Shown here piece by piece: positions 1-64,000 of a stretch of 64,000 nucleotides of DNA. Under the pieces are notes generated by a model. The model had not been told where the DNA came from. It did no database searches and saw only the letters and a list, made by a program, of their open reading frames with translations. How positions within the stretch are numbered: position 1 is the stretch's first letter; every line of letters starts with the position of its first letter. The position numbers and the translations under genes are program-made. Origin of the DNA: Morchella semilibera (taxonomy: Eukaryota; Ascomycota; Pezizomycetes; Pezizales; Morchellaceae); the NCBI GenBank assembly GCA_009192285.1, contig CM018608.1, forward strand, positions 1,382,201 through 1,446,200, written 5' to 3'.

Positions 1-2694
1 TCGTTGTCACCGCACATGGCACAGTTTAATTTTGGGTTGGAGCCCAGGTCACAATCACCGATCAGTCCCCCAGTGTCTGCTAGTGCTATTCAATTCCCTA
101 CCCAAGGACCCTTCAGCCCTGGAATCCTCTCAAGGGACCAACCGCAAAGAAATCCAAGCTCTGATAAGTTGAACTTACAAACCAGGACACAGTCACCGTT
201 GAATAATACAAAAACATATCTGTCTATGCGGAGCTCGGCCAGTGATTCGAGTTACGAAGACCAAGAGGAAAGTGATAAAATGGATGGCAGGACTAGTCCT
301 ATTTCTCGGAACTCTTTAGACAACATTGCGCCTTTACATCCGCGTAAGAACTTTGGAGTACACCCAACAGATTCCGGACATGTAGAAGTAGAGCCGCCCT
401 CCCCAGTATCTCCAGTATCTCCAGTATCTCCAATATCGCCGATTTTTAGCACCAGAGTTCCAGATGACTTCATGCGTCCCAAGCAACCGCTCAGGAATCC
501 TGCAATATCGCCCACTTCGCCCAAGTTTTCGGCTGATGTGCACCCATCATCTGATGACGACTCCCCTACTCTTCCACCAGGCCAGGGTCTTAGTATGCTT
601 GTTCGTCAGCATCTTCGCACTGATTCTGGTCATTCTTCAGTATATGCAGGGTCTACATACACACGGATGTCACACGTTTCAAACTACGGTCCATCAACGG
701 CGACAACCAAAAACTCAAAAGAGTCCGATGCACCAAGGCCTAGCGCTACTTCAGGAAGTAGTGGCGGTAATCTTTGGGAGTTTGATGACTGGGATGGTGG
801 TTACTTCGGAGAAGATCACTCGCGCATGGGGTCAAGCCCATCCACCATCAGCGACAATCCACCTACGCCTGCAGTCCCCCAAAAAGACCCGCGTAGGACA
901 AGCTCCGAAGAAAGGAGAGATGACGAAGATATGGTCAGAGAAAGGGAAAGATCTAGAGGGAGGGCAGATAGTAGGATGAGTGAGAGGGATAGGGCTATGA
1001 GCAGAGCAAGCGAACGGGATGGGGATAGTCCTACAGGAGATGATGACACCGATAAGGATTGGGAGCAACAATTGGCTTTTAGACGCCAAATAATCCAACA
1101 AAATCTTAGGAACCACGAAAAGGTTAATAGCCAGCATGAACTGGACTTTTCACCTGACATGAAGGGCCAACAAGGGAAAAACGGTGGATCTAGTGGTGGA
1201 TTTGGTGTCCTTAGATCGAAGGGGTCTAACGGGGTCATGTCTAAGAACGACCCTTCAAGAAGCGGTCGTGATTCACCCGGCCCTGGGATGCGGAAGGAAG
1301 GGAGCAGGAGCAGGATGAATAGCAGCGAGGCCGAGAGGAGAACTGAAGAGGAAAGAAGGCTCAGAGAGACAGTCAGGGGCCCAAAGAACATTCCTCCCGG
1401 TGGTTATCCGACACAGCAACACCCTCCGCATTCTCACCATCATATTCCCCCTCCCAACCCTGCACGTTTGAACACCAACCTAAATGACAATCGTTCCAAG
1501 CCAAGGTCACCTGTGGGTCTTCCACATCCCCTCCACTCGCCGATAATTACTCCGAGACCCAGGCAAAGGCCGGCCCGTGATCAAAGGAATGATGGACGCA
1601 ACAACGGTGAGCATAACACCCAGAGAGGACAGCCGATGGGGTGGAGAGACGACGGAGATGGTTACATTCAACCAAGATCAGCTCCTGGCACCCAGCCTGG
1701 CAGCCCAGTATCGCAAAGGGACGGCCACCATGGCATACGTAAGCAGCCAAGTATGCCACGAATGGGCGGTCCAGATATGCATAGGTTAGGTGAAGAGCGG
1801 GACAGAAACCAGGGACCAGGGCGCAGTGGAGGCCCATCGCCTGCAATGAACTATGGTCACATGAATCATGGGCCAATGGGTAACGGTCTAAGCAAAAAGC
1901 AGTCTTTCGACAGGGACGGGCAGCCGCATGGATCTGAGTTCAGACGTCCCAGAGGAAACAGTAACGCTTCATCTGGACCGACAATGAGACAAAGGAGAGG
2001 AACTTTCGATAATTCACCTCTACCGCCGTTAAATACATCTGCACTTTCACCCCCTAGTCAGCATCTCCAAGCGTCATCTACACCAAACTCTGCGATTACT
2101 ATGGAACATTCACCAGCATTCTCCCAGACAACACAAACTCCCACAAGTGGTATCACCACTCCAGGGTCTGCCATCTCAGCAAAATCTCCTCCGGCCGCTT
2201 TGATTCAAACTATTGCAAATTCCAATGCTGGGTTTGCTCCGGCGAAGAAGCGGGTTGTGGATAAGAGTAAGATTGGTGATCCCAAACTCATCTCTTCCAC
2301 ATCCAATATCCCTACTGTTGATCTCCCGGCCCAGCCTACTCCTTCTCCTGGTATTGGAAAAGAAAAGGATGGCCGTAAGCGGCGCATGACCGAAACCAGA
2401 AGCATATTCTCAGGCTTTGGCAGAAATAAATCCTCCGAGGAGGTTCCAGCACTACCAACTGGGGGTCCCGTGATGCAGCGTCACCACACCGATGATGAGG
2501 TTGAGCGTTCATCCTTCACCGATGATCCACCACCAAAGGCAAAGAAGACTGGGGGCAAGCTCCGGAAGTCTACCAGTGATGGTGGGGCGCTTAGTGCCCG
2601 CGCTAGGAAGGAAGCTATGGCGAGAAGTCCAACCGTCCCTAAACTTCCCAAAGGGATGGAGGCATCTGGCGGTGCACCAGCAGGCATGATTTAG
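1..2694 (+). CDS. Ser/Pro-rich regulatory or scaffold-like protein, 5' end missing
   Basis: The frame is open from the first base, and no convincing start codon is seen, so the true N-terminus lies upstream of the window; the stop is TAG at 2692-2694. About 897 residues are visible. The protein is almost wholly low complexity: many SP/TP dipeptides, a tandem SPV/SPI run near residues 134-147, charged RERERSRGR-like stretches near residue 310-340, and His/Pro- and Gly/Asn-rich parts. The C-terminal 150 residues are the most ordered-looking part: a KKRVVDKSKIGDPKLISSTS stretch followed by a short basic segment. That stretch loosely recalls fungal p21-Rho-binding (CRIB-like) regions, but the family His residues are absent, so this is only a guess. 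Many SP/TP sites suggest phosphorylation by proline-directed kinases (inference). I do not recognise the family. Confidence 0.75.
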   Translation, partial: SLSPHMAQFNFGLEPRSQSPISPPVSASAIQFPTQGPFSPGILSRDQPQRNPSSDKLNLQTRTQSPLNNTKTYLSMRSSASDSSYEDQEESDKMDGRTSPISRNSLDNIAPLHPRKNFGVHPTDSGHVEVEPPSPVSPVSPVSPISPIFSTRVPDDFMRPKQPLRNPAISPTSPKFSADVHPSSDDDSPTLPPGQGLSMLVRQHLRTDSGHSSVYAGSTYTRMSHVSNYGPSTATTKNSKESDAPRPSATSGSSGGNLWEFDDWDGGYFGEDHSRMGSSPSTISDNPPTPAVPQKDPRRTSSEERRDDEDMVRERERSRGRADSRMSERDRAMSRASERDGDSPTGDDDTDKDWEQQLAFRRQIIQQNLRNHEKVNSQHELDFSPDMKGQQGKNGGSSGGFGVLRSKGSNGVMSKNDPSRSGRDSPGPGMRKEGSRSRMNSSEAERRTEEERRLRETVRGPKNIPPGGYPTQQHPPHSHHHIPPPNPARLNTNLNDNRSKPRSPVGLPHPLHSPIITPRPRQRPARDQRNDGRNNGEHNTQRGQPMGWRDDGDGYIQPRSAPGTQPGSPVSQRDGHHGIRKQPSMPRMGGPDMHRLGEERDRNQGPGRSGGPSPAMNYGHMNHGPMGNGLSKKQSFDRDGQPHGSEFRRPRGNSNASSGPTMRQRRGTFDNSPLPPLNTSALSPPSQHLQASSTPNSAITMEHSPAFSQTTQTPTSGITTPGSAISAKSPPAALIQTIANSNAGFAPAKKRVVDKSKIGDPKLISSTSNIPTVDLPAQPTPSPGIGKEKDGRKRRMTETRSIFSGFGRNKSSEEVPALPTGGPVMQRHHTDDEVERSSFTDDPPPKAKKTGGKLRKSTSDGGALSARARKEAMARSPTVPKLPKGMEASGGAPAGMI

Positions 2695-4385
2695 GTGGTT
2701 CCTCTTCTAAATCTTTCTTTTGAGGAGGTTTCTTCATGAGTTGATGCTGGTTTGGTGAATATTGATAATGGGCTTTTTTAAAGTTGCATATGACCTTCAT
2801 GTTAAATTCTTCAAGTTCTTTCCCCCTTCTATTCCAATTCTGAACTTTCAAACAATACTCACATACCCTTTTCTTACTCTTTTTTTTTCAGCTGTAATAT
2901 TTAAAACCAAGTTATACAGTGAAATACCCTTGTGGTATTTTCGAGATTCCAGCCGTCGTCCGGCTTTTCTTTTGTATTTTTTCTCTTTCACTTTTCTTTG
3001 CTTTCTTGCTCCTCTTTTTTCTTTTTTTCCTTTTTCTGGGGAGTCGATTTACTCGTTTGATATGGTGGGTTTTGAAACGGGATTCAAGATTCCAGTAGCA
3101 GTATCGTAGCATTTTCTGTTTTACCCATTCACTTTACCGTTTGGACTTTGTGGATTTGATGTTAGTGGTTAAATTCTAAACTTAAGTAGCGATCTTGTCT
3201 TTTTTTCTTTTTTTTTACCTTCTTCGCTATTTTTAAATACCCCTACTTAGTACCCCGATTTAAATACCCAGAGCACAACTAAATAGTGTATTCTATCCCC
3301 CCAGACCTAGTATGTACGGTTGCTATATGCAAGTGTGTTGACTATAGTGGAGTCTCGATAATAGAAAATTCTCGGGAGCATGCATCACACAGTTATACTT
3401 GCACCTATACTTCTAATTTCCCTATATTGATTCATGTGCGCATGCTGTGAGTGCACGAGACAATACAAGACCAACCTAAGCTATGTATTGTTTCATCTTG
3501 ACATACAGCAGCCCTAAAGGCCCCATAAACCTGATGTCAAAAGGGCAGTGTCACGTCGTGAGCGAAGGGACAATGTGTCTGGATATGCGATTCCCCTTCT
3601 CCATCCTCATTACATGATCATCGTTGGGTTATGATCAGCTAAGGTATATAGAGCACCCTATAATTCAGCCTGAGAGCCAACACCAAACTCCAAATGGCGC
3701 TAGGGATGCAGGAACTGTTCTCCTCAGAGCACCGAGAATTACTATGCCCTACATGTGCCAAGACGTCTCCTTTATATTTAAAAAAAAAAAAAAAATCAAA
3801 AATTGAACAGGCGCCAGTGGCTAACCCCCACATTAGCATTGGCCGCATGCATCGAGAGTTGAACTCCTTTAAGTAGCATCGTCAATCTAATGTGGGGATT
3901 AAACCACTAGGCTATGTGCCCGTTATGGTTTTTTCTTTCCACCAACCAACTATCAATCAGCCTTTCAATACTCTTTCCAAATTCAGAAAGCTTCAATACT
4001 AACAATAGCTACTAGGAGAAAACTCTAAGTGGGCTTTGGCAATCCTACTTTAGCATATTTTTCGCCGTTTAGCATCACTCGTAAGTCCCAAGACGTTTGG
4101 TTGCATGTCCATCATTGGACTTCACTGCACTCAATTCGAGGCTGGTATCCATATTGACGGCACAGGTCAAGAGAAATCCTAGTCCATTGAAGCGGCTACA
4201 TAAAAGCTTAGAGAAAAACAGATAGAGTACATACATACACCCAGCATGCCTTTGCAGACAATGGTCTGATACAAACGTGAAACATTATGCGCAAGAGAAA
4301 AGGTAAATAGAAAGAAAAAGTACATCCACTACCAAGCCAGTTCAAATAAACTCAAAAGAGGAAGGAAGGGGCGAGAAAATGCAAA
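2695..4385. other. Convergent 3' spacer with a tRNA-like inverted repeat
   Basis: This spacer lies between two convergent genes. The first 550 bp are T-rich and probably hold the 3' UTR of the upstream gene. The small open frames here are short and of no recognisable family. A 112-bp inverted-repeat element lies at 3810-3921 and is listed separately. I see nothing else. Confidence 0.6.
3778..3921 (-). repeat. tRNA-related SINE-like or fold-back element
   Basis: Read on the minus strand, the element starts near 3921 with a box A-like TAGCCTAGTGGTTTA, followed about 50 bp later by a box B-like GAGTTCAACTC, and ends in a run of 15 T. These are the internal RNA polymerase III promoter elements of tRNA-derived SINEs. 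The outer arms are also imperfect inverted repeats of each other: 3810-3836 against 3887-3921, sharing CCCCACATTAG and an AGTGG core. It may therefore be a SINE, two tRNA-like heads fused head-to-head, or a small MITE. No second copy is seen in the window and no target duplication is clear. Confidence 0.5.
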
Positions 4386-7300
4386 TCAGTCTGTGATGCG
4401 ACACAGTTCCTCCATGGCCTTTGTCAACATTTCACTTCTTTGCAGTAATATGCTCCTCTCTTTCTCTTTCTCCGGGTCTTCTACTAGGAGCGCCGCACAT
4501 ACTTGGCTTGCTACACACTGTCAGTCAGAAACATCACATACAAACAACGAAAAAACAGGGCATGGATTTCGTACAGTCAGGCCTTTGAAGCCCCAAATCC
4601 TTATCGAGGACCTTCTGTACTGTCTTCAGAAAGACCGTCGCAATCTCAAACCTCACCGTCATATATATATTATCAATGAACCTCTTCTGGGCGACCTCCG
4701 AGTAGGCCCTAACCTCGGCCAGAACGTCAATCTCCTTACTATAGGGATCATCCAGCGGATTCTCCGGGTCTAATCCCCCCATTTGTGGCCCTCCCCCGCC
4801 AAGCTTTCGCTTTCGGGGCGTGGAGTCGCCCATCTGCTGATCGCGGGCCTCGGTCTGATCCATAAGGTTGCGCTTCCGCCGCTCTTTGAGGATGCGGCTA
4901 TGGTTTGCAATATGCTTCTTGTAGTCTTCCTCGTTGAGGGTGCATATTTGGTTGACCTCGAGGTTCCAAAGACGGGAGCCTGCCTCTTTGAGACGCTCGT
5001 AGGATTCCTTGAGTTGGCTTAGCAGGATGTTAAAGACTTCATCAAAAATTGGACTTTTCTTATAGGAAATGAAGCTCTCGACGAAGCAGCTATGGACACG
5101 CTTGTTGAGGAGGTCTGAGGAGTCAAAGATAAACTTGTCAAGGATTGGGCGCCAAAGATAGATGGTTTCCTTGATCAGGTTTTCGATCGCTTTGGGGTCG
5201 ACCTGGCCAGGTATCTGGGCGGTGGCGGTGGAGTCAATAATGTGGCGGATCTGGGGGAGGTTGTATTTGTGCTCTATATATGGCCAAAGACTCAGTAAGT
5301 CATTCTCTCCTTTGTGGGCTTGAGAGGGGAGGGGGGGGGGGTTGCCAACTTACGTTCATCAACCCGCTTGAGCTTCTTTGGAGTTATCGGGGCCGTCGCC
5401 TCGTTATTGACCTTTCTCTTCTTGACATGACTAACCGTCCCCTCATCGCCACTCGAGAGGGTATGCACCTCTGGACTCTGTTGTGTTTTCTTGGTCTTTC
5501 TCAAAGAGGGCGATGCCTCGCGTTCTCGCTGCTGCTGAAGGTTGTTCCGCTCCTTACTCTTTCGGGGGGTCTCGAGCTGGCGCACAAAGTCACTCTCCTC
5601 CTTGAAGGTCTCAAAAACCTTTAGTGTGGGGCGCACGCTGCATAGCGCCTTGATGAATTGGTCCGTGCACTGACGGAGAGCGTGCGGGAACTCATTGTTT
5701 TCCTTATCACCGAGGAGGTGCTTGTTAAGGGCATTGTTGAACCCGTGAATCAGGTTATAAACAACGAACAGCTGGTTACCGGTAGGTGGCGCCGGGAGGT
5801 TCACCAGCTTCTCCTTAACCTCCAAGTGCTGTTCTCTTATTTTAGTTATAACATTAGGAAGCCTGTATGCGGTTGGTTCAAGCCAGTCAGCCAACAGACA
5901 ACAGGTGGAGGACTAGTGCCTCTGGGCGAGGCTGCTGGGCGTACCTTTTCTTGATCAGTTCTCCGAGTTCCTTTGCAAGATAACTCTGTAGCGCCTGTGT
6001 ACCGAAGCGGTGCTGAAGGTCCTTCAAATCTGTTGCCCAGGGCTCAGTCTTTGTAAAGAATTCGGCCTCCTGCGCGCGGGCTTGGGCGTGGTCGATGTTC
6101 TGGTTGAGCTGTTCCTGGTTGGGCTGCTTGGTGACAAAGTAGCCGTGCTTCAGGCGGTGAGAATTCCCACGGAGGATGTTAATCCACTGGTCATACTCTC
6201 CAGGGCCAACCGTGTCTGGTTTGGTCAAGGCGCCTGTAGTGAATATGGGATATGTTTGTTAGGAATATATTATTCAAGATCAATTGACTAAGGAAATATC
6301 TGGTGCGGCGCATATAGAGACCCACCTATCGTTCTCTCCTCACCGAATTCGTGGGCGATGCGGGCTGCAGACTGGTTTACTGCGTCGTCTGTAGTGCGGC
6401 GGATCAGTTAGTTATTAACGTTGATCTGACTACATATATGCGAGTGATAGGTTATGAAACAGTGTCCAAACCTTTCATGGTCAATGCTAATAGAATGAGG
6501 CAATCTGGCTGGTCAATGTAGTCCTTTGCCAAGCCGGTTACCAAATCAATCAAGTAGTTTTCACTTTCCTGCAGAAACGATCATTACCCATCAGTACCTG
6601 ACTAACTAAAATAGTACAAAATAGTAAGAAAGGGACCAATAAATTAAATCAACCCTACCGATTCGGTGGTTTGGATAAGACCTGGCAAATCAATAAAAGC
6701 CAGATTTGGTAATTCGGGCGCCGTGATCTTTCCACAACCACCATCAAATAGATTAGTATAACTATCCTAGAAAATAACCATGAGGGGATGAGGATTAGTA
6801 TTTACATCCATACAAACCACATTCGGGCTAAATTTAACCTCGAACGCATCCTCGCTATCCTTAACCCCCCCCCTCCCCATTCCCCGCCTCCCCCTCCCTG
6901 CACCTACCCTCCCTTTCACCCCCACCGCCGCAACGGGCACCGTCTCACGCGCGTACTCACGCCAGTTCCTACTCGGATTGAGAACGGCCTGTTGCGCAGC
7001 GACAAGCGCACGCTCCACTTCGTTCTTGTCGACAATGTCAAGAAAAGCCACCTGCTCGGCCTTTTGGTCGACCCAAGGCGAGGACCTGCGGCCTGTCGAG
7101 GCGTTCTTGGACGCGGCGTCAGGATCATAGCGCTTCTTGAAGCGGAGCGAAACACTGCAACGCCAGGGTTCTTCCGACTTTGAGAGGTTGATTTCCAGGG
7201 GGCACTAAAAGTACATGGAGAAAGAGTTAGCTTTGCCATGGCATGGGGGTCCTGGCTAGTATGCCGATATGGCAATATGGTACAACAGTGCCAAAACCAC

Positions 7301-8295
7301 AATCATGAAACCCGGCCATAAGGAAATATCAGATATGGGGGGGAGAATCGATACATACCCTAGTACAGGTCCCAGTATATCTCGGCACCTTGATCTACAA
7401 ATCTCCGCCGCCTATATTAGCTCCCATCTCCGCAAACAAGCATAGGAAAGGAGGGGAAGGGGTAAGCTTACTCCGCTGATGGCCTCAATCAAGCTGCTCT
7501 TTCCAGCACTTTGGTTACCCACGACCGCGATGCGTGGCAGCGGCAGCCCGAGATCTTCGATGCCTGAGGCCCGCAGCCTATTGACAAGATCAACCATGCC
7601 ACGCATACCGCCGCCGAGGGTGGCAAGCCCGCTCCCACTGCTACTGGGGAGCGGAGCTGGAGGGGACGGCTCGCGGTTGGTTACGGGGGCGTCGGTGGTG
7701 GTGGTAGTATTTGTGGTAGTATTAGTGGTCATAGGGGTTTCTATAGCATCGAAACCAGGGTAATAGACCTCTAGAGCGGGAAAAGGAGAGTTAGCACATA
7801 TATGTATGCTACAGGCAAACACTACTACTAGCTAAGCTACAGCCTGTGCCAACCGCACCTTAAAACCCAACAGAGTGGAGAGAAAGCCAACAAACCTCTT
7901 ACAGGAATGACATCAGGAGTACCAGCAGGTAGGGGGACAGAATACAGATCCTCATCCCCAGCCCCTACACCCACGCCCACACCACCACCGCCACCGCCGG
8001 CCTGCTGTAATCCCACGGATACTTCCCTTACGCCCATGGCCATGCTCGCACCATCATCTCTCCTCTTCACCACCGGCGCCGAGGGCTCGCGGCTCTCCAT
8101 GTCGGTAAGAGTGCTGTTGCTGCTGCTGCTGCTGTTGTTGTTGCTGTTGTTGGCGGCGGCGGCGGCCGCGGTGCTGTTCTGGGGGGTAGTCATGCTCCGG
8201 AATATGGGCAGCGGAACGGTGGGGGCGGAGGGAGGGGAGGGGCTGGGCTCCTTCTTGAGGGAGGGGCGTTGGGGAGTGTGTGCGGTGAACATCAT
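4386..8295 (-). CDS. Dynamin-like (Mx/DLP type) large GTPase
   Basis: Predicted exons (minus): 8295-7903, 7768-7472, 7394-7359, 7204-6957, 6854-6806, 6766-6659, 6568-6472, 6388-6326, 6233-5945, 5862-5354, 5273-4575, 4510-4386, giving about 970 residues. All joins keep frame; the 6957/6854 join is the least certain. The first 200 residues are low complexity, with runs of Ala, Asn, Ser, Gly and Thr. The GTPase domain follows: G1 GNQSAGKSS near residue 215, G3 DLPG near 367 and G4 TKPD near 434. The middle/stalk region follows, and a C-terminal effector-like helix ends at the stop ([20 protein letters not shown]). No PH domain is seen. Such proteins self-assemble on membranes and hydrolyse GTP to remodel them. 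A charged insert near 620-695 carries KKRKV and PKKLKRV, which look like a bipartite nuclear signal. The exact role among fungal dynamin paralogues is unknown. Confidence 0.9.
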
Positions 8296-8900
8296 GTATG
8301 AGAGGTTGGGGGATCAATAAGGGTCAATGATCGATTGCGGTTTGTGCTGGCAGAGGATGCGTCCGCCCGCTTGACTAACTGCGGTGACGGAAGCAGGCAG
8401 TCTACGAACAACCAGAATTAAAGAATTTAGAAGCCAGAAGATGACAAGATGGAGAATCTATCCATCTCCTCCTACGACGAAAGCTGTACACCCACTATTT
8501 AACTTTCTCCACCATCACCACACATCACCCACCTCTCCACCCACCAACAACCCGTAAACTCATGGCCCACTCATCGCGCACTCACGCCCCGCACCCCCCA
8601 ACCCGGAGCGGCAAGGGCGAGGGCTTTATAGCTGTGCCTGCGCGCCCCGCAAAGCTTGAATGCTGCACCCGCGGGTTCCTGGGGTGCGCTGGGGTGCGGT
8701 CGAGGGGTGTGCGCGGGTGGTTGCTGGGCCTGCGGTTGGTGGGGAGGGTCTGTGCGGGTGCAGGTTATGACTCGGGAGGGCGCTTTGAGAAGGGGCATCG
8801 ATCGGGGGGATGTGTGTGTATCTTTTTTTTTTATCTTGCTATGTAGGCAGGTACATGTAGGTACATGTGATTCTACCATTCAGTAGGAGACCTTGACAGC
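8296..8900. promoter_or_regulatory. Promoter/5' UTR region of the dynamin-like gene
   Basis: This spacer lies between the dynamin-like start codon and the transposon edge. Part of it (8560-8790) is GC-rich with open frames on both strands, but none has a recognisable motif, so I read it as promoter or leader sequence. One TACATGTA palindrome lies at 8852-8859. Confidence 0.4.
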
Positions 8901-8930
8901 CCTGTGTAAAGCACACCGCCCCCATTGGCT
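8901..8930 (+). repeat. Candidate left terminal inverted repeat
   Basis: This stretch starts CCTGTGTAAAGC and contains ATTGGCT. It partly matches the reverse complement of 12271-12295 (CCTGTAAACCGC...ATTGGGCC). The match is gapped and no target duplication is seen, so it is only a candidate transposon end. Confidence 0.35.
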
Positions 8931-9518
8931 CCTGAGAGCAAACATTGAGGATCCTCGTCTCTCCTGCTGTAGTAGACCATGCTGAAGCGGTGTCTACAAC
9001 GCCGCCCCTCACCACACTACGTGAGCTAGAGTACATGACGAGTGGAAACGGCCCCGAGTGACACTCCATGACGCACCTCTCTCTCTGTAAGTACCTACGT
9101 CTAGGTAGAGAGTACAATGTATCGCACACAGACGTGGCCCCACCGGGCAAACCTGCGTTGCTTTTTGGGCCCGCAGGTGTGTGAGTTGTGATATCAGAAT
9201 ATGGGTACATACATGTATGTATGTAGGTGTTGAGCAAACATCGAAGGCCGGGCTGGAATTGGGACTAGGGAGGTTTCGCAGCGTCCGACAACGAGGTTTT
9301 CGCACTGTAACTTGCATAAAGTCACGCATATGCGGCCATATATAGTGTGGGTCATAAATCATTGATGTCGGATACCAAGCATACCGATAAATTAAGCGGA
9401 TGTATTCGACTAGAAGTTGCATCAGACAAAGGGTTCAAGCAATGTCTCGGCGCCGAGGGTTCCTAGAAATGCGGGGTTCAAGGACAACGTTGAGGAGAAC
9501 ACGATCCAAATCTTCGCC

Positions 9519-10679
9519 ATGGAGGGTTCCGACAATGAAGTAGAAGATGTTTTGATGCTGTTTTCATGCACTTTTGTTGTCATGACTGGTATTATTTGCA
9601 TATCTGCGCATAACACCAATTTGGATCGTACTGACTATCCTTCCTATCGGCCCTCTTTACCAGTACCTATGGGTGAACCGTTCAATATAGATTTTCTCAC
9701 GGAACAGTATTGTATTGAATTCTTCCGATTCAAACATCAAGATATACGTATTATGCTTGGCTTTTTTGCGATTGAGGATTTAATATTCCGGAACGATTAT
9801 ATCTGCGAACCTGAAACAGCATTGTGTGTTGTGCTATTCCGGCTAGCCTCCCCATCCCGTTACAAAGACCTCATGTTCATTTTTCGGAAATCACGATCTT
9901 GGTTGTCAACAATATTCAATGACGTTATATGTCATTTGGTAAGTTATGCCTCATTTGAATATATTACTCAAACTATTATATTAATATGAAATTAGACAAC
10001 CCGATATTCAGCAAAGTTAGATTGGGATCAAAATCGATTATCTCAAGCAACTATTCGGGGTTATACTCAAGCGGTTGAGAATGTTGGAGGTGTACGTGGT
10101 GTTTGGGGTTTTATTGATGGAACCATGAGAGCAATTTGCCGACCACAAGAAAATCAACGCATCTATTACTCAGGGTACAAGAAATGTCATGCTGTAAAAT
10201 TTCAAGCTGTTACGACACCTGATGGTTTAATGAGTCATTTATCTGGCCCTTATCCAAGATCTCGTGGTGATTGGGGAATGTATATTACCTCCGGTCTACA
10301 ACAAAAGCTTCGTGCTATGAATATAGGATTGGATATACAAGAACGTTGCTATCTCTATGGCGATCCAGCCTACACCTTATCGTACGGAGTTATTAGCGCT
10401 TATAAAGCCAATGCGGGACAGCAGTTAAATCCTTTGCTCTACGAAGTGAATGTATTAATGTCGTCATTGAGGGTGAGTGTAGAGCATAATTTTGGAAATG
10501 TTATGAATCTTTGGAGCTTCAACGGATTTCGGAATGACCTGAAGATTGGATTGTCACCAGTGGCCGCATATTTTATTATTTCTGTTTTGTTTACGAATAT
10601 ACATACATGCCTATATGGGAATCAAACAAGCTTAAAGTTCAATTGCGAACCACCATCTTTGTATACATATCTATCCTAG
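9519..10679 (+). CDS. PIF/Harbinger DDE-superfamily transposase
   Basis: Two exons, 9519-9938 and 9996-10679, are separated by a 57-bp intron (GTAAGT...TTAG), giving 367 residues. The upstream frame is open to 9417 only through a non-ATG codon, so the ATG at 9519 is preferred. The nuclease (DDE_Tnp_4-like) motifs are all present: first Asp in GFIDGT (residue 181), second Asp in YGDPAY (263) and Glu in RVSVEHNFGN (303). The N-terminal part would carry the helix-turn-helix for DNA binding. The enzyme cuts and pastes its own element, normally with the Myb-like partner encoded next door. The coding frame looks intact, with no missing catalytic residue. The stop codon overlaps that of the partner gene. 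Confidence 0.9.
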
Positions 10680-11926
10680 TTTTTCTTTAATTCATCAAGT
10701 TTCCCAAATATACGAGCTAAAAGTTCCTCATTCCGTGCAGAAGTCGCAGCATAATCCTCCGCCCGCTGACGCTCCAGCTTCAATCTTACTTCTTCTCGTT
10801 CCTTAACAGCTAATTCTCTCTCAGCAGTCATCTCGTCCCGCAGTTGTCTAAACTGAGTATCAAGTCCTTGATGTAATTCCCCTTGAGACTGTCCTGTACG
10901 GGAAGCTACAAGTTCTCTTACTGCCGTTAACATACCCTGCCCCAAACTTTCTACCGCACCCACCAAACTTTGGGTATCTGCCGAAAGTTTGGTATTCATA
11001 TCATATCTTTTTCTTTTTCTTATCCTTTTTACTCTACGGGCCACTGCTTCATCTCCATCACCCTCGTTCCCTGATATATGCTCTTCCTCCCCCAAAGGTC
11101 TTTTTTCACCTAAGCGCACCAACATATTTCTTCTATGAACAGCTGCCTCTTCTGATTCCCTTTCCAAAGTAGACGGAGCTTTTGCAGCATTAAGAATCAT
11201 ATGTTCCAGCTGTTCTTCATGCTTAATCCATTCATCAACCTTCTGTGACAGTTCATCTTCCCTCTGCACCGTACCTAGAACCACAACAAATTAGTTAACA
11301 TTCAGGTTATTCTACCGGAAATACTATTAAACAGAACAAAATAACTTACCACTTTCCTTTGCTTGAATCCTTACTTCTGCTTTTCTTTTTGCTACCAGAA
11401 CACTTACAGTCTTCTGCGGGTCTCTTAATTTGATATTTATATTTCTTTCCAGCAATTCGCTTATCAAAATCCAGAAGACAGTCTTCTTATTGTGTATATG
11501 CTCAGCTTGGTGGTCGATACAGAGATTCAGAAGTACCAACTTGTCTTCATCTGTAAGATGGGTACGAGTCTTTCTCTGATTGTATATGTGACGCTGAGTG
11601 GATGGTTCACGGGAACCTTGGGATACGGGCTTTGGTTGTGAATCCAGGTCATCAGAAATATTAATAGGTTCAGGCTCTAGCCTTAGGTGATGCTGTAGTT
11701 CAGAGGAGGAGGTGAATTCCGTAAATGCGTTCCCATAGACTCGCTGAAGTGATTGTTGAAGGGGTGTAAACCCGCTAATACCGTGACTTGATGAAGCCTG
11801 ACTTCCTTCAAGTTCCCATTCTCGAGTCATGTCAAGCTCCTCTTGTTCGAGTCTTTCCTCTTCTGCCAGTGAGTTTCCATCTCCTTCAAGATCAACCTCG
11901 TTGATAGAATCCTCAAAGTCCGACAT
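10676..11926 (-). CDS. Harbinger accessory Myb/SANT-like protein
   Basis: Exons 11926-11350 and 11274-10676, with a 75-bp intron (GTAAGT...CTAG), give 391 residues. The N-terminus is acidic. Residues about 120-190 contain HLTDEDKLVLLNLC...KRKAEVR, the spacing of a trihelix/Myb-like DNA-binding domain. The middle has a basic cluster (RRVKRIRKRKRYD) that could act as a nuclear signal, and the C-terminal third is a Glu/Arg-rich coiled coil. In Harbinger elements the Myb-like protein brings the transposase to the nucleus and to the element ends, so its place here fits. It is convergent with the transposase gene, and the two stop codons overlap by 2 bp. Confidence 0.8.
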
Positions 11927-12270
11927 ATTTTGTTACTTGAGGAATAGTACTCTTCCGCGACTGTAGATATCTCAGAGAGAACAGCATTTACCCCACCTTC
12001 AGGGCTCAAGGTCTCGGCGAAGTGTCTCAGAACCTCTCGGCGCAGGCTCGGCGCATTGTCGATTGCATAGCCGTATGCAGGCCTGCAAAACCTCAACTCT
12101 GTTCTCTGCTTAACTGCATGTTCCTCCCGCATACTGTCAGCGCAGCCCATATCTGGTCGAAAATTGCGAAACCTACCTACTGAGCGCTTGGTGGGAGATC
12201 GTAATACATACATACTACATCGGTAGACACTACTCTACTCTGGGTTGTGGGTGCGGACTACTAAACTAAA

Positions 12271-12295
12271 CGGCCCAATCAGAGCGGTTTACAGG
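12271..12295 (-). repeat. Candidate right terminal inverted repeat
   Basis: Its reverse complement reads CCTGTAAACCGCTCTGATTG and pairs with the left candidate at 8901-8930. The two differ by short indels, and flanking 3-bp duplications do not match. Confidence 0.35.
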
Positions 12296-12745
12296 ATAGG
12301 CTACATATGTACCCAGAGTCTACTCATGTAGGTAGTTTATGTATCTACTCTAGTTACATGGTATTTTGAACTGGGCCACGCACGTTTCCTGTAGTCTCTG
12401 GACCGTACAGAGTAGGTACCGTACAAGGTATTCCCGTCAATAGTGACCTCACCCTGTTTTTCATGATCATACTGCACGTATCAAGCATCGTATCGGGGAA
12501 GGATGGGTACATAGAGCAGAGTAGAGTAGGAAGATAACTGTCTACATGTAAAAGAAGGATGTATCAATCAATCATAACCATAACCGTAACTACTTAACTA
12601 CTTAACATACACGTACCCCCACCAACAAAAGAAAGAGATCCACCTGTATAATCAAAAAGCAAACAGCGTTCAAAAAATCCACATTACCGAACGCACACAA
12701 AAAAAAGAACGCCTGCTAAAAAAAAATAAACATTTAAGAAAAGGC
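12296..12745. other. Spacer without a recognised gene
   Basis: AT-rich spacer between the transposon edge and the stop of the next gene. It contains several GTAGGTA/TACCTAC words, one TACATGTA (12543-12550) and A-rich runs near 12650-12730. No gene is seen. Confidence 0.5.
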
Positions 12746-14637
12746 TCAAGACCTCCCTTCGAAGAAGCCTAGGAGCTTCTTCTTGGGCGACTTCGCCTTC
12801 CCTTTCTCTTCGGCTATACTCAGTCCCGTGGGTGACCGCTTCGATAATCCGGGCCTCACGGAATCCGTCTGTGGCGCTGATGGCGCTGGCAGCGCTGGTG
12901 CCGTCGCGCGCCGCATCAGCGAGAACTTTGATGGTGCTGGCGGTGGTGGCGGTGGTAGTGCTGACGCGGGGAGTGGTGGGAGCTCCTTCTCCTTCTTTTT
13001 CTTGTCGCTTCGTTCGTGTCTGTCGCTCCTCTCGCCCCTCTCACTCCTCTCGTGCCTTTCGCTCCTCTCGTGTGTGTGCCTTTCTCCCCTCTCGCTCCTC
13101 TCGTGCCTTTCACCCCTCTCGCTCTTCTCGTGCCTTTCACCCCTTTCGCTTCTCTCACTCCTCTCGTGCCTCTCGTGCCGCCTCTCACTCTTATCCCGCT
13201 TCTCGCGGCGCTCACTCTTCTCGCCCCTCTCGTGGCGGCGACTACTCTCTCCGCGCTCCATCTTTGGTCGCTCCTTATGTGAACGCTCACGCTCACGTTC
13301 ACGTCCGCCCTCGGACCTGGGTGACTTGTCTGAGCGTGCCAACTTCACGGGGGCGCTCTCGCTCTCGCGGCGCTTCATCCGTCTGCGCAGCTCCTTGTCG
13401 TCTATTGGGGTGTTGAGCGAGTTCTCGAGCTGTGTCGGCGCCGGCATGATGGATCTGATGGGGGCGGGCTCGGTCATGGTGCGGCGGACCTGCGGCGGAG
13501 GCGCGGGTACCACAGGCTCCTCGATATCGTCCGGCAACTGCGTGACGCCAAACTCCAAGTCCAGATCGCGCTCCTCCTCCTCATCAGCCCCACCTCCCCC
13601 AGCGCCCGCCATATTCGCTACGATCCTCAGTCCTCCCAGGACCACGACCGTGGCCGCCATGCCCACCCCGGCCACGACCGCAAACTGCGGCGAGCTCAGC
13701 AGCCCAAAGATGATGGGGAACGCGCTCTTCATGCCCATGATTGCCGCGGGCGAGATCTTTGCCACGAGCGTCGAGATCTCGGCGAGCGTGAGCCCGACAA
13801 CGGCTAGCGTGTCGGGAACCTTTTGTAGCTCCGCGATGAGCGCGCCGATGCCGGCCGTGATGCATGACATCTCGTCGATTGTGTTTTGTAGCGTCATTAA
13901 CAGGCCCTGTAGCGTCTCGGCGAGCGGATCGTCGCCTAGAAACATGGCCGCGGGGGCCAGGGTTAGTAGCGAGGCGTTATGGTGCAGCATTGCTAGCTGC
14001 GCGGACTGGGCCTGTGCTGCCTGTGCTGCCTGTGCAGCTCCGGGTGTGATGAGCGTGGTCTCTGTCTGCGTTGTGTCTGCGGAGCCCCGGCGGCCCCCGC
14101 TGCGCGAGGAGCCCTCGGGGTCATCGCGGTGCTTGCGCGACTTTGAGCGCTTCTTGTCCTTCTTACGCTGGGATTCGTCGGCGGTGCCATCTTCTGCTGC
14201 GGTGATGAGCTTGTGGGAGCGGTGTTCGCGGCGTGAGGAGGTGGAGGAGGAGGAGGAGGGGGCAGCAGCAGCAGCAGCAGCGATAGCAGCACGAGCTTCG
14301 AGGCGGCGCTGGGTGGCTTCGCCGATACGCTCGGAGGCGATCTCGGCTTTGCGGGCTTTGTAGGCTTCGCGGGCGGATTTGAAAGCTGAGAAGATGTTTT
14401 TGGACTTGGATTTTTTATTGTTAGTTTTAATTGATTTTTGAGTGTGGGTGTGTGGGGGGAGTCGTGGGTTATGAGAAATGAGGAGAAGATCAGACGAATG
14501 ACGGTGATGATTGTAAAACATAAACATACCGTGGTAACGACCTTTCCAGCGTCATCGACAACCGTGACGGACCCGGAGAGAGCGGGGATGCTTCGCGCAA
14601 CGTTGAGGGCGTTCTGGAGGTTCAATGCGTCGGCCAT
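12746..14637 (-). CDS. Unknown protein with hydrophobic core and charged HER/SER repeat tail
   Basis: Exon 1 is 14637-14530 and exon 2 is 14404-12746; the 125-bp intron starts GTATGT and the acceptor is less certain. About 588 residues. Order of parts: a short N-terminal segment (MADALNLQNALNVARSIPAL), an Ala-rich basic helix, a Lys/Arg/Ser-rich stretch, then residues about 195-300 with an amphipathic helical region and strongly hydrophobic segments (SPQFAVVAGVGMAATVVVLG) that could span or attach to a membrane. The tail is highly charged: about 20 HERSER/GERHE/KSER units, then a polyproline stretch and a basic end. I do not recognise the family. The plus-strand frame of 526 codons across the same region is a shadow. 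The repeat is probably a length-variable coding minisatellite. Confidence 0.8.
13020..13260 (-). repeat. Coding minisatellite (HERSER/GERHE units)
   Basis: On the plus strand the units read as variants of CTCTCGTGCCTTTCGCTCCT repeated in tandem, each coding for charged 4-6 residue units such as HERSERGE and RHEKSE in the minus-strand gene. Units keep the reading frame despite changes, as expected for a repeat expanding in multiples of 3 bp. Confidence 0.75.
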
Positions 14638-15179
14638 CTTTTTTATTTATTTTATTTTATTTTATATTCGAAAAAGTAAAATAAATATAAAATAAATATA
14701 GGTTGCTGTTGCTGATATATATACTTTAATATACTTTTTTATTATTATTATTATTGTGGTTGCTGCTCTCTGGTGGTGGTGGGTCGATGTCTCCTTCTTA
14801 TATTGCAAGCGGACCCAGGAACCAGGAAAGAGGATGAGTGAGTGAGTGGGTGAGGGATGGGTGGTGGTGGAAGGGAGAGGTTTGAGCCTTGTATGTAGCC
14901 TGGCAGTCGTGTGTTGTACTCGTGGGTAGGCAGCAGCAGCAGATATTTGGAAGGTGTATGTATGTAGATGTTGGTAGGCAGCTGGCAGAAAGCGATGTGA
15001 TTGGTCGATCGATTAGTTGGAGGTATCCAGGATGGTGGTGGTGGTGGAGGTGGAGATGGTGTATATATATATATTCTATCTTCTCTCTCTCTGGTCAACA
15101 GAGCGAATAGGAAGGAGCTGCAACGATGGGTAATAAATGATGAATAATAAAAGTGAATTTCGAGAGTGATGATGGCAGA

Positions 15180-15347
15180 CTAGGAAGAGAAGAGAAGTAG
15201 AAGCAGAAGAGAAGGAGAAGAAGGAGAAGGAGAAGAAGAAGGAAGAGCGAGAGGGGCGGGAATTAAAACGGTTCCCTCTCTCTCTCCCCCCCAGCTAGCT
15301 AGACACGCTGTCAGTTCTTCTCCTCCTCCTCCTTCTCCTCCTCCTCT
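15180..15347 (+). repeat. Paired purine (GAA/GGA) and pyrimidine (TCC) tracts
   Basis: The plus strand is nearly pure purine (AGAAGGAGAAG units) from about 15180 to 15260, and nearly pure pyrimidine (CTCCTCCTTC units) from about 15277 to 15347. The two tracts are roughly complementary and could fold back or form a triplex. Confidence 0.6.
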
Positions 15348-15460
15348 CGTTTATTCATGCAGGCAGCTAACTAGCGAGCCGAGTCGAGTCGTCGAGCGTC
15401 CCTGATGGACAAAGCTACGTCTTGTCAGTTCTGCATACACATACACATGTAGGCACAACA

Positions 15461-15523
15461 CTATCCTATCCTATCCTATCCTGTCCTATTATCCTGTCCT
15501 GTCATCCTATCCTGTCCTGTCCT
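15461..15523 (+). repeat. Pentanucleotide microsatellite (CCTAT/CCTGT)n
   Basis: Tandem CTATC and CTGTC units, about 12 in all, with one or two interruptions. Confidence 0.8.
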
Positions 15524-15847
15524 ACTTAGGTGGGAAGAGAATGCTGGCGAGCGCCCATTGGATCTAGGCGCCTTTTTTGGGAGGGGAAGCTTGACGCGCT
15601 GTGGCTGTGGAGGCGATGAATCAGGGGGTCTGGCCAATGATTTACATGGCCGAGTGCGACGTCATGAGGGGGCCAGTCAGATATGCACGAATTAATGGAG
15701 GTGTAGAAGTCGCCTACTCTTCTTCTCTACACGACTGATGAGCCGCGTGTTTCCAATTCGCCCTTGCGTGGGTAAAACATGTGATACGTATCAAACACTC
15801 ACGATTCGCACAGGACCCGAGCGTGTGGGGAGAGTCTGGAGCTAGAT

Positions 15848-16019
15848 GAACTGTCAGTGGGCGAGAGTCATGACTTTGGGACTATGATGTAGGTAGATAC
15901 ATATATATCTAGGGGACAAGAGAATAGCTATTAACTATTGCATGTAGCTGTGACCTCCAACGAGAGATACAACAGTCAATGAACGAGGGTCATGACTTTG
16001 GGGTTGTATGTATGTAGGT
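15848..16019 (+). repeat. Degenerate direct repeat pair of about 48 bp
   Basis: The stretches at 15848-15895 and 15970-16019 share GTCATGACTTTGGG, with similar sequence on both sides (a GTCA...CGAG lead-in and a TGTAGGT end). They are about 120 bp apart and in the same orientation. The origin is unknown. Confidence 0.5.
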
Positions 16020-16955
16020 CAGCTCCATGAAAGATCGACCTCTAATTGACCAAGTGCTACATCAGCCTTAGTATTATCCCGGATAATTGATGGCTTATGG
16101 GTTATGTCCCTCTTACACACATGCCAATCAATCTCTGATCTCGTATGCAGCGCAGTGGATAGGGCTTCCTTTATTGCCAGAGGGGAGCTCACCCATGCAT
16201 GTACCTATACCAATGCGAGCAGAGTACCCCACCTGCACCATTACCGTTGCTGTGGGTGGGCGTTCCTACATTGCTAGTCCAGGTTGTTATTCAACGTCCA
16301 TACATTACATTACAGGCTACCCGTCAACCCGGTGCATGTGGTACTCGAGGAAGTATGCAAAGAACCAGTCAGTAGTGGCATTTGCTCGGGTTCTAGAACT
16401 CCATCTGTAGCTGCAGTATGAGAAAGTGGGGTGGAATCACTGTGACGAATACCGAGTTAAACCGGGAGACTCGTAGTGATCCCGCCCCCTCTTTTGTGGT
16501 GCGTAGTCCATACTCCTCAGTAAACCAACACAATGTAGGGCGAACCTATAGCAAATTTGGGAGCTGGGGAGTAGAGATATGGTGGGAGCTGCATGATATG
16601 TTGCTGCCCCTAGTCCTTGTCAAAGGTTGTCCCTTTGAAGGTTGAACCCCAAGTCAATGATCATGCCCTGGGGAAATACAGACTCTATAGATATATTCTA
16701 GTATCCTGAATATGACTAAAATACCCATATGCTGTCCAAGCATTGTGTTGTGTTGAGAATTGGTTCTGGGCCAAGCGTTGTGGGGTGGGAATGATAGAAT
16801 GTGCATGTTTCTTGTGCTCTCGGGGATTTCTTCTACAGTGCGTGTACTTTATATGATATATTCTCTAGATACTCCCTACTGATTGATGATTATGATGATG
16901 ATGATGCCCTCTATTCTCTCTCTCTCTCTCTCTACCCTACTCTACTCTACTCTAC

Positions 16956-18177
16956 TCACGTCTCCTTCTCGTCCCTAAATACTGCTACCCTCGCTCTCCC
17001 CTCCTCGTCCACGAACCCTCTAAACATCCCCCCACAATTCATATCCATGACCACCTTTTTAACTTCATGTTAGCATCCCTCCCTCCAGATACACGCAGAA
17101 AAGGGAACATACCTTCCCCGCCTCATCCACCCCAATGAACCCGCCCTCCCCGTCCCCCCGGCCGGCGCCCCACCGCTCCCCCGCCGCCCGCTGCATCTCA
17201 CCACCAACCCCCACCACATCCGCCACCGCACCCGCCAGGTCCATCCCCGCAAACCTGCACCGCGCCGCAACCGAGTGCGCCGCCGCAAGGCGCAAGAAAT
17301 AGTCGCCGTTGCCAGTCCCGGAGAGGGCCACGGCCCGTGTCGCCCTGCTGCTGTGTCCCAGCAGCGGATGCTTCTCGTCCGCCGCTTCCTCAGCTTCCTC
17401 GCGCGGGAAACAGCTCCCAAGGACCCCGCCGAGCCACGAGCCAGCAGGGGGGGCCGGCACGTCCCACTCCTCCGCCCAGAACCCGGCGCCCAGCGTCGGC
17501 GTGTCCCCGATCCGTCCGGGGATCTTGTTGGTCAGGCCGCCGGTGGACGTGGCGACGCACAGCGTCCCATACACGTCTCTGACGACGCACCCGACCGTCC
17601 CCTGCGGCAGATACTCCATCTCGCCCGTCCCCGTCCCCGTCCCCGCCTCCTCCGGCCGCAACCCCCTCAGATGCTCCCTCCACCGCCTCTCAGTCCAGAA
17701 ATACCCCTCGTTCACAATCACCAGGCCCCACTGCGCCGCCAAGCGCTCCGCCTCACCCCCAGACACGAAATTATGCCTCGTCCCCTCCTGCCCCCCCTCC
17801 TCGGCGCGGAGCAGCAGCTCCCGCGCCAGCAGAACAGGGTTCTTGACGGTACGCAGCAGCGCGACGCCGACCCCGCGCTTGGCGTGGCCGCGGCCGCGCG
17901 TCACCATCACCGAGGCCTCCAGCTCGTTGGTCCCCGCGGAGGTGAACACGGCGCCCTTGCCCGCGTTGAACTGCGGGTCGTCCTCGAGCTGGGCGACGGC
18001 CGCGGTGGCCGCGCTGAGGGCGTCGCGCCCCTGCACTAGGTCGCTGTAGGCGGCGGTTAGGACGCGGCGGAGGGAGGCGGTGTAGGATGCGTAGGAGGGG
18101 GAGGTGGGCGGGAGGGTCGCGCGCGTGATGGAGCCGGCGCCGCCGTGGATCACGATTGTGGGCGTGGGGGGGGGCAT
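16956..18177 (-). CDS. L-asparaginase / isoaspartyl peptidase (Ntn-hydrolase, type 2)
   Basis: Exons 18177-17113 and 17054-16956, with a 58-bp intron (GTATGT...AAAAAG), give 387 residues. Reading on in exon 1 would end in a short non-homologous tail, whereas exon 2 restores the family C-terminus (GGMFRGFVDEEG). The N-terminus has IVIHGGAGS, typical of plant-type asparaginases. The nucleophile is Thr194 in GTVGCVVRD, where the precursor would cleave itself into alpha and beta chains; the substrate-binding GRIGDTPTLGAG and TGNGD motifs follow. It would hydrolyse asparagine or beta-aspartyl (isoaspartyl) dipeptides, probably in the cytosol because no signal peptide is seen. It is longer than the usual 300-330 residues because of Gly/Thr- and Glu-rich loops near 175-190 and 265-280. 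Codon use is very GC-rich, unlike the flanking DNA. Confidence 0.93.
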
Positions 18178-18796
18178 TGGGGGCTTCTTTTCTTGCTTCG
18201 TCTGCTGGAGGAAGGTATGTATAGATGTGCTGGTGGCCCTCTCCCCCTCTCTCTCTCTCTGCTCTCCGATGCCTCTATGGCGGTGTCTCTATTAACTGAT
18301 ATCGATATCTCCAGCTATCAGCTGCCAAGAACCGCCGTCACCAGCTCTCACTCGACGCCCGGCGCACACACACATAACAAGCAAAAATACAGGTATTTTA
18401 TATCCCCCCCCCCTCCCAATCTACAATCCATTTCCCCCAGCCAGACCATAAATGTAGGTTTGATAGAGTGGTGTGATTGAAGCCCTCTCCTCTTATCCTG
18501 AGGCCGGGGGGCGCCCAATCACCACGGGCTGGCCTCGCTGGCAGTTCATGTGTTGGGGATTATGATATTTGATACCCCTCCGTGAGTAAGTAATAGATAG
18601 ATACTCTGTGTTTGAAACATGCAGAGCGTCTACCGTGGGCTATCAATCACATATCATACCCCACTGCAATAAAAAGCCATGTACCCACCTACTTCTCACT
18701 GACTGACTTATTCACCGTATGAGCTCACGCGCAAAATGTTTGGCCATGTTTCTCCCTCTCCCTGTGCAACACAAAAAAGAAAGAAGCCACCTCAAC
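18178..18796. promoter_or_regulatory. Upstream region of the asparaginase gene
   Basis: Spacer between the asparaginase start and the tRNA gene, with a CT-rich tract just upstream of the start (18240-18265). No further gene is recognised. Confidence 0.4.
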
Positions 18797-18801
18797 AAAA
18801 A
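18797..18801 (-). terminator. RNA polymerase III terminator of tRNA-Gly
   Basis: A run of five T on the minus strand about 22 bp past the tRNA 3' end, the usual Pol III stop signal. Confidence 0.6.
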
Positions 18802-18822
18802 GACATATATTTGTTTCAAAGA

Positions 18823-18894
18823 TGCGTACTCGGGGAGTCGAACCCCGTTCTCCCGCTTGGGAAGCGAAAATCATAACCGTTAGACCAAGTACGC
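18823..18894 (-). tRNA. tRNA-Gly (anticodon CCC)
   Basis: A cloverleaf folds on the minus strand. The acceptor stem GCGTACT pairs with AGTACGC, and the discriminator base is A. The D-arm region contains box A-like TGGTCTAACGGTTATGA. The anticodon stem TTCGC/GCGGG has two G.U pairs and the loop TTCCCAA, giving anticodon CCC. The T arm GGGGTTCGACTCCCC contains a perfect box B. There is no intron, and CCA is not encoded, as usual in eukaryotes. It reads GGG glycine codons. Confidence 0.95.
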
Positions 18895-19624
18895 TTGGCT
18901 ATTACTGCTACTATTAAATTATATAAGCGTTTTAATAGGTAGTGACATATTGCCCATCACCGCATACGGCATGCCCCAACTAACTGAACGGACCCCCGCA
19001 AAGTGGCACACATCGGACGGATTGACGATCGCTGAGGGAAGAGCCGCCTGAGTGAGAGAGGGGGAGAGAGAAAGAGAGTTTGCGTGTGAGTGAGAGCTCT
19101 TCCAACAACACCACAACCACAACCAAACCACAACCACCACAACAAGAACAGGGACAGGACACACCCCTCGTTCTCTTGTTTGTGCAGCAGCAGCATTATC
19201 ATCATCATCATCATCAGGATCAGGATCATCATCATCGACCCCACCACTCATCCCATCCCATCCTATTCATCCATCCATCCATCCCTCCCACCCCCCCCCC
19301 CCCCACCGTTCCTGCACTTTCCTCACTTGTTCACCTACATCACATCTACTCTACCCCACGATCCTACTCTCTCTACTGCTACTGCTCAGACTCTACGGTT
19401 CGTCTCTGTCACCCTCTCAGCTCCTCAAATACCCACATATAGCTCATCTTCTACAAATCTACAGGCCAGCTATCCACCCCACCACAGCTCAATCTCTCCA
19501 CCACCTTAGCTCACACCACTGACAGACCACATATACCATATCGTTCTGCCCCCCCTTCTCTCCCCCCTTCTCCCCCCCCCCCCCCCCCTCTCTCCCCCTT
19601 CTTCCCCCCCCCCCCCCCCCCACC
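18895..19624. promoter_or_regulatory. HECT gene promoter/leader with long C-runs
   Basis: This region contains a CAA/CCA-rich stretch, a CAT-repeat microsatellite (about 19198-19235), then three long homopolymer C-runs: 19291-19304, 19572-19588 and 19604-19621. The last touches the CACC context of the ATG at 19625. Between them the DNA is CT-rich, typical of fungal leaders. Confidence 0.6.
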
Positions 19625-22600
19625 ATGGCAGAGGATCGAGAGCGCCCATCGCCGCGCCCATCCGAGTATGCCGTTCTCCCCGCCAATGCCCCGGCCGTCA
19701 TCGTGGCAAATACAATCTATGTGCGCTCCCTAGACAAGATCGAGCCCGTCGTTGAAGCCGAGCGACGGCGGGGCTTCCAGGGCCTCGTGAAGCGGTATGT
19801 TCTCCTCCCCCCCCAACCCTATATAGTAGCGGGAAAAAGCCAGTGAATTGACTGATCCACCGCCGTCTACATAGCTACATGAACCAGCTCCTCTACGGCT
19901 GCCAGCGCCAGCACTGCGACACCGCAACCTGCTACACCTTCCGCCGCACGCTCTCGCGCACCACAAACGCCTCCCGCAAGCTGACGGTACTCTCGGCGCG
20001 CATCATCGCCTGCCACCTCGCGACGCAAGAAGACCCATTCAAAGCGCTATGTCCTGGTAAGCCCGTGATACCCGTACTGTCGCTGCACGCCGAGCCACAG
20101 CCAAAGCAAGGGGCATCCAGAGACAGTAGCTTCCGCGAGGAGATCCACGACGATGACGAGGCCGAGAAGGAGAACAAGGACCTCGCCACCACCACTACTG
20201 CGCTCACTGTCTCTACCTCTACCTTGGTTTCGGCCGGCGGTGGCAACAGCAGTAGCGCCAACAAGGAGCGCAAGAAGCACGGTGAAGGCGAGGTGGAGAT
20301 GGTGACTGACAAGGGACTCAAGGACCCAAAGTCTTTCCCGCAACAGCTGTTCAACACCATGTCCCTCAAGATGGTTGAATGGATCGGGCTCCCGCCCCCT
20401 GCCTCGTCGCTCAAGTTTTCCCTCCCAGCCCCCACCACCCCCGCGCCGCCAAAGCTACTCTCTGAACTCAATAGCACCCCCGGCACCGGGTCTACACCAC
20501 CGCCGTCTCCGCACGAGCAACCGCCAAAATACAAGTTCCACTCAAACCCCATGGAGCTCATCGACACGGGCCGCCTCCACCGCGACTCTGAGCCTGTCTC
20601 GCAACACAAGCATCAAGAGATCCTCCAGCAGCCGCCCGCGCAGAAGCGCCGCGCCTCAAACCCTGTCCCCAAAGCCCTCCTCGACGTCGTGACCCCCGGC
20701 GCCGGCGCCGGCGCAAAAGCCAAGCCCAGCACCCGCAATAAACCCACCACTCCCGCCACTCCAGTGCCGCCGCCAATTGGCGCCCACCACGGATTCGGAC
20801 ACAAGCAGCGGATGTTTGTCCCGCAGCAGCAGCTCACGCCGACAAGGGGCGGGGAGCGACATGTCCAGATTGCGGCTGTGGCGCCGCCGCCCGCGAGCGA
20901 GCTGGTTATGCCGCCACAGTCACTGGTGAGGCTGGACAGCGAGATCTGCGCGGCGCTGGCGGATATGTATCGCAATAGCAGCAACGATGGCCGGGGGGAT
21001 GTGGCGGCGTTTGCTAGGCAGAGCCTCTTCTACGTGTTCAGCACGCCGGAGGCGCTTCTGCGGTCGTTCACGTCGAGGGTGGGAGGAGACCTAGACATGG
21101 GGTTGGAAACAGCCGACCGGTGTCTTCGGACGCTGGCTGCGAACACCGAGTGGGGGATCATGATCCTGCGGAGCATGTGGATGGGGCTGGACGCCGTGTT
21201 TGCGCGGAATAGTGGCGGGCTGGGGGATAAAGATGTTGCGAGACTGATTTTGGTGTCGCTGCATGTGCTGGCGGCGATGCTGCCGGTGAGCACGCCTGAG
21301 GAGTGGGCGGCGGCGAGGAAGCTCAGAGGTAGTGGGAGGGTTAGCGAGGCGGGGGTAATGAGTGAGATTGAGTTTGAAAACGAGATGGCGGAGAGGCTGA
21401 TGCGGAAGGTGGTGAGGGCGGTTGCGTATAGGGCTTCGTGTGGCGATCAGGTTGTGCACTGGGTAAAGGGATATTTGAGGAAGTGTGGGAGGCACAGGAG
21501 AAACAGAGGCGGGAGGAGCTATCGCAGGAGCTAGGTGACGAGCTGTCGGGGCTTTTAGATAGAGGGAAAGGTGGCTGGAGTTTGAGTGTGTGTACGCTGG
21601 AGTGGTGTCGGGCTGTATTGTTGAAAGCATGGGATGGGCAGGAATCAATGAAACGAGGAAGCGTAGTGGCGTCATCTTTGGTGCTACTAAAGATCCTCTG
21701 TAAGTTACAATCCCCCTCCGCCCGCCTTACTCATGTGTGCTCGTTGCTGACCATTAATGGCAATCAAGATGAGGACCACAAGTCTTATGGATTGGAGCCG
21801 GAATATTTCTATACCCCGGTTCTTTCAGACCGCTATGATGCTAAGGAAGTGCCTGTGGAATGGTTTACTGCCACTCCAGACCCCAAAATTGTGCATATTC
21901 TTGATTACCCATTCATGTTCCCACCGCACGCAATCGTAACCTATTTCCGCGCTGTAAACCTGTGGCATATGTCAAAGGCATTTGACAAATCTATGGCATG
22001 GGTGCGTCTGTTGCACCAGATGTCGGCAGGAACAGCAATGTTGACCTACTGCCAGAGGCAAGAAGGTCTCATGCGGAGGATACGTGTCGCACTAAACCTG
22101 TACCTTCTTGTTGAGGTAAACCGGGAAACCGTCCTCGAGGATGCCCTAGACCAGATATTCAGGCGTGAACTCCGCGAACTCCAACGGCCGCTCAAGGTCC
22201 GCTTCTCAAATAGCGGCGAAGAGGGAGTTGACCATGGCGGTGTGCAGCAGGAGTTTTTCATCATCTCAATGAGGGAGGCCCTTAGGCCTGATTACGGAAT
22301 GTTCACAACGGACGAGAGGAGCAGGATGAGCTGGTTCAGTATGTGTCCGGTGGAGCCAATACACAAATTCGAGCTGCTGGGACTGCTGGTTGGGTTAGCT
22401 GTTTTCAACGGTGTTACACTCCCGGTTACATTCCCGAGGATATTGTACAAGAAGCTTTTGGGGATGGAGGCGACATCGCTGGACGACATCAAAGACGGTT
22501 GGAGTAGTCTTGCAAGTGGCCTCAAGGAGCTCCTGGAATGGGATCAGGGCGATGTTGGAGATGTGTTCCTCCGGACGTACGAGTTCTCGTACGAAGCGTT

Positions 22601-24004
22601 TGGGCAAGTCAAAAACATTGACATGCTCAAGGCTAAGGAAACCGGTTTGGAATTCCTCGAGTATAAAATTGTCAGGCCCCCGCCATCAAGTAAGCAGAAG
22701 CGGAAGAAGGAGGAAAAGGAGGAAAAGAAGACGGAGGCGGATGCAGTCGAAGGGTTGCTGGATCTGCAGAACTGGTTTCCGGCGACCGCACCCGATGATA
22801 GGGATCCGTGGATGGGCGGTCTGGACGAGGTTTTGAATGTGTTGAATAGAGGCGAGACTCCAGACCCGGACCGGGAGAGGCAGAGAGGGTATGAAGTCAC
22901 CCTCACCGAGTGGCCGGGAGAGGAGAGTGGGGCTTGGGAGGATGTGGAGGAGGCTGAGGCTAGGAGGCAGAGCGTTGGTGCAGAGACAGGCGGAGTTGAA
23001 CCGGAAAGAGTGGGTGCGGCGGATGGTATAATGGCGGATGCAGAGGTCGGGGATGGAGTAGGGGAATCATCAAGGACCGGCGCCGAGCTATCGCTTATTG
23101 AGGTCGTGCCTGGGACTACGGAGGAGGCGCCTAGAGAGAAAGACGAGGAGCCCAAGGATAAAGATGAAGAGCCGGCGGAACCCGGGACGTCCCTAACTGC
23201 AGAAGACGCTGTGATAAAGGATGCAGCTTACGAGAAAGAAGGAAGCCCGCTGGATCAGGAGCATAAATCCAGCACCTCCGAGACTAAAGACATGCCGCCC
23301 GAAGGTTCAATCATGATCAGTGACACTTGGGAAGAAATCGAGGATGAGGAGGAAGCGGAATTAGTGACCAACAGCAATCGCGAGCAGTACGTGAAGGATT
23401 ACATATCATGGCTCACAGACAGGTCGATTCGACGCCAGTACCAGGCTTTCGAGAAAGGCTTCTTTACCGTGATTGATCGCAAAGCATTGGGTGTATGTTA
23501 TCTTTTTTCGTATCTTATGTGGAGTTTGCTAACGTAGTGACTGGCTGTAGCTCTTTACACCAGCGTCATTGCAAAGCCTAGTTGAGGGTATTCAAGAGAT
23601 TGATGTCGAGGAGCTCGAGAAGACGGCACGATACGACGACGGCTACGGGCCTGAACACAAGACAATCAGGGACTTCTGGAGCATAGTCAAAGGTTTCAAC
23701 AGCGTCAAGAAGCGACAGCTATTGGAATTCGTCACGGCAAGCGATAGAGTCCCCGTCAACGGGATCGGAAGCATCATGTTTTATATCCAACGAAACGGGC
23801 CGGATACCGATGTAAGTTCCCCCTCTTCTCCTTCTCTTGGGAATGGAGGACTATAGCTGACAAAAATCGCCATCTCTCTAGAGGGTCCCAACTAGTTTGA
23901 CTTGTTTCGGGAGATTGCTGTTGCCGGAGTATAGTGGGCGGAAGAAGCTGAAGGAGAAGTTGAAGCTGGCCTTGGAGAATGGTAAAGGGTTTGGCGTTCC
24001 GTGA
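19625..24004 (+). CDS. AZUL-HECT E3 ubiquitin-protein ligase (UBE3A/Hul4-like)
   Basis: Predicted exons: 19625-19794, 19875-21411, 21480-21699, 21769-23492, 23551-23811, 23882-24004, giving about 1344 residues. Intron 21412-21479 (68 bp) is the only frame-consistent join I found at a change of frame and is the least sure. The N-terminus holds an AZUL zinc-binding domain (YMNQLLYGC66..C71..C76 ending PFKALCP), known from UBE3A. A long Pro/Ser-rich linker and a helical region follow. The HECT domain contains [20 protein letters not shown] and [17 protein letters not shown], and ends with [16 protein letters not shown], where Cys1312 forms the ubiquitin thioester. A Lys/Glu-rich insert of about 235 residues (roughly 942-1175) splits the HECT domain between the N-lobe and the last helices before the C-lobe. 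It transfers ubiquitin from E2 enzymes to unknown targets. Confidence 0.93.
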
Positions 24005-25435
24005 TTTAGGGGAGGAGAAAAAAACATTTCCTTATTTTTCCTTATTCTCTTTTTCTCTTTTCAAAAGTTGGACTTACGTAGCTCTGGAGCATCGAGTATT
24101 ACTTTTATTCCTTTCCCCCCCCGTTTGTAATAATTGCTACCTCACTAGCTAGCTAGCTGCATATTTTTATCTCCCCTCCTTGGCTCTTTAGCCCTTGTCA
24201 CCCCCATTTAACTGTTTCTTTGATATATATCTCTCTCGTCTCCTCTCTGTTGGGTTGTACAATTCTTTCTTTCTTTTCTAAGACAAAAGGGGGTGTGGTG
24301 GGGGGGGGGGGGGGTAAAATCGTTATGCTGGTGGTTACTGAAGTACCGGAGTTTTTTTTTTTCATCACGGACGGTGTATTTTGCTGGACGGTTACGGGAG
24401 GAGTCATCACGAATGTAATTATTTGGACTAGTAGCTATCTATATACATAGCTGGTCATTCTTCTTCTTTATCGTAGGGATGGGGGGGTTTTCCCCCCCTT
24501 TTTTGGGGGGGGTGGGGTGGGAGGTGGGGAGGGGAAGTGGTGATTGTGGTTTGGAATATATATATATTACATGTATCTATATGTACCGGCCGACTGGCTG
24601 GCTGGCTGGTTTATATCACACATGTATGTAATGAGATCGAAGGGTTTGAGGCAGAGTAATGGCCCTAGTGCTCTGAAAAAGCCTGTGGCAGGTGAGCTCC
24701 AACAATATCCTCCCAGAGCGCGCCCATTGAATGTATGTATGGTACTGCTATCAAAGCACTTACCTGCTGGTAGGCTGGCTTGTAATTGTGGGGGAGGGAG
24801 TGTCGGTGTTAGAAGGAGCGTCATGTAGTATTAATTAAGCTGCTTCAGGGCGGGGGGTACATGTACTGTATCTATATGGACTCTATCCAGCGCTACATAG
24901 GGTTATTGGGTCTTGTGGTACTACAGTAGTTTGGTATATATTAGGCTCGCAGTGAATTGTGTAGAAAGAGTCCACTTGGTAGTTATGTAGTCATTAACTG
25001 TGTGGCCAAGTACGCTGTCAGTGCTGGAAAATGCAATGAAATATGTGTGGAAGATCTTTGACTTTCTTAATTTGTATGCTTATATACGTACAGTATAGGG
25101 GGGTTTCACAGCATTTTTTTTATACCAGTAAACCTTGGCATATCAGACGGTGGAAACACAGAATTGTCATTTCTTCAATGGCATAGCATATCTTGATGAT
25201 ATATTTCACAAGATCACCATTCAGCATGTCAATATAGTATTATACCTGTGTCACTATTTCTCAGGCTCGAACTATAACCCCGAGAACTACTCAATGTTCC
25301 GTCACGAGTGATTTCGTATGATTGGCCATTCCAACGTCAATAAATATGTTTATAAACTCCCCTGAAAAATAATAATATTTACTAACCACCCCATGGTTTA
25401 TTTCATGTCTAGAATTAGTTGAGGATCATGGACCT
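24005..25435. other. 3' spacer between convergent genes
   Basis: T-rich 3' UTR of the HECT gene to about 24250, G-runs at 24299-24314, 24481-24530 and 24851-24856, and TACATGTA at 24568 and 24858. No gene is recognised. Confidence 0.5.
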
Positions 25436-27038
25436 TCACCTAGGGCTAAACGTCCTCGGCCAGAGGGCGTCCCTAAAGTTCCTTCTCCACCCTAAATCGT
25501 AGATATTATCTATTTCTCCAAGTCCTTGGACTCGGCGCCATATTATTTCCCTTGGTATATCACCCCTGTTTGTGGGGTCTATACGGTAGAATAATTGTGT
25601 TGTAACTCGTGGCCAGTCACGACACATCTCGTCTGCGTCGAGCTCCGTTATGTCGTCGTCTTCCTCTGGGTCGGCGAGTAAGATATCCCGTTTTTTATGT
25701 CATCGCGCCAGTCGGACCATTTAATCGTTTCGTTGGTTGTTGTTCCAGCCCAGATTAGATAGCTAAGGTTATTAGTTATTGACAAGTAGTTAATTTAGGG
25801 AAAGAGGGAATTACAGGTGGTAAATTGTGAATGCATATGATAATATGCCGGTCAATGCACAGAGTAAGAATACAGCGCCGATATATATTTCTTCAACTAT
25901 AGAAATACCAAGAAGATGGAGATAAACAGACCATTGGAGGCTTTCGATGGCGATTTTGGATGGTATTAGGGCCCGGAGAATGAAAGACTGTATTATGCCG
26001 AACGAGAGATATAAACCATAGCTTAAAAGGACATTGGTTGCAGCAAGAAATGCGAGAAAGTGGCGTGTGTTGAGTTGCCCTACGCAATTATTTATCCAGA
26101 CCTGGATAACATTTGATTAGGTCACATTCCGCGTAGTATATGCCGATAAAACTCACACAATGATGGTCATGCTTTGCTACGCAATGCTTGCCTAATTCAC
26201 TCAAAGTTGACATTAGCCTCTGAATAATATGGAATGTATGGACTTCTCAACCTACAGATCGAACAGTGCTTTGATCGAGCAGGCTTTGCTAGCTGACAGG
26301 TTCGACATATATTTCCAGGCTTGAAATTAAGATGGTCGTATGGATAACATTGCAATGACCACTGGTGATTCTCCGAGGTGATGAAGCCTGGGTCTGAAGT
26401 AGCTGCAAGATACATCGTTATATACGGAAGTGTTGCAACTATGGGGACACACATTCTGTTTTTGGACACAATTAAGCCATGAATTGCTTGATGCAGGGGC
26501 CAAAGGGCGGGGACTATACAACACACCTATGGATGGATGATAGATGCTTCCAGCCATCTTTTGTGAACATATATATGCCGCCGGTCACAAGTGTCAAGTA
26601 GAAAGCCTATATATCATGAGCGTCAAGGCTAATTTCCCGAACGATACTGGAATTTGGACGCACCATGATAATTGGATGTTTCTCATTCATGAGATAGTTC
26701 GCGGTTCCCATAAGAATAGGACCAAGACGACCGCCGGTTATCGCCCTATCGAGAGCGAAAAACCATCTCGGGATAGTTTTCCATAGGAAACGATGCGCAA
26801 ACCCGATTGGCGTATTCCTTTAAAGACACATATTAGTAAGAGAATTTTCACCAAAGTAACTACTGGTTGATATTAGAAATAGCAGCCCAACAGAAATAGA
26901 GGTACCCCAAATCATGGTCTGATCAAGGGAGGGTGGGGCTCAAGGTCACCTTAATCCCGGGACATGTCCGAATAACGCAATAAATACCAAAAGTGATATT
27001 CCAAGGACCACAACGGCAACATCCCGAACTGTCCCCAT
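25436..27038 (-). CDS. SWF1: Swf1-like DHHC protein S-palmitoyltransferase
   Basis: Exons (minus): 27038-26950, 26817-26664, 26606-26527, 26455-26256, 26191-26157, 26101-25815, 25762-25436. The protein starts MGTVRDVAVVVLGISLLVFI (first membrane span) and carries NTPIGFAHRFLW, TGGIYMF and YLAATSDPGFIT, all typical of the Swf1 family. The Cys-rich domain CRTCQLAKPARSKHCSIC is followed by DHHC at residues 183-186, the catalytic Cys being 186, then WINNCVG. Two more hydrophobic spans follow. The enzyme attaches palmitate to membrane-proximal Cys of SNAREs and other proteins at the ER. In the last exon the frame changes at a run of six T (25691-25696): as read, the protein would stop at 25648 (about 319 residues), but one extra base there would continue an acidic tail to the stop at 25436 (about 390). 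RAP1 starts 500 bp away on the other strand. Confidence 0.88.
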
Positions 27039-27538
27039 CTCTCAACTCCGGGTCTCTCTTACTGCCTGGAAGCGATGATTGGGTGTTCTCTCCTCCAGTC
27101 CCAATATCCCAGTCGGAACAAAAAAGGATTTCCTGATATGGGTTGTCGCTAAAGGGCCTAAACCCTGGGAGCACTATAATACTGTATTGTATGTATATAA
27201 TGCGAAAGTGGGAAGCAAAGGTTTGAAGAGAAATAAAGTCAAGCGCCGAGAGATTCTGGGATCTTAATGAAGAACGCCTTCCTCACCGCGTTATGTAACA
27301 GCGTGCCATTTGCTGCTGCGGGCCGGAGTTTATGTATCCTGACGTCGCTTGTCTTTGTTCAGCCCCCAAGTGAAGGCTTGGTTCAGGGGATGCCTGTCAA
27401 AAAACCTAATGAGGCTCCGCTCCCCTTCTTTACACGTCGCGTCATCTTACTTTACAACACGCGTCTTATCACTTACGAACAACCTTATTACGAACAACCT
27501 TATCCCTCCAACGATAACAGAGTTAGAAAACATCTCGC
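27039..27538. promoter_or_regulatory. Shared bidirectional promoter region, SWF1 and RAP1
   Basis: 500 bp between two head-to-head start codons. It contains a tandem duplication of ATTACGAACAACCTT-like sequence at about 27470-27503, close upstream of RAP1. Small open frames here lack family features and are left out. Confidence 0.5.
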
Positions 27539-29770
27539 ATGGCGTCGATCATACAAGAAGGTCAGATGTCTGCCCCTCTCCAGGGCGGGCTTTTTCAAGG
27601 GAAGAATTTCTGGTTGTCAGCTAGAGTTCCTTCACGCAACAGTTACATCCAACAAATAAGAGTCTAACTACCCCACTATACCACCCCATAATGAACTCCC
27701 CGTTGACTTTTTCCAGGCGAATGGTGGAAATGTTGTCCACGCTGAAAAGGACGCCGAGATACTTATTGTGGACCATCTGAGGGACCATTCAGCCGATACA
27801 GCGTAGGACTTCCTTTTCTACAATGTCAAACTTGGTACATTGGCTCATTTCTACGTATAGTTTCTCGTACAAATTTATAGAAAAATCGATACAAAATAAA
27901 AAATTGGAAGACCTGGACGATCACCTAGTTGAACCCACGCAAAAGAAAAAAGCAAAAGCGAGTGGTCTTAAAAGGTATACTAGCGTTACACCACAATGAA
28001 TTTCTCGACTAATATCCTGGTATGCAGCCGCAGCAATTTTTCCCAAGAAGATGATGATATCCTCTTCGCTAAACTAGCGTCTGTTGATTCGGGACATAAT
28101 GGCAATAAAATCTACCACGAGCTCCACGATAAAGTAAGACATCCAGCAAAGTGTTTATTGATAGTTATTCACATAGTCACTCTAGTATCCACATCATACA
28201 ATGCACAGCTGGCGAGGACGCTGGGTTGACCATTATTCTAAGATCAAAGATTCAAAGTTAAAATTGAAGAAATTAAAAGAGAAAATGGAGAAAGAGCTAG
28301 AGGAGGACCTGACACAAAGCGACGAAGAATCGGAATCGGAACCTGCTCCAGCTAGGAATTCCACAGGAAAATTTACCAAGGAGGACGAGGCTATGTTGCG
28401 GAAAGTGGCAGTTGAAATATTGAAAGACCGTGGTGGAGAAATCTATAAAAGCCTGAGTAAAGAAGTAGGTAGCCTTGCCGCCGCAGCATCAACCTATACT
28501 AACTAATGATTTAAAGAACCCAAGCCATACCCCGGAAGAGTTTCAGGCCTACTTTACCAACGTACTGCTTCCCAAAATCACACTTGATAGTATAGCGAAT
28601 TCATCAAACGAGCCCATTTTAAAATCTAAGGATCGCTATAATAAGTCTGAAGATAAGGAAAAGCCTATAGACCTTGCTGATAAGGAGAAGGCTATACCAA
28701 AGTCTGGCCAGGGAAATGAAGAGACAGCATCAGGCTCTCTTGGTCCAAAACGCAAAAAGTTACAACCCCCCGTAAATACTAAATCACCGTTACGCACTAT
28801 GAGTGTGAGAGAGTCGCCAAGGCCCTGGAGCAAGGAGGGGAATAAACAATTGGCAGATCTTCAACCTCACAGGAGTACAGCTAGTTCTTCCACTGGGAAA
28901 ATAGCACCCGCAAGGAATGGTGATAGAAAAGCCACTGGTGAAACAATAACTACAGAAATTTTACAAAATCCGTCACAGCAGGCGCAGGGAAAGAAAGACG
29001 AGATTCAAACCAACAAGGATAAAGATTCCGAAATCACCCCTCTCTCGCATGAGTTTGATATGGCACAATATAAGCAAAAACGCAAACGTGAAAAGATTAT
29101 CCTTACACCAGAGCAAAGGAAAAGAAAAAGAAATTTACACGATGTAATCGAATCTACGCCTGAGGCCAAATCAACTACACAGTCTCGTAGGCTCTCTCCG
29201 GAGCTTGGGGACAGTTCTCAGAAGAGTTCTCCGCCGGTTGTTAAGGACAGGAAAGCCAAGAAGTACGGCGAAATGAGCACACAGGCGTTGTATGACCAGT
29301 TGGATGACAGAGAGTTGCTTGCAGACCTGCAATTCCCTCAGCTTGAGCCTTCTAGCTCACCCAGTTCTCCTCTAGCACCACTACTACCAGAAGAAAAGTC
29401 CACCCCATCATCAAAGCTCTTACCAAAATCTCCTGCGTCTGCGTGGGCATCTTCACCTGACGATAACGATGCCAGCGTAAAAAACTTGAGCGCCTTTCTT
29501 GATTATTGTCAGAAGAAATTTATGACATCCGAAAAAAAGGTCGTTGATGCGATTGAGCGAACTAGTGGAAACAGATTGCTGGTAGAGGTGATATTGGGGT
29601 GTGATGTCACCGGAGAAGCGCTGCCTGATTATCCGGGCATATGGACAGCAGCGCAAGATAAGATACTACTAGGGGCAGATAGCAAGGTGATAAAAGCACT
29701 TGCAGAAACCAAAGGGGAAGAACAAATGCTTAAGAGGATGGAGTTTTTGAATATGTGGAACCTGGCCTGA
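27539..29770 (+). CDS. RAP1: Rap1-like telomere-binding protein (TERF2IP family)
   Basis: Exons 27539-27661, 27717-27802, 27861-27974, 28034-28150, 28209-28464 and 28517-29770 give about 649 residues; introns are 52-59 bp. Order of domains: BRCT-like at residues 18-92 (LFQGKNFWLSARVPSR, NGGNVVHAEKDAEILIVDH, KFIEKSIQ); Myb domain from about 109 (NFSQEDDDILFAKL, GNKIYHELHDK, WRGRWVDHY) to about 156; a second Myb-like module from about 202 (KFTKEDEAMLRKVAVEIL to the segment after NPSHTPEEFQAYF). A long Ser/Lys-rich linker follows, and a C-terminal RCT-like domain covers about 550-649 (FLDYCQKKFM, DSKVIKALAETKGEE, RMEFLNMW). Rap1 joins the shelterin-like complex at telomeres, usually through a TRF/Taz1 partner. 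Several exon ends were chosen because they rebuild BRCT and Myb motifs; the first donor (GTCTAA) is weak. Confidence 0.9.
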
Positions 29771-30847
29771 TCTATCTCTGTGATAATGTAGTGGCATTGT
29801 TTCGACACTTTGGGATCTACCTCAGGCTTGGTTCAACTTTGGCTTTTGGCGATCACAACATGAATTTCCCCGCCCCTGTTACCATAACCTGTATGTATCC
29901 ATTTCCCCGGGAGTTTCAATTGTAACAGATATATCTGAGCATAAGTAAATATCATTTAGTAGAGCCGATGTACCAAAAGGGTCATTGTGAGCCCTAGCCA
30001 TGAGAAGAATTTCAAATAATAAATTTCCAAGACTTGACTCTGTGTGCCGAGAAGGTAGCGCTGCCTGTTGAGCATCCGAGTGATTTTACATGACTGGAGC
30101 CATGTACTAACAATACATTTGGGCTCCGTGTAAATAAACGCCCATAGCAACCTCTTTGTGTGTGTGTGGGGGGGGGGGGGGGCGGGGTGAGGCCACGGCA
30201 TGGAATGCCAATCATGGAACAAATCGGCAACCCTCAGCGGCACAGCGCAAGGGGGCGCAGGTAGCCCACCGGCAAGTAGGTGAGATGCATAAACCCTAAG
30301 ATCCTAAGTAGGGAGCCCCGGAAACCCAGGGGGAGAGCCGGTGAGGGCCATGGTGATGGGAGCTGGAGCATCTACAAGCCCAGCCAGAGTCATGATTGGC
30401 AACCATTTTATGTTTCATTCACTAGAAAACTGATTCCTCTTGGTTTGTTGGGCATTATATGGCGAATATAGTAGGGTGTATAAGGTAGGCGTTCAATGTC
30501 AGACTACTTTACGTGCATTTGTGAAGTGGAAGTGAGGTTAGGTTTAAAGGATTAGGTAGGTACTTTGCATGTAGGAACAAACCCTGGAGGGCCAAGACTC
30601 CATTTGATAGAATGATTGGCGCAGCCTCACCTAATGTTACACAACCTTCTATACTTAGTGCGTCGACGTGGTTCAGGAATGTTATCCAGTACAGAAACGG
30701 CTATGCTTTAAGGCTTTCCCCCTCCTAACCGAAGCTGAAGCGTTAAGTAGTTATATCGTTCCGTCTCCCACTTACTTTAGACCTCTTACCATCCTACCTG
30801 ATTTTCATTCATCAGTTAACCAGAGAAAAAAAAATTACACTTTCACA
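29771..30847. other. Spacer, no gene seen
   Basis: 3' side of RAP1 and 5' side of the MARVEL-like gene. There is a GT/G-run at 30156-30182 and otherwise mixed sequence; the open frames are short and unrecognised. Confidence 0.5.
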
Positions 30848-31591
30848 ATGACACTCAAGAAGAACCCCTCCCCTTGGTCAAAGGTCTCATTTTTTGGAAT
30901 CCGTGCTCTCCAGTTCATATTCGCTACTTTCGTGATTGGAATCGCGGGCTACTTCAGTTACAATCTCGATGCCGATGGCTATCCGATACCATGGGAGTTC
31001 ATTACTGTGGAGGCGATTGTAAGTGCCAAAGAACACCTAGCATAGCCCACTTCTACTACAATAGCTAATAGACCTACAGTCGGGGTTGACCTACCTCAAC
31101 ATCATCGTTACTACTATTCTCCTGTTTATCAACAAGCTCAGTCCCCTCGTTATGATAGTATCCGACGGGCTTTTAGACTTATTGTGGGTCCTTTCTTTCT
31201 CCATGCTATCACGGGCGATGGGGAAAACTACAACCCAGACTTGCGATATCGCGAAATGGGGGAGTAAGGCTGGTATCACAATCTGCCATTTGTACAAATG
31301 CTTGTTTGCTTTTGTATTCCTCGGATGGTAAATTCGCTCCCTGATCCCTTCTCCTTCTGGGCCTCTACTAACGGCCCGGGAAAAAGGATAATGCACCTTA
31401 TATCCACAGTTTATGCTTCCTCTGTTCACCAGAAGGTCAACAAACACTCTTATGAGCTGACCGAGAACCCCGGAAACCTTGGTGCAAACAAACAGGGTTC
31501 ATGCAACCCCGGTGCTGAGCCGATCAGAGATGTGGACACCTCGTATAGTGCACCTAAGTACAACGCTGGGAAAGGAGACTTAAATGCTTAG
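30848..31591 (+). CDS. MARVEL-like four-pass membrane protein
   Basis: Exons 30848-31018, 31080-31327 and 31387-31591 give 207 residues. The second intron (GTAAAT...CTACTAACGG...AAAAAG) is needed to give the fourth span WIMHLISTVYASSV. Four hydrophobic segments are visible: residues about 14-37, 58-76 (TYLNIIVTTILLFINKLS), 80-100 (MIVSDGLLDLLWVLSFSML) and 126-150. The size, four-span layout, the FNxD-like FSYNLDADGYP loop after span 1 and a hydrophilic Cys/Asn-rich tail match fungal MARVEL-domain proteins of the plasma membrane. The role is unknown; related fungal proteins sit in membrane subdomains. The tail has several Ser/Thr and one Cys. No signal peptide other than the first span is present. 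Confidence 0.8.
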
Positions 31592-32160
31592 TTAGACAGT
31601 CAGTATGTGTATTTAAGCGTTAGAATTTAGGAAATTGCTTGTTTGTGTGCTAGTTGGAAGGAGTTCTGTGTTCGTGGGATTTTACTTGGTCACTTTTTGC
31701 CTTGCTCTTTTCTCTGTTCTCAAATTACAATCTGTAAATAAACCTACAGTTGCGCATCCTAGCAAACTAACTAGGGGGGATATTTTTTTTTTTTAAAAAA
31801 AAGTACTTGAATACAACTGACCTTACCGGGGATCCTTATAATGGCAATTATGATGCTTGGGTTTTAACCGGTCAGACCGTGTTTTGTAAATGTTTTAGGC
31901 GGGCACGGATGTGTTTGTGCTGTGTATTTGATGGAACGGTGAAGCTATATATGTGGGTCTGATTGTCTTTGCCGGTACTTGACGGTAGGGCAATGTTACT
32001 GAATACAGTATTCTCCGAGACAATGGTGGGTTTGAGTTAATAGTGAATCGCCATATATCAGCAGTAATGCTAAAGAGGGCAATAAAGGTTTGCTTTAATT
32101 AGCCATTAAGTGCGAGTCCGCCATTTAAACAACCTCGCCGTTATCCCAGAAGAGACTGTA

Positions 32161-32270
32161 CAGCGGTAGGTAATAAGTGATGGAACGCCCTGGGAGTACA
32201 AACACCAAATGTTGGTGGCGTTTTACCAAAACAGGCATTGCTGCGTTCCATCACTTATTACCTGCTGCTG
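32161..32270. mobile_element. 110-bp MITE with 28-bp TIRs and TA flanks (Tc1/mariner-like)
   Basis: The left end starts CAGCGGTAGGTAATAAGTGA and continues TGGAACGC; the reverse complement of the right end starts CAGCAGCAGGTAATAAGTGA and continues TGGAACGC. The first 28 bp match at 26 positions. The element is bounded on both sides by TA (32159-32160 and 32271-32272), the target duplication of Tc1/mariner elements, and CAG is a common start of their ends. The inside carries a short palindrome (CACCAA/TTGGTG) and no open frame. It would need a transposase from elsewhere. Confidence 0.85.
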
Positions 32271-34761
32271 TACTTAGAAGAGAAAGATCAAGCACCCTAT
32301 AGAATGCCTGTATAAAATGTGTGGTTCAGTTAACTTAGCTCTGGAATAAGTCTAGATGTTTCAATAGTATACACCCATATGTACTCAGCTAGTAGCCACT
32401 AGTCTCTAGAACTCGATAGCTGACGACCTTTTTTGGGAAATCCTTTGTGAGCGATCTCTTCCTGGAGTTCATTCATTTATCTATCTTTTTACTAGGTCCA
32501 CACTAAAACCGCAACCAACTCACCACATACCAGGAATATGCCGCCGAGTACGTAGTACTCAACCTTAAACACATTGTTGGGTGGTTGATTGGTTGAGTGA
32601 TGTGTCATGATCCAATATAGGGAAGTAGTGGGGATAGTCTATACATATAATCTTGGTCTAACACAAGGAAGCTATATGTATAATCCGTGGAGAAGGAAAT
32701 ACTTTCTTGCTTTGTCTGCACAAAAAGATTATACGTAGGGTGTACTGTACTGATATACCAACCATTATGTAGTACAACCCGGTCGTATGAGGAATTAGTC
32801 GAGTGAGAGGTTGTGATATCATCATCAACATACTCGAATGGTAATAATCAAATTCTGTCCCGTGCAAGACTCTTCTTTCTCATTAAGAAATAGATCTCCT
32901 CATATACTAACTTAAGACATATTCACCGATCCTCGTCTGGTTAAAATTTAGGTTCAATTGTTCATGGGTATCACTGCGCCGTTGTTGTAGCAAGCACTGG
33001 GTAGTTTTGAGGAGCCAATCCCGCGAGGCAGTGGAGTAAGGTCAATTAAATTAAAGGACATCAGGCGAGTGTGAATTATATAGGATATGCAAGTTGAATG
33101 TCCCAATAATAAAACCACTATATACTCCTAGGCCTGGTCATGACATGCGTACGGGAATATGGCTATGAAGAATAAGAAGGCAATATATTAATAAGTTAGA
33201 CGAGAGGCGGCATATATGGGTGTCCTCAATACTGGCCCCATTGAACAGGCAGCACACGAGTAGCAAAGCCCTACATCTATACAGAGTATTTCTCGACTCC
33301 TTACCCATCCACGTACGCCCGCTATAGCTACTCGGATCCCCCCACCCTTCTTGCGGCCAGCGGAGAGCAAGCCCGCTGATATCCCATGTATGTACAGCCT
33401 TGAATAAATAATCCCAAAAAGGGGAGTTTACCCACAGCTTCTCAATTCCTTTAACGTGCCACGCCCCATATGAAACTTATTAAGGCTGGAAGAATACATA
33501 TATATACTATATAAATAAGCGCTTATATCAAGTTATGCCCCTAGAATCTTTTATTATATATCTTAGGGGCCATCTTGGGTTAATCTGAGATTCTGTGATT
33601 TATTTTCAAAAAGAGTGATTTCGATGATGTGGTTTCGCAACGATCTCGGATGATCCTGGAGCAGAACGGCTGGGATGATGCAAAAAACTTTTTTGTGACA
33701 TGGTTAAAATGTATTAGCTGCCGGGAATTCCAACTATCTGGCCGTGGGTGTTGGGGGAAGTGGTCGGAATCTGATATGTACATAAGTGAATGTTGCGCTG
33801 AATTCGTGTGTCTTGTTCCACTATATTATATCACTCCACCGTATACGGGAGAAAATTAGATTTCAACCATCTCGTCTCTCCAATCCAGCTTAAAGCCCCA
33901 GAAGTCTAGAGCAGAGAAAAAGACCAGATTGGCTGTGATGATTTACGCTAATGATGTCTAGCGGAGTAACTAGTCATTGCAAAAGAGATGGTGAATAACG
34001 GGGACGATAGGAGGTTTAAACCGGGCTACGTAAGACATCATGGGTAGCCCAGTCAATATGGAAACATCATTTGCTATCACTCGAAGCACCAAGGCTTTGA
34101 GGGGTGATATAGAGAGTTGCTCTCGCCCGGTTAAAGTAACTCGACTCCACTATTTTGGTTTCCTTGGAGGTCAAAAACAAATGGTACATGCTTCACGAAT
34201 CCCAGTCCCTACGCGTAGTATCCGCGAGAGTAGGTTTTAGGGGACATGGCTCAATCCATGAAGTGTGGAAACTTGCTACTAGGAACTGGAAGATCGGTTG
34301 TGTCTAGGGCAAGAAGAGCTACTAGTGACGGTGCCTAGTTGGCGGGATTTTGCAACTAGTTTATGACTAAAGATCGATTAACCTCTGCATAACATATAGT
34401 AACAGCGAGCTGAGAAGAAGAAACATGAGAATTCTGTGTATAAAGGTAGGAACAAGATGGAGTTGAATTGTAGAGGAAGGAGAGATATAGAGGCGGGGAG
34501 CATTGTGTCTAACCCAACATCCACGGCCATCTACTACTTGAGCTAGAGTAAGCTAATGAACGAGAGGGAGCGAATCAATGGGGGGAGCAGATAAGCGGAA
34601 TGAGACAAATGAGGAGTGAGTTCGGAAGGGAGTGGGTGAAGGAAAGTAAACTGAATGGGCCATGGGGCGAATATTGCTTGTAGTCAGTAGTTCAGATGTG
34701 AGTGATGGCCTGTGAGCCGCTAATTGAGCCTAATAATGTCTTGGCGTCACCTTCTACTACA

Positions 34762-37461
34762 TACATGTATGTATCTCCAGATGACAAAACTTTTAATATC
34801 GATGATGTGATGACTGCTCAGTGGTCATAAGACTAGAGCTTCAAATAAAATTTTAATGCGTGTCTGTGCCTCTTGTCTATGATTCCAGGCGAGGGGTATA
34901 TACTTTTCTCTTTACATGCGAGTCCTTTTGAATATTCAAGGCATGCGGAATATTAACCGAAACCATCGAATGATATCTAGCGTAAGTACGTCCCGCCTGG
35001 GCCGCCGAGCATGCGCCAAAAGATTACCTGAATACTTTAAGTGTGTATGCCTATATACATGTACTTAGCTTCCGATCAGCTTTATGCTTTGTAAGTCGTA
35101 CCACTATCATGCGATTCTCGGTTTCCAGAGTTACTGTAAATTATAGATTGTTGATTTACTTCGGCAAAGGATCAGAATACCACCGAGCCGGTTAGGGTTT
35201 ATGCGCGATGGGGATTAAGTCTAGCGGCATTTGGTAGTGCTGTGTAGCACCGCAGTACTGTCCAGGACGCTGTTTTCAGCGAGTGGCCACGTGGGGGATG
35301 ATACTGCAAGACTACATGTAAGCACCGTCATCTATCATATCATTCATTTGACATATGATGTACCTACATGTACATACATGTACATGTACCCCACGGTCAT
35401 TGTACCTATAGTACATGCTTGCTACATGATGTAGGTATCGGCTAGTGTGGTATAAACTTCTAGCAACGTCAACCCTCCAGCTTCTGCACCTTGAGCCCCC
35501 TTCAACCCCAACTTTATACCCAACAAATACCAATGCATTGACTTCTCATCTTAATAGATACCCCGATTTCTGGCAATTCATCCTTATTTTGAATCCAATC
35601 TCAACTCCTATCAAAAGGTATTTGGATTTATGCTAGGAGTTGGCTTGAGCATATTTCTCTGGGCCTTACCGAGTACATAATGTGATGCATATGCAGGATT
35701 AATTCGGACCCCATGGACCCCCAACTTTAAGGACCCCACGACGCTCTTTAATATATACAACCCCAGATTCCCCAAAGCTAAAAATCCGGGGGGCATGAAC
35801 ATGCGATTATTGATCAATACCCACATTATCGGAGGATTGTACTACATTCCAACCTGGGCGCACCTCTTGATACGGGGGTTACATTCAGCTACGTGGCTCA
35901 GTACCACCGTTAGTCCTTCTTTTGGATCGGTTAGAGACACCATAGTTTTATTCAGAGTCATAGATACATAGCACGACGTTAATATGGCAAATGGTGAGAC
36001 CGCGAGTGACAATCCGTGATCGGTGAGCCTTACTAAACTTTTGATATGTGCTAATTAAGCTTTATTTTTCTAGGAACTTTGATAGCCTTCAGTGTTAAGA
36101 AAAAAACGATTTCTTTAACGGGAATAAAACCGCGTGAAACATTTATGCAAGCACGTACTTATTAGTGTATTCCTGATGACTCGATTACAACTAAGTATTT
36201 TCTACCTACTAAAACTGGCACACGCGTGTGCACGAGTGAGATTATATACGTATAGTTTCTGACTTGGAGTTTAATTTACGCGTGTAGGCTAAACTTACGA
36301 TAAAGCTTGAGATGATAACCCAGCATAAATCCCTTGGCCCAGGATCTTGGCAGCACATTGGTTTCGGATATAATTTGCAGTAATGATGGGTAGTGGCGAG
36401 GGGTATTGAGCTTAATTGGTTGACAAGCGGGGAAAGAAATGCGAAGATTCCGGCGATGAGATACTTATTCCAGGCATGGGAACTGCAGTCCCCTTACATG
36501 CATCATTTACCTCATTGCACATAATAACAGTCAGCCTTAGCTGCAAGGAGAAATATCAGGTCATATATATGTACATACGGACGTTCTATCCGTAATCCTA
36601 AATAAGGTATCTAAAATATAGGTATCCCACTTAACTCATACAAGTAGTTGACTACATGTACCTGGTAGGTAGCAGGGTATGTCGTGTGATAATCATGCAT
36701 GCAAGACCTTTAGTTGGCATGGTTGAACTGATGGCCGGGTACCGCTAGATAGTCCCAGAAACTGGTAGAGTGTGGGGTTGGAAGGAGCATTTTAACTGTG
36801 CGGGGATGCTCTGGAGCCTCAGCCGCAAAGCCAATCCTGGCACAAAGGTTTCTGAGGCCAAGGCACATAATACCTTTTAATGCTACCGGATCTTAATATT
36901 TACGCTCCGCCAGCTAGTATCCTTTCCAGGAATACCTCATGATCCCAACTACATGTAGTACCTGCATTCAGTACCGGGAACAGTTCGGTAGTAGCCGGCC
37001 GGACATACACCATAATACTAGCTGCTGGTTAGACGTCATTACGCACCTAGACTTGATAAAGTTTCACCCTTTATTTTATTTACCTATATCTCGATATTTT
37101 AGACCTCAGAAATACGAACATCTAGTCAATTTGGTAGTTAGCCCTTTATCGAAATCATTCTACCTCGCCCCGTCGATATAACTTTCCGGTCCGGGTCCCG
37201 CTTTTAAGAGTTTTGGTTTTGTTGAAAGTCTTGGAACTGAATTGGTCTGATACGTTTCCATGTCTACTTTATTTATAAACCACAGATCACAAGTGCAAGT
37301 GCAAATCTATACCGTCCGTTAGCAGGGGTCGGGGCAGTGTCCAAAGATCCTATTGGTTTCCTCTGCAGATTCTCTAATATTGCACCCTTGTGCTTGTACT
37401 GATTCGTGCAAATAGTACCTACACAGCTGACAGACCATTGCCAAGAAAGTAGCTACATGTA
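34762..37461. repeat. Cluster of TACATGTA palindromes
   Basis: Exact copies of TACATGTA start at 34762, 35056, 35313, 35365, 35375, 35381, 36653, 36950 and 37454. Three in 24 bp (35365-35388) overlap or abut. Two are extended to the 10-bp palindrome CTACATGTAG (36949, 37453). Confidence 0.75.
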
Positions 37462-37750
37462 GACATGTACCACTCGAACGCGTGCCACTTGGTGCCCGTG
37501 GGGGGGTGGGGGTAGGGGGGGGGGGGGGGGTGCGAAATCAGCAATGCAATTCATCAGCTCCTGCTGCCTTAGAGATGATCAGCTATGGCACATTTGAGTT
37601 CACCTCCACTACGAGTGCGTTGGAGGTTTAAAGCCAGCAACCCCCCTCACTTCCTGCAAGAATTATCTCTCTTCACTAAGGAGCTTTTCTAGCCTTCTAA
37701 GAATTGCCTGCCAGTCATTTTGAGTTTAATCCCAACATATAGCTCAAATC

Positions 37751-39541
37751 ATGGTTTTCCGTATTGGAGATATCGTCACCATCTTGGGACTTGCGAATCT
37801 TGTCCTATCAGCACCAGCTGATTCGCTGGATAGGAGGCAATCAACGATTGTTGATTGCCTTGAAGCAGCCTCAGTCCCTGTGATCTCCAACTCATCTCCC
37901 AACTACGCTGCCGAGGTCATTCCCTATAACCTTCGTACACCATTCTTCCCTATCGCTGCTGCCGTCCCTGAAACTGCTGATCAGGTGTCTTCTGCTGTGA
38001 TTTGCGCCAAACAATTTGGTTTGAAAGTCGCCGCGAGGTCTGGGGGACATTCCTATGCTGGCTTTGGACTTGGCGGTCAAGATGGATCTTTGATGATCGA
38101 TATGAAGACATTCAAATATGTCAACCTTGACCCGGTGACTCAAATTGCTACTATCGGCGCTGGGACTCGTCTCGGTGATGTGTCTTACTCATTGTACAAT
38201 CTGGGGGGACGTGCTTTACCCCATGGTTTATGTCCAGGGTAAGTAGAAATGAATATTGGCTCTAAAGTTCCTTGATAACTGAGTGTGTTACTGGCAGTGT
38301 TGGCATCTCTGGACATGCACTCCATGGAGGCTATGGGTTTGCGTCTCGCATGTGGGGAACAACTTTGGATACAATTCTTGAGATGGAAGTCGTTCTTGCA
38401 GACGGGTCAATTGTCACCACTTCAAGGACTGAGAATGAAGATCTATTCTGGGTATGGCACTTATATATATCCATACTAATTCATTAATGAAATATGGCCT
38501 ATGTTTGAGTAAGCTAACACACGTGACTAGGCTCTCCGTGGTGCCGGTTCTTCCTTCGGTATTGTGACAAAATTCAAGCTCCAAACACTCGAAGCGCCTG
38601 CCAATGGTGTCAGATTTACCTATTCATTCGGATCTCCCACAACTGGTTCAAATATCTCATATCACGTCCAGATCTTCCGGGCTCTGCAAGCATATGCTCA
38701 AACTACCGCTCCGAAAGAACTTTCTTTGAGGTTATGGACCTTGACGGATGTGTTCGAAATCACCGGTGTTTACTGGGGTACCAGGGAAAACTTTGACGCA
38801 GTTATTGCGCCGCTTGTTTCGAACTGGCCTGCTCAAACTACTGTGGTTATCGAGGAGGACAACTGGCTTGACACATTGGTTGCACTTGCAAATGGAGCTA
38901 CTCTCCCTCAGCCGATCGACTATACTCAGCATGATACATTCGTAGGAACCCCCCCCCCCCCCAATAAAGATAGTGGGGATGTCTTAATACATATCAAATC
39001 TTAGCTAACGTCTTTACGTACGATACAGCTTGCGAAAAGTATTGTGGCTCCGGAGCTACTGACATCTAATGCTTTGACTTCATTCTTCAACTATCATCAG
39101 AATAGCAGGAATGCCCCAGTAGTAAGTTTATATAAACATTAAAAGGAAGCAGCCAAAGTACTAACATAAACCTTTTTTAAGCCCTGGTGGGTTATTGGCG
39201 ATCTCTACGGAGGTGCTCACTCGAATATCTCTTCATTCTCTCTTGATTCTGCATCATACGCTGTACGCAACTCGCTCTTCACCTTCCAGCTCTACGCGAC
39301 AACTACGGACCAACCCTTTCCGGCCGAGGGCATCACGTTCATGAACGGCCTGGCGAACTCACTTATTTCAGCACAGCCAGAAACCCATTTCACGGCTTAC
39401 CCCAACTACATTGATCCTACTCTGAGCGCAAGTGATGCCCATAATCTATACTATGGGTCTCAATACCAGAGGCTGCTTAACATAAAGAGGAGTGTAGATC
39501 CTGAGATGAGATTCTGGAACCCACAGGCTATCGGTGTGTGA
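37751..39541 (+). CDS. Secreted BBE-type FAD-linked oxidase (AA7 family-like)
   Basis: Exons 37751-38238, 38298-38451, 38531-38941, 39029-39121 and 39182-39541 give 501 residues. An N-terminal hydrophobic stretch ending in LVLSAPA is a signal peptide. The FAD_binding_4 domain carries both covalent attachment sites: His100 in RSGGHSYAGFG and Cys161 in HGLCPGVGISGHALHGGYG. A substrate-binding middle domain follows, and the C-terminal BBE segment reads NLYYGSQYQRLLNIKRSVDP then MRFWNPQAIGV. Such bicovalent flavoenzymes oxidise oligosaccharides or small secondary metabolites with oxygen, releasing hydrogen peroxide outside the cell; the substrate cannot be told from sequence. Intron 3 begins GTAGGAACC followed by a run of 14 C, which is unusual. 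Confidence 0.92.
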
Positions 39542-42500
39542 AGCATTTTATACTAGTCCATAAGAGCCTGTCATTTTTTTCTTCTTCCTTTGTTAGAAAG
39601 GTCTAGCGTTGCAAAATACTTGTATGTCCCAACAAAAAGAAAAGAAAATAAAAGAGAGTTACATATCGGATCTGGCATCATAAACAAAGACATGCAGAGA
39701 TTGAGCGGTTTCTGTTTGTATCCGTCCACATATAGCAAGTTTACGGTAGGTCCTTGCATCAATTTGGTTTTGTAGCAACAAGTAAATATAGGTTTGATGA
39801 TCATGAACTGTAGTTGGGTGATGGTTCACCTGAAGCTACATGTAGTCATGGGGACCGCTTACTGTAATATAATGTAGATTGATCGGAATCCAAAAAATGT
39901 CGTAATGTACGGATACATACAGGATTACACAGGAGAGTTCTTGGCTCGATCGTTTTTAAATAAAGCTGCTTAGGCGCGTCCGATCCGTCCCGGAGATCCA
40001 TGTAGATAATAGAGAGATCTACATATAACAAATGAGATGTCTTTTAGAATTATGTAGGTACACTATGTGGGCGATTTTGATGATGTTTCCCTTGATAGAG
40101 GAGTACTCGAGTATAGGTCTGCAGATCTAGGAGTTGAGAAACTCAAATTGCAAAAATACATATCTTGGGGGATTTAGAAAGGTCAGCCCACATAAACGGA
40201 GGAAGGGTATTCCAAATGAACTTTCATCCTGATTTTATTATAACTGTGCCCCCTGTAATCCAGGCAATATCTGTAGAATTAAGTGGATGCTTGAAATCAA
40301 TCAACTGCTCGTAAGAACGATGAGCTTTCCGCGAGGATGATTAATAACCAATAACGGCCGGCCCGCAGCAATTCAAGTGCCGGAGGTTGATTTCTAGGGC
40401 CTGGTTGTGATAGTTGGGTTGGGGATTGTGTCCCCTCTTCCTTCTCAACCGTACTCTCCAGGCCTTCATTATCCTGGCCAGACGCTCCAGTAGCAAGAAA
40501 AACAGCTTTATACCCTATCCCATCCACAATTCCCCGTTGCGTCTGGTAGTATAACAGTATCAACAGCGTCCCTATTTCGATTTAGTTAAGTAATCGGCCT
40601 GATTCTTAAAGTTCTGACAGTCGATCGTGAGAATCTTCATTTCCAGCTCATCCATGTGTCTATTGGCTATACCCCCTAATCCAGCTCGTTTGCCAGTGTG
40701 GGGTAGTGGCTATTGAGGTAAGTGAGACGATCAAATTCAATCTAACTCGGGGAGAATATTTTCCGCCGATGACAAGGATTGATCTTCAACCGGCGGGTTT
40801 CGCGGTAACGCCAGTCTTAATTTCATGCTTTATTGATGTATTGGTAGCACAGGTACGATATATCTAGGTTTTTGGATGGCTCCAAATCTCACATCCCAGA
40901 TAGAGAATTACTTCAAGCCCTGATGATTTTGCCTGCTTTTGGTGTGGCAGTTTTGTAATCTAGAAGTTCGGGACCGTTATTAGTGTGTCCCGGTCATAAG
41001 CAAGATGTGGGTGGAGGTCGTCGTACTATAGGAGGAGGAGGAGGAGGAGGAGGAGGAAGATCGATGAGCAGTGAAAGGAGGGCGAGAATACGAACAGATC
41101 ACAAATATCCATAGCTCACAATTTTGTATCCATGTCCCCCTATTTGTTTGTTGTGTGTAGTTGCGAAAATTATTTCGGAAGTCGGGAACAAAGCGAAAGG
41201 TGGGCTTTGGGGGTTTCCGGGATTGCGGTTCGATTTTCCGGGTTGTGTCGTTGGGAATAGGGCCTTGAGGTGCTGCAAAAAAGCCTTCGTTGGGGTAGGT
41301 TTAGATCTATTAGATGATCCCCCCGAGCATTTTGATCTCCAAATCTTCCAACCCTCCACGCGCCCCTTAATCCAGCAGGTTTCATCAAAGATAATCTCCA
41401 AGTCTCAACTGTCCTTGGAATATCACCAACTCTTTCGTTTTCGCATAATCCCACAGTAGTGACCTTGACTAATAAAGGAGCAGAAGGCGCTATCCAAGGA
41501 GTGCGCTATCAGTGAGAAGGCGTGTGGATGACCGAGATAATAGAGATGATGGTCTGTCGCAGCTGGTATAAAATAGGTTTTCTTTGCTTCTGTAACAAAA
41601 GGGAAACGTTTACCTTCGTCGGATAAAACATGAAAAGAAAATGCCAGTCCGGAAGCTCTAATCGGTTACTCCCCTTTATTTTTACTCCTTCGACTTTTAA
41701 ACAATAAATAGCAAGAGAGAGAAAAATTTCAAGAGTATAAAGAAAGCTTCTCGAGTAATTGATATATAGTCGCTCTACGGTACATCGGATATTAGGATAA
41801 TTTATAAGCGGGTGTCAGTTGGTCTGGATCCAGACCCAAAACATCAGCAGGGAATGGACGCTGACGGTCGAGACAATTCAAGTTTCACGGCTGTTAAGCC
41901 GTATTTGTAATTGTATTATACTACACTGTACCAACTTAAATACCAGTATATATATATTTTTCAAGCCATGAAAGGATAAATCCAAACTAAGGATATTAAT
42001 AACCCTAACCCTTATATCGTCTATTCCTATTACTACATGTAGTGAGTTCCATGCTGATCGAGTGATATATTATGATTCTGAATCTCAGGTACTTCCATAA
42101 CGACATCCAAGGGTAATAGAGGTAACTTTGCATGTATCCAATCTTATGGTTATTCCCAGTTGGTGTAGAGGCACATCTTTCGGCATTCCACAGGGGAACG
42201 GAGTGGCGGTGGCCTAAAACTTACTACTGGCTTTTCAATTCCGCCCACGTTCATCACAACAACTCTTCGAATCCAATAATTCCCAGATAAAGGAAAATCT
42301 TATCATCATTCTCGGGATTATGCAGACTTTGAAACCTTGGATCAATGCTCTGAACGAATAGAGAGTCACATGGCATTAGGCGAAGAAGCGGCTTGGCATT
42401 TTCTTCCACTGGCCGGTCTCCCCTCAGTTCTATCTAATTCCGTTGGCCAGATGATGTGACAGGATCATGATTAGTGTCGTCCAACTTCTGATTGACCTGT

Positions 42501-45500
42501 AGAGATATACCGTTCGCTACTGGTGTGATTTTGAACTGTCTCTAGGGCAAGTGTGACAACAGCGGCACATGTTCAGCCGTCCCGAAAAGGCCATGGAGAG
42601 GGTTTACAGAAGTTTGAACGAGGAGCTGTTCATGAGAGAAGAGAAGGTGTGCTGCGGCCACAGTCATATATAATAGAGGTAGTACACAGCTCTGGTGCAG
42701 GAGAAAGAAGAAATCATCAGCTCTACCTGTCACGAATAACAACGAAAACGAAGACGAAATAAATGGAATGTACAGAAATCCTTCATAGAGTACCACAGCC
42801 TTCGGGGTACTTGGAAAGCATTGATTGGCAAGGATCTATTCTCAATCTTGAGTATCATAGAAGCTCTATATCCGTCTATATGCATGTACTAAGTCTTCTA
42901 TAGATATCTCTCGGATTAAAGCACGCGCGGCACAACAGTCAACGATGCAGTTAAAGGGGATCAAAATCATCGTAGAGGTAAAAAATGTATATTTTCATTA
43001 ACCCACTTACCTCCGTTGAAATTTTATATACTAACCTATTTCAAGAGATATATTCTTCTTACTGCTTGAGTTGTAATACCTGGTCCAGGGGGAGTAAACT
43101 ACGCGCAGTCGTTGGACTTACATAGCTTGGTTTGCGTTCTCAGCACGAACAAATACAGAAAAACCGTTACCTGATCTTGGGAGATCACCTAACCGCTGAC
43201 GAATGTCACACATGTTGAAACTGGACGTAAAAGAGCTAAGCTAAAAACAGGCATAAAATTAACACTGTGAACATTTCCAGGGGCGATTTTAATTGTCTTG
43301 AATCAAATGATTAATATATCGGTGTGTACACCGGAAGACCTCCATTTTAGTCAATCTCCATGATAACATGTGCCACAGAGACCAAAACCTCAGTAGTAAT
43401 AGAGTGGGGTTGGTTGGAAGAGATTATCTAATACTCTAGCAGTCAACGGAGAGCTGAGCTTCGGATTCCTGATATTTACTTCTACTTCTTGCAACCAAAT
43501 TCAAGAAGTATTGCTCGAACAAGATGGCGAGGATCATCACCACACACACTCAAGTACTTAGCAAGTGTCGAACCTGATCAATAACCATGGTCTTAGGTGT
43601 CTTGATATTGATCTTCTCTCCGGTCCACGCACTTTGTCTAACATTCATGAAGCCACAAGCACTAGCTAGCTAGATACAGGGCTGCATACAATCAAGCTAG
43701 TTGTTGCATCTCAGATAACTTCACAACTCATCACTCGCGTGTCGGGAAATTCGCTAATCCTCGTGACCAATGATCCAACTACTATAGGATATCACGAGAA
43801 GTTGCAATTGTCGCACATGACTGATAAACGAGAGATAATCACCCTCATACACTTTTCGGATTACTTGAACAATCTTCCGGATCTGCCGGGACAATTTTCT
43901 ACCTCGGGCTACCTCGGTCCTGAAGAATAAACCCAAGAGGAGTGCAAACTCAGTGCCGCCATCCATGCTGCACCAGCCATCTTAAAGATTGAATCTCAAC
44001 AGCCACGGTACGTGGTGCGCACGCCCGCCGGTAATAGCTGATAAGAGCGGGATCATAACATGAGTCGAAAGCATGCGTGGCGAAAAACAGCTCATTCAGA
44101 GCACGGCAGTTCTTTATATGATGACCCGAGGATTAGGTTGAAAAGGAGAATGACCTTCATGCTCGCAATTACAGCACACAGCTCGCCATAATGCAGCTTT
44201 TTCCGAGGGATCCACAGAATGATTCTCTTGTGCCCGTGTATCCTGTCAAAGACTTTGATCCAGTCAACTAAACAAGTTCACGTTTATGAGGAACTCCGGT
44301 GCAAATAAAAGTGCCACCAAAGTTGTAATCCTTTAGAGGTGTCTATCCTTTGGCTATTCGTTCCCCTTAACACACTCTCCTCACTTCCCAATAAAACTAT
44401 ACCCACTATGCAATCCCAGAACCGGTCTACAAACAATGGGCTGTCCGTATCCCGAGCTTTCCGCCTTAATCCTTTGGTTGTGCCAGTGTGCACATGTGGT
44501 ATGAAGGGTTGATGTTCTCCGAACCTGAGTGTTTGCATGGGTTTAATGGTATGATAAACACTTTAAAGTTCATCTGAACTTCTATCTTGAGTTTATTGTT
44601 TTCAGATGAAGAGGCTTGTATACGTATCTCAAGGATCAGGCTGTATGGTTAGGCTTTGGGTTTTGACCTTGAAGGATTTTCGCTGGTCGTTGGCCCTTAA
44701 TTATCCTCACAAATGAGGGTTTACCTCCTATTTCTTAGACCCTCAACGTTTCACTATCACCTATTAGATTTCGCTTGACTGTAGTTACACTACGTTTTTC
44801 TCTGTTTGTATTGCGGTATCAAATTTTGCAAAGAAATCTTTCCATGCCGCGATCCGTGGACGAAGTGTACCACTTACTACCTATCAGCTGCTTTGTTTGT
44901 ATGAAATTATCTCTTCTACAGCCATTTCAGATGTCAGAACTAACGGGGTCCAATCTCATGACTTTCAGACTAAGCATGGAGAAAACACACAAACAAATCA
45001 TTTCCCCTGGCCCTGGGATAACAATCAAAGGCGATAAATATAATATAGAGTTTCATCACTTTTACATTAAGTTGCCGGTGTCAAAAGTAGTAGAACTGAA
45101 TGTTATTTCCGCCTTCTTGTTGTATCCCCCTGTAGCGTCAATATCCATCAACCCGTTTCTAACTCACAGTTATAGGCGAACTGAGGCTCTTCTATGCGGT
45201 TATCAGTCCATAGAGATAGTGTGTAGACCGAAGATGCTATGTGTAAGGCCTAAGTCGATTTCATGTCTACATGTATGTATACCCCGTCTTGTGTGCAGCC
45301 CCCTGTCTATGTCCATGCATACAGCACAAGCTAGTACTTGAACACCTAGAACCCAACCAACTTGCGCATACCACTAAGTCACATTTCCTCAACTTTTCTC
45401 CTGCGATTTTACTGCTGCCACTTACACTCTAGTCCAACTCAGGTATCGTTTACACTCTTCTAATCTTGAGTCCGCCAGAATTAAGCTCGGCGATGGAGAT

Positions 45501-46308
45501 AGTTCAATTGCCAACCCCTGTCGGAAACCGAGTGTTCTACCAGAATTTTCCCGGATGATTGATCCAAGCAAACTGGAAGTTACGACCCAGATGATACTTC
45601 GCTTCGGCAGTCAAACTACAAGGACATCTTTGATTATGAGACGTTGACGTGCTCTCGAACGCCATCCGTCCCTTCCTGCAGAACAAGAGCGTACTGGACT
45701 CCCATTACTATCAGATCATAGTATTGGAAGAAAATGTACTCATATAATATTTTGGTATTATCAGGCCACGGGAGGTATTAGCGGTGAAGTGGTTCTTATT
45801 TCTCTTGATGTCGACTGGGCCAACCAATTTTCTGCGCCATCCTAGAGACGACATATCACTTTCTATTTTTGCTCGACAAAATTACAATAGTCAAGCTCAA
45901 TTAGTTTTGCTATGTCTTGGGACTAGTGTCATGTCCATTCATGTTCATAGTATGGGAAAAGTTATCAAATGGTCAAACGTTAATTCTATTGAGAGATACG
46001 TCCTAGGTATGGCCGTGTATATAAGGCCTTTAGTTCTTCTTTCCAAATCGAATTCTCCCACCACCGTCTAGCATACAGTTCGAACCTCATTCTCATAGCA
46101 CAGACACGAGCTCTCTGACGTGCCTGGCCTCTCTAGCCTTTTCCTCGTTGCTGCTATATCGACAAGCCTGGATCTCTAGGCATTTTCTGCAGTCACTAAA
46201 CTTTACCTACGGCGATATCCTCTCATACTATACTCCAAACACGAAGAAACCAACGCATCAAAATTTCCCACTCGAGCTCCGTACGCAAATACTCGGGACG
46301 TTTCCAAA
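39542..46308. other. Gene-poor region
   Basis: About 6.8 kb with only short, motif-free open frames. Seen: a (GGA)n tract at 41030-41057, TACATGTA at 39837, 42034 and 45268, and AT-rich stretches. The longest frame (44775-45341, +) shows no domain, signal or codon pattern that I trust. I see no transposon gene remnant that I can name. Confidence 0.5.
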
Positions 46309-46500
46309 ATGCCTACCGAAAAGTCCAAGAATCCCTGCTCTGCCGAAGATTTCACCCAAATCACTGTAGCTACTGCCAAGTGCGACGTCTGCAACAAAAG
46401 AGATAAGAAAACCATGAAAAGATGCAACACCTGCTCCTTTCAGCTATGTGGAAGTTGCTCCCTTAAGTCAGGGAATGACGGCTCCCATACTGGACAATAG
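46309..46500 (+). CDS. Small Cys-rich, probably zinc-binding protein
   Basis: Single exon, 63 residues, starting MPTEKSKNPC with A at position -3. The Cys pattern is regular: CDVC, then CNTC ten residues on, then CGSC five residues on, which is C-x2-C-x9-C-x2-C-x5-C-x2-C, and a His near the end. This looks like a compact treble-clef or B-box-like zinc fold found in small fungal proteins. No signal peptide or membrane span. It stands alone in a gene-poor region. The regular Cys spacing is the main reason to call it; it could also be a chance frame. Confidence 0.5.
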   Translation: MPTEKSKNPCSAEDFTQITVATAKCDVCNKRDKKTMKRCNTCSFQLCGSCSLKSGNDGSHTGQ

Positions 46501-49500
46501 CGAATCTCACGACGTATTGACGACAACTAAACCTTTTACCATAACAACATCATACGTTTTAGAAGGGAACAAGATTTTAAGCGCGGGGTAGCATCTCTTC
46601 TCTGAAAATGATGTTTTAAGGCTGAAAGAGGATGGTTAAATCTGTCGTATTATGGACGGGCGGGCATGTGTGGATATTATCCTGTTGTGTTTTGTGTATG
46701 ACCGTGACTGCACTGTGGAGGTTGAGAAAACATACCTTTTCTATTTACTTTTTCTTCTACTCCTTCCTCGTACATCATCATATATTACCTGTAACTACAT
46801 ACCTTCTACGTTGGTCTCCCTCTTGTTTGGGCTCTCTACTATCTGCATTTCTTTGATAATATTCTTGTTGTCATACATGACATTCTAAGAATGAATCTAA
46901 AAATATCGCTTCTACAAACAAAGATGACAAAGTAAACCGGGTATTACTTGTTCAATCTATTGATTTGATAAGTATACGTAGCGCTACAGGACCAGCCTAA
47001 GCCGGACGAACGTACGATATGTCAATTCCTTAAAAACAAGCCATTGTGAGACATAGCTGTTTATTTAGATACACATTCCTCTGGAAAATGAACAGAACCC
47101 TTCTGTAAAAGAGGTGCGCTTTGGTTTCATCCACTAGGTTATTAGTGTTGATTCTTTTGTTTGCCATTTTCACAAGGCAAAAACATAGCCTAGAGTTGAT
47201 ATTAACCTTTATGCATGTATAGATGCATATTCAGAGGACTTTAAGAAACAAACGTTCAAACTCTTTCCAGGTTTACGGTTTTTACTGTCTTTCCGGTCGG
47301 GTGATTTGAGCTCCTCCTCCTATCTCCTTTGAGAAGGGCTATTTTGGCCAATCAAGTATTTTGGCCAATCAAGGATTTTAGTAGCCGCTCCATTTAACCA
47401 ACACTTTAGGTTATCCTCCCGCTCTGGTAAACCAATAATATCAATCACTCTTGATTGGGTGCTCTCACAAAGAAGATATCCACTCGATTCATGTGCCAGC
47501 CATTAGATTGATGTTACATCCCGAGTTATTAGTGTTACTAGTGTCTCTAAGAAGTGAGCGTATGATGAGTGGATTGGGTTTTGGGTTGAAATACAAATGC
47601 GAAATTTTACCCTCTTGGTCCAAAAGTCTGCAGTGAAACAAATGATATATGTCTATCAATATTTCTTCCCGGGGGGGAAGGGGGCGGGGGGGTGATAGCC
47701 GCTGAGAATTGAAGTAGATCACCAGACTATAACCAGCATTCGGCGGTTTTGCGGGGAATTCTGACCCAGAGTGGGGGTGGGGGGTGGGTGCCCAATGTTC
47801 CGTACACGTTCTGTACTCGTTCCCCGAATAGAACTATACATACCGCATACAGCGGCAAATAAGTATTAGTGATAATAAATACCAAAATCCATTCACCAAA
47901 CGCTACACTATGGTTCGTTGGCTATAGTAACAAATCATAGTAAATCACTCGTTGGTATAAATATATCGGGCCAAGACCTGTAACGTATTTAATTGATGTA
48001 TACCATAAAACCTCAGGACGTGATCATGAGTGAATCTTTTGGGAAATGAAATTGTGATTGTATGCGTACCCAGCCTTCCCCGTATATGAATCCTCTGCCA
48101 TATTTCCCAAGAATCACGGAGAGTGTCACTCTATCTTCACGTGCCATGCCATGATTATTCCCCCCTGTTGAACCCAGGGCAGCGAATTACTCTAACACCT
48201 AATCGAGTTCTCGAGGGTCCTTATTTAGTAAATTTGGCAAGGGACCCCACATCACTGAACTTTGGACTGTATGTCAACGCGCAGCCGATGACACGTATCC
48301 ACAATGTTTAGATGGTTTGTACCGTGGCACGGATTATCCACAACATAGCCCATGCCTCGCTGATGGCGCACATGTATGTACGTGCACGCGGAAAAAGTTC
48401 AAGCTGACATATCGTAGAAGTAATATTCTCCGGTGGAGACCAATGACTGCTTTGGATATGGTCTCAGCGAGCCCGAATATGCTGGTACTGATGAAAGCGG
48501 TAATCTAACGCCACCCAGAATCGTATGTTTGACTTTATAGGCTGCAGTGCTGCCTGAAAAGGCGGGAAGGGGCAACCTCGGTGATAATCTAAGCACTATG
48601 AGCAATTGGTTAACCTTAACCTAGATAGCGGTATTCAACTCATCTTTTAGTCTTACCTAGAAACACCCTCCCAGACCCCAAAACAGACACAAAGTTCTTA
48701 AAGTTAAATCTGTAAAGGTCATACAGTAGCGTTAGTTACCCCTTCATGTAGGCGGCTATGACTAGGTCTCACTAGATATAATGAATCGAAGGAGTTGGCC
48801 GGCCGACGGCGTGGGGGTTTATGCTGCCTTCTAGCTAGCCAACCCCACATCCTTACATAGTGGGTCCAGAAAATGCAGGTTTTAAACCGCCGATTACAAT
48901 CAATCTTGTGCAACTGTGCTGTATGTGCGCAATAAATCTTCATGGGTAGCTTCAACTAATAGAGTCAAGGGTTCAAGTTGAAACTCTTAGAGTGACGTGA
49001 TATTTAGATTGACATTACCGTAACAATTATATATATTACCACCGATCCCCCATCGAAAGCCCAGATTAAGCTATTAACCAGATGTAGCCGTTTTCGACAA
49101 ACGAGTTTTGTCGACTATGTACATGCTTGCTGCAAACTTTTGACCGGTGTCGATGAATCTATCCATTCATGTAGAGCAGTTTGATGATACTAATTCAAGA
49201 CTTGTTTGTGTTTATTAGGAGTAGTAGATATCGCTACTGACTAAGTACTATTTCTGGATCACTCGGCATCACTCGCTCGTAGTTACATCTACTCCATTGG
49301 TCTCCTGATTTAGCAAACACATCACACATATGCACCTAACCAGGTTTACCAGCACGGCCTATTTCTCCGATGCATATGACTTTCAACATGATCAGAAATT
49401 ACAAAATTGCCTTACATGTCACTGGTACCACCATCCATTGAGCTGAAGATAGCAAAGAAACCAACCCCATCATATCATTGACATAATTATATAAAGAGGG

Positions 49501-50124
49501 AAATCGTGTTAATCATTGCCCCCCTCATGATTAGTGATTACGACTACTTACAAGATAGAGTAATAATATCCAATCGACTGTGTACCCCTCACAAGAGGAA
49601 GAAAAAAGAAGAAAAGCAAAAATTTAAATACCAGAAAGAGAATGTTCAAAGAAATTATGTAAAATAAATAAATGCATGCGCCACCCAGAAAACACAAAAA
49701 AAAGCATATATATGTATAAAAAAAGAGAAAAAGAGAAAAAGAAAACAGAAAACTCCACACAATAAATGAAAACGAAGGAAAAATCGAATGATGTATATGA
49801 GTAACGCCCCTTCCCCCACGATTTCAAGGAAAAAATGCTAGCTTAACTGCCCAACCTACCTACCTATACAAGAAAGAAAATTCCCGATTACAACATATAA
49901 TCCTTTAGCCATGGTCAGGTAGCCTATTTTACCACCATCGATTTCTAGTCCCAGTAGTACCCATAATAGCTTCCTAAGCTCCAAGTCGAAAACCGCATAC
50001 TCCTTTCAGTGGAAAACCTCATAAGGTTTCGATCTTTCTCAGCCTCAACCGCTGAATATGCTGGTGGTGGGGGTGACCCATTCATCGTATTGCGTGATAT
50101 TGATGAACCGGCCACCCCAAGTTC
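46501..50124. other. Gene-poor region
   Basis: No convincing gene. Contains a 17-bp tandem duplication at 47340-47373, a G-rich run at 47669-47692 and an A-rich stretch at 49600-49760 (downstream of the minus-strand gene that follows). Confidence 0.5.
47340..47373 (+). repeat. 17-bp perfect tandem duplication with CCAAT
   Basis: TATTTTGGCCAATCAAG occurs twice in a row. Each copy carries a CCAAT box, but no gene start lies nearby, so a regulatory role is not supported. Confidence 0.7.
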
Positions 50125-51526
50125 CTATAATGGAAGATCCTCAAACCCGGATCGTATTGGTGTATAGACTCGAGGCTGATAAGGCTGATAAGGCTGATAG
50201 GCTGTGCTTTGTAGCCCAAAGTTTAGAGGCTCTGGAGGGCCCCTGGTAATTGCTATCGGCAATGGTGTTAGTGGTGGCGGAGGAGAATCTGGTATAGAGT
50301 GCATCGTATGACGATTGGTGATTTTTTGCGGACCCCGAAGTGGGGGGGGAGGATTTTTGAGTTTAACTGTCGGCAACATTGGGATTGGTGGTGGTGGTGA
50401 GGATCTGCCATTGTGAGCACCGCGCGTGGAGAGACCTCGCCTTGGGCGCGTAGATGGACCGCGATTCAAGGTACGCGAAGATAGAAGACGCTGAAGGCGG
50501 GGATAGTTGAACAATTGCGACGCCCGACGGTCACCGAATGAGGAACTTGAGGATGACCGGGAGTGCCGGGTTGATGGCGAGTCGAGTGCCGATCGTCGGT
50601 CTCGGAAAGATTTTCCGTAATAATCCGCCTTCTTTTTATCACTATGGACACGGGCCCATACAGCTGCAATGATGATTATTATTATAAGGCCACCGACACC
50701 GGCGCTAGCCGCCCCAAAGATCAGGCCCAGGTCAGGAACAGCTGTAAGTTCGTTGTTACTGGTACTTAAGAGAGCAGAAGCTGAAGCTGTCGATTGGGAT
50801 ACTGAAGAAACTGCAGCAGGTTCTCCATCTTCTACGACGCTTTTTTCCTCCTTCGTATTGCTTATGCCAGTGGTAGCTTCGGGAACAGCTGAGGTAGGAG
50901 TAGTAGCTTGCAAGGTTGTCGAGGTCGCTCCAGGCTGGGATGTTGCAGTCGTAGTTTCCGGTAAAGCTGAGCTTGTAACTGGTGCAGGTACAGACATATC
51001 AAATGGGGGACTGTATTCGAATGTCCCTGTCAAATCATCTATTATTTGCACTCCATACTTGTCACCCGCTGGCATTTTTGAAGAATCCTCATAGTCGCTT
51101 GGGACGGTCCATGTGTAGGAACCCGAATTCGGGGCAGCCGCTTCTCAATGTTAACCTAGATCCACAAAGAACGCGTAATTTCCAGTTTTATATCAAGGTA
51201 TTAACTACGAACCGACAATAGCGCCAAGATCTGAGAGGTTATCTGGAGGACCCTTGAGAATCCGTAGGGTGATGGTTCCCGATGTTGTAGGCTATAATTG
51301 GTGGGGTACACAAGTCAATTGACTGAATTTTAACAAGCGTTAAAGATATCAACGTACATACCTTCCATGTTATCGTAACTGGGTTTCCTGCATCAACTAA
51401 ATCTCCGAGGAGTGGATATGTAATTGGGTTTTCCCCATTTGTTTCAACACCGCCTGCTGCAGCAAGGGTAGAAAACACAGAAAACACAGCTACCCAGAGG
51501 TAAGAAGATAAAAGCCTAAGCTGCAT
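50125..51526 (-). CDS. Kre9/Knh1-like wall protein with single membrane span
   Basis: Exons 51526-51362, 51291-51213 and 51143-50125 give 420 residues. A signal peptide (LWVAVFSVFSTLAAAG) is followed by a domain at about 30-135 with NPITYPLLGDLVDAGNPVTI, SGTITLRILKG, NSGSYTWTVPSDY and YGVQIIDD, the pattern of the Ser-Thr-rich Kre9/Knh1 family. A Thr/Ser/Ala-rich, probably O-glycosylated stalk (135-215) leads to one membrane span (about 221-244, with a run of six Ile) and a basic stop-transfer HSDKKK. The cytosolic tail of about 175 residues is rich in Arg/Ser and polyproline (PPPPLRGP, PPPPLTPLP) and ends with a YQPYQPYQP repeat, so it could bind SH3 or WW proteins. The layout resembles a wall sensor more than a GPI protein (inference). 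Confidence 0.85.
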
Positions 51527-52765
51527 GCTCAGTTGAGCTGATTTTAAATAAAAAAAAAAACGCCAATACACGAACAAGGAATAAGGAAATTTCAGGACTG
51601 GAATGGAAAAAAGGAGAGACTTGAAAACTGTCGTGATGGATGCATGCGTCGTCGTCGACGGCGGTGGAGCCTGCTCACAAACGATGAACATTCACACACA
51701 CACACGTGTGACTGAGAAACAGACTGGTTGAGATATGGGGGACAGAAACATAAAGGGAAGATCTCGAGTCCGGAGAAATATCCCAACCTGCTCACTTCCC
51801 CCTCATTTCGGAGAGCTATCTATCCATTTTTGGCCCTATTCCACATTGGAGGTCAGTTCACTCGTGCACTTATTTCAACCCGTTCCGCAGACGGCGCGTA
51901 GGTAGGGCCCAACCACGAGAAGCCAGAACGAGTGATAGGCGAATCAAAATCCTAACCAGGAAATATCTTCAATTTGCAAGAGTACTCAACTGCCAATCCC
52001 TAACCTCCAGCGTCCGCCCCTGGAATCTGCAGGTGGGACCGTGCGTCTCATCGCCTCGGCAAGCCCCGTTTAGTGTTTAGTGTCACCCGAGACCTCATCC
52101 AAGCTTCTACAAATGTTCCATGCCAGATTTAATGCTTCTGTCATGCCTGCAGAAGACGATAAACAAGTGTTCGGAAACGACGCACGAAAGCAAAACAGAA
52201 AAAATGGAGAAATGACGAGCTTTGTGAGAGGACCCTTCGCTAACCAGGTACGATGAAACAGCCGCAATTTTCTTTAATGAAATAACACGATAAAATAACT
52301 GTCCAAATTCAATTTCAAGGAAATCTCGTGTGAACATCATGAAGGTAAAAAGAGAATTTTGTTTGCTAAAGAGAGTTCCCTAGTTTGTTGATCTCAACCT
52401 CCTCCCTCCCCCACAAAAAAAATAACGGGAAAAGAGATCTCAAGTGGAAAATAACAGGAAACAAGTGGAAAATCAAAGGTACAAAGGAGGTTTACATGCG
52501 TGATAAACCTGCAAATGCCAGACGGAAAGTCGTGAAGGAAATGCGCCGAGGTTTAGTCACACATCCTATTAATAGGAAATTGACTTAACAGTTATCAGTC
52601 CAGTCGTACCTCCACCCTTTCCAAAGCGAATCCGTATAGGACTCGAAAGTGCATAAACGACGAAACGTGATCGTGTCACTTGCCAGTGTATTCTTAACCT
52701 CTCTCTCGACGAAAGCTCGAGTCGGATGAGAGATGTCTGGTTTGGAGGTCAGTTGATCCTGATGT
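51527..52765. other. Spacer, no gene seen
   Basis: Upstream of the Kre9-like gene and downstream of the next minus gene. Small frames only. Confidence 0.5.
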
Positions 52766-53572
52766 TCACGTTCTGCCCTGAATCCTTCCTCCCCCTCCTC
52801 CCCCTCCCCTCCTCCTCCTGCCGTTGTTTCTTCTCCCTGAAGGTTCCACAACATCTTTTTCAGGATCCCCTAAACGCATTTTCCCTAGTCTGATCAAAAC
52901 ATCTTCCTTTTCTGCAGATTCCACGTATCTCAAGTTGGATTCACGGCGCCCCCCAGGGGCTATTCCTCTATTGTTAAAGGGTTGTTGTTGGGTGGGTGGT
53001 GCTATGCGTTGTGGCTGCGGCTGTGGCGGCGATCTTACTTGCTGCGCAGGGGGCGGTTTGGCCTTTTGAAACCCGGTTGGAAGGGTACGGTTTGATGGAA
53101 TGCCATCGAAGAAAAATCGCTCTGTGCTATCCAACTCATATCGAAGACGCTCCCGGGACTCCATCCCCCTGTACTGCACTTGTTGATGGATCCAGTCCGG
53201 GTCGAGACCTAGCTCATAGAGCTGAATTTGAAACGCAATAACCTAAAAACACGTAAGCTTTGAGCATACAAACAAACTACAAGTATGTGAAGTCCCGAAC
53301 GTTCACTCCGTATGGCAGTTACTTACATCTACATCGCTTGGGTCCAACTTGTCTTTCGAACAATCGCAATCTGTCTTCCCGTCACCATGACAAGATCGGC
53401 AAGGACCCGGTCTGCGAAAGACCTCGCGTCCATAAGTTTTACACACATAGTTATAACCTTCCTCCTCACGCAAATCCACCTGCTTCGCAAAACACTGAGG
53501 TGCCATAGTCGCAACGGAATCCATGCTTACTGTCTGTTGAAGCGCGACCGGTGGGAAATATAGTGGGAACAT
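52766..53572 (-). CDS. Unknown small protein with CRSCHGDGKTDCDC motif
   Basis: Exons 53572-53327 and 53242-52766, with an 84-bp intron (GTAAGT...TTTAG), give 240 residues from the first ATG; an in-frame ATG at 53524 is an alternative start. The first exon has CRSCHGDGKTDCDC, a Cys cluster like one and a half zinc-ribbon or DnaJ-type CxxCxGxG knuckles. The second exon begins VIAFQIQLYELGLDPDW, then a Pro/Gln-rich stretch, then VLIRLGKMRLGDPEKDVVE, and ends in an Arg/Gly-rich tail. No signal peptide or membrane span. I do not recognise the family. The RRRRGGGGGGGR end could bind RNA (guess). Confidence 0.7.
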
Positions 53573-54453
53573 CTAGTACTCGTCTTTGGTTTTTAGTTTG
53601 GTTGAATATCCTCTTGATAGCTATAGCTGGGGATTATGAGCATGTTGGTAATGATGGATCAGATGGTGAATTCGTGAATCGCGATGCGGGGTAAATGCAA
53701 GATTGAAATGAAGGTTGGGGGGAGAGATTGGAAGTGATGGAGTGGTTTGTCCGGCTCTGCTTACCTCACTTGGGGGGGGGGGGGTATGGCAAAGGCAAAA
53801 AACCAGGCATCGCGACACACGTACCTACGTGCTAGTCACGGGGAGATGAATAACATTTTCTTTTATCACAGGATCGCACTCGATAATTTCATACGCATGG
53901 TAAAAGATGCAGGTGTCCCCTAATTCGATAATCGTTATATAATACGTTACGTGGGCTACATAATAATAATACATAATAACATATATATTTACTTGCACCT
54001 TGTGGCTGTGCTATCTCAGCCTTGCCTCAATTACCTTCGAATCATCTCCAACACATTGGCCCAATCAGACTTTTAGTCTTTTGACTAACCTCGAACCCTA
54101 CGAATAGGTAAGGTCAAAATAACTCCCTCGTATACATAAAAGCTCTCATCCTTCTAGTCAACAGCGATACTCTGGATCAGCGATTGGAGCTATCACCGCT
54201 CAAAAACCATCTTTGGTAATGACCTACACTTGGGGATTTGGGGTCTGATAGATATAGATCTCTGGACAGCTCAGATTCACATAAAAATTCTCGAAGTGCT
54301 AGTCTGCAAAAGTTGGATTCTATAGTCAAACACCCTTAACATGAGCATACACTAAGCACACCAAGTACATAATGTTATGCATTAATAAATAGTAAACTAT
54401 TATAAGTACATACTTTATATCCCACCGTTTTATCCACAACCTTACCTCAAAAC
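53573..54453. other. Spacer, no gene seen
   Basis: Contains the leader of the minus gene and a G-run at 53773-53783. AT-rich from 53930 on. Nothing else recognised. Confidence 0.5.
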
Positions 54454-56146
54454 CTACCATCCGTCAACTATGCTAACCTTTAGTGGAATGCCACCACTAG
54501 GCTTGGCCGTGATACCACCTCTAACAACGATCTCTCTTCCTTCCTCTGCTTCTACGAAAGAAAATTTACCTATTTATCTTAAAATTAGCGCCTTATTTTC
54601 AAAGGGAAAAAGGGAAACGGTACGTACCAATCATCGCAGCTAATAGACACTTAAACTCCACCTTTGCAAAGACATTTCCAATGCAGCCTCTTGGTCCGGC
54701 AAGGAATGTCAAAAACGCATAGTTGCTTTCACCTTGTCCTTCATCCCACCTGTCAGGCCTAAACTGGTCTGCATCCTCACCCCATAGCTCTTTACTGCGG
54801 TTGATTGCATACGGGACAATGACAATATGGGCTCCTTTAGGAATAAACTGGTCACCGAGTGTTGTATCTTCGGATGCGTATCGTGCGGTCAAAGTCACCG
54901 GTGGATAAAGCCTCAAAACCTCGGAGGTTACGTTGCGCAGGTACTTCAAGGCCTCGATCTGCTCATAAGTGACCTTCTCCGGTATGCCATGAGGGAATGC
55001 ATTCCGTATCTCATCGCGGAGGCGATTCTGTATGTGAATATTTTCCTTAAGCGAGAGGACATAAAGCGCCCAGATCATTGCCGTAGCGGTTGTTTCATGA
55101 CCGGCCGCAAGGAAGGTCATCATTTGATCCCTCATGACATCGACACCGCCTGGGCCATCATATTCACCGCTTTTCAACATGACCGAAAGGATATCTTTGT
55201 CCATGGTTGTCTTCTTCTCGGCAAGTTCTAGCTTTTTGGTATTGATAATTTGAAGAGAAACACGCTTAACTACCTCCGTGGCTTGCTTAACCTCTTTAGT
55301 CCTTTTAAGGGGGAGAAGTCTGAGGAACCAGTTTGGAAAGATGAGACGAGCGAGATGCAGAGCTATTGCGATAACGGGCGTTTTAAAGATTGTGTTATAT
55401 GCATGGGCAAGTTCGGAGCCACCCTCAGAAGTTGCATCCCCATTTTTGACGGATGAAATAGCGTTAAAGTTATACCCAAACCCGGCAAGACCGATGATAT
55501 CGAGCGTTGCAAGAGAGAACCAATGTGACATGTCGATCACTGGAGTTTCAGCTGATGCGGATACAATTTCGCTGATCTTCTCCGTGAGCTCGATGGAAAC
55601 ACCCCAGAAAATTGGGACTAGGTTTTTGATGTGAGAATGCGAAAACGCTGGTAAAAGGAGCTTTCGTTGATGTCTGTGCTCGTCGCCCTCACTAAAGAGG
55701 ATCCCCTGCAATCCTAGGATTTTTCCGATTCCATTGCGCATAAAATCTGGCTTGTTAAAGCTGTAACTCTTCTGATGGAGCGCTTCACTCAGTGTTTTCG
55801 CCGAAGTAGGCATGACTCGCTCCCCGTTGAATAATCCTCGGTACCGAATCAGGCCCTTGTTGTTGGGAAGCTGCTCCATCCACTTTAACTGCGGCGTCCC
55901 AGTCGGGTTCCGATGGATATCAAGGAAGTGACCAAGAAGCCAGTTGGCACCTTTTGGAGTAGGCAGGTGCCTGGTCGGCGAAAGCATCAATGGGTATATA
56001 ATGACATTATAAGCGACAAGTCCAGTGAGAAAGAGAGTGGATATTCCAAGAAATGTCCAGGTTGGAGATGAAAAATGAACCGGATCGTGTCGGACCAGCA
56101 ACAGTGATGCAACCGCAGCAGATGCAAGAATAAGCCTCTTCGACAT
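54454..56146 (-). CDS. Cytochrome P450 monooxygenase
   Basis: Exons 56146-54628 and 54569-54454 give 544 residues. Without the 58-bp intron (GTACGT...ATAG) the protein would stop soon after the heme motif; exon 2 supplies the usual end (GKFSFVEAEEG, GGITAKPSGG, VDGW). Two hydrophobic segments at the N-terminus anchor it in the ER, followed by the Pro-rich hinge HLPTPKG. Class features: I-helix FLAAGHETTATA, K-helix EVLRLYPP (Glu and Arg of ExxR), and heme-binding FLAGPRGCIGNVFAKVEF with Cys488 as iron ligand. Electrons would come from the usual NADPH-P450 reductase. It resembles fungal fatty-acid or xenobiotic hydroxylases in the CYP4/CYP3 clan, but the substrate is unknown and no biosynthetic neighbours are present. 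Confidence 0.95.
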
Positions 56147-59100
56147 GATAAGGTTTCTAGATATAGGCTTAACTATCTCTATATAACCAATATCTTACGG
56201 TACGGGATAGAAGTAAGCAATAGATAACTGCAGTGTGAGGTGAGGCTGAGAGAGAGGTGGTCAAAATATTCGATATATATATATGAAAGAGCTCGAGCTC
56301 GAGGAAGATGTTATGGGATAATCAACGCCCAGAGGGAAGCTTATATAGTGGCAAGATTAAATGTGTGGGGGAGAGGGGGTGTCCACAACTACATGTAGGT
56401 ACATGTACCTATATGTGATAGTTGACAGTAGGGTACAGATGAAATCACTTTTGCGGACCCGAATAAGAATTTAATATGAGACTGCCAAGAGTCTTAGCGC
56501 TTTTCAAAACAAGCCGAGTACCGGCACAATGAAATTTTGGGACGTGTCAAGACAGTTTAGGTTACGCATTCGTTGCTGATTACTTTAGGTTTCCCGGGCA
56601 GCAGCTCAAGGTTCTTAATTGGAGCGCCTTCTAAAGCTTCTCCTGGATCTAGGTACGTGTTCGAAGTGTTTCTAAGGCATCTGTGCCTACAACCTTTCGA
56701 TTTCCCCGGTACGTAACCTCATGTATGCATCATTGCATATCACTCGGGTGGTAGAGTCACAGTGGTGTAGGTACGAGGCGACCGCTGTAATCTTCTCTCC
56801 GCCGGCCGAACATTTCGTCCCGTTATCCGGCGGTCAATAATTACCCCGCAACAACGGTGTAACATCAAAAGACAGTTCAGCCTACTATGTCCCAGTTGAT
56901 GTGATATCAGATTTCTCCGACGGTAAAACCATACACCGTTACTCTTTGGCCGGCACATTATGACTCCCGTGACGTAGGGGGTGTATTTTACAAACTAGCC
57001 ATTGGATCTAGGGTGTAATCTTTTTAGCACTGGAAACTCTCTTTGAGTTAGAGGTGTATGTGCACTGAGATTATTATATGCTCTATAGCGTTCAGATATG
57101 AGGTGGGGGGGCTACCTAGGTGGGACGGGTGTTTATTAAAACCAGTACGATGGCTCGGGTCAACCTTATCGCGCGTGGTTGCGTTCTGTGTGATCCAGGG
57201 ATGTGAGGAAGAATTAAAACTATTGGGGTGGATTTATAGCATCGAGAATAGGACTTAATGAGCGCCATTTATAGTAAGGGGTAAGTTATAACGGTACTGA
57301 TCCAAAGGATCTAAAGACAACTGCATAGTCTGTGCTGCGCACATTGAGACGTGATTCCGGCCATACTAATAGCATTATAGGTCAGAATAAGCCCGAGTGA
57401 GAAGGTGTGCTCTAGACCTGGGCGTCTGCTATTTATGCATTGTAGATTGCAGAAAGGTCAGCAGCATCATATGTATTCTTAAGATGGATACATGTAGTTG
57501 CGTCTTTTCCATGGTACACCTTTGTTTGGACTTACGTACTGGGGTCTCTCGGGTTAGAACACTTCAGGTGACCGCTCTGTCCAGAATAGTGATGAGCACA
57601 AGACGATACTTGGGCGTGTTTCACCTTTTCCTGTGTACTGCTAAGGGGGTCTCATATAGTTACTAACTTAACGGGTTTCAGAATTGCCAACACCTGATGT
57701 AAAGCCCCAGGACCCTAATCTTGACGTTACTTGGGATAGTACGGCTGCTGTCGTAGTGGCTCCACGGTTGCTTGATTTATTCCCGGAGGCGGATTGGAGT
57801 ATGTACAAGGCCAAGGATAATAGAGGAGAATAGAGACTTTAGGCCAAGCATCAATTTTGAGAAAATCTATTTGCCCACCCAGCAAAAGGATCCCTGCAAA
57901 TAGTAATTTCTACCAAAAGTCGACGGCTCGACAAGGCGCTATGGAGTACTCAGGTAAGATGATGCACATTCAATGATTTATCAACCACCAGATGGTTACA
58001 TCAGGTTATTTCCGGGTTAATATGAGCGTTTAGATTCTTATTGCGACTAGGAACTAAAGAAAAAAGAGTCTGATATTAATTCTTTTATGCGACCTTTACC
58101 ACTTATTTTTACTACTTTGCAGTGACTTCTCCCCTGTGGGGCAAACCTTTAGTATCCAGACATATCTAGAATTCTAGGCAATAAAAAGGAATATCTACTC
58201 GAAACTCCCACCTAGAAAGTATTTTGGGTTGAGGTACCGCAAAAACTGGACAATAACGAACGGGGCCGGACTGAGACCGCAGGCTGAACACTGCCTTCTT
58301 ATTTGTCGAAGGGTGTTGATCATCATCAATTGAGCCTCAACCACAACCGCCAAAAGAGTAAGTTTGCATGATTCTAACCAGTGAGGGTACAGGATTCGTT
58401 TTTGCGGTACTTGGGTGTATTTAGGCGTTGTTAAGTCAAAATGTGCATCACTTTCCAACACCCTGGGTACATGTGTATAAACCTCCAATTACATATATGT
58501 AGTAGTCTACAGCTATATATAGCAGTGCAAGTGCCTAGGATAACTGTGGCATTTTGATTTTCTCTAGTTTCCATACAAAAAGCAGTCCTCTGAATTAAGT
58601 TGACGCTATATGTAGTTGCTGTTGTTTATGCGGCTCTGCTCGAGCCTAGTCCAAAACTACACTAACATTTAATCATAGACAATCACTCGAAACCTAGAAA
58701 GGTCCCTTCCGTTTTTGTTTCGTTTTCTCTAGCTCCAGGTATATGTATTTCTTTGTCTTGTGTCGGACAAGGCCTTGTCTTGTGCCCACCACTAGCTCGG
58801 CGTAATGTAGGCACAGTATAATTCTAATCACCCTACTACCTTACATGTATCTGCGCCTCATCTAGCCGCGAAACATTTAGCAAAGTCTTGGCATTTTTCT
58901 ATGAGGTACACATACATGTAGTGCGTTGATTAAGTCCCGGAGATGAGGGCTAGCGGCATCTAGAGATTTGATGACTGTCGATGACTTAACACCTATGGGG
59001 AGTACATGTAAATATAAGTACATGTATGTATATTCTCTTGTAACAGTTAGCTAACCGATTAGTTGAATGTACGCTGCGCAATTTCCGCGTTTAAGCTTTT

Positions 59101-59613
59101 TGATGTCTCGGGAGGTACCACATGTTTAAACCATACATGTAGATGCCATCAGTTTAGGTTTGTGATTTCTGGGAGTGGTCAGGGAATCATTTCCTGAGGG
59201 TGGTTCCTTCTCTCAGAAGCCGACTAGCCCCCACTTGACCATGACGTAGAGAGAGTGTGTAAGACGAAACATCACAACTTTGATTCTTTATCGCAGCTCA
59301 GGCAAGCGAAAAACCATCGTGTGTAGGAAAAAAAGAAAGTTTCTGCTAACTTTTGCAGTTGACCGCTTAACGAAACAATACCACCCCCGCACTAGCCCCA
59401 TACAGCAGCCTATCGCGATTCGCAAGAGACGCAAGGTGCCACGAGGACAAGCACCTGCAAGAAGCTAGCAACCGCCCCTCTAACTGAACTCTCACCTGCT
59501 TCCTCCCTCCTCCCCCGAAATACACTTCACCACTACCGTCTCATCTCCCCCCTTTCACCAAGTGTTTCTCTATATAATTATCTCGCATAGGAAAACCCCC
59601 ATATTTTATCTAA
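56147..59613. other. Gene-poor region with palindrome cluster
   Basis: About 3.5 kb between divergent genes, with short frames only. It contains eight TACATGTA palindromes from 56390 to 59141, listed separately. The last 150 bp before 59614 are CT-rich and look like the leader of the GMPPA-like gene. Confidence 0.5.
56390..59141. repeat. Second cluster of TACATGTA palindromes
   Basis: Exact copies start at 56390, 56400, 57489, 58842, 58913, 59003, 59019 and 59134. The first pair is spaced by 2 bp as CTACATGTAGGTACATGTAC. Confidence 0.75.
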
Positions 59614-61118
59614 ATGTCTAACAAAGCTCTTATCCTTGTTGGTGCCCTTCCTTCTCTGCAATTGTCTGATATGGGATACCTGGGCTGACATTCATTTTCC
59701 CCGCTAAAAAAAAGGTTGGAGGTCCATCTAGAGGCACTCGGTTCAGGCCTTTATCCTTGGACTTGCCAAAGGTACTACTGCTCCAATTGCCCCGCCTCCA
59801 AAGTTGAGATTAAGCTTACCCCACTGTCTATGTGTAGCCCCTCTTTGAGATCGCTGGGCACCCATTGATCTGGCATCCTCTCACGGCTGTCGCCAAGGTC
59901 CCATCAATCAAGGAGGTCTACCTCATCGGGTACTATGAGGAATCCATTTTTGCACCTTATATCCGCGAGTGGTCCACCGAGTTCCCAGATTTGACTATCA
60001 AGTACCTGCGCGAGTACACTGCCCTGGGCACAGCTGGTGGTCTGTACCATTTCAGAGATGCTATCATGAAGGGGAACCCAAGCAGGCTGTTCGTTTTGAA
60101 CGCCGATGTTTGCTGTACTTTTCCCTTGACACAGATGCTGGAGGTTTTTGAGGAAAAGGAAGCTGAGGCTGTCCTTCTGGGAACTAAGGTTGGTGACGAT
60201 GCGGCGAGGAACTTTGGTTGTAAGTCCCAACCCCTACACCTTGACAACTAGAAACATGGGGAATAACAACCCGAAACCAATTAAGGCATTGTTTCCGATC
60301 CTAGGACCTCCCAAGTTCGCCACTATGTCGAAAAGCCAGAATCCCACATCTCCAACATGATCAATTGCGGAGTTTACCTATTCTCCTCATCAATCTTCTC
60401 GTTAATTCGGACCGCAATGGAGAACAAAGCTCTTCGCCTTGCTTCAGACCCCACTCTCGACCCTTCCGACGGCGATTCCTCGTCTGTTCTTCGTCTCGAG
60501 CAAGATATTCTTGGTCCTCTCTCCGATTCGCGCCGCTTCTTCCTCTACGAGACACGTGACTTCTGGCGTCAAATCAAGACTGCTGGCTCTGCTGTGCCTG
60601 CCAATGCGCTTTACCTTCAGAAGGCGTTCCAAGCCCGCAATCCTGAAATTGCAAAGCCGTCAGCGTCTATCGTCCCCCCGGTGTTCATTCACCCGACCGC
60701 CCAAGTTGATCCGACCGCCAAGCTCGGACCTAATGTATCGATTGGCCCTCGCGCAATTGTTGGCGCTGGCGCAAGAGTGAAAGAGAGTATTGTTCTGGAA
60801 GAGGCTGAGATCAAGCATGATGCCTGTGTACTGTACTCTATCATTGGTTGGCAGAGTAAGGTTGGCGCTTGGGCTCGTATTGAAGGAACCCCTATGGGCG
60901 TTGCCGAGCACTCGACCACCGTCATCAAGAACGGTGTCAAGGTACAGAGCGTCAGTATCCTCAGTAGAGACTGCAAGGTTGGGGATGAAGTTAGAGTCTG
61001 GAACTGTATCTGCTTGCCAGACAAGGAGCTTAAGAGGGTAAGCAGCTATATCCTACTAAAGACCGGGGATCTCTTACTAACAGAGTATTAGGATGTGTCA
61101 AACGAGATTATTATGTGA
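59614..61118 (+). CDS. GDP-mannose pyrophosphorylase alpha-like protein (GMPPA family)
   Basis: Exons 59614-59637, 59715-59771, 59838-60219, 60286-61037 and 61092-61118 give 413 residues; the first and last exons are only 24 and 27 bp. The nucleotidyltransferase domain begins KALILVGGPSRGTRFRPLSL and has LGTAGGLYHFRD and FVLNADVCC. The usual lysine signature V-EKP is present (HYVEKPE) and NCGVYLF follows. The C-terminal part is a left-handed beta-helix of hexapeptide repeats (IHPTAQVDPTAKLGPNVSIG, then IGPRAIVGAGARV), ending with ELKRDVSNEIIM, the conserved end of GMPPA. GMPPA lacks the strict catalytic G-x-G-x-R-x-x-P-L-T form (here PSRGTRFRPLS) and in animals acts as a GDP-mannose-sensing regulatory subunit; a similar role is likely here. 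Confidence 0.93.
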
Positions 61119-62981
61119 ATGGACGACAAGTATGTCACCGAGTGAATGGAAATGGGGGCAATTTTTTTTAAAAGCTATTTCTTGTATCTTTCTATACCCT
61201 TATTGCTATTGATGATTCTTCTATGTTTTTTATTAGTAGACTGAAGAGCATTCTGGGGTTTTTGTCATTTCTTTCTTTCTTTCTTTTTGAACAGATGATG
61301 ATCTGAGTAACACACCTATCGATAACAATGTTAGACGAAGGTTTGGATTTGGACTGGAGCGTACCATGGTTATGGGCACTTGCTGAGACATTTATGTGAG
61401 ACAACTATCAACTCAACTCCAACCTCAGGATAGCCTGAGCTGCTACTCTAAATTTGAACCTCATACCGTGGGCTATAGACATGGCCTTTATATCCGCTGT
61501 CCTCACTACTGGCGACGCTGCATTTCACCCCCTCTTTTTTTCGGAAGGAAGAATGGAGGGCTATATTTTGGGATGTCCCTTAGCACGAATAATCGGAGAA
61601 CAGGAATATTCTTGAGGCATTGAGACTGTAACACTACATATTGACAGTCCCGTTTTAGGGTTGGGGGGGTTAGAAAATACTAGAATGGCTTGTCAAATGG
61701 CGCATGTACATACCCCGGGGGTCCTTAAGTGATGTCGCGACCACCATCAAAGCTAGACCCAGTCAACGTTTCCCATCTTTTGTTTCCAGCTACCCTATAG
61801 CCCCTTTCTGATTGAGTTCAATCTATACAGACCACACGCATCTCCAACTCTGGGCATGGCGGCCAATAGCTGCGAAATTGGTGGTTCTTTGTCGCCGTTG
61901 AGGACCCCCGGGGTACATACAAGTACATATCTCTGGCCCCGTAAGTGTACCTTGGGCTATCCCAGCCAGCCGGCGTTCCTGGAAGGTTAGTCTAGTCTAC
62001 TCGTACATGTTGGCTTCCTGTCGCCATTGCGTGCATTGCAGGTGTAAGCATAAGTAGGTAGGTATATAAGTACATGCAGCATATCCACCTACGAGCCCGA
62101 ACGGAGATAGGGAGGAAGTGGTGTGCCCGGGACTCAACAGGCACCTTCTCGAAGGTTTGGCCATTGGGGTAATAGCGGGAAAACTACCACTTGTGTATTG
62201 CAGTGAAGAGTTTTTTTTTCTGCAGCTCGGCAACAGTTCTCACTGTCAATAGACTTACCCCCCCCCCCCTACACGCGAGCTGTCTGACACCTCTCGTCTC
62301 CGAGTATGGCTCCACCCCTCTACGGTGATACATGTTAAGCTTATCCAGCCCCCCTCCACAACGGCTAGTAACCAACCCAACCCGGGGTACTCCCTTCTAC
62401 TTAGGGTACATCCGTCCGCTGGCGGTCACAGCCGGTCACTCGCTGCCTGGCTTGGCGTGCGGGAATCAGCCCACAGATAGAGTAGGTATCATATCAGGGC
62501 CCGCAGTAGGTAAGTACATTATATAGCATACCACCATATCGTCCGATCGGTGCATTACCGAGTGTCGCCGAGGAGAGGTGGGGGGGGGTTAACCTTATTA
62601 TTATCGTTATTATTGCCCCGGCCGGCGGACATGGGTTTGTACTCTAGGCCGGGTCCGGGGGGGGTGGGGTGGGGTGGGGTGGTACGCGTGCACTATATGT
62701 GAGGGCCGGGAGTACTCGAGGGTAAATTGGTTTTTTGTTTATATGCGGACGGGTTTTACATATGTACTACAATATACGCACTGCCCCATACAGACGGCGC
62801 TTGTATGGGCCCACTTGTGGCCACGTTATGTCTTTTGGAGTGGTATAAGTTGCTGGCCGTCTTCCTCCTCCTCCTCCTGCTGCTGTGCGGTGGTGGTGGA
62901 GGAACAGACAGACAGTTTAAGAGGTACTTGTATACATACATACACATAATATAAAAACAACCTTTTCCAAAAGAAAGAAAC
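61119..62981. other. Spacer, no gene seen
   Basis: 3' UTR and spacer with G-runs (62580-62589, 62658-62685), a run of C (62261-62270) and GTACAT words. No gene recognised. Confidence 0.45.
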
Positions 62982-63276
62982 ATGATGCACCACCACATCC
63001 GCGCCTTCTCCAGCGCCAGCGGCTTGAGGTCGTCGAGGCAGAGGGTCATTGGCGTGTATGGATACATAGTTGTGAGTAGCAGCTCGCTCTCTTCATGGGT
63101 GCATTGCATATGGCTAACGTATATGTGGAAAGGCTGGGTTTACGCTCCCGTTCGCGGTGCCGGCGGCGGCGGCGAGGAGGAGGAGGTCGGGCGTACAGGG
63201 GTGGGTTATTCACAGTCACTGCTGCTATTACTACTGCTATGGGATGTTGACTGACGGCGCTGAAGGGAGGAGTTGA
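62982..63276 (+). CDS. Candidate small mitochondrial membrane protein
   Basis: Two exons, 62982-63071 and 63133-63276, give 77 residues. The 61-bp intron has a strong donor GTGAGT, a branch site GGCTAACG and acceptor GAAAG; without it the frame gives an unlikely sequence. The ATG lies in AAACATGATG context. The N-terminal 23 residues (IRAFSSASGLRSSRQR) look like a mitochondrial targeting sequence: Arg/Ser-rich with no acidic residue. One hydrophobic span follows (IGVYGYIVAGFTLPFAVPAA) and then RRRRSG. The span with a GF..PF core followed by a basic cluster loosely recalls cytochrome c oxidase subunit VIIc/Cox8, but the usual conserved residues before the span are missing. The antisense frame is also open, so the gene is only probable. 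Confidence 0.45.
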
Positions 63277-63746
63277 GTCTGTATCACTGCTGCCGGTAGG
63301 GGTGGGCCGGTTCCTGGTTTCTGGTTTCTGGTTTTGGTTTTTTTCTTGGTTGGGAGTTTTTTTTTGTTGGTTTTTTTTGGGCGTGTGTGCTGTGCTCGGG
63401 GGGTTAATGGGATGGTCATGGGTTTTGGTGCTTTTTCTTGTTTGTTTGTTTGGAGGGTTGGGGCTTCTTGTCTGTGTTTCTGGTGTGCTGTTTGGTAATG
63501 TCCATGAAGTAACTTTCCGTATCATTCATCCATGCGCATCCCACTCCCGGACCAGACTGACTGAGTGGAGACCAAAAAAACCCGCAATGCATTCTAAAAC
63601 AAGCAAGAGGAAAAAAAAAAGAAAAAAAGAAAGAAGGAGGACAGAAAGAAAGAGAGAAAACGAGCCTAAAAAAAAAAAAAGCTCCTCATTGCAACCCCAC
63701 ACATACATATATACACTCCCCCCCCCCCCGGGGCGCCCAAGCCCAC
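63277..63746. other. Spacer with T/G-rich and A-rich tracts
   Basis: GTTTT-rich 63300-63490 (TGGTTTCTGG repeats) and A/G-rich 63575-63682. No gene seen. Confidence 0.5.
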
Positions 63747-63964
63747 CTAACTAAACCTGTCCCCCCTACGACTCTGGTGCGGGACGCGGGCCTCATACTT
63801 CCCCTTCTCGCGCAGGGCCTGCTCCTCCGTCTGCGGCTCGTGGCGGGTAGGCGCGGGATCGCCGCCGCTGACCTCGCGGGCGGGCGACCCTGCGTTATCG
63901 TGCGTGAGGTAGTCGGCGTCGTTGTCTGCAGCGCGCCGAGCATCAGCGGGTAGTTCAATCCAGA
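63747..63964 (-). CDS. Last exon of an unknown hydrophilic protein (5' part outside window)
   Basis: After a C-rich acceptor (run of C then CAG at 63967-63965) the frame reads 72 codons to TAG at 63747. The peptide is hydrophilic: WIELPADARRAADNDADYL, then an acidic/basic mix ending SRRGDRFS. Codon use is GC-rich like the better-expressed genes here. The rest of the gene lies beyond the right edge. The family is not recognised; the other frames of this stretch, which would start at an ATG at 64000, look less protein-like. Confidence 0.5.
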
Positions 63965-64000
63965 CTGGGGGGGGGGGGGGAGAGGAGAAGAGGACATTGC

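Follow-up and report, generated by a model that had tools for sequence, protein, structure and literature searches.

A candidate excision footprint of Tc1/mariner-type elements as the dominant noncoding palindrome of Morchella semilibera

The 8-bp palindrome TACATGTA is strongly over-represented in noncoding DNA of Morchella semilibera, and we consider it somewhat probable, from comparisons of sequence, that most of its copies were left as excision footprints by cut-and-paste elements of Tc1/mariner type, both autonomous transposons and MITEs. We observed directly the word, its numbers, its place and its extended context, as well as elements whose ends and target context match it.

Abundance and location of the palindrome

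The window analysed here comprises 64,000 nucleotides of contig CM018608.1 (positions 1,382,201 to 1,446,200). A sequence-only reading had counted 25 exact copies of TACATGTA against a chance expectation of about one to two. Our recount recovered all 25 starts and no 26th copy, and the expectation was borne out by 100 dinucleotide shuffles (mean 0.92, maximum 4) and by a third-order Markov model of the window (2.16). Five copies had been described as extended to CTACATGTAG, which is correct for those starting at 36950, 37454, 39837, 42034 and 56390. The copies have no repeat sequence in common, only an extension, TAnnTACATGTAnnTA. The features of the window are as follows (the palindromic sites are given without strand).

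8852..8859: TACATGTA, TA at the right flank (+3,+4)
9210..9217: TACATGTA within the full TAnnTACATGTAnnTA
12543..12550: TACATGTA, flank TA absent
16412..16505, + strand: old remnant with kinship to the Tc1/mariner-type MITE family from whose copies the target preference was derived (blastn to the MITE, borders by eye)
24568..24575: TACATGTA, right flank TA
24858..24865: TACATGTA, flank TA absent
34762..34769: TACATGTA within the full TAnnTACATGTAnnTA
35056..35063: TACATGTA within the full TAnnTACATGTAnnTA
35313..35320: TACATGTA, flank TA absent
35365..35388: three clustered TACATGTA (35365, 35375, 35381), spaced 10 and 6 bp
36653..36660: TACATGTA, flank TA absent
36950..36957: TACATGTA within CTACATGTAG
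37454..37461: TACATGTA within CTACATGTAG, left flank TA
39837..39844: TACATGTA within CTACATGTAG
42034..42041: TACATGTA within CTACATGTAG
45268..45275: TACATGTA, right flank TA; inside a mechanical 188-aa ORF not called coding
56390..56407: two TACATGTA 10 bp apart (56390, 56400), 2 bases between; the first within CTACATGTAG
57489..57496: TACATGTA, flank TA absent
58842..58849: TACATGTA, flank TA absent
58913..58920: TACATGTA, flank TA absent
59003..59026: two TACATGTA 16 bp apart (59003, 59019)
59134..59141: TACATGTA, flank TA absent

TACATGTA was the most over-represented 8-mer palindrome both of the window and of a noncoding sample. The earlier reading had named agreement with a third-order Markov model as grounds for abandoning its claim; instead, the word stood 13-fold above that model in noncoding DNA (102 observed, 7.7 expected). 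The second palindrome of the noncoding sample was ATATATAT (51 against 12.9 expected), and the remaining 255 8-mer palindromes together reached 752 against 586. Across the genome (56.76 Mb), TACATGTA has 22,206 copies and the reversed word 3,723. Of 2,666 TACATGTA pairs, the first 100, which are all located on C1, show a peak at a spacing of 10 bp (19 pairs).

The copies had also been said to lie outside exons. None of the 102 copies in a 190-kb sample falls in DNA that an HMM called coding, and to that extent the statement stands; the copy at 45268 does lie within a mechanical ORF (188 aa, TTG start, 44775-45341) that the HMM did not call. The HMM misses genes with short exons, such as a FAD-binding ORF with a Pfam match at 37751-38242, which is free of TACATGTA. 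This absence does not establish avoidance of coding DNA on its own, because the 49 kb of sampled coding DNA would be expected to hold just 0.31 copies. Between 500 and 2000 bp from called genes, TACATGTA was denser upstream (39 copies in 29.2 kb) than downstream (17 in 26.6 kb). Closer in, the first 500 bp next to called coding ends held only 2 copies in 19.7 kb upstream and 3 in 18.1 kb downstream (together 5 in 37.8 kb), counts that first exons missed by our rough gene models may shift. Among the 55 of 102 copies that could be classed by spacer, density was 1.29/kb in divergent, 0.51/kb in convergent and 0.37/kb in tandem spacers.

Element ends, target preference and a proposed scar mechanism

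Three element copies with clean ends have the form TA|CAGC...GCTG|TA. Two of them, when scanned, coded for Tc1-type transposases (DDE_3 and HTH_Tnp_Tc3_2), and the third is located at another of the genome's 69 DDE_3 matches (E up to 0.001, some on duplicated contigs). The ends of a MITE family read TA|CAGTA...TACTG|TA, and the window relic aligned with this family by blastn at 16414-16441 (E 0.002) and 16472-16500 (E 0.008). TACATGTA equals TA, two bases of either element end (CA, TG) and TA.

The context of the palindrome resembles the target preference of these elements, as measured on the one MITE family. Outward from the outer TA, we compared 221 flanks of 111 sample copies with 100 MITE insertion flanks. 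A was depleted at position 1 (0.14 at sites, 0.15 at MITEs, 0.24 at other noncoding TAs), and the two sets were likewise close in T at position 3 (0.55, 0.52 and 0.32) and A at position 4 (0.52, 0.48 and 0.31). Their log-odds were correlated (r=0.67, permutation p=0.00055). A matrix built from the MITE flanks recognized TACATGTA sites with an AUC of 0.675, compared with 0.690 for the MITEs themselves (leave-one-out); TAs at a distance of 15-60 bp gave 0.511 and other TA....TA words 0.516. These local controls rule out a regional TA lattice as the source of the match. The two MITE sides differ somewhat, with TA at +3/+4 in 20 of 53 left and 11 of 47 right flanks. TACATGTA itself occurs in MITE flanks at 6 copies per 2,221 bases against 1.6 expected (Poisson P=0.006), although these six are not independent, two overlapping each other and two containing the target TA.

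These observations suggest how the word may have arisen. An element would insert at a TA, by preference inside TAnnTAnnTA, and duplicate it. At excision, two bases of each end would remain (CA on the left, TG on the right) and host end-joining would close the gap, converting TA into TA-CA-TG-TA, six bases longer. If such visits recurred over a long period, noncoding DNA could have gathered about 20,000 scars, for the most part off coding exons. We infer the two-base cut, the end-joining and the origin of the words by six-base insertion; repair after Tc1/mariner excision is described, in passages of two papers, as leaving footprints of 2-4 bp between the TA duplication (PMC7913693, PMC2874221). 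The 10-bp peak among pairs is as expected were both TAs of TAnnTA used.

Related words agree with scars only in part, as do the varied inserts in MITEs described below. Words one transition away from TACATGTA were in excess (81 against 38.7 expected), 45 of 168 retaining part of the flank signature, and transversion neighbours were not (66 against 68); mutations in 50 of 56 MITE sequences comprised 171 transitions and 80 transversions. A three-base footprint, TACAGTA, was hardly raised (32 against 23 expected). The one-sided footprint TACATA was found 233 times against 143 expected, with other TAnnTA words raised alike.

Before/after pairs and alternative origins

We found no clean six-base before/after pair among 56 MITE sequences (drawn from at least 269 first-look candidates) and 18 LTR sequences (drawn from 292). 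At 1% per noncoding TA and 18 interior TAs per copy, about 9 to 10 TACATGTA would be expected in the 56 MITEs, an expectation that would fall if these elements (3% diverged) postdate the scars. The sole TACATGTA at an ancestral TA lies in a divergent copy (L092), with an insertion of 11 bp, not 6 bp; in another (L080), the word sits just beyond the point where the element breaks off. Other clean TA insertions in MITE bodies carry the fillers GCTA, TAT, T, TG, C and TACA, and several of these insertions sit at the inner boundary of a terminal repeat; part of this survey covered 80 bases per match. The 18 LTR sequences (9.0 kb) hold no TACATGTA against 6.5 expected at noncoding density, and the repeat at 9262-9430 of the window has no copy longer by six bases among the 11 other matches listed. 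Duplicated stretches of C12/C13 were considered as alleles and dropped: they yield no polymorphism because 8 of 10 pairs are identical and the other two show small indels only.

The main rival to excision scars is that an abundant DNA-binding protein recognizes TACATGTA as a homodimer; its recognition sequence would include the outer TAs, and two dimers would occupy one helix face at the 10-bp pairs. We regard this as possible, if unlikely. Passages of PMC3520976 place the same consensus in Phytophthora promoters, correlated with expression, and take its inverted repeat to suggest a homodimer. The far-upstream bias and the richness of divergent spacers fit a binding site, as do the dominance of the exact 8-mer over transversion neighbours and its near absence from the repeats examined. 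However, some 20,000 exact copies are, in our judgement, very many for one factor, few lie less than 500 bp from a called coding end, whether upstream or downstream, and the match of the outer context to a transposon target preference is left without a reason. An Irx-like TALE homeodomain was rejected as the binder and not found in the genome: helix 3 of Irx type reads WFANARRR, and the sole Homeobox_KN match has WFINARRR, in the next exon. A combination, in which the words originated as transposon scars and a subset has since been retained for a role in regulation or chromatin, would cover both the transposon-like context and the upstream bias; we think it rather improbable.

It is very unlikely that TACATGTA belongs to a dispersed repeat or microsatellite family, even though TACA/TGTA-like words, TACATACA among them, are raised as well. 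The flanks carry information close to background past about +6 (at most 0.036 bit at positions 7 to 20), the filler bases nn between the palindrome and the outer TAs vary, and the sample sequence compared with itself gave just 18 rows in all. The segment 33500-46000 of the window, holding 12 of the 25 copies, had one 85-bp match elsewhere, a weak result because the search missed the query's own place. The absence of common flanking sequence largely refutes a repeat-borne unit. The earlier reading had proposed a protein-binding site, a target of recombination or methylation, or spread by an unknown repeat; of the last, what survives is a probable origin from mobile elements, which would have left the word behind as a scar instead of carrying it. 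Finally, a composition effect of AT-rich spacers, which would suit the noncoding position of all 102 sampled copies, is barely credible and is refuted by the 13-fold excess over the noncoding Markov model and by the much lower genome-wide count of the reversed word.

Implications and comparison with known systems

Tentatively, the genome may bear some 20,000 scars of a single exact type, making its dominant noncoding palindrome a fossil record of past jumps. The TACATGTA "promoter motif" of Phytophthora, perhaps together with similar words elsewhere among eukaryotes, may likewise consist of scars misread as a transcription-factor site, some scars having since become regulatory. If the scar origin is right, excision scars, usually studied singly, could be read across a whole genome, where they would reveal the past of a cut-and-paste family now mostly without surviving copies, along with its choice of targets and its mode of repair. 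It would also caution that an over-represented palindrome in spacers is not necessarily bound by a regulator. If the word is instead a binding site, the fungus would have a very widespread DNA-binding protein. Among the titles and abstract openings listed in literature searches, none reported a genome-wide TACATGTA scar set.

HIP1 of cyanobacteria is a highly iterated 8-bp palindrome that is also common in coding DNA. Both systems present one such palindrome hugely over-represented genome-wide; unlike HIP1, TACATGTA was absent from called coding DNA in the sample and lies in a transposon-target context.

A close likeness is to Tc1 of C. elegans, for which TACATGTA was recorded as an excision footprint (Eide and Anderson 1988, cited in PMC3520976). 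The 8-mer is the same (TA-CATG-TA), with a TA duplication around two bases per element end, and Tc1-type elements with CA...TG ends are also present in this genome. Against a scar origin, the cited passage terms this footprint rare in C. elegans, whereas here it would stand behind the dominant noncoding palindrome, at roughly 20,000 copies known from sequence. The Sleeping Beauty/ZB-type Tc1 target (ATATATAT), as given in part of PMC7913693, is likewise a palindromic AT-rich context at TA with T at +3; here, in contrast, A is favoured at +4 but not at +2, and the target is TAnnTAnnTA. Phytophthora motif-1 is, in the passages of PMC3520976 that describe it, the same word, highly abundant and upstream of genes. 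It was put forward there as a transcription-factor site, its authors having weighed and then dismissed a Tc1 footprint, and it was sought in 1-kb upstream regions, whereas in M. semilibera few copies lie less than 500 bp from called coding ends.

Abundance and placement of the palindrome

The sequence-only reading had reported 25 copies of the palindrome TACATGTA in the window, and all of them were recovered at the coordinates claimed. The over-representation it described also held, as dinucleotide shuffles predict 0.92 copies and a third-order Markov model 2.16. The excess is real and genome-wide: across 23 contigs (56,756,124 bases), with the window at C6:1382201-1446200, we counted 22,206 copies against 3,723 for the reversed word and about 1,060 expected, by arithmetic, from the base composition of the window alone, although distinct sites are somewhat fewer than 22,206 because some contigs are duplicated. 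Within each of the contig pairs C9/C10, C12/C13 and C21/C22, the same features were observed at near-identical places, namely tRNAs in the first two pairs and transposases and MITEs (a 175-bp Tc1/mariner-type family) in all three. Eight of ten C12/C13 stretch pairs align without difference and two with small, mostly one-base, indels, and this near-identity indicates that the assembly contains duplicated contigs.

Our working sample, 208,390 bases in 22 stretches, was made up of the whole window, ten 10-kb pieces of C12, four 5-kb pieces and loci known from prior searches; it is not random, one contig making up half of it. Densities exclude five stretches picked for containing TACATGTA (18,224 bases, 9 copies) and so rest on 102 copies in 190,166 bases; flank statistics are based on all 111 copies (221 flanks of sufficient length). 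Coding calls came from an HMM with seven states that was trained on this sample and assigned 48.7 of 190.2 kb to coding DNA, with few short exons detected and rough gene borders. Several other words were also over-represented. The non-palindromic ATCACTCG/CGAGTGAT was found 35 times in the sample (5.4 expected) and 9 times on one strand of the window (0.8 expected), where TTGGACTT likewise had 9 copies against 0.8. Among palindromes in the noncoding part of the sample, ATACGTAT (13 against 1.7) and TAAGCTTA (7 against 1.7) were raised. Several TAnnTA words were up 1.2- to 2-fold.

The absence from exons noted earlier extends to the sample, where none of the 102 copies lies in called coding DNA; yet coding composition predicts only 0.31, so the zero is read as enrichment limited to noncoding DNA, where 102 copies stand against 7.7 expected. 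Distances to called coding ends cover 91 copies, the other 11 (by subtraction) being in stretches without a called gene. On the upstream side, 2 copies fell within 500 bp (19.7 kb) and 39 between 500 and 2000 bp (29.2 kb); the corresponding downstream counts were 3 (18.1 kb) and 17 (26.6 kb). Density was 1.29/kb in divergent spacers, 0.51 in convergent and 0.37 in tandem ones (55 copies between two called genes), and 0.86/kb for the remaining 47 copies at stretch edges. This pattern could be explained by insertion into open chromatin as well as by regulation. An ORF at 28475-29770 of the window has a Rap1 C-terminal domain and possibly encodes a telomere protein.

Site anatomy and target context

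On both sides of TACATGTA the third base is mainly T and the fourth mainly A, giving TAnnTACATGTAnnTA with two nearly free n positions; beyond this preference, no sequence common to the copies was found in the sample flanks. The flanking TA was present on both sides in 18, on one side in 45 and on neither in 47 of the 110 copies with both flanks. Pairs no more than 38 bp apart number 2,666 genome-wide, compared with about 270 under random scatter (arithmetic). In the first 100 of these, which are all on contig C1, a 10-bp spacing with varied intervening bases was seen 19 times.

A target matrix was built from the insertion flanks (53 left, 47 right) of one MITE family:

L013:6718-6889, plus 55 copies at loci L041-L060 and L077-L111: MITE, 175 bp, TA/CAGTATG...GGTACTG/TA

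First-look candidates for the family number at least 269; scoring covered 40 of these, with 41 among the matches listed. Mean divergence is about 3%. Frequencies at MITEs, TACATGTA and all other noncoding TAs were 0.15, 0.14 and 0.24 for A at +1, 0.52, 0.55 and 0.32 for T at +3, and 0.48, 0.52 and 0.31 for A at +4. TA at +3/+4 followed 20 of 53 left and 11 of 47 right MITE ends, with frequencies of 0.367 at TACATGTA sites and 0.113 at other TAs. The matrix yielded an AUC of 0.675 for TACATGTA and 0.690 for the MITEs themselves (leave-one-out), against 0.511 for TAs 15-60 bp from a site and 0.516 for other TA....TA words; TATATATA scored 0.565 and CATGTA without a preceding TA 0.598. Log-odds of the MITE and TACATGTA flanks correlate at 0.67 (permutation p 0.00055; 0.72 in an earlier, smaller set). 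Given this agreement and the low local controls, the context belongs to the word rather than to its neighbourhood, and is that of a transposon's target sites. The 2,221 bases of MITE flank contain 6 TACATGTA copies where 1.6 would be expected (P 0.006, the copies being non-independent), and 2 of 51 MITEs are inserted in a TA of TACATGTA, about the chance level.

Proposed excision scars and candidate elements

The most likely explanation, to which we give slightly better than even chances, is that TACATGTA sites are excision scars of Tc1/mariner-type elements. Tc1/mariner excision has a two-base stagger. A Tc1/mariner-type element with CA...TG ends would insert at a TA, its excision would leave two bases per side, and end-joining would seal the gap into TACATGTA; one scar per jump over millions of generations could, we infer, produce the observed copy number. 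Such elements are described as inserting at TA, and the end-joining that follows excision as keeping a few bases of the element, with a TA on either side (PMC2874221, PMC7913693).

DDE_3 transposase matches occur at 69 places in the genome, a number in which some elements count twice because their contig is duplicated. Clean-ended copies start TA/CAGC and finish GCTG/TA, and both of those scanned (n=2) carry DDE_3 and HTH_Tnp_Tc3_2 domains. Their target flanks and a second repeat family are as follows:

Target flanks of clean-ended elements: TAGG-TA-CCTA; TATG-TA-CCTA; TACG-TA-CATT (the last fits TAnn on one side only)
L035:2101-2601 and 337-817: LTR-like family, 0.5 kb, 292 first-look candidates, pairs about 5.6 kb apart

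The LTR-like family contains a variable TTCAGG-type hexamer array. Near TACATGTA copies, window 9417-10679 holds remains of a PIF/Harbinger-type DDE_Tnp_4 transposase (Pfam match in ORF 10125-10679), and a 165-bp repeat at 9262-9430 is also present elsewhere in the genome.

Several results weigh against scars. A six-base difference between site and empty TA was sought in repeats: 18 LTR sequences (9.0 kb) contained no TACATGTA, and one of 56 MITE sequences (L092) has it at an ancestral TA, where the insertion is 11 bp and not six. Fillers of other TA insertions in MITE bodies were GCTA, TAT, T, TG, C and TACA, and one further insertion measured 8 bp, none being CATG; several sit where a terminal repeat ends towards the element's interior, a position at which insertions recur, and so may have another cause. 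Insertions away from TAs were TCTTAA, CACGTG, CGG, GGG and 11-bp duplications. Among neighbour words of TACATGTA, transitions were in excess as decay predicts (81 against 38.7), but transversions were not (66 against 68); MITE mutations comprise 171 transitions and 80 transversions (six divergent sequences left out). The repeat results and this spectrum keep our confidence in scars close to an even call.

Known counterparts of the word

The main rival, that TACATGTA is a protein-binding site, has roughly one chance in four. The single KN homeodomain found here reads WFINARRR, which differs from Irx homeodomains, but the putative binder may be of some other protein family. In Phytophthora the identical word has been put forward as a promoter motif whose factor would act as a homodimer and may be a TALE homeodomain protein; the authors set aside a Tc1 footprint, citing abundance and conservation (PMC3520976). 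The same source credits Eide and Anderson 1988 with TACATGTA as a Tc1 footprint in C. elegans, the same word as here. The type of footprint that excision scars would represent is already known; its genome-wide scale, if true, would be new.
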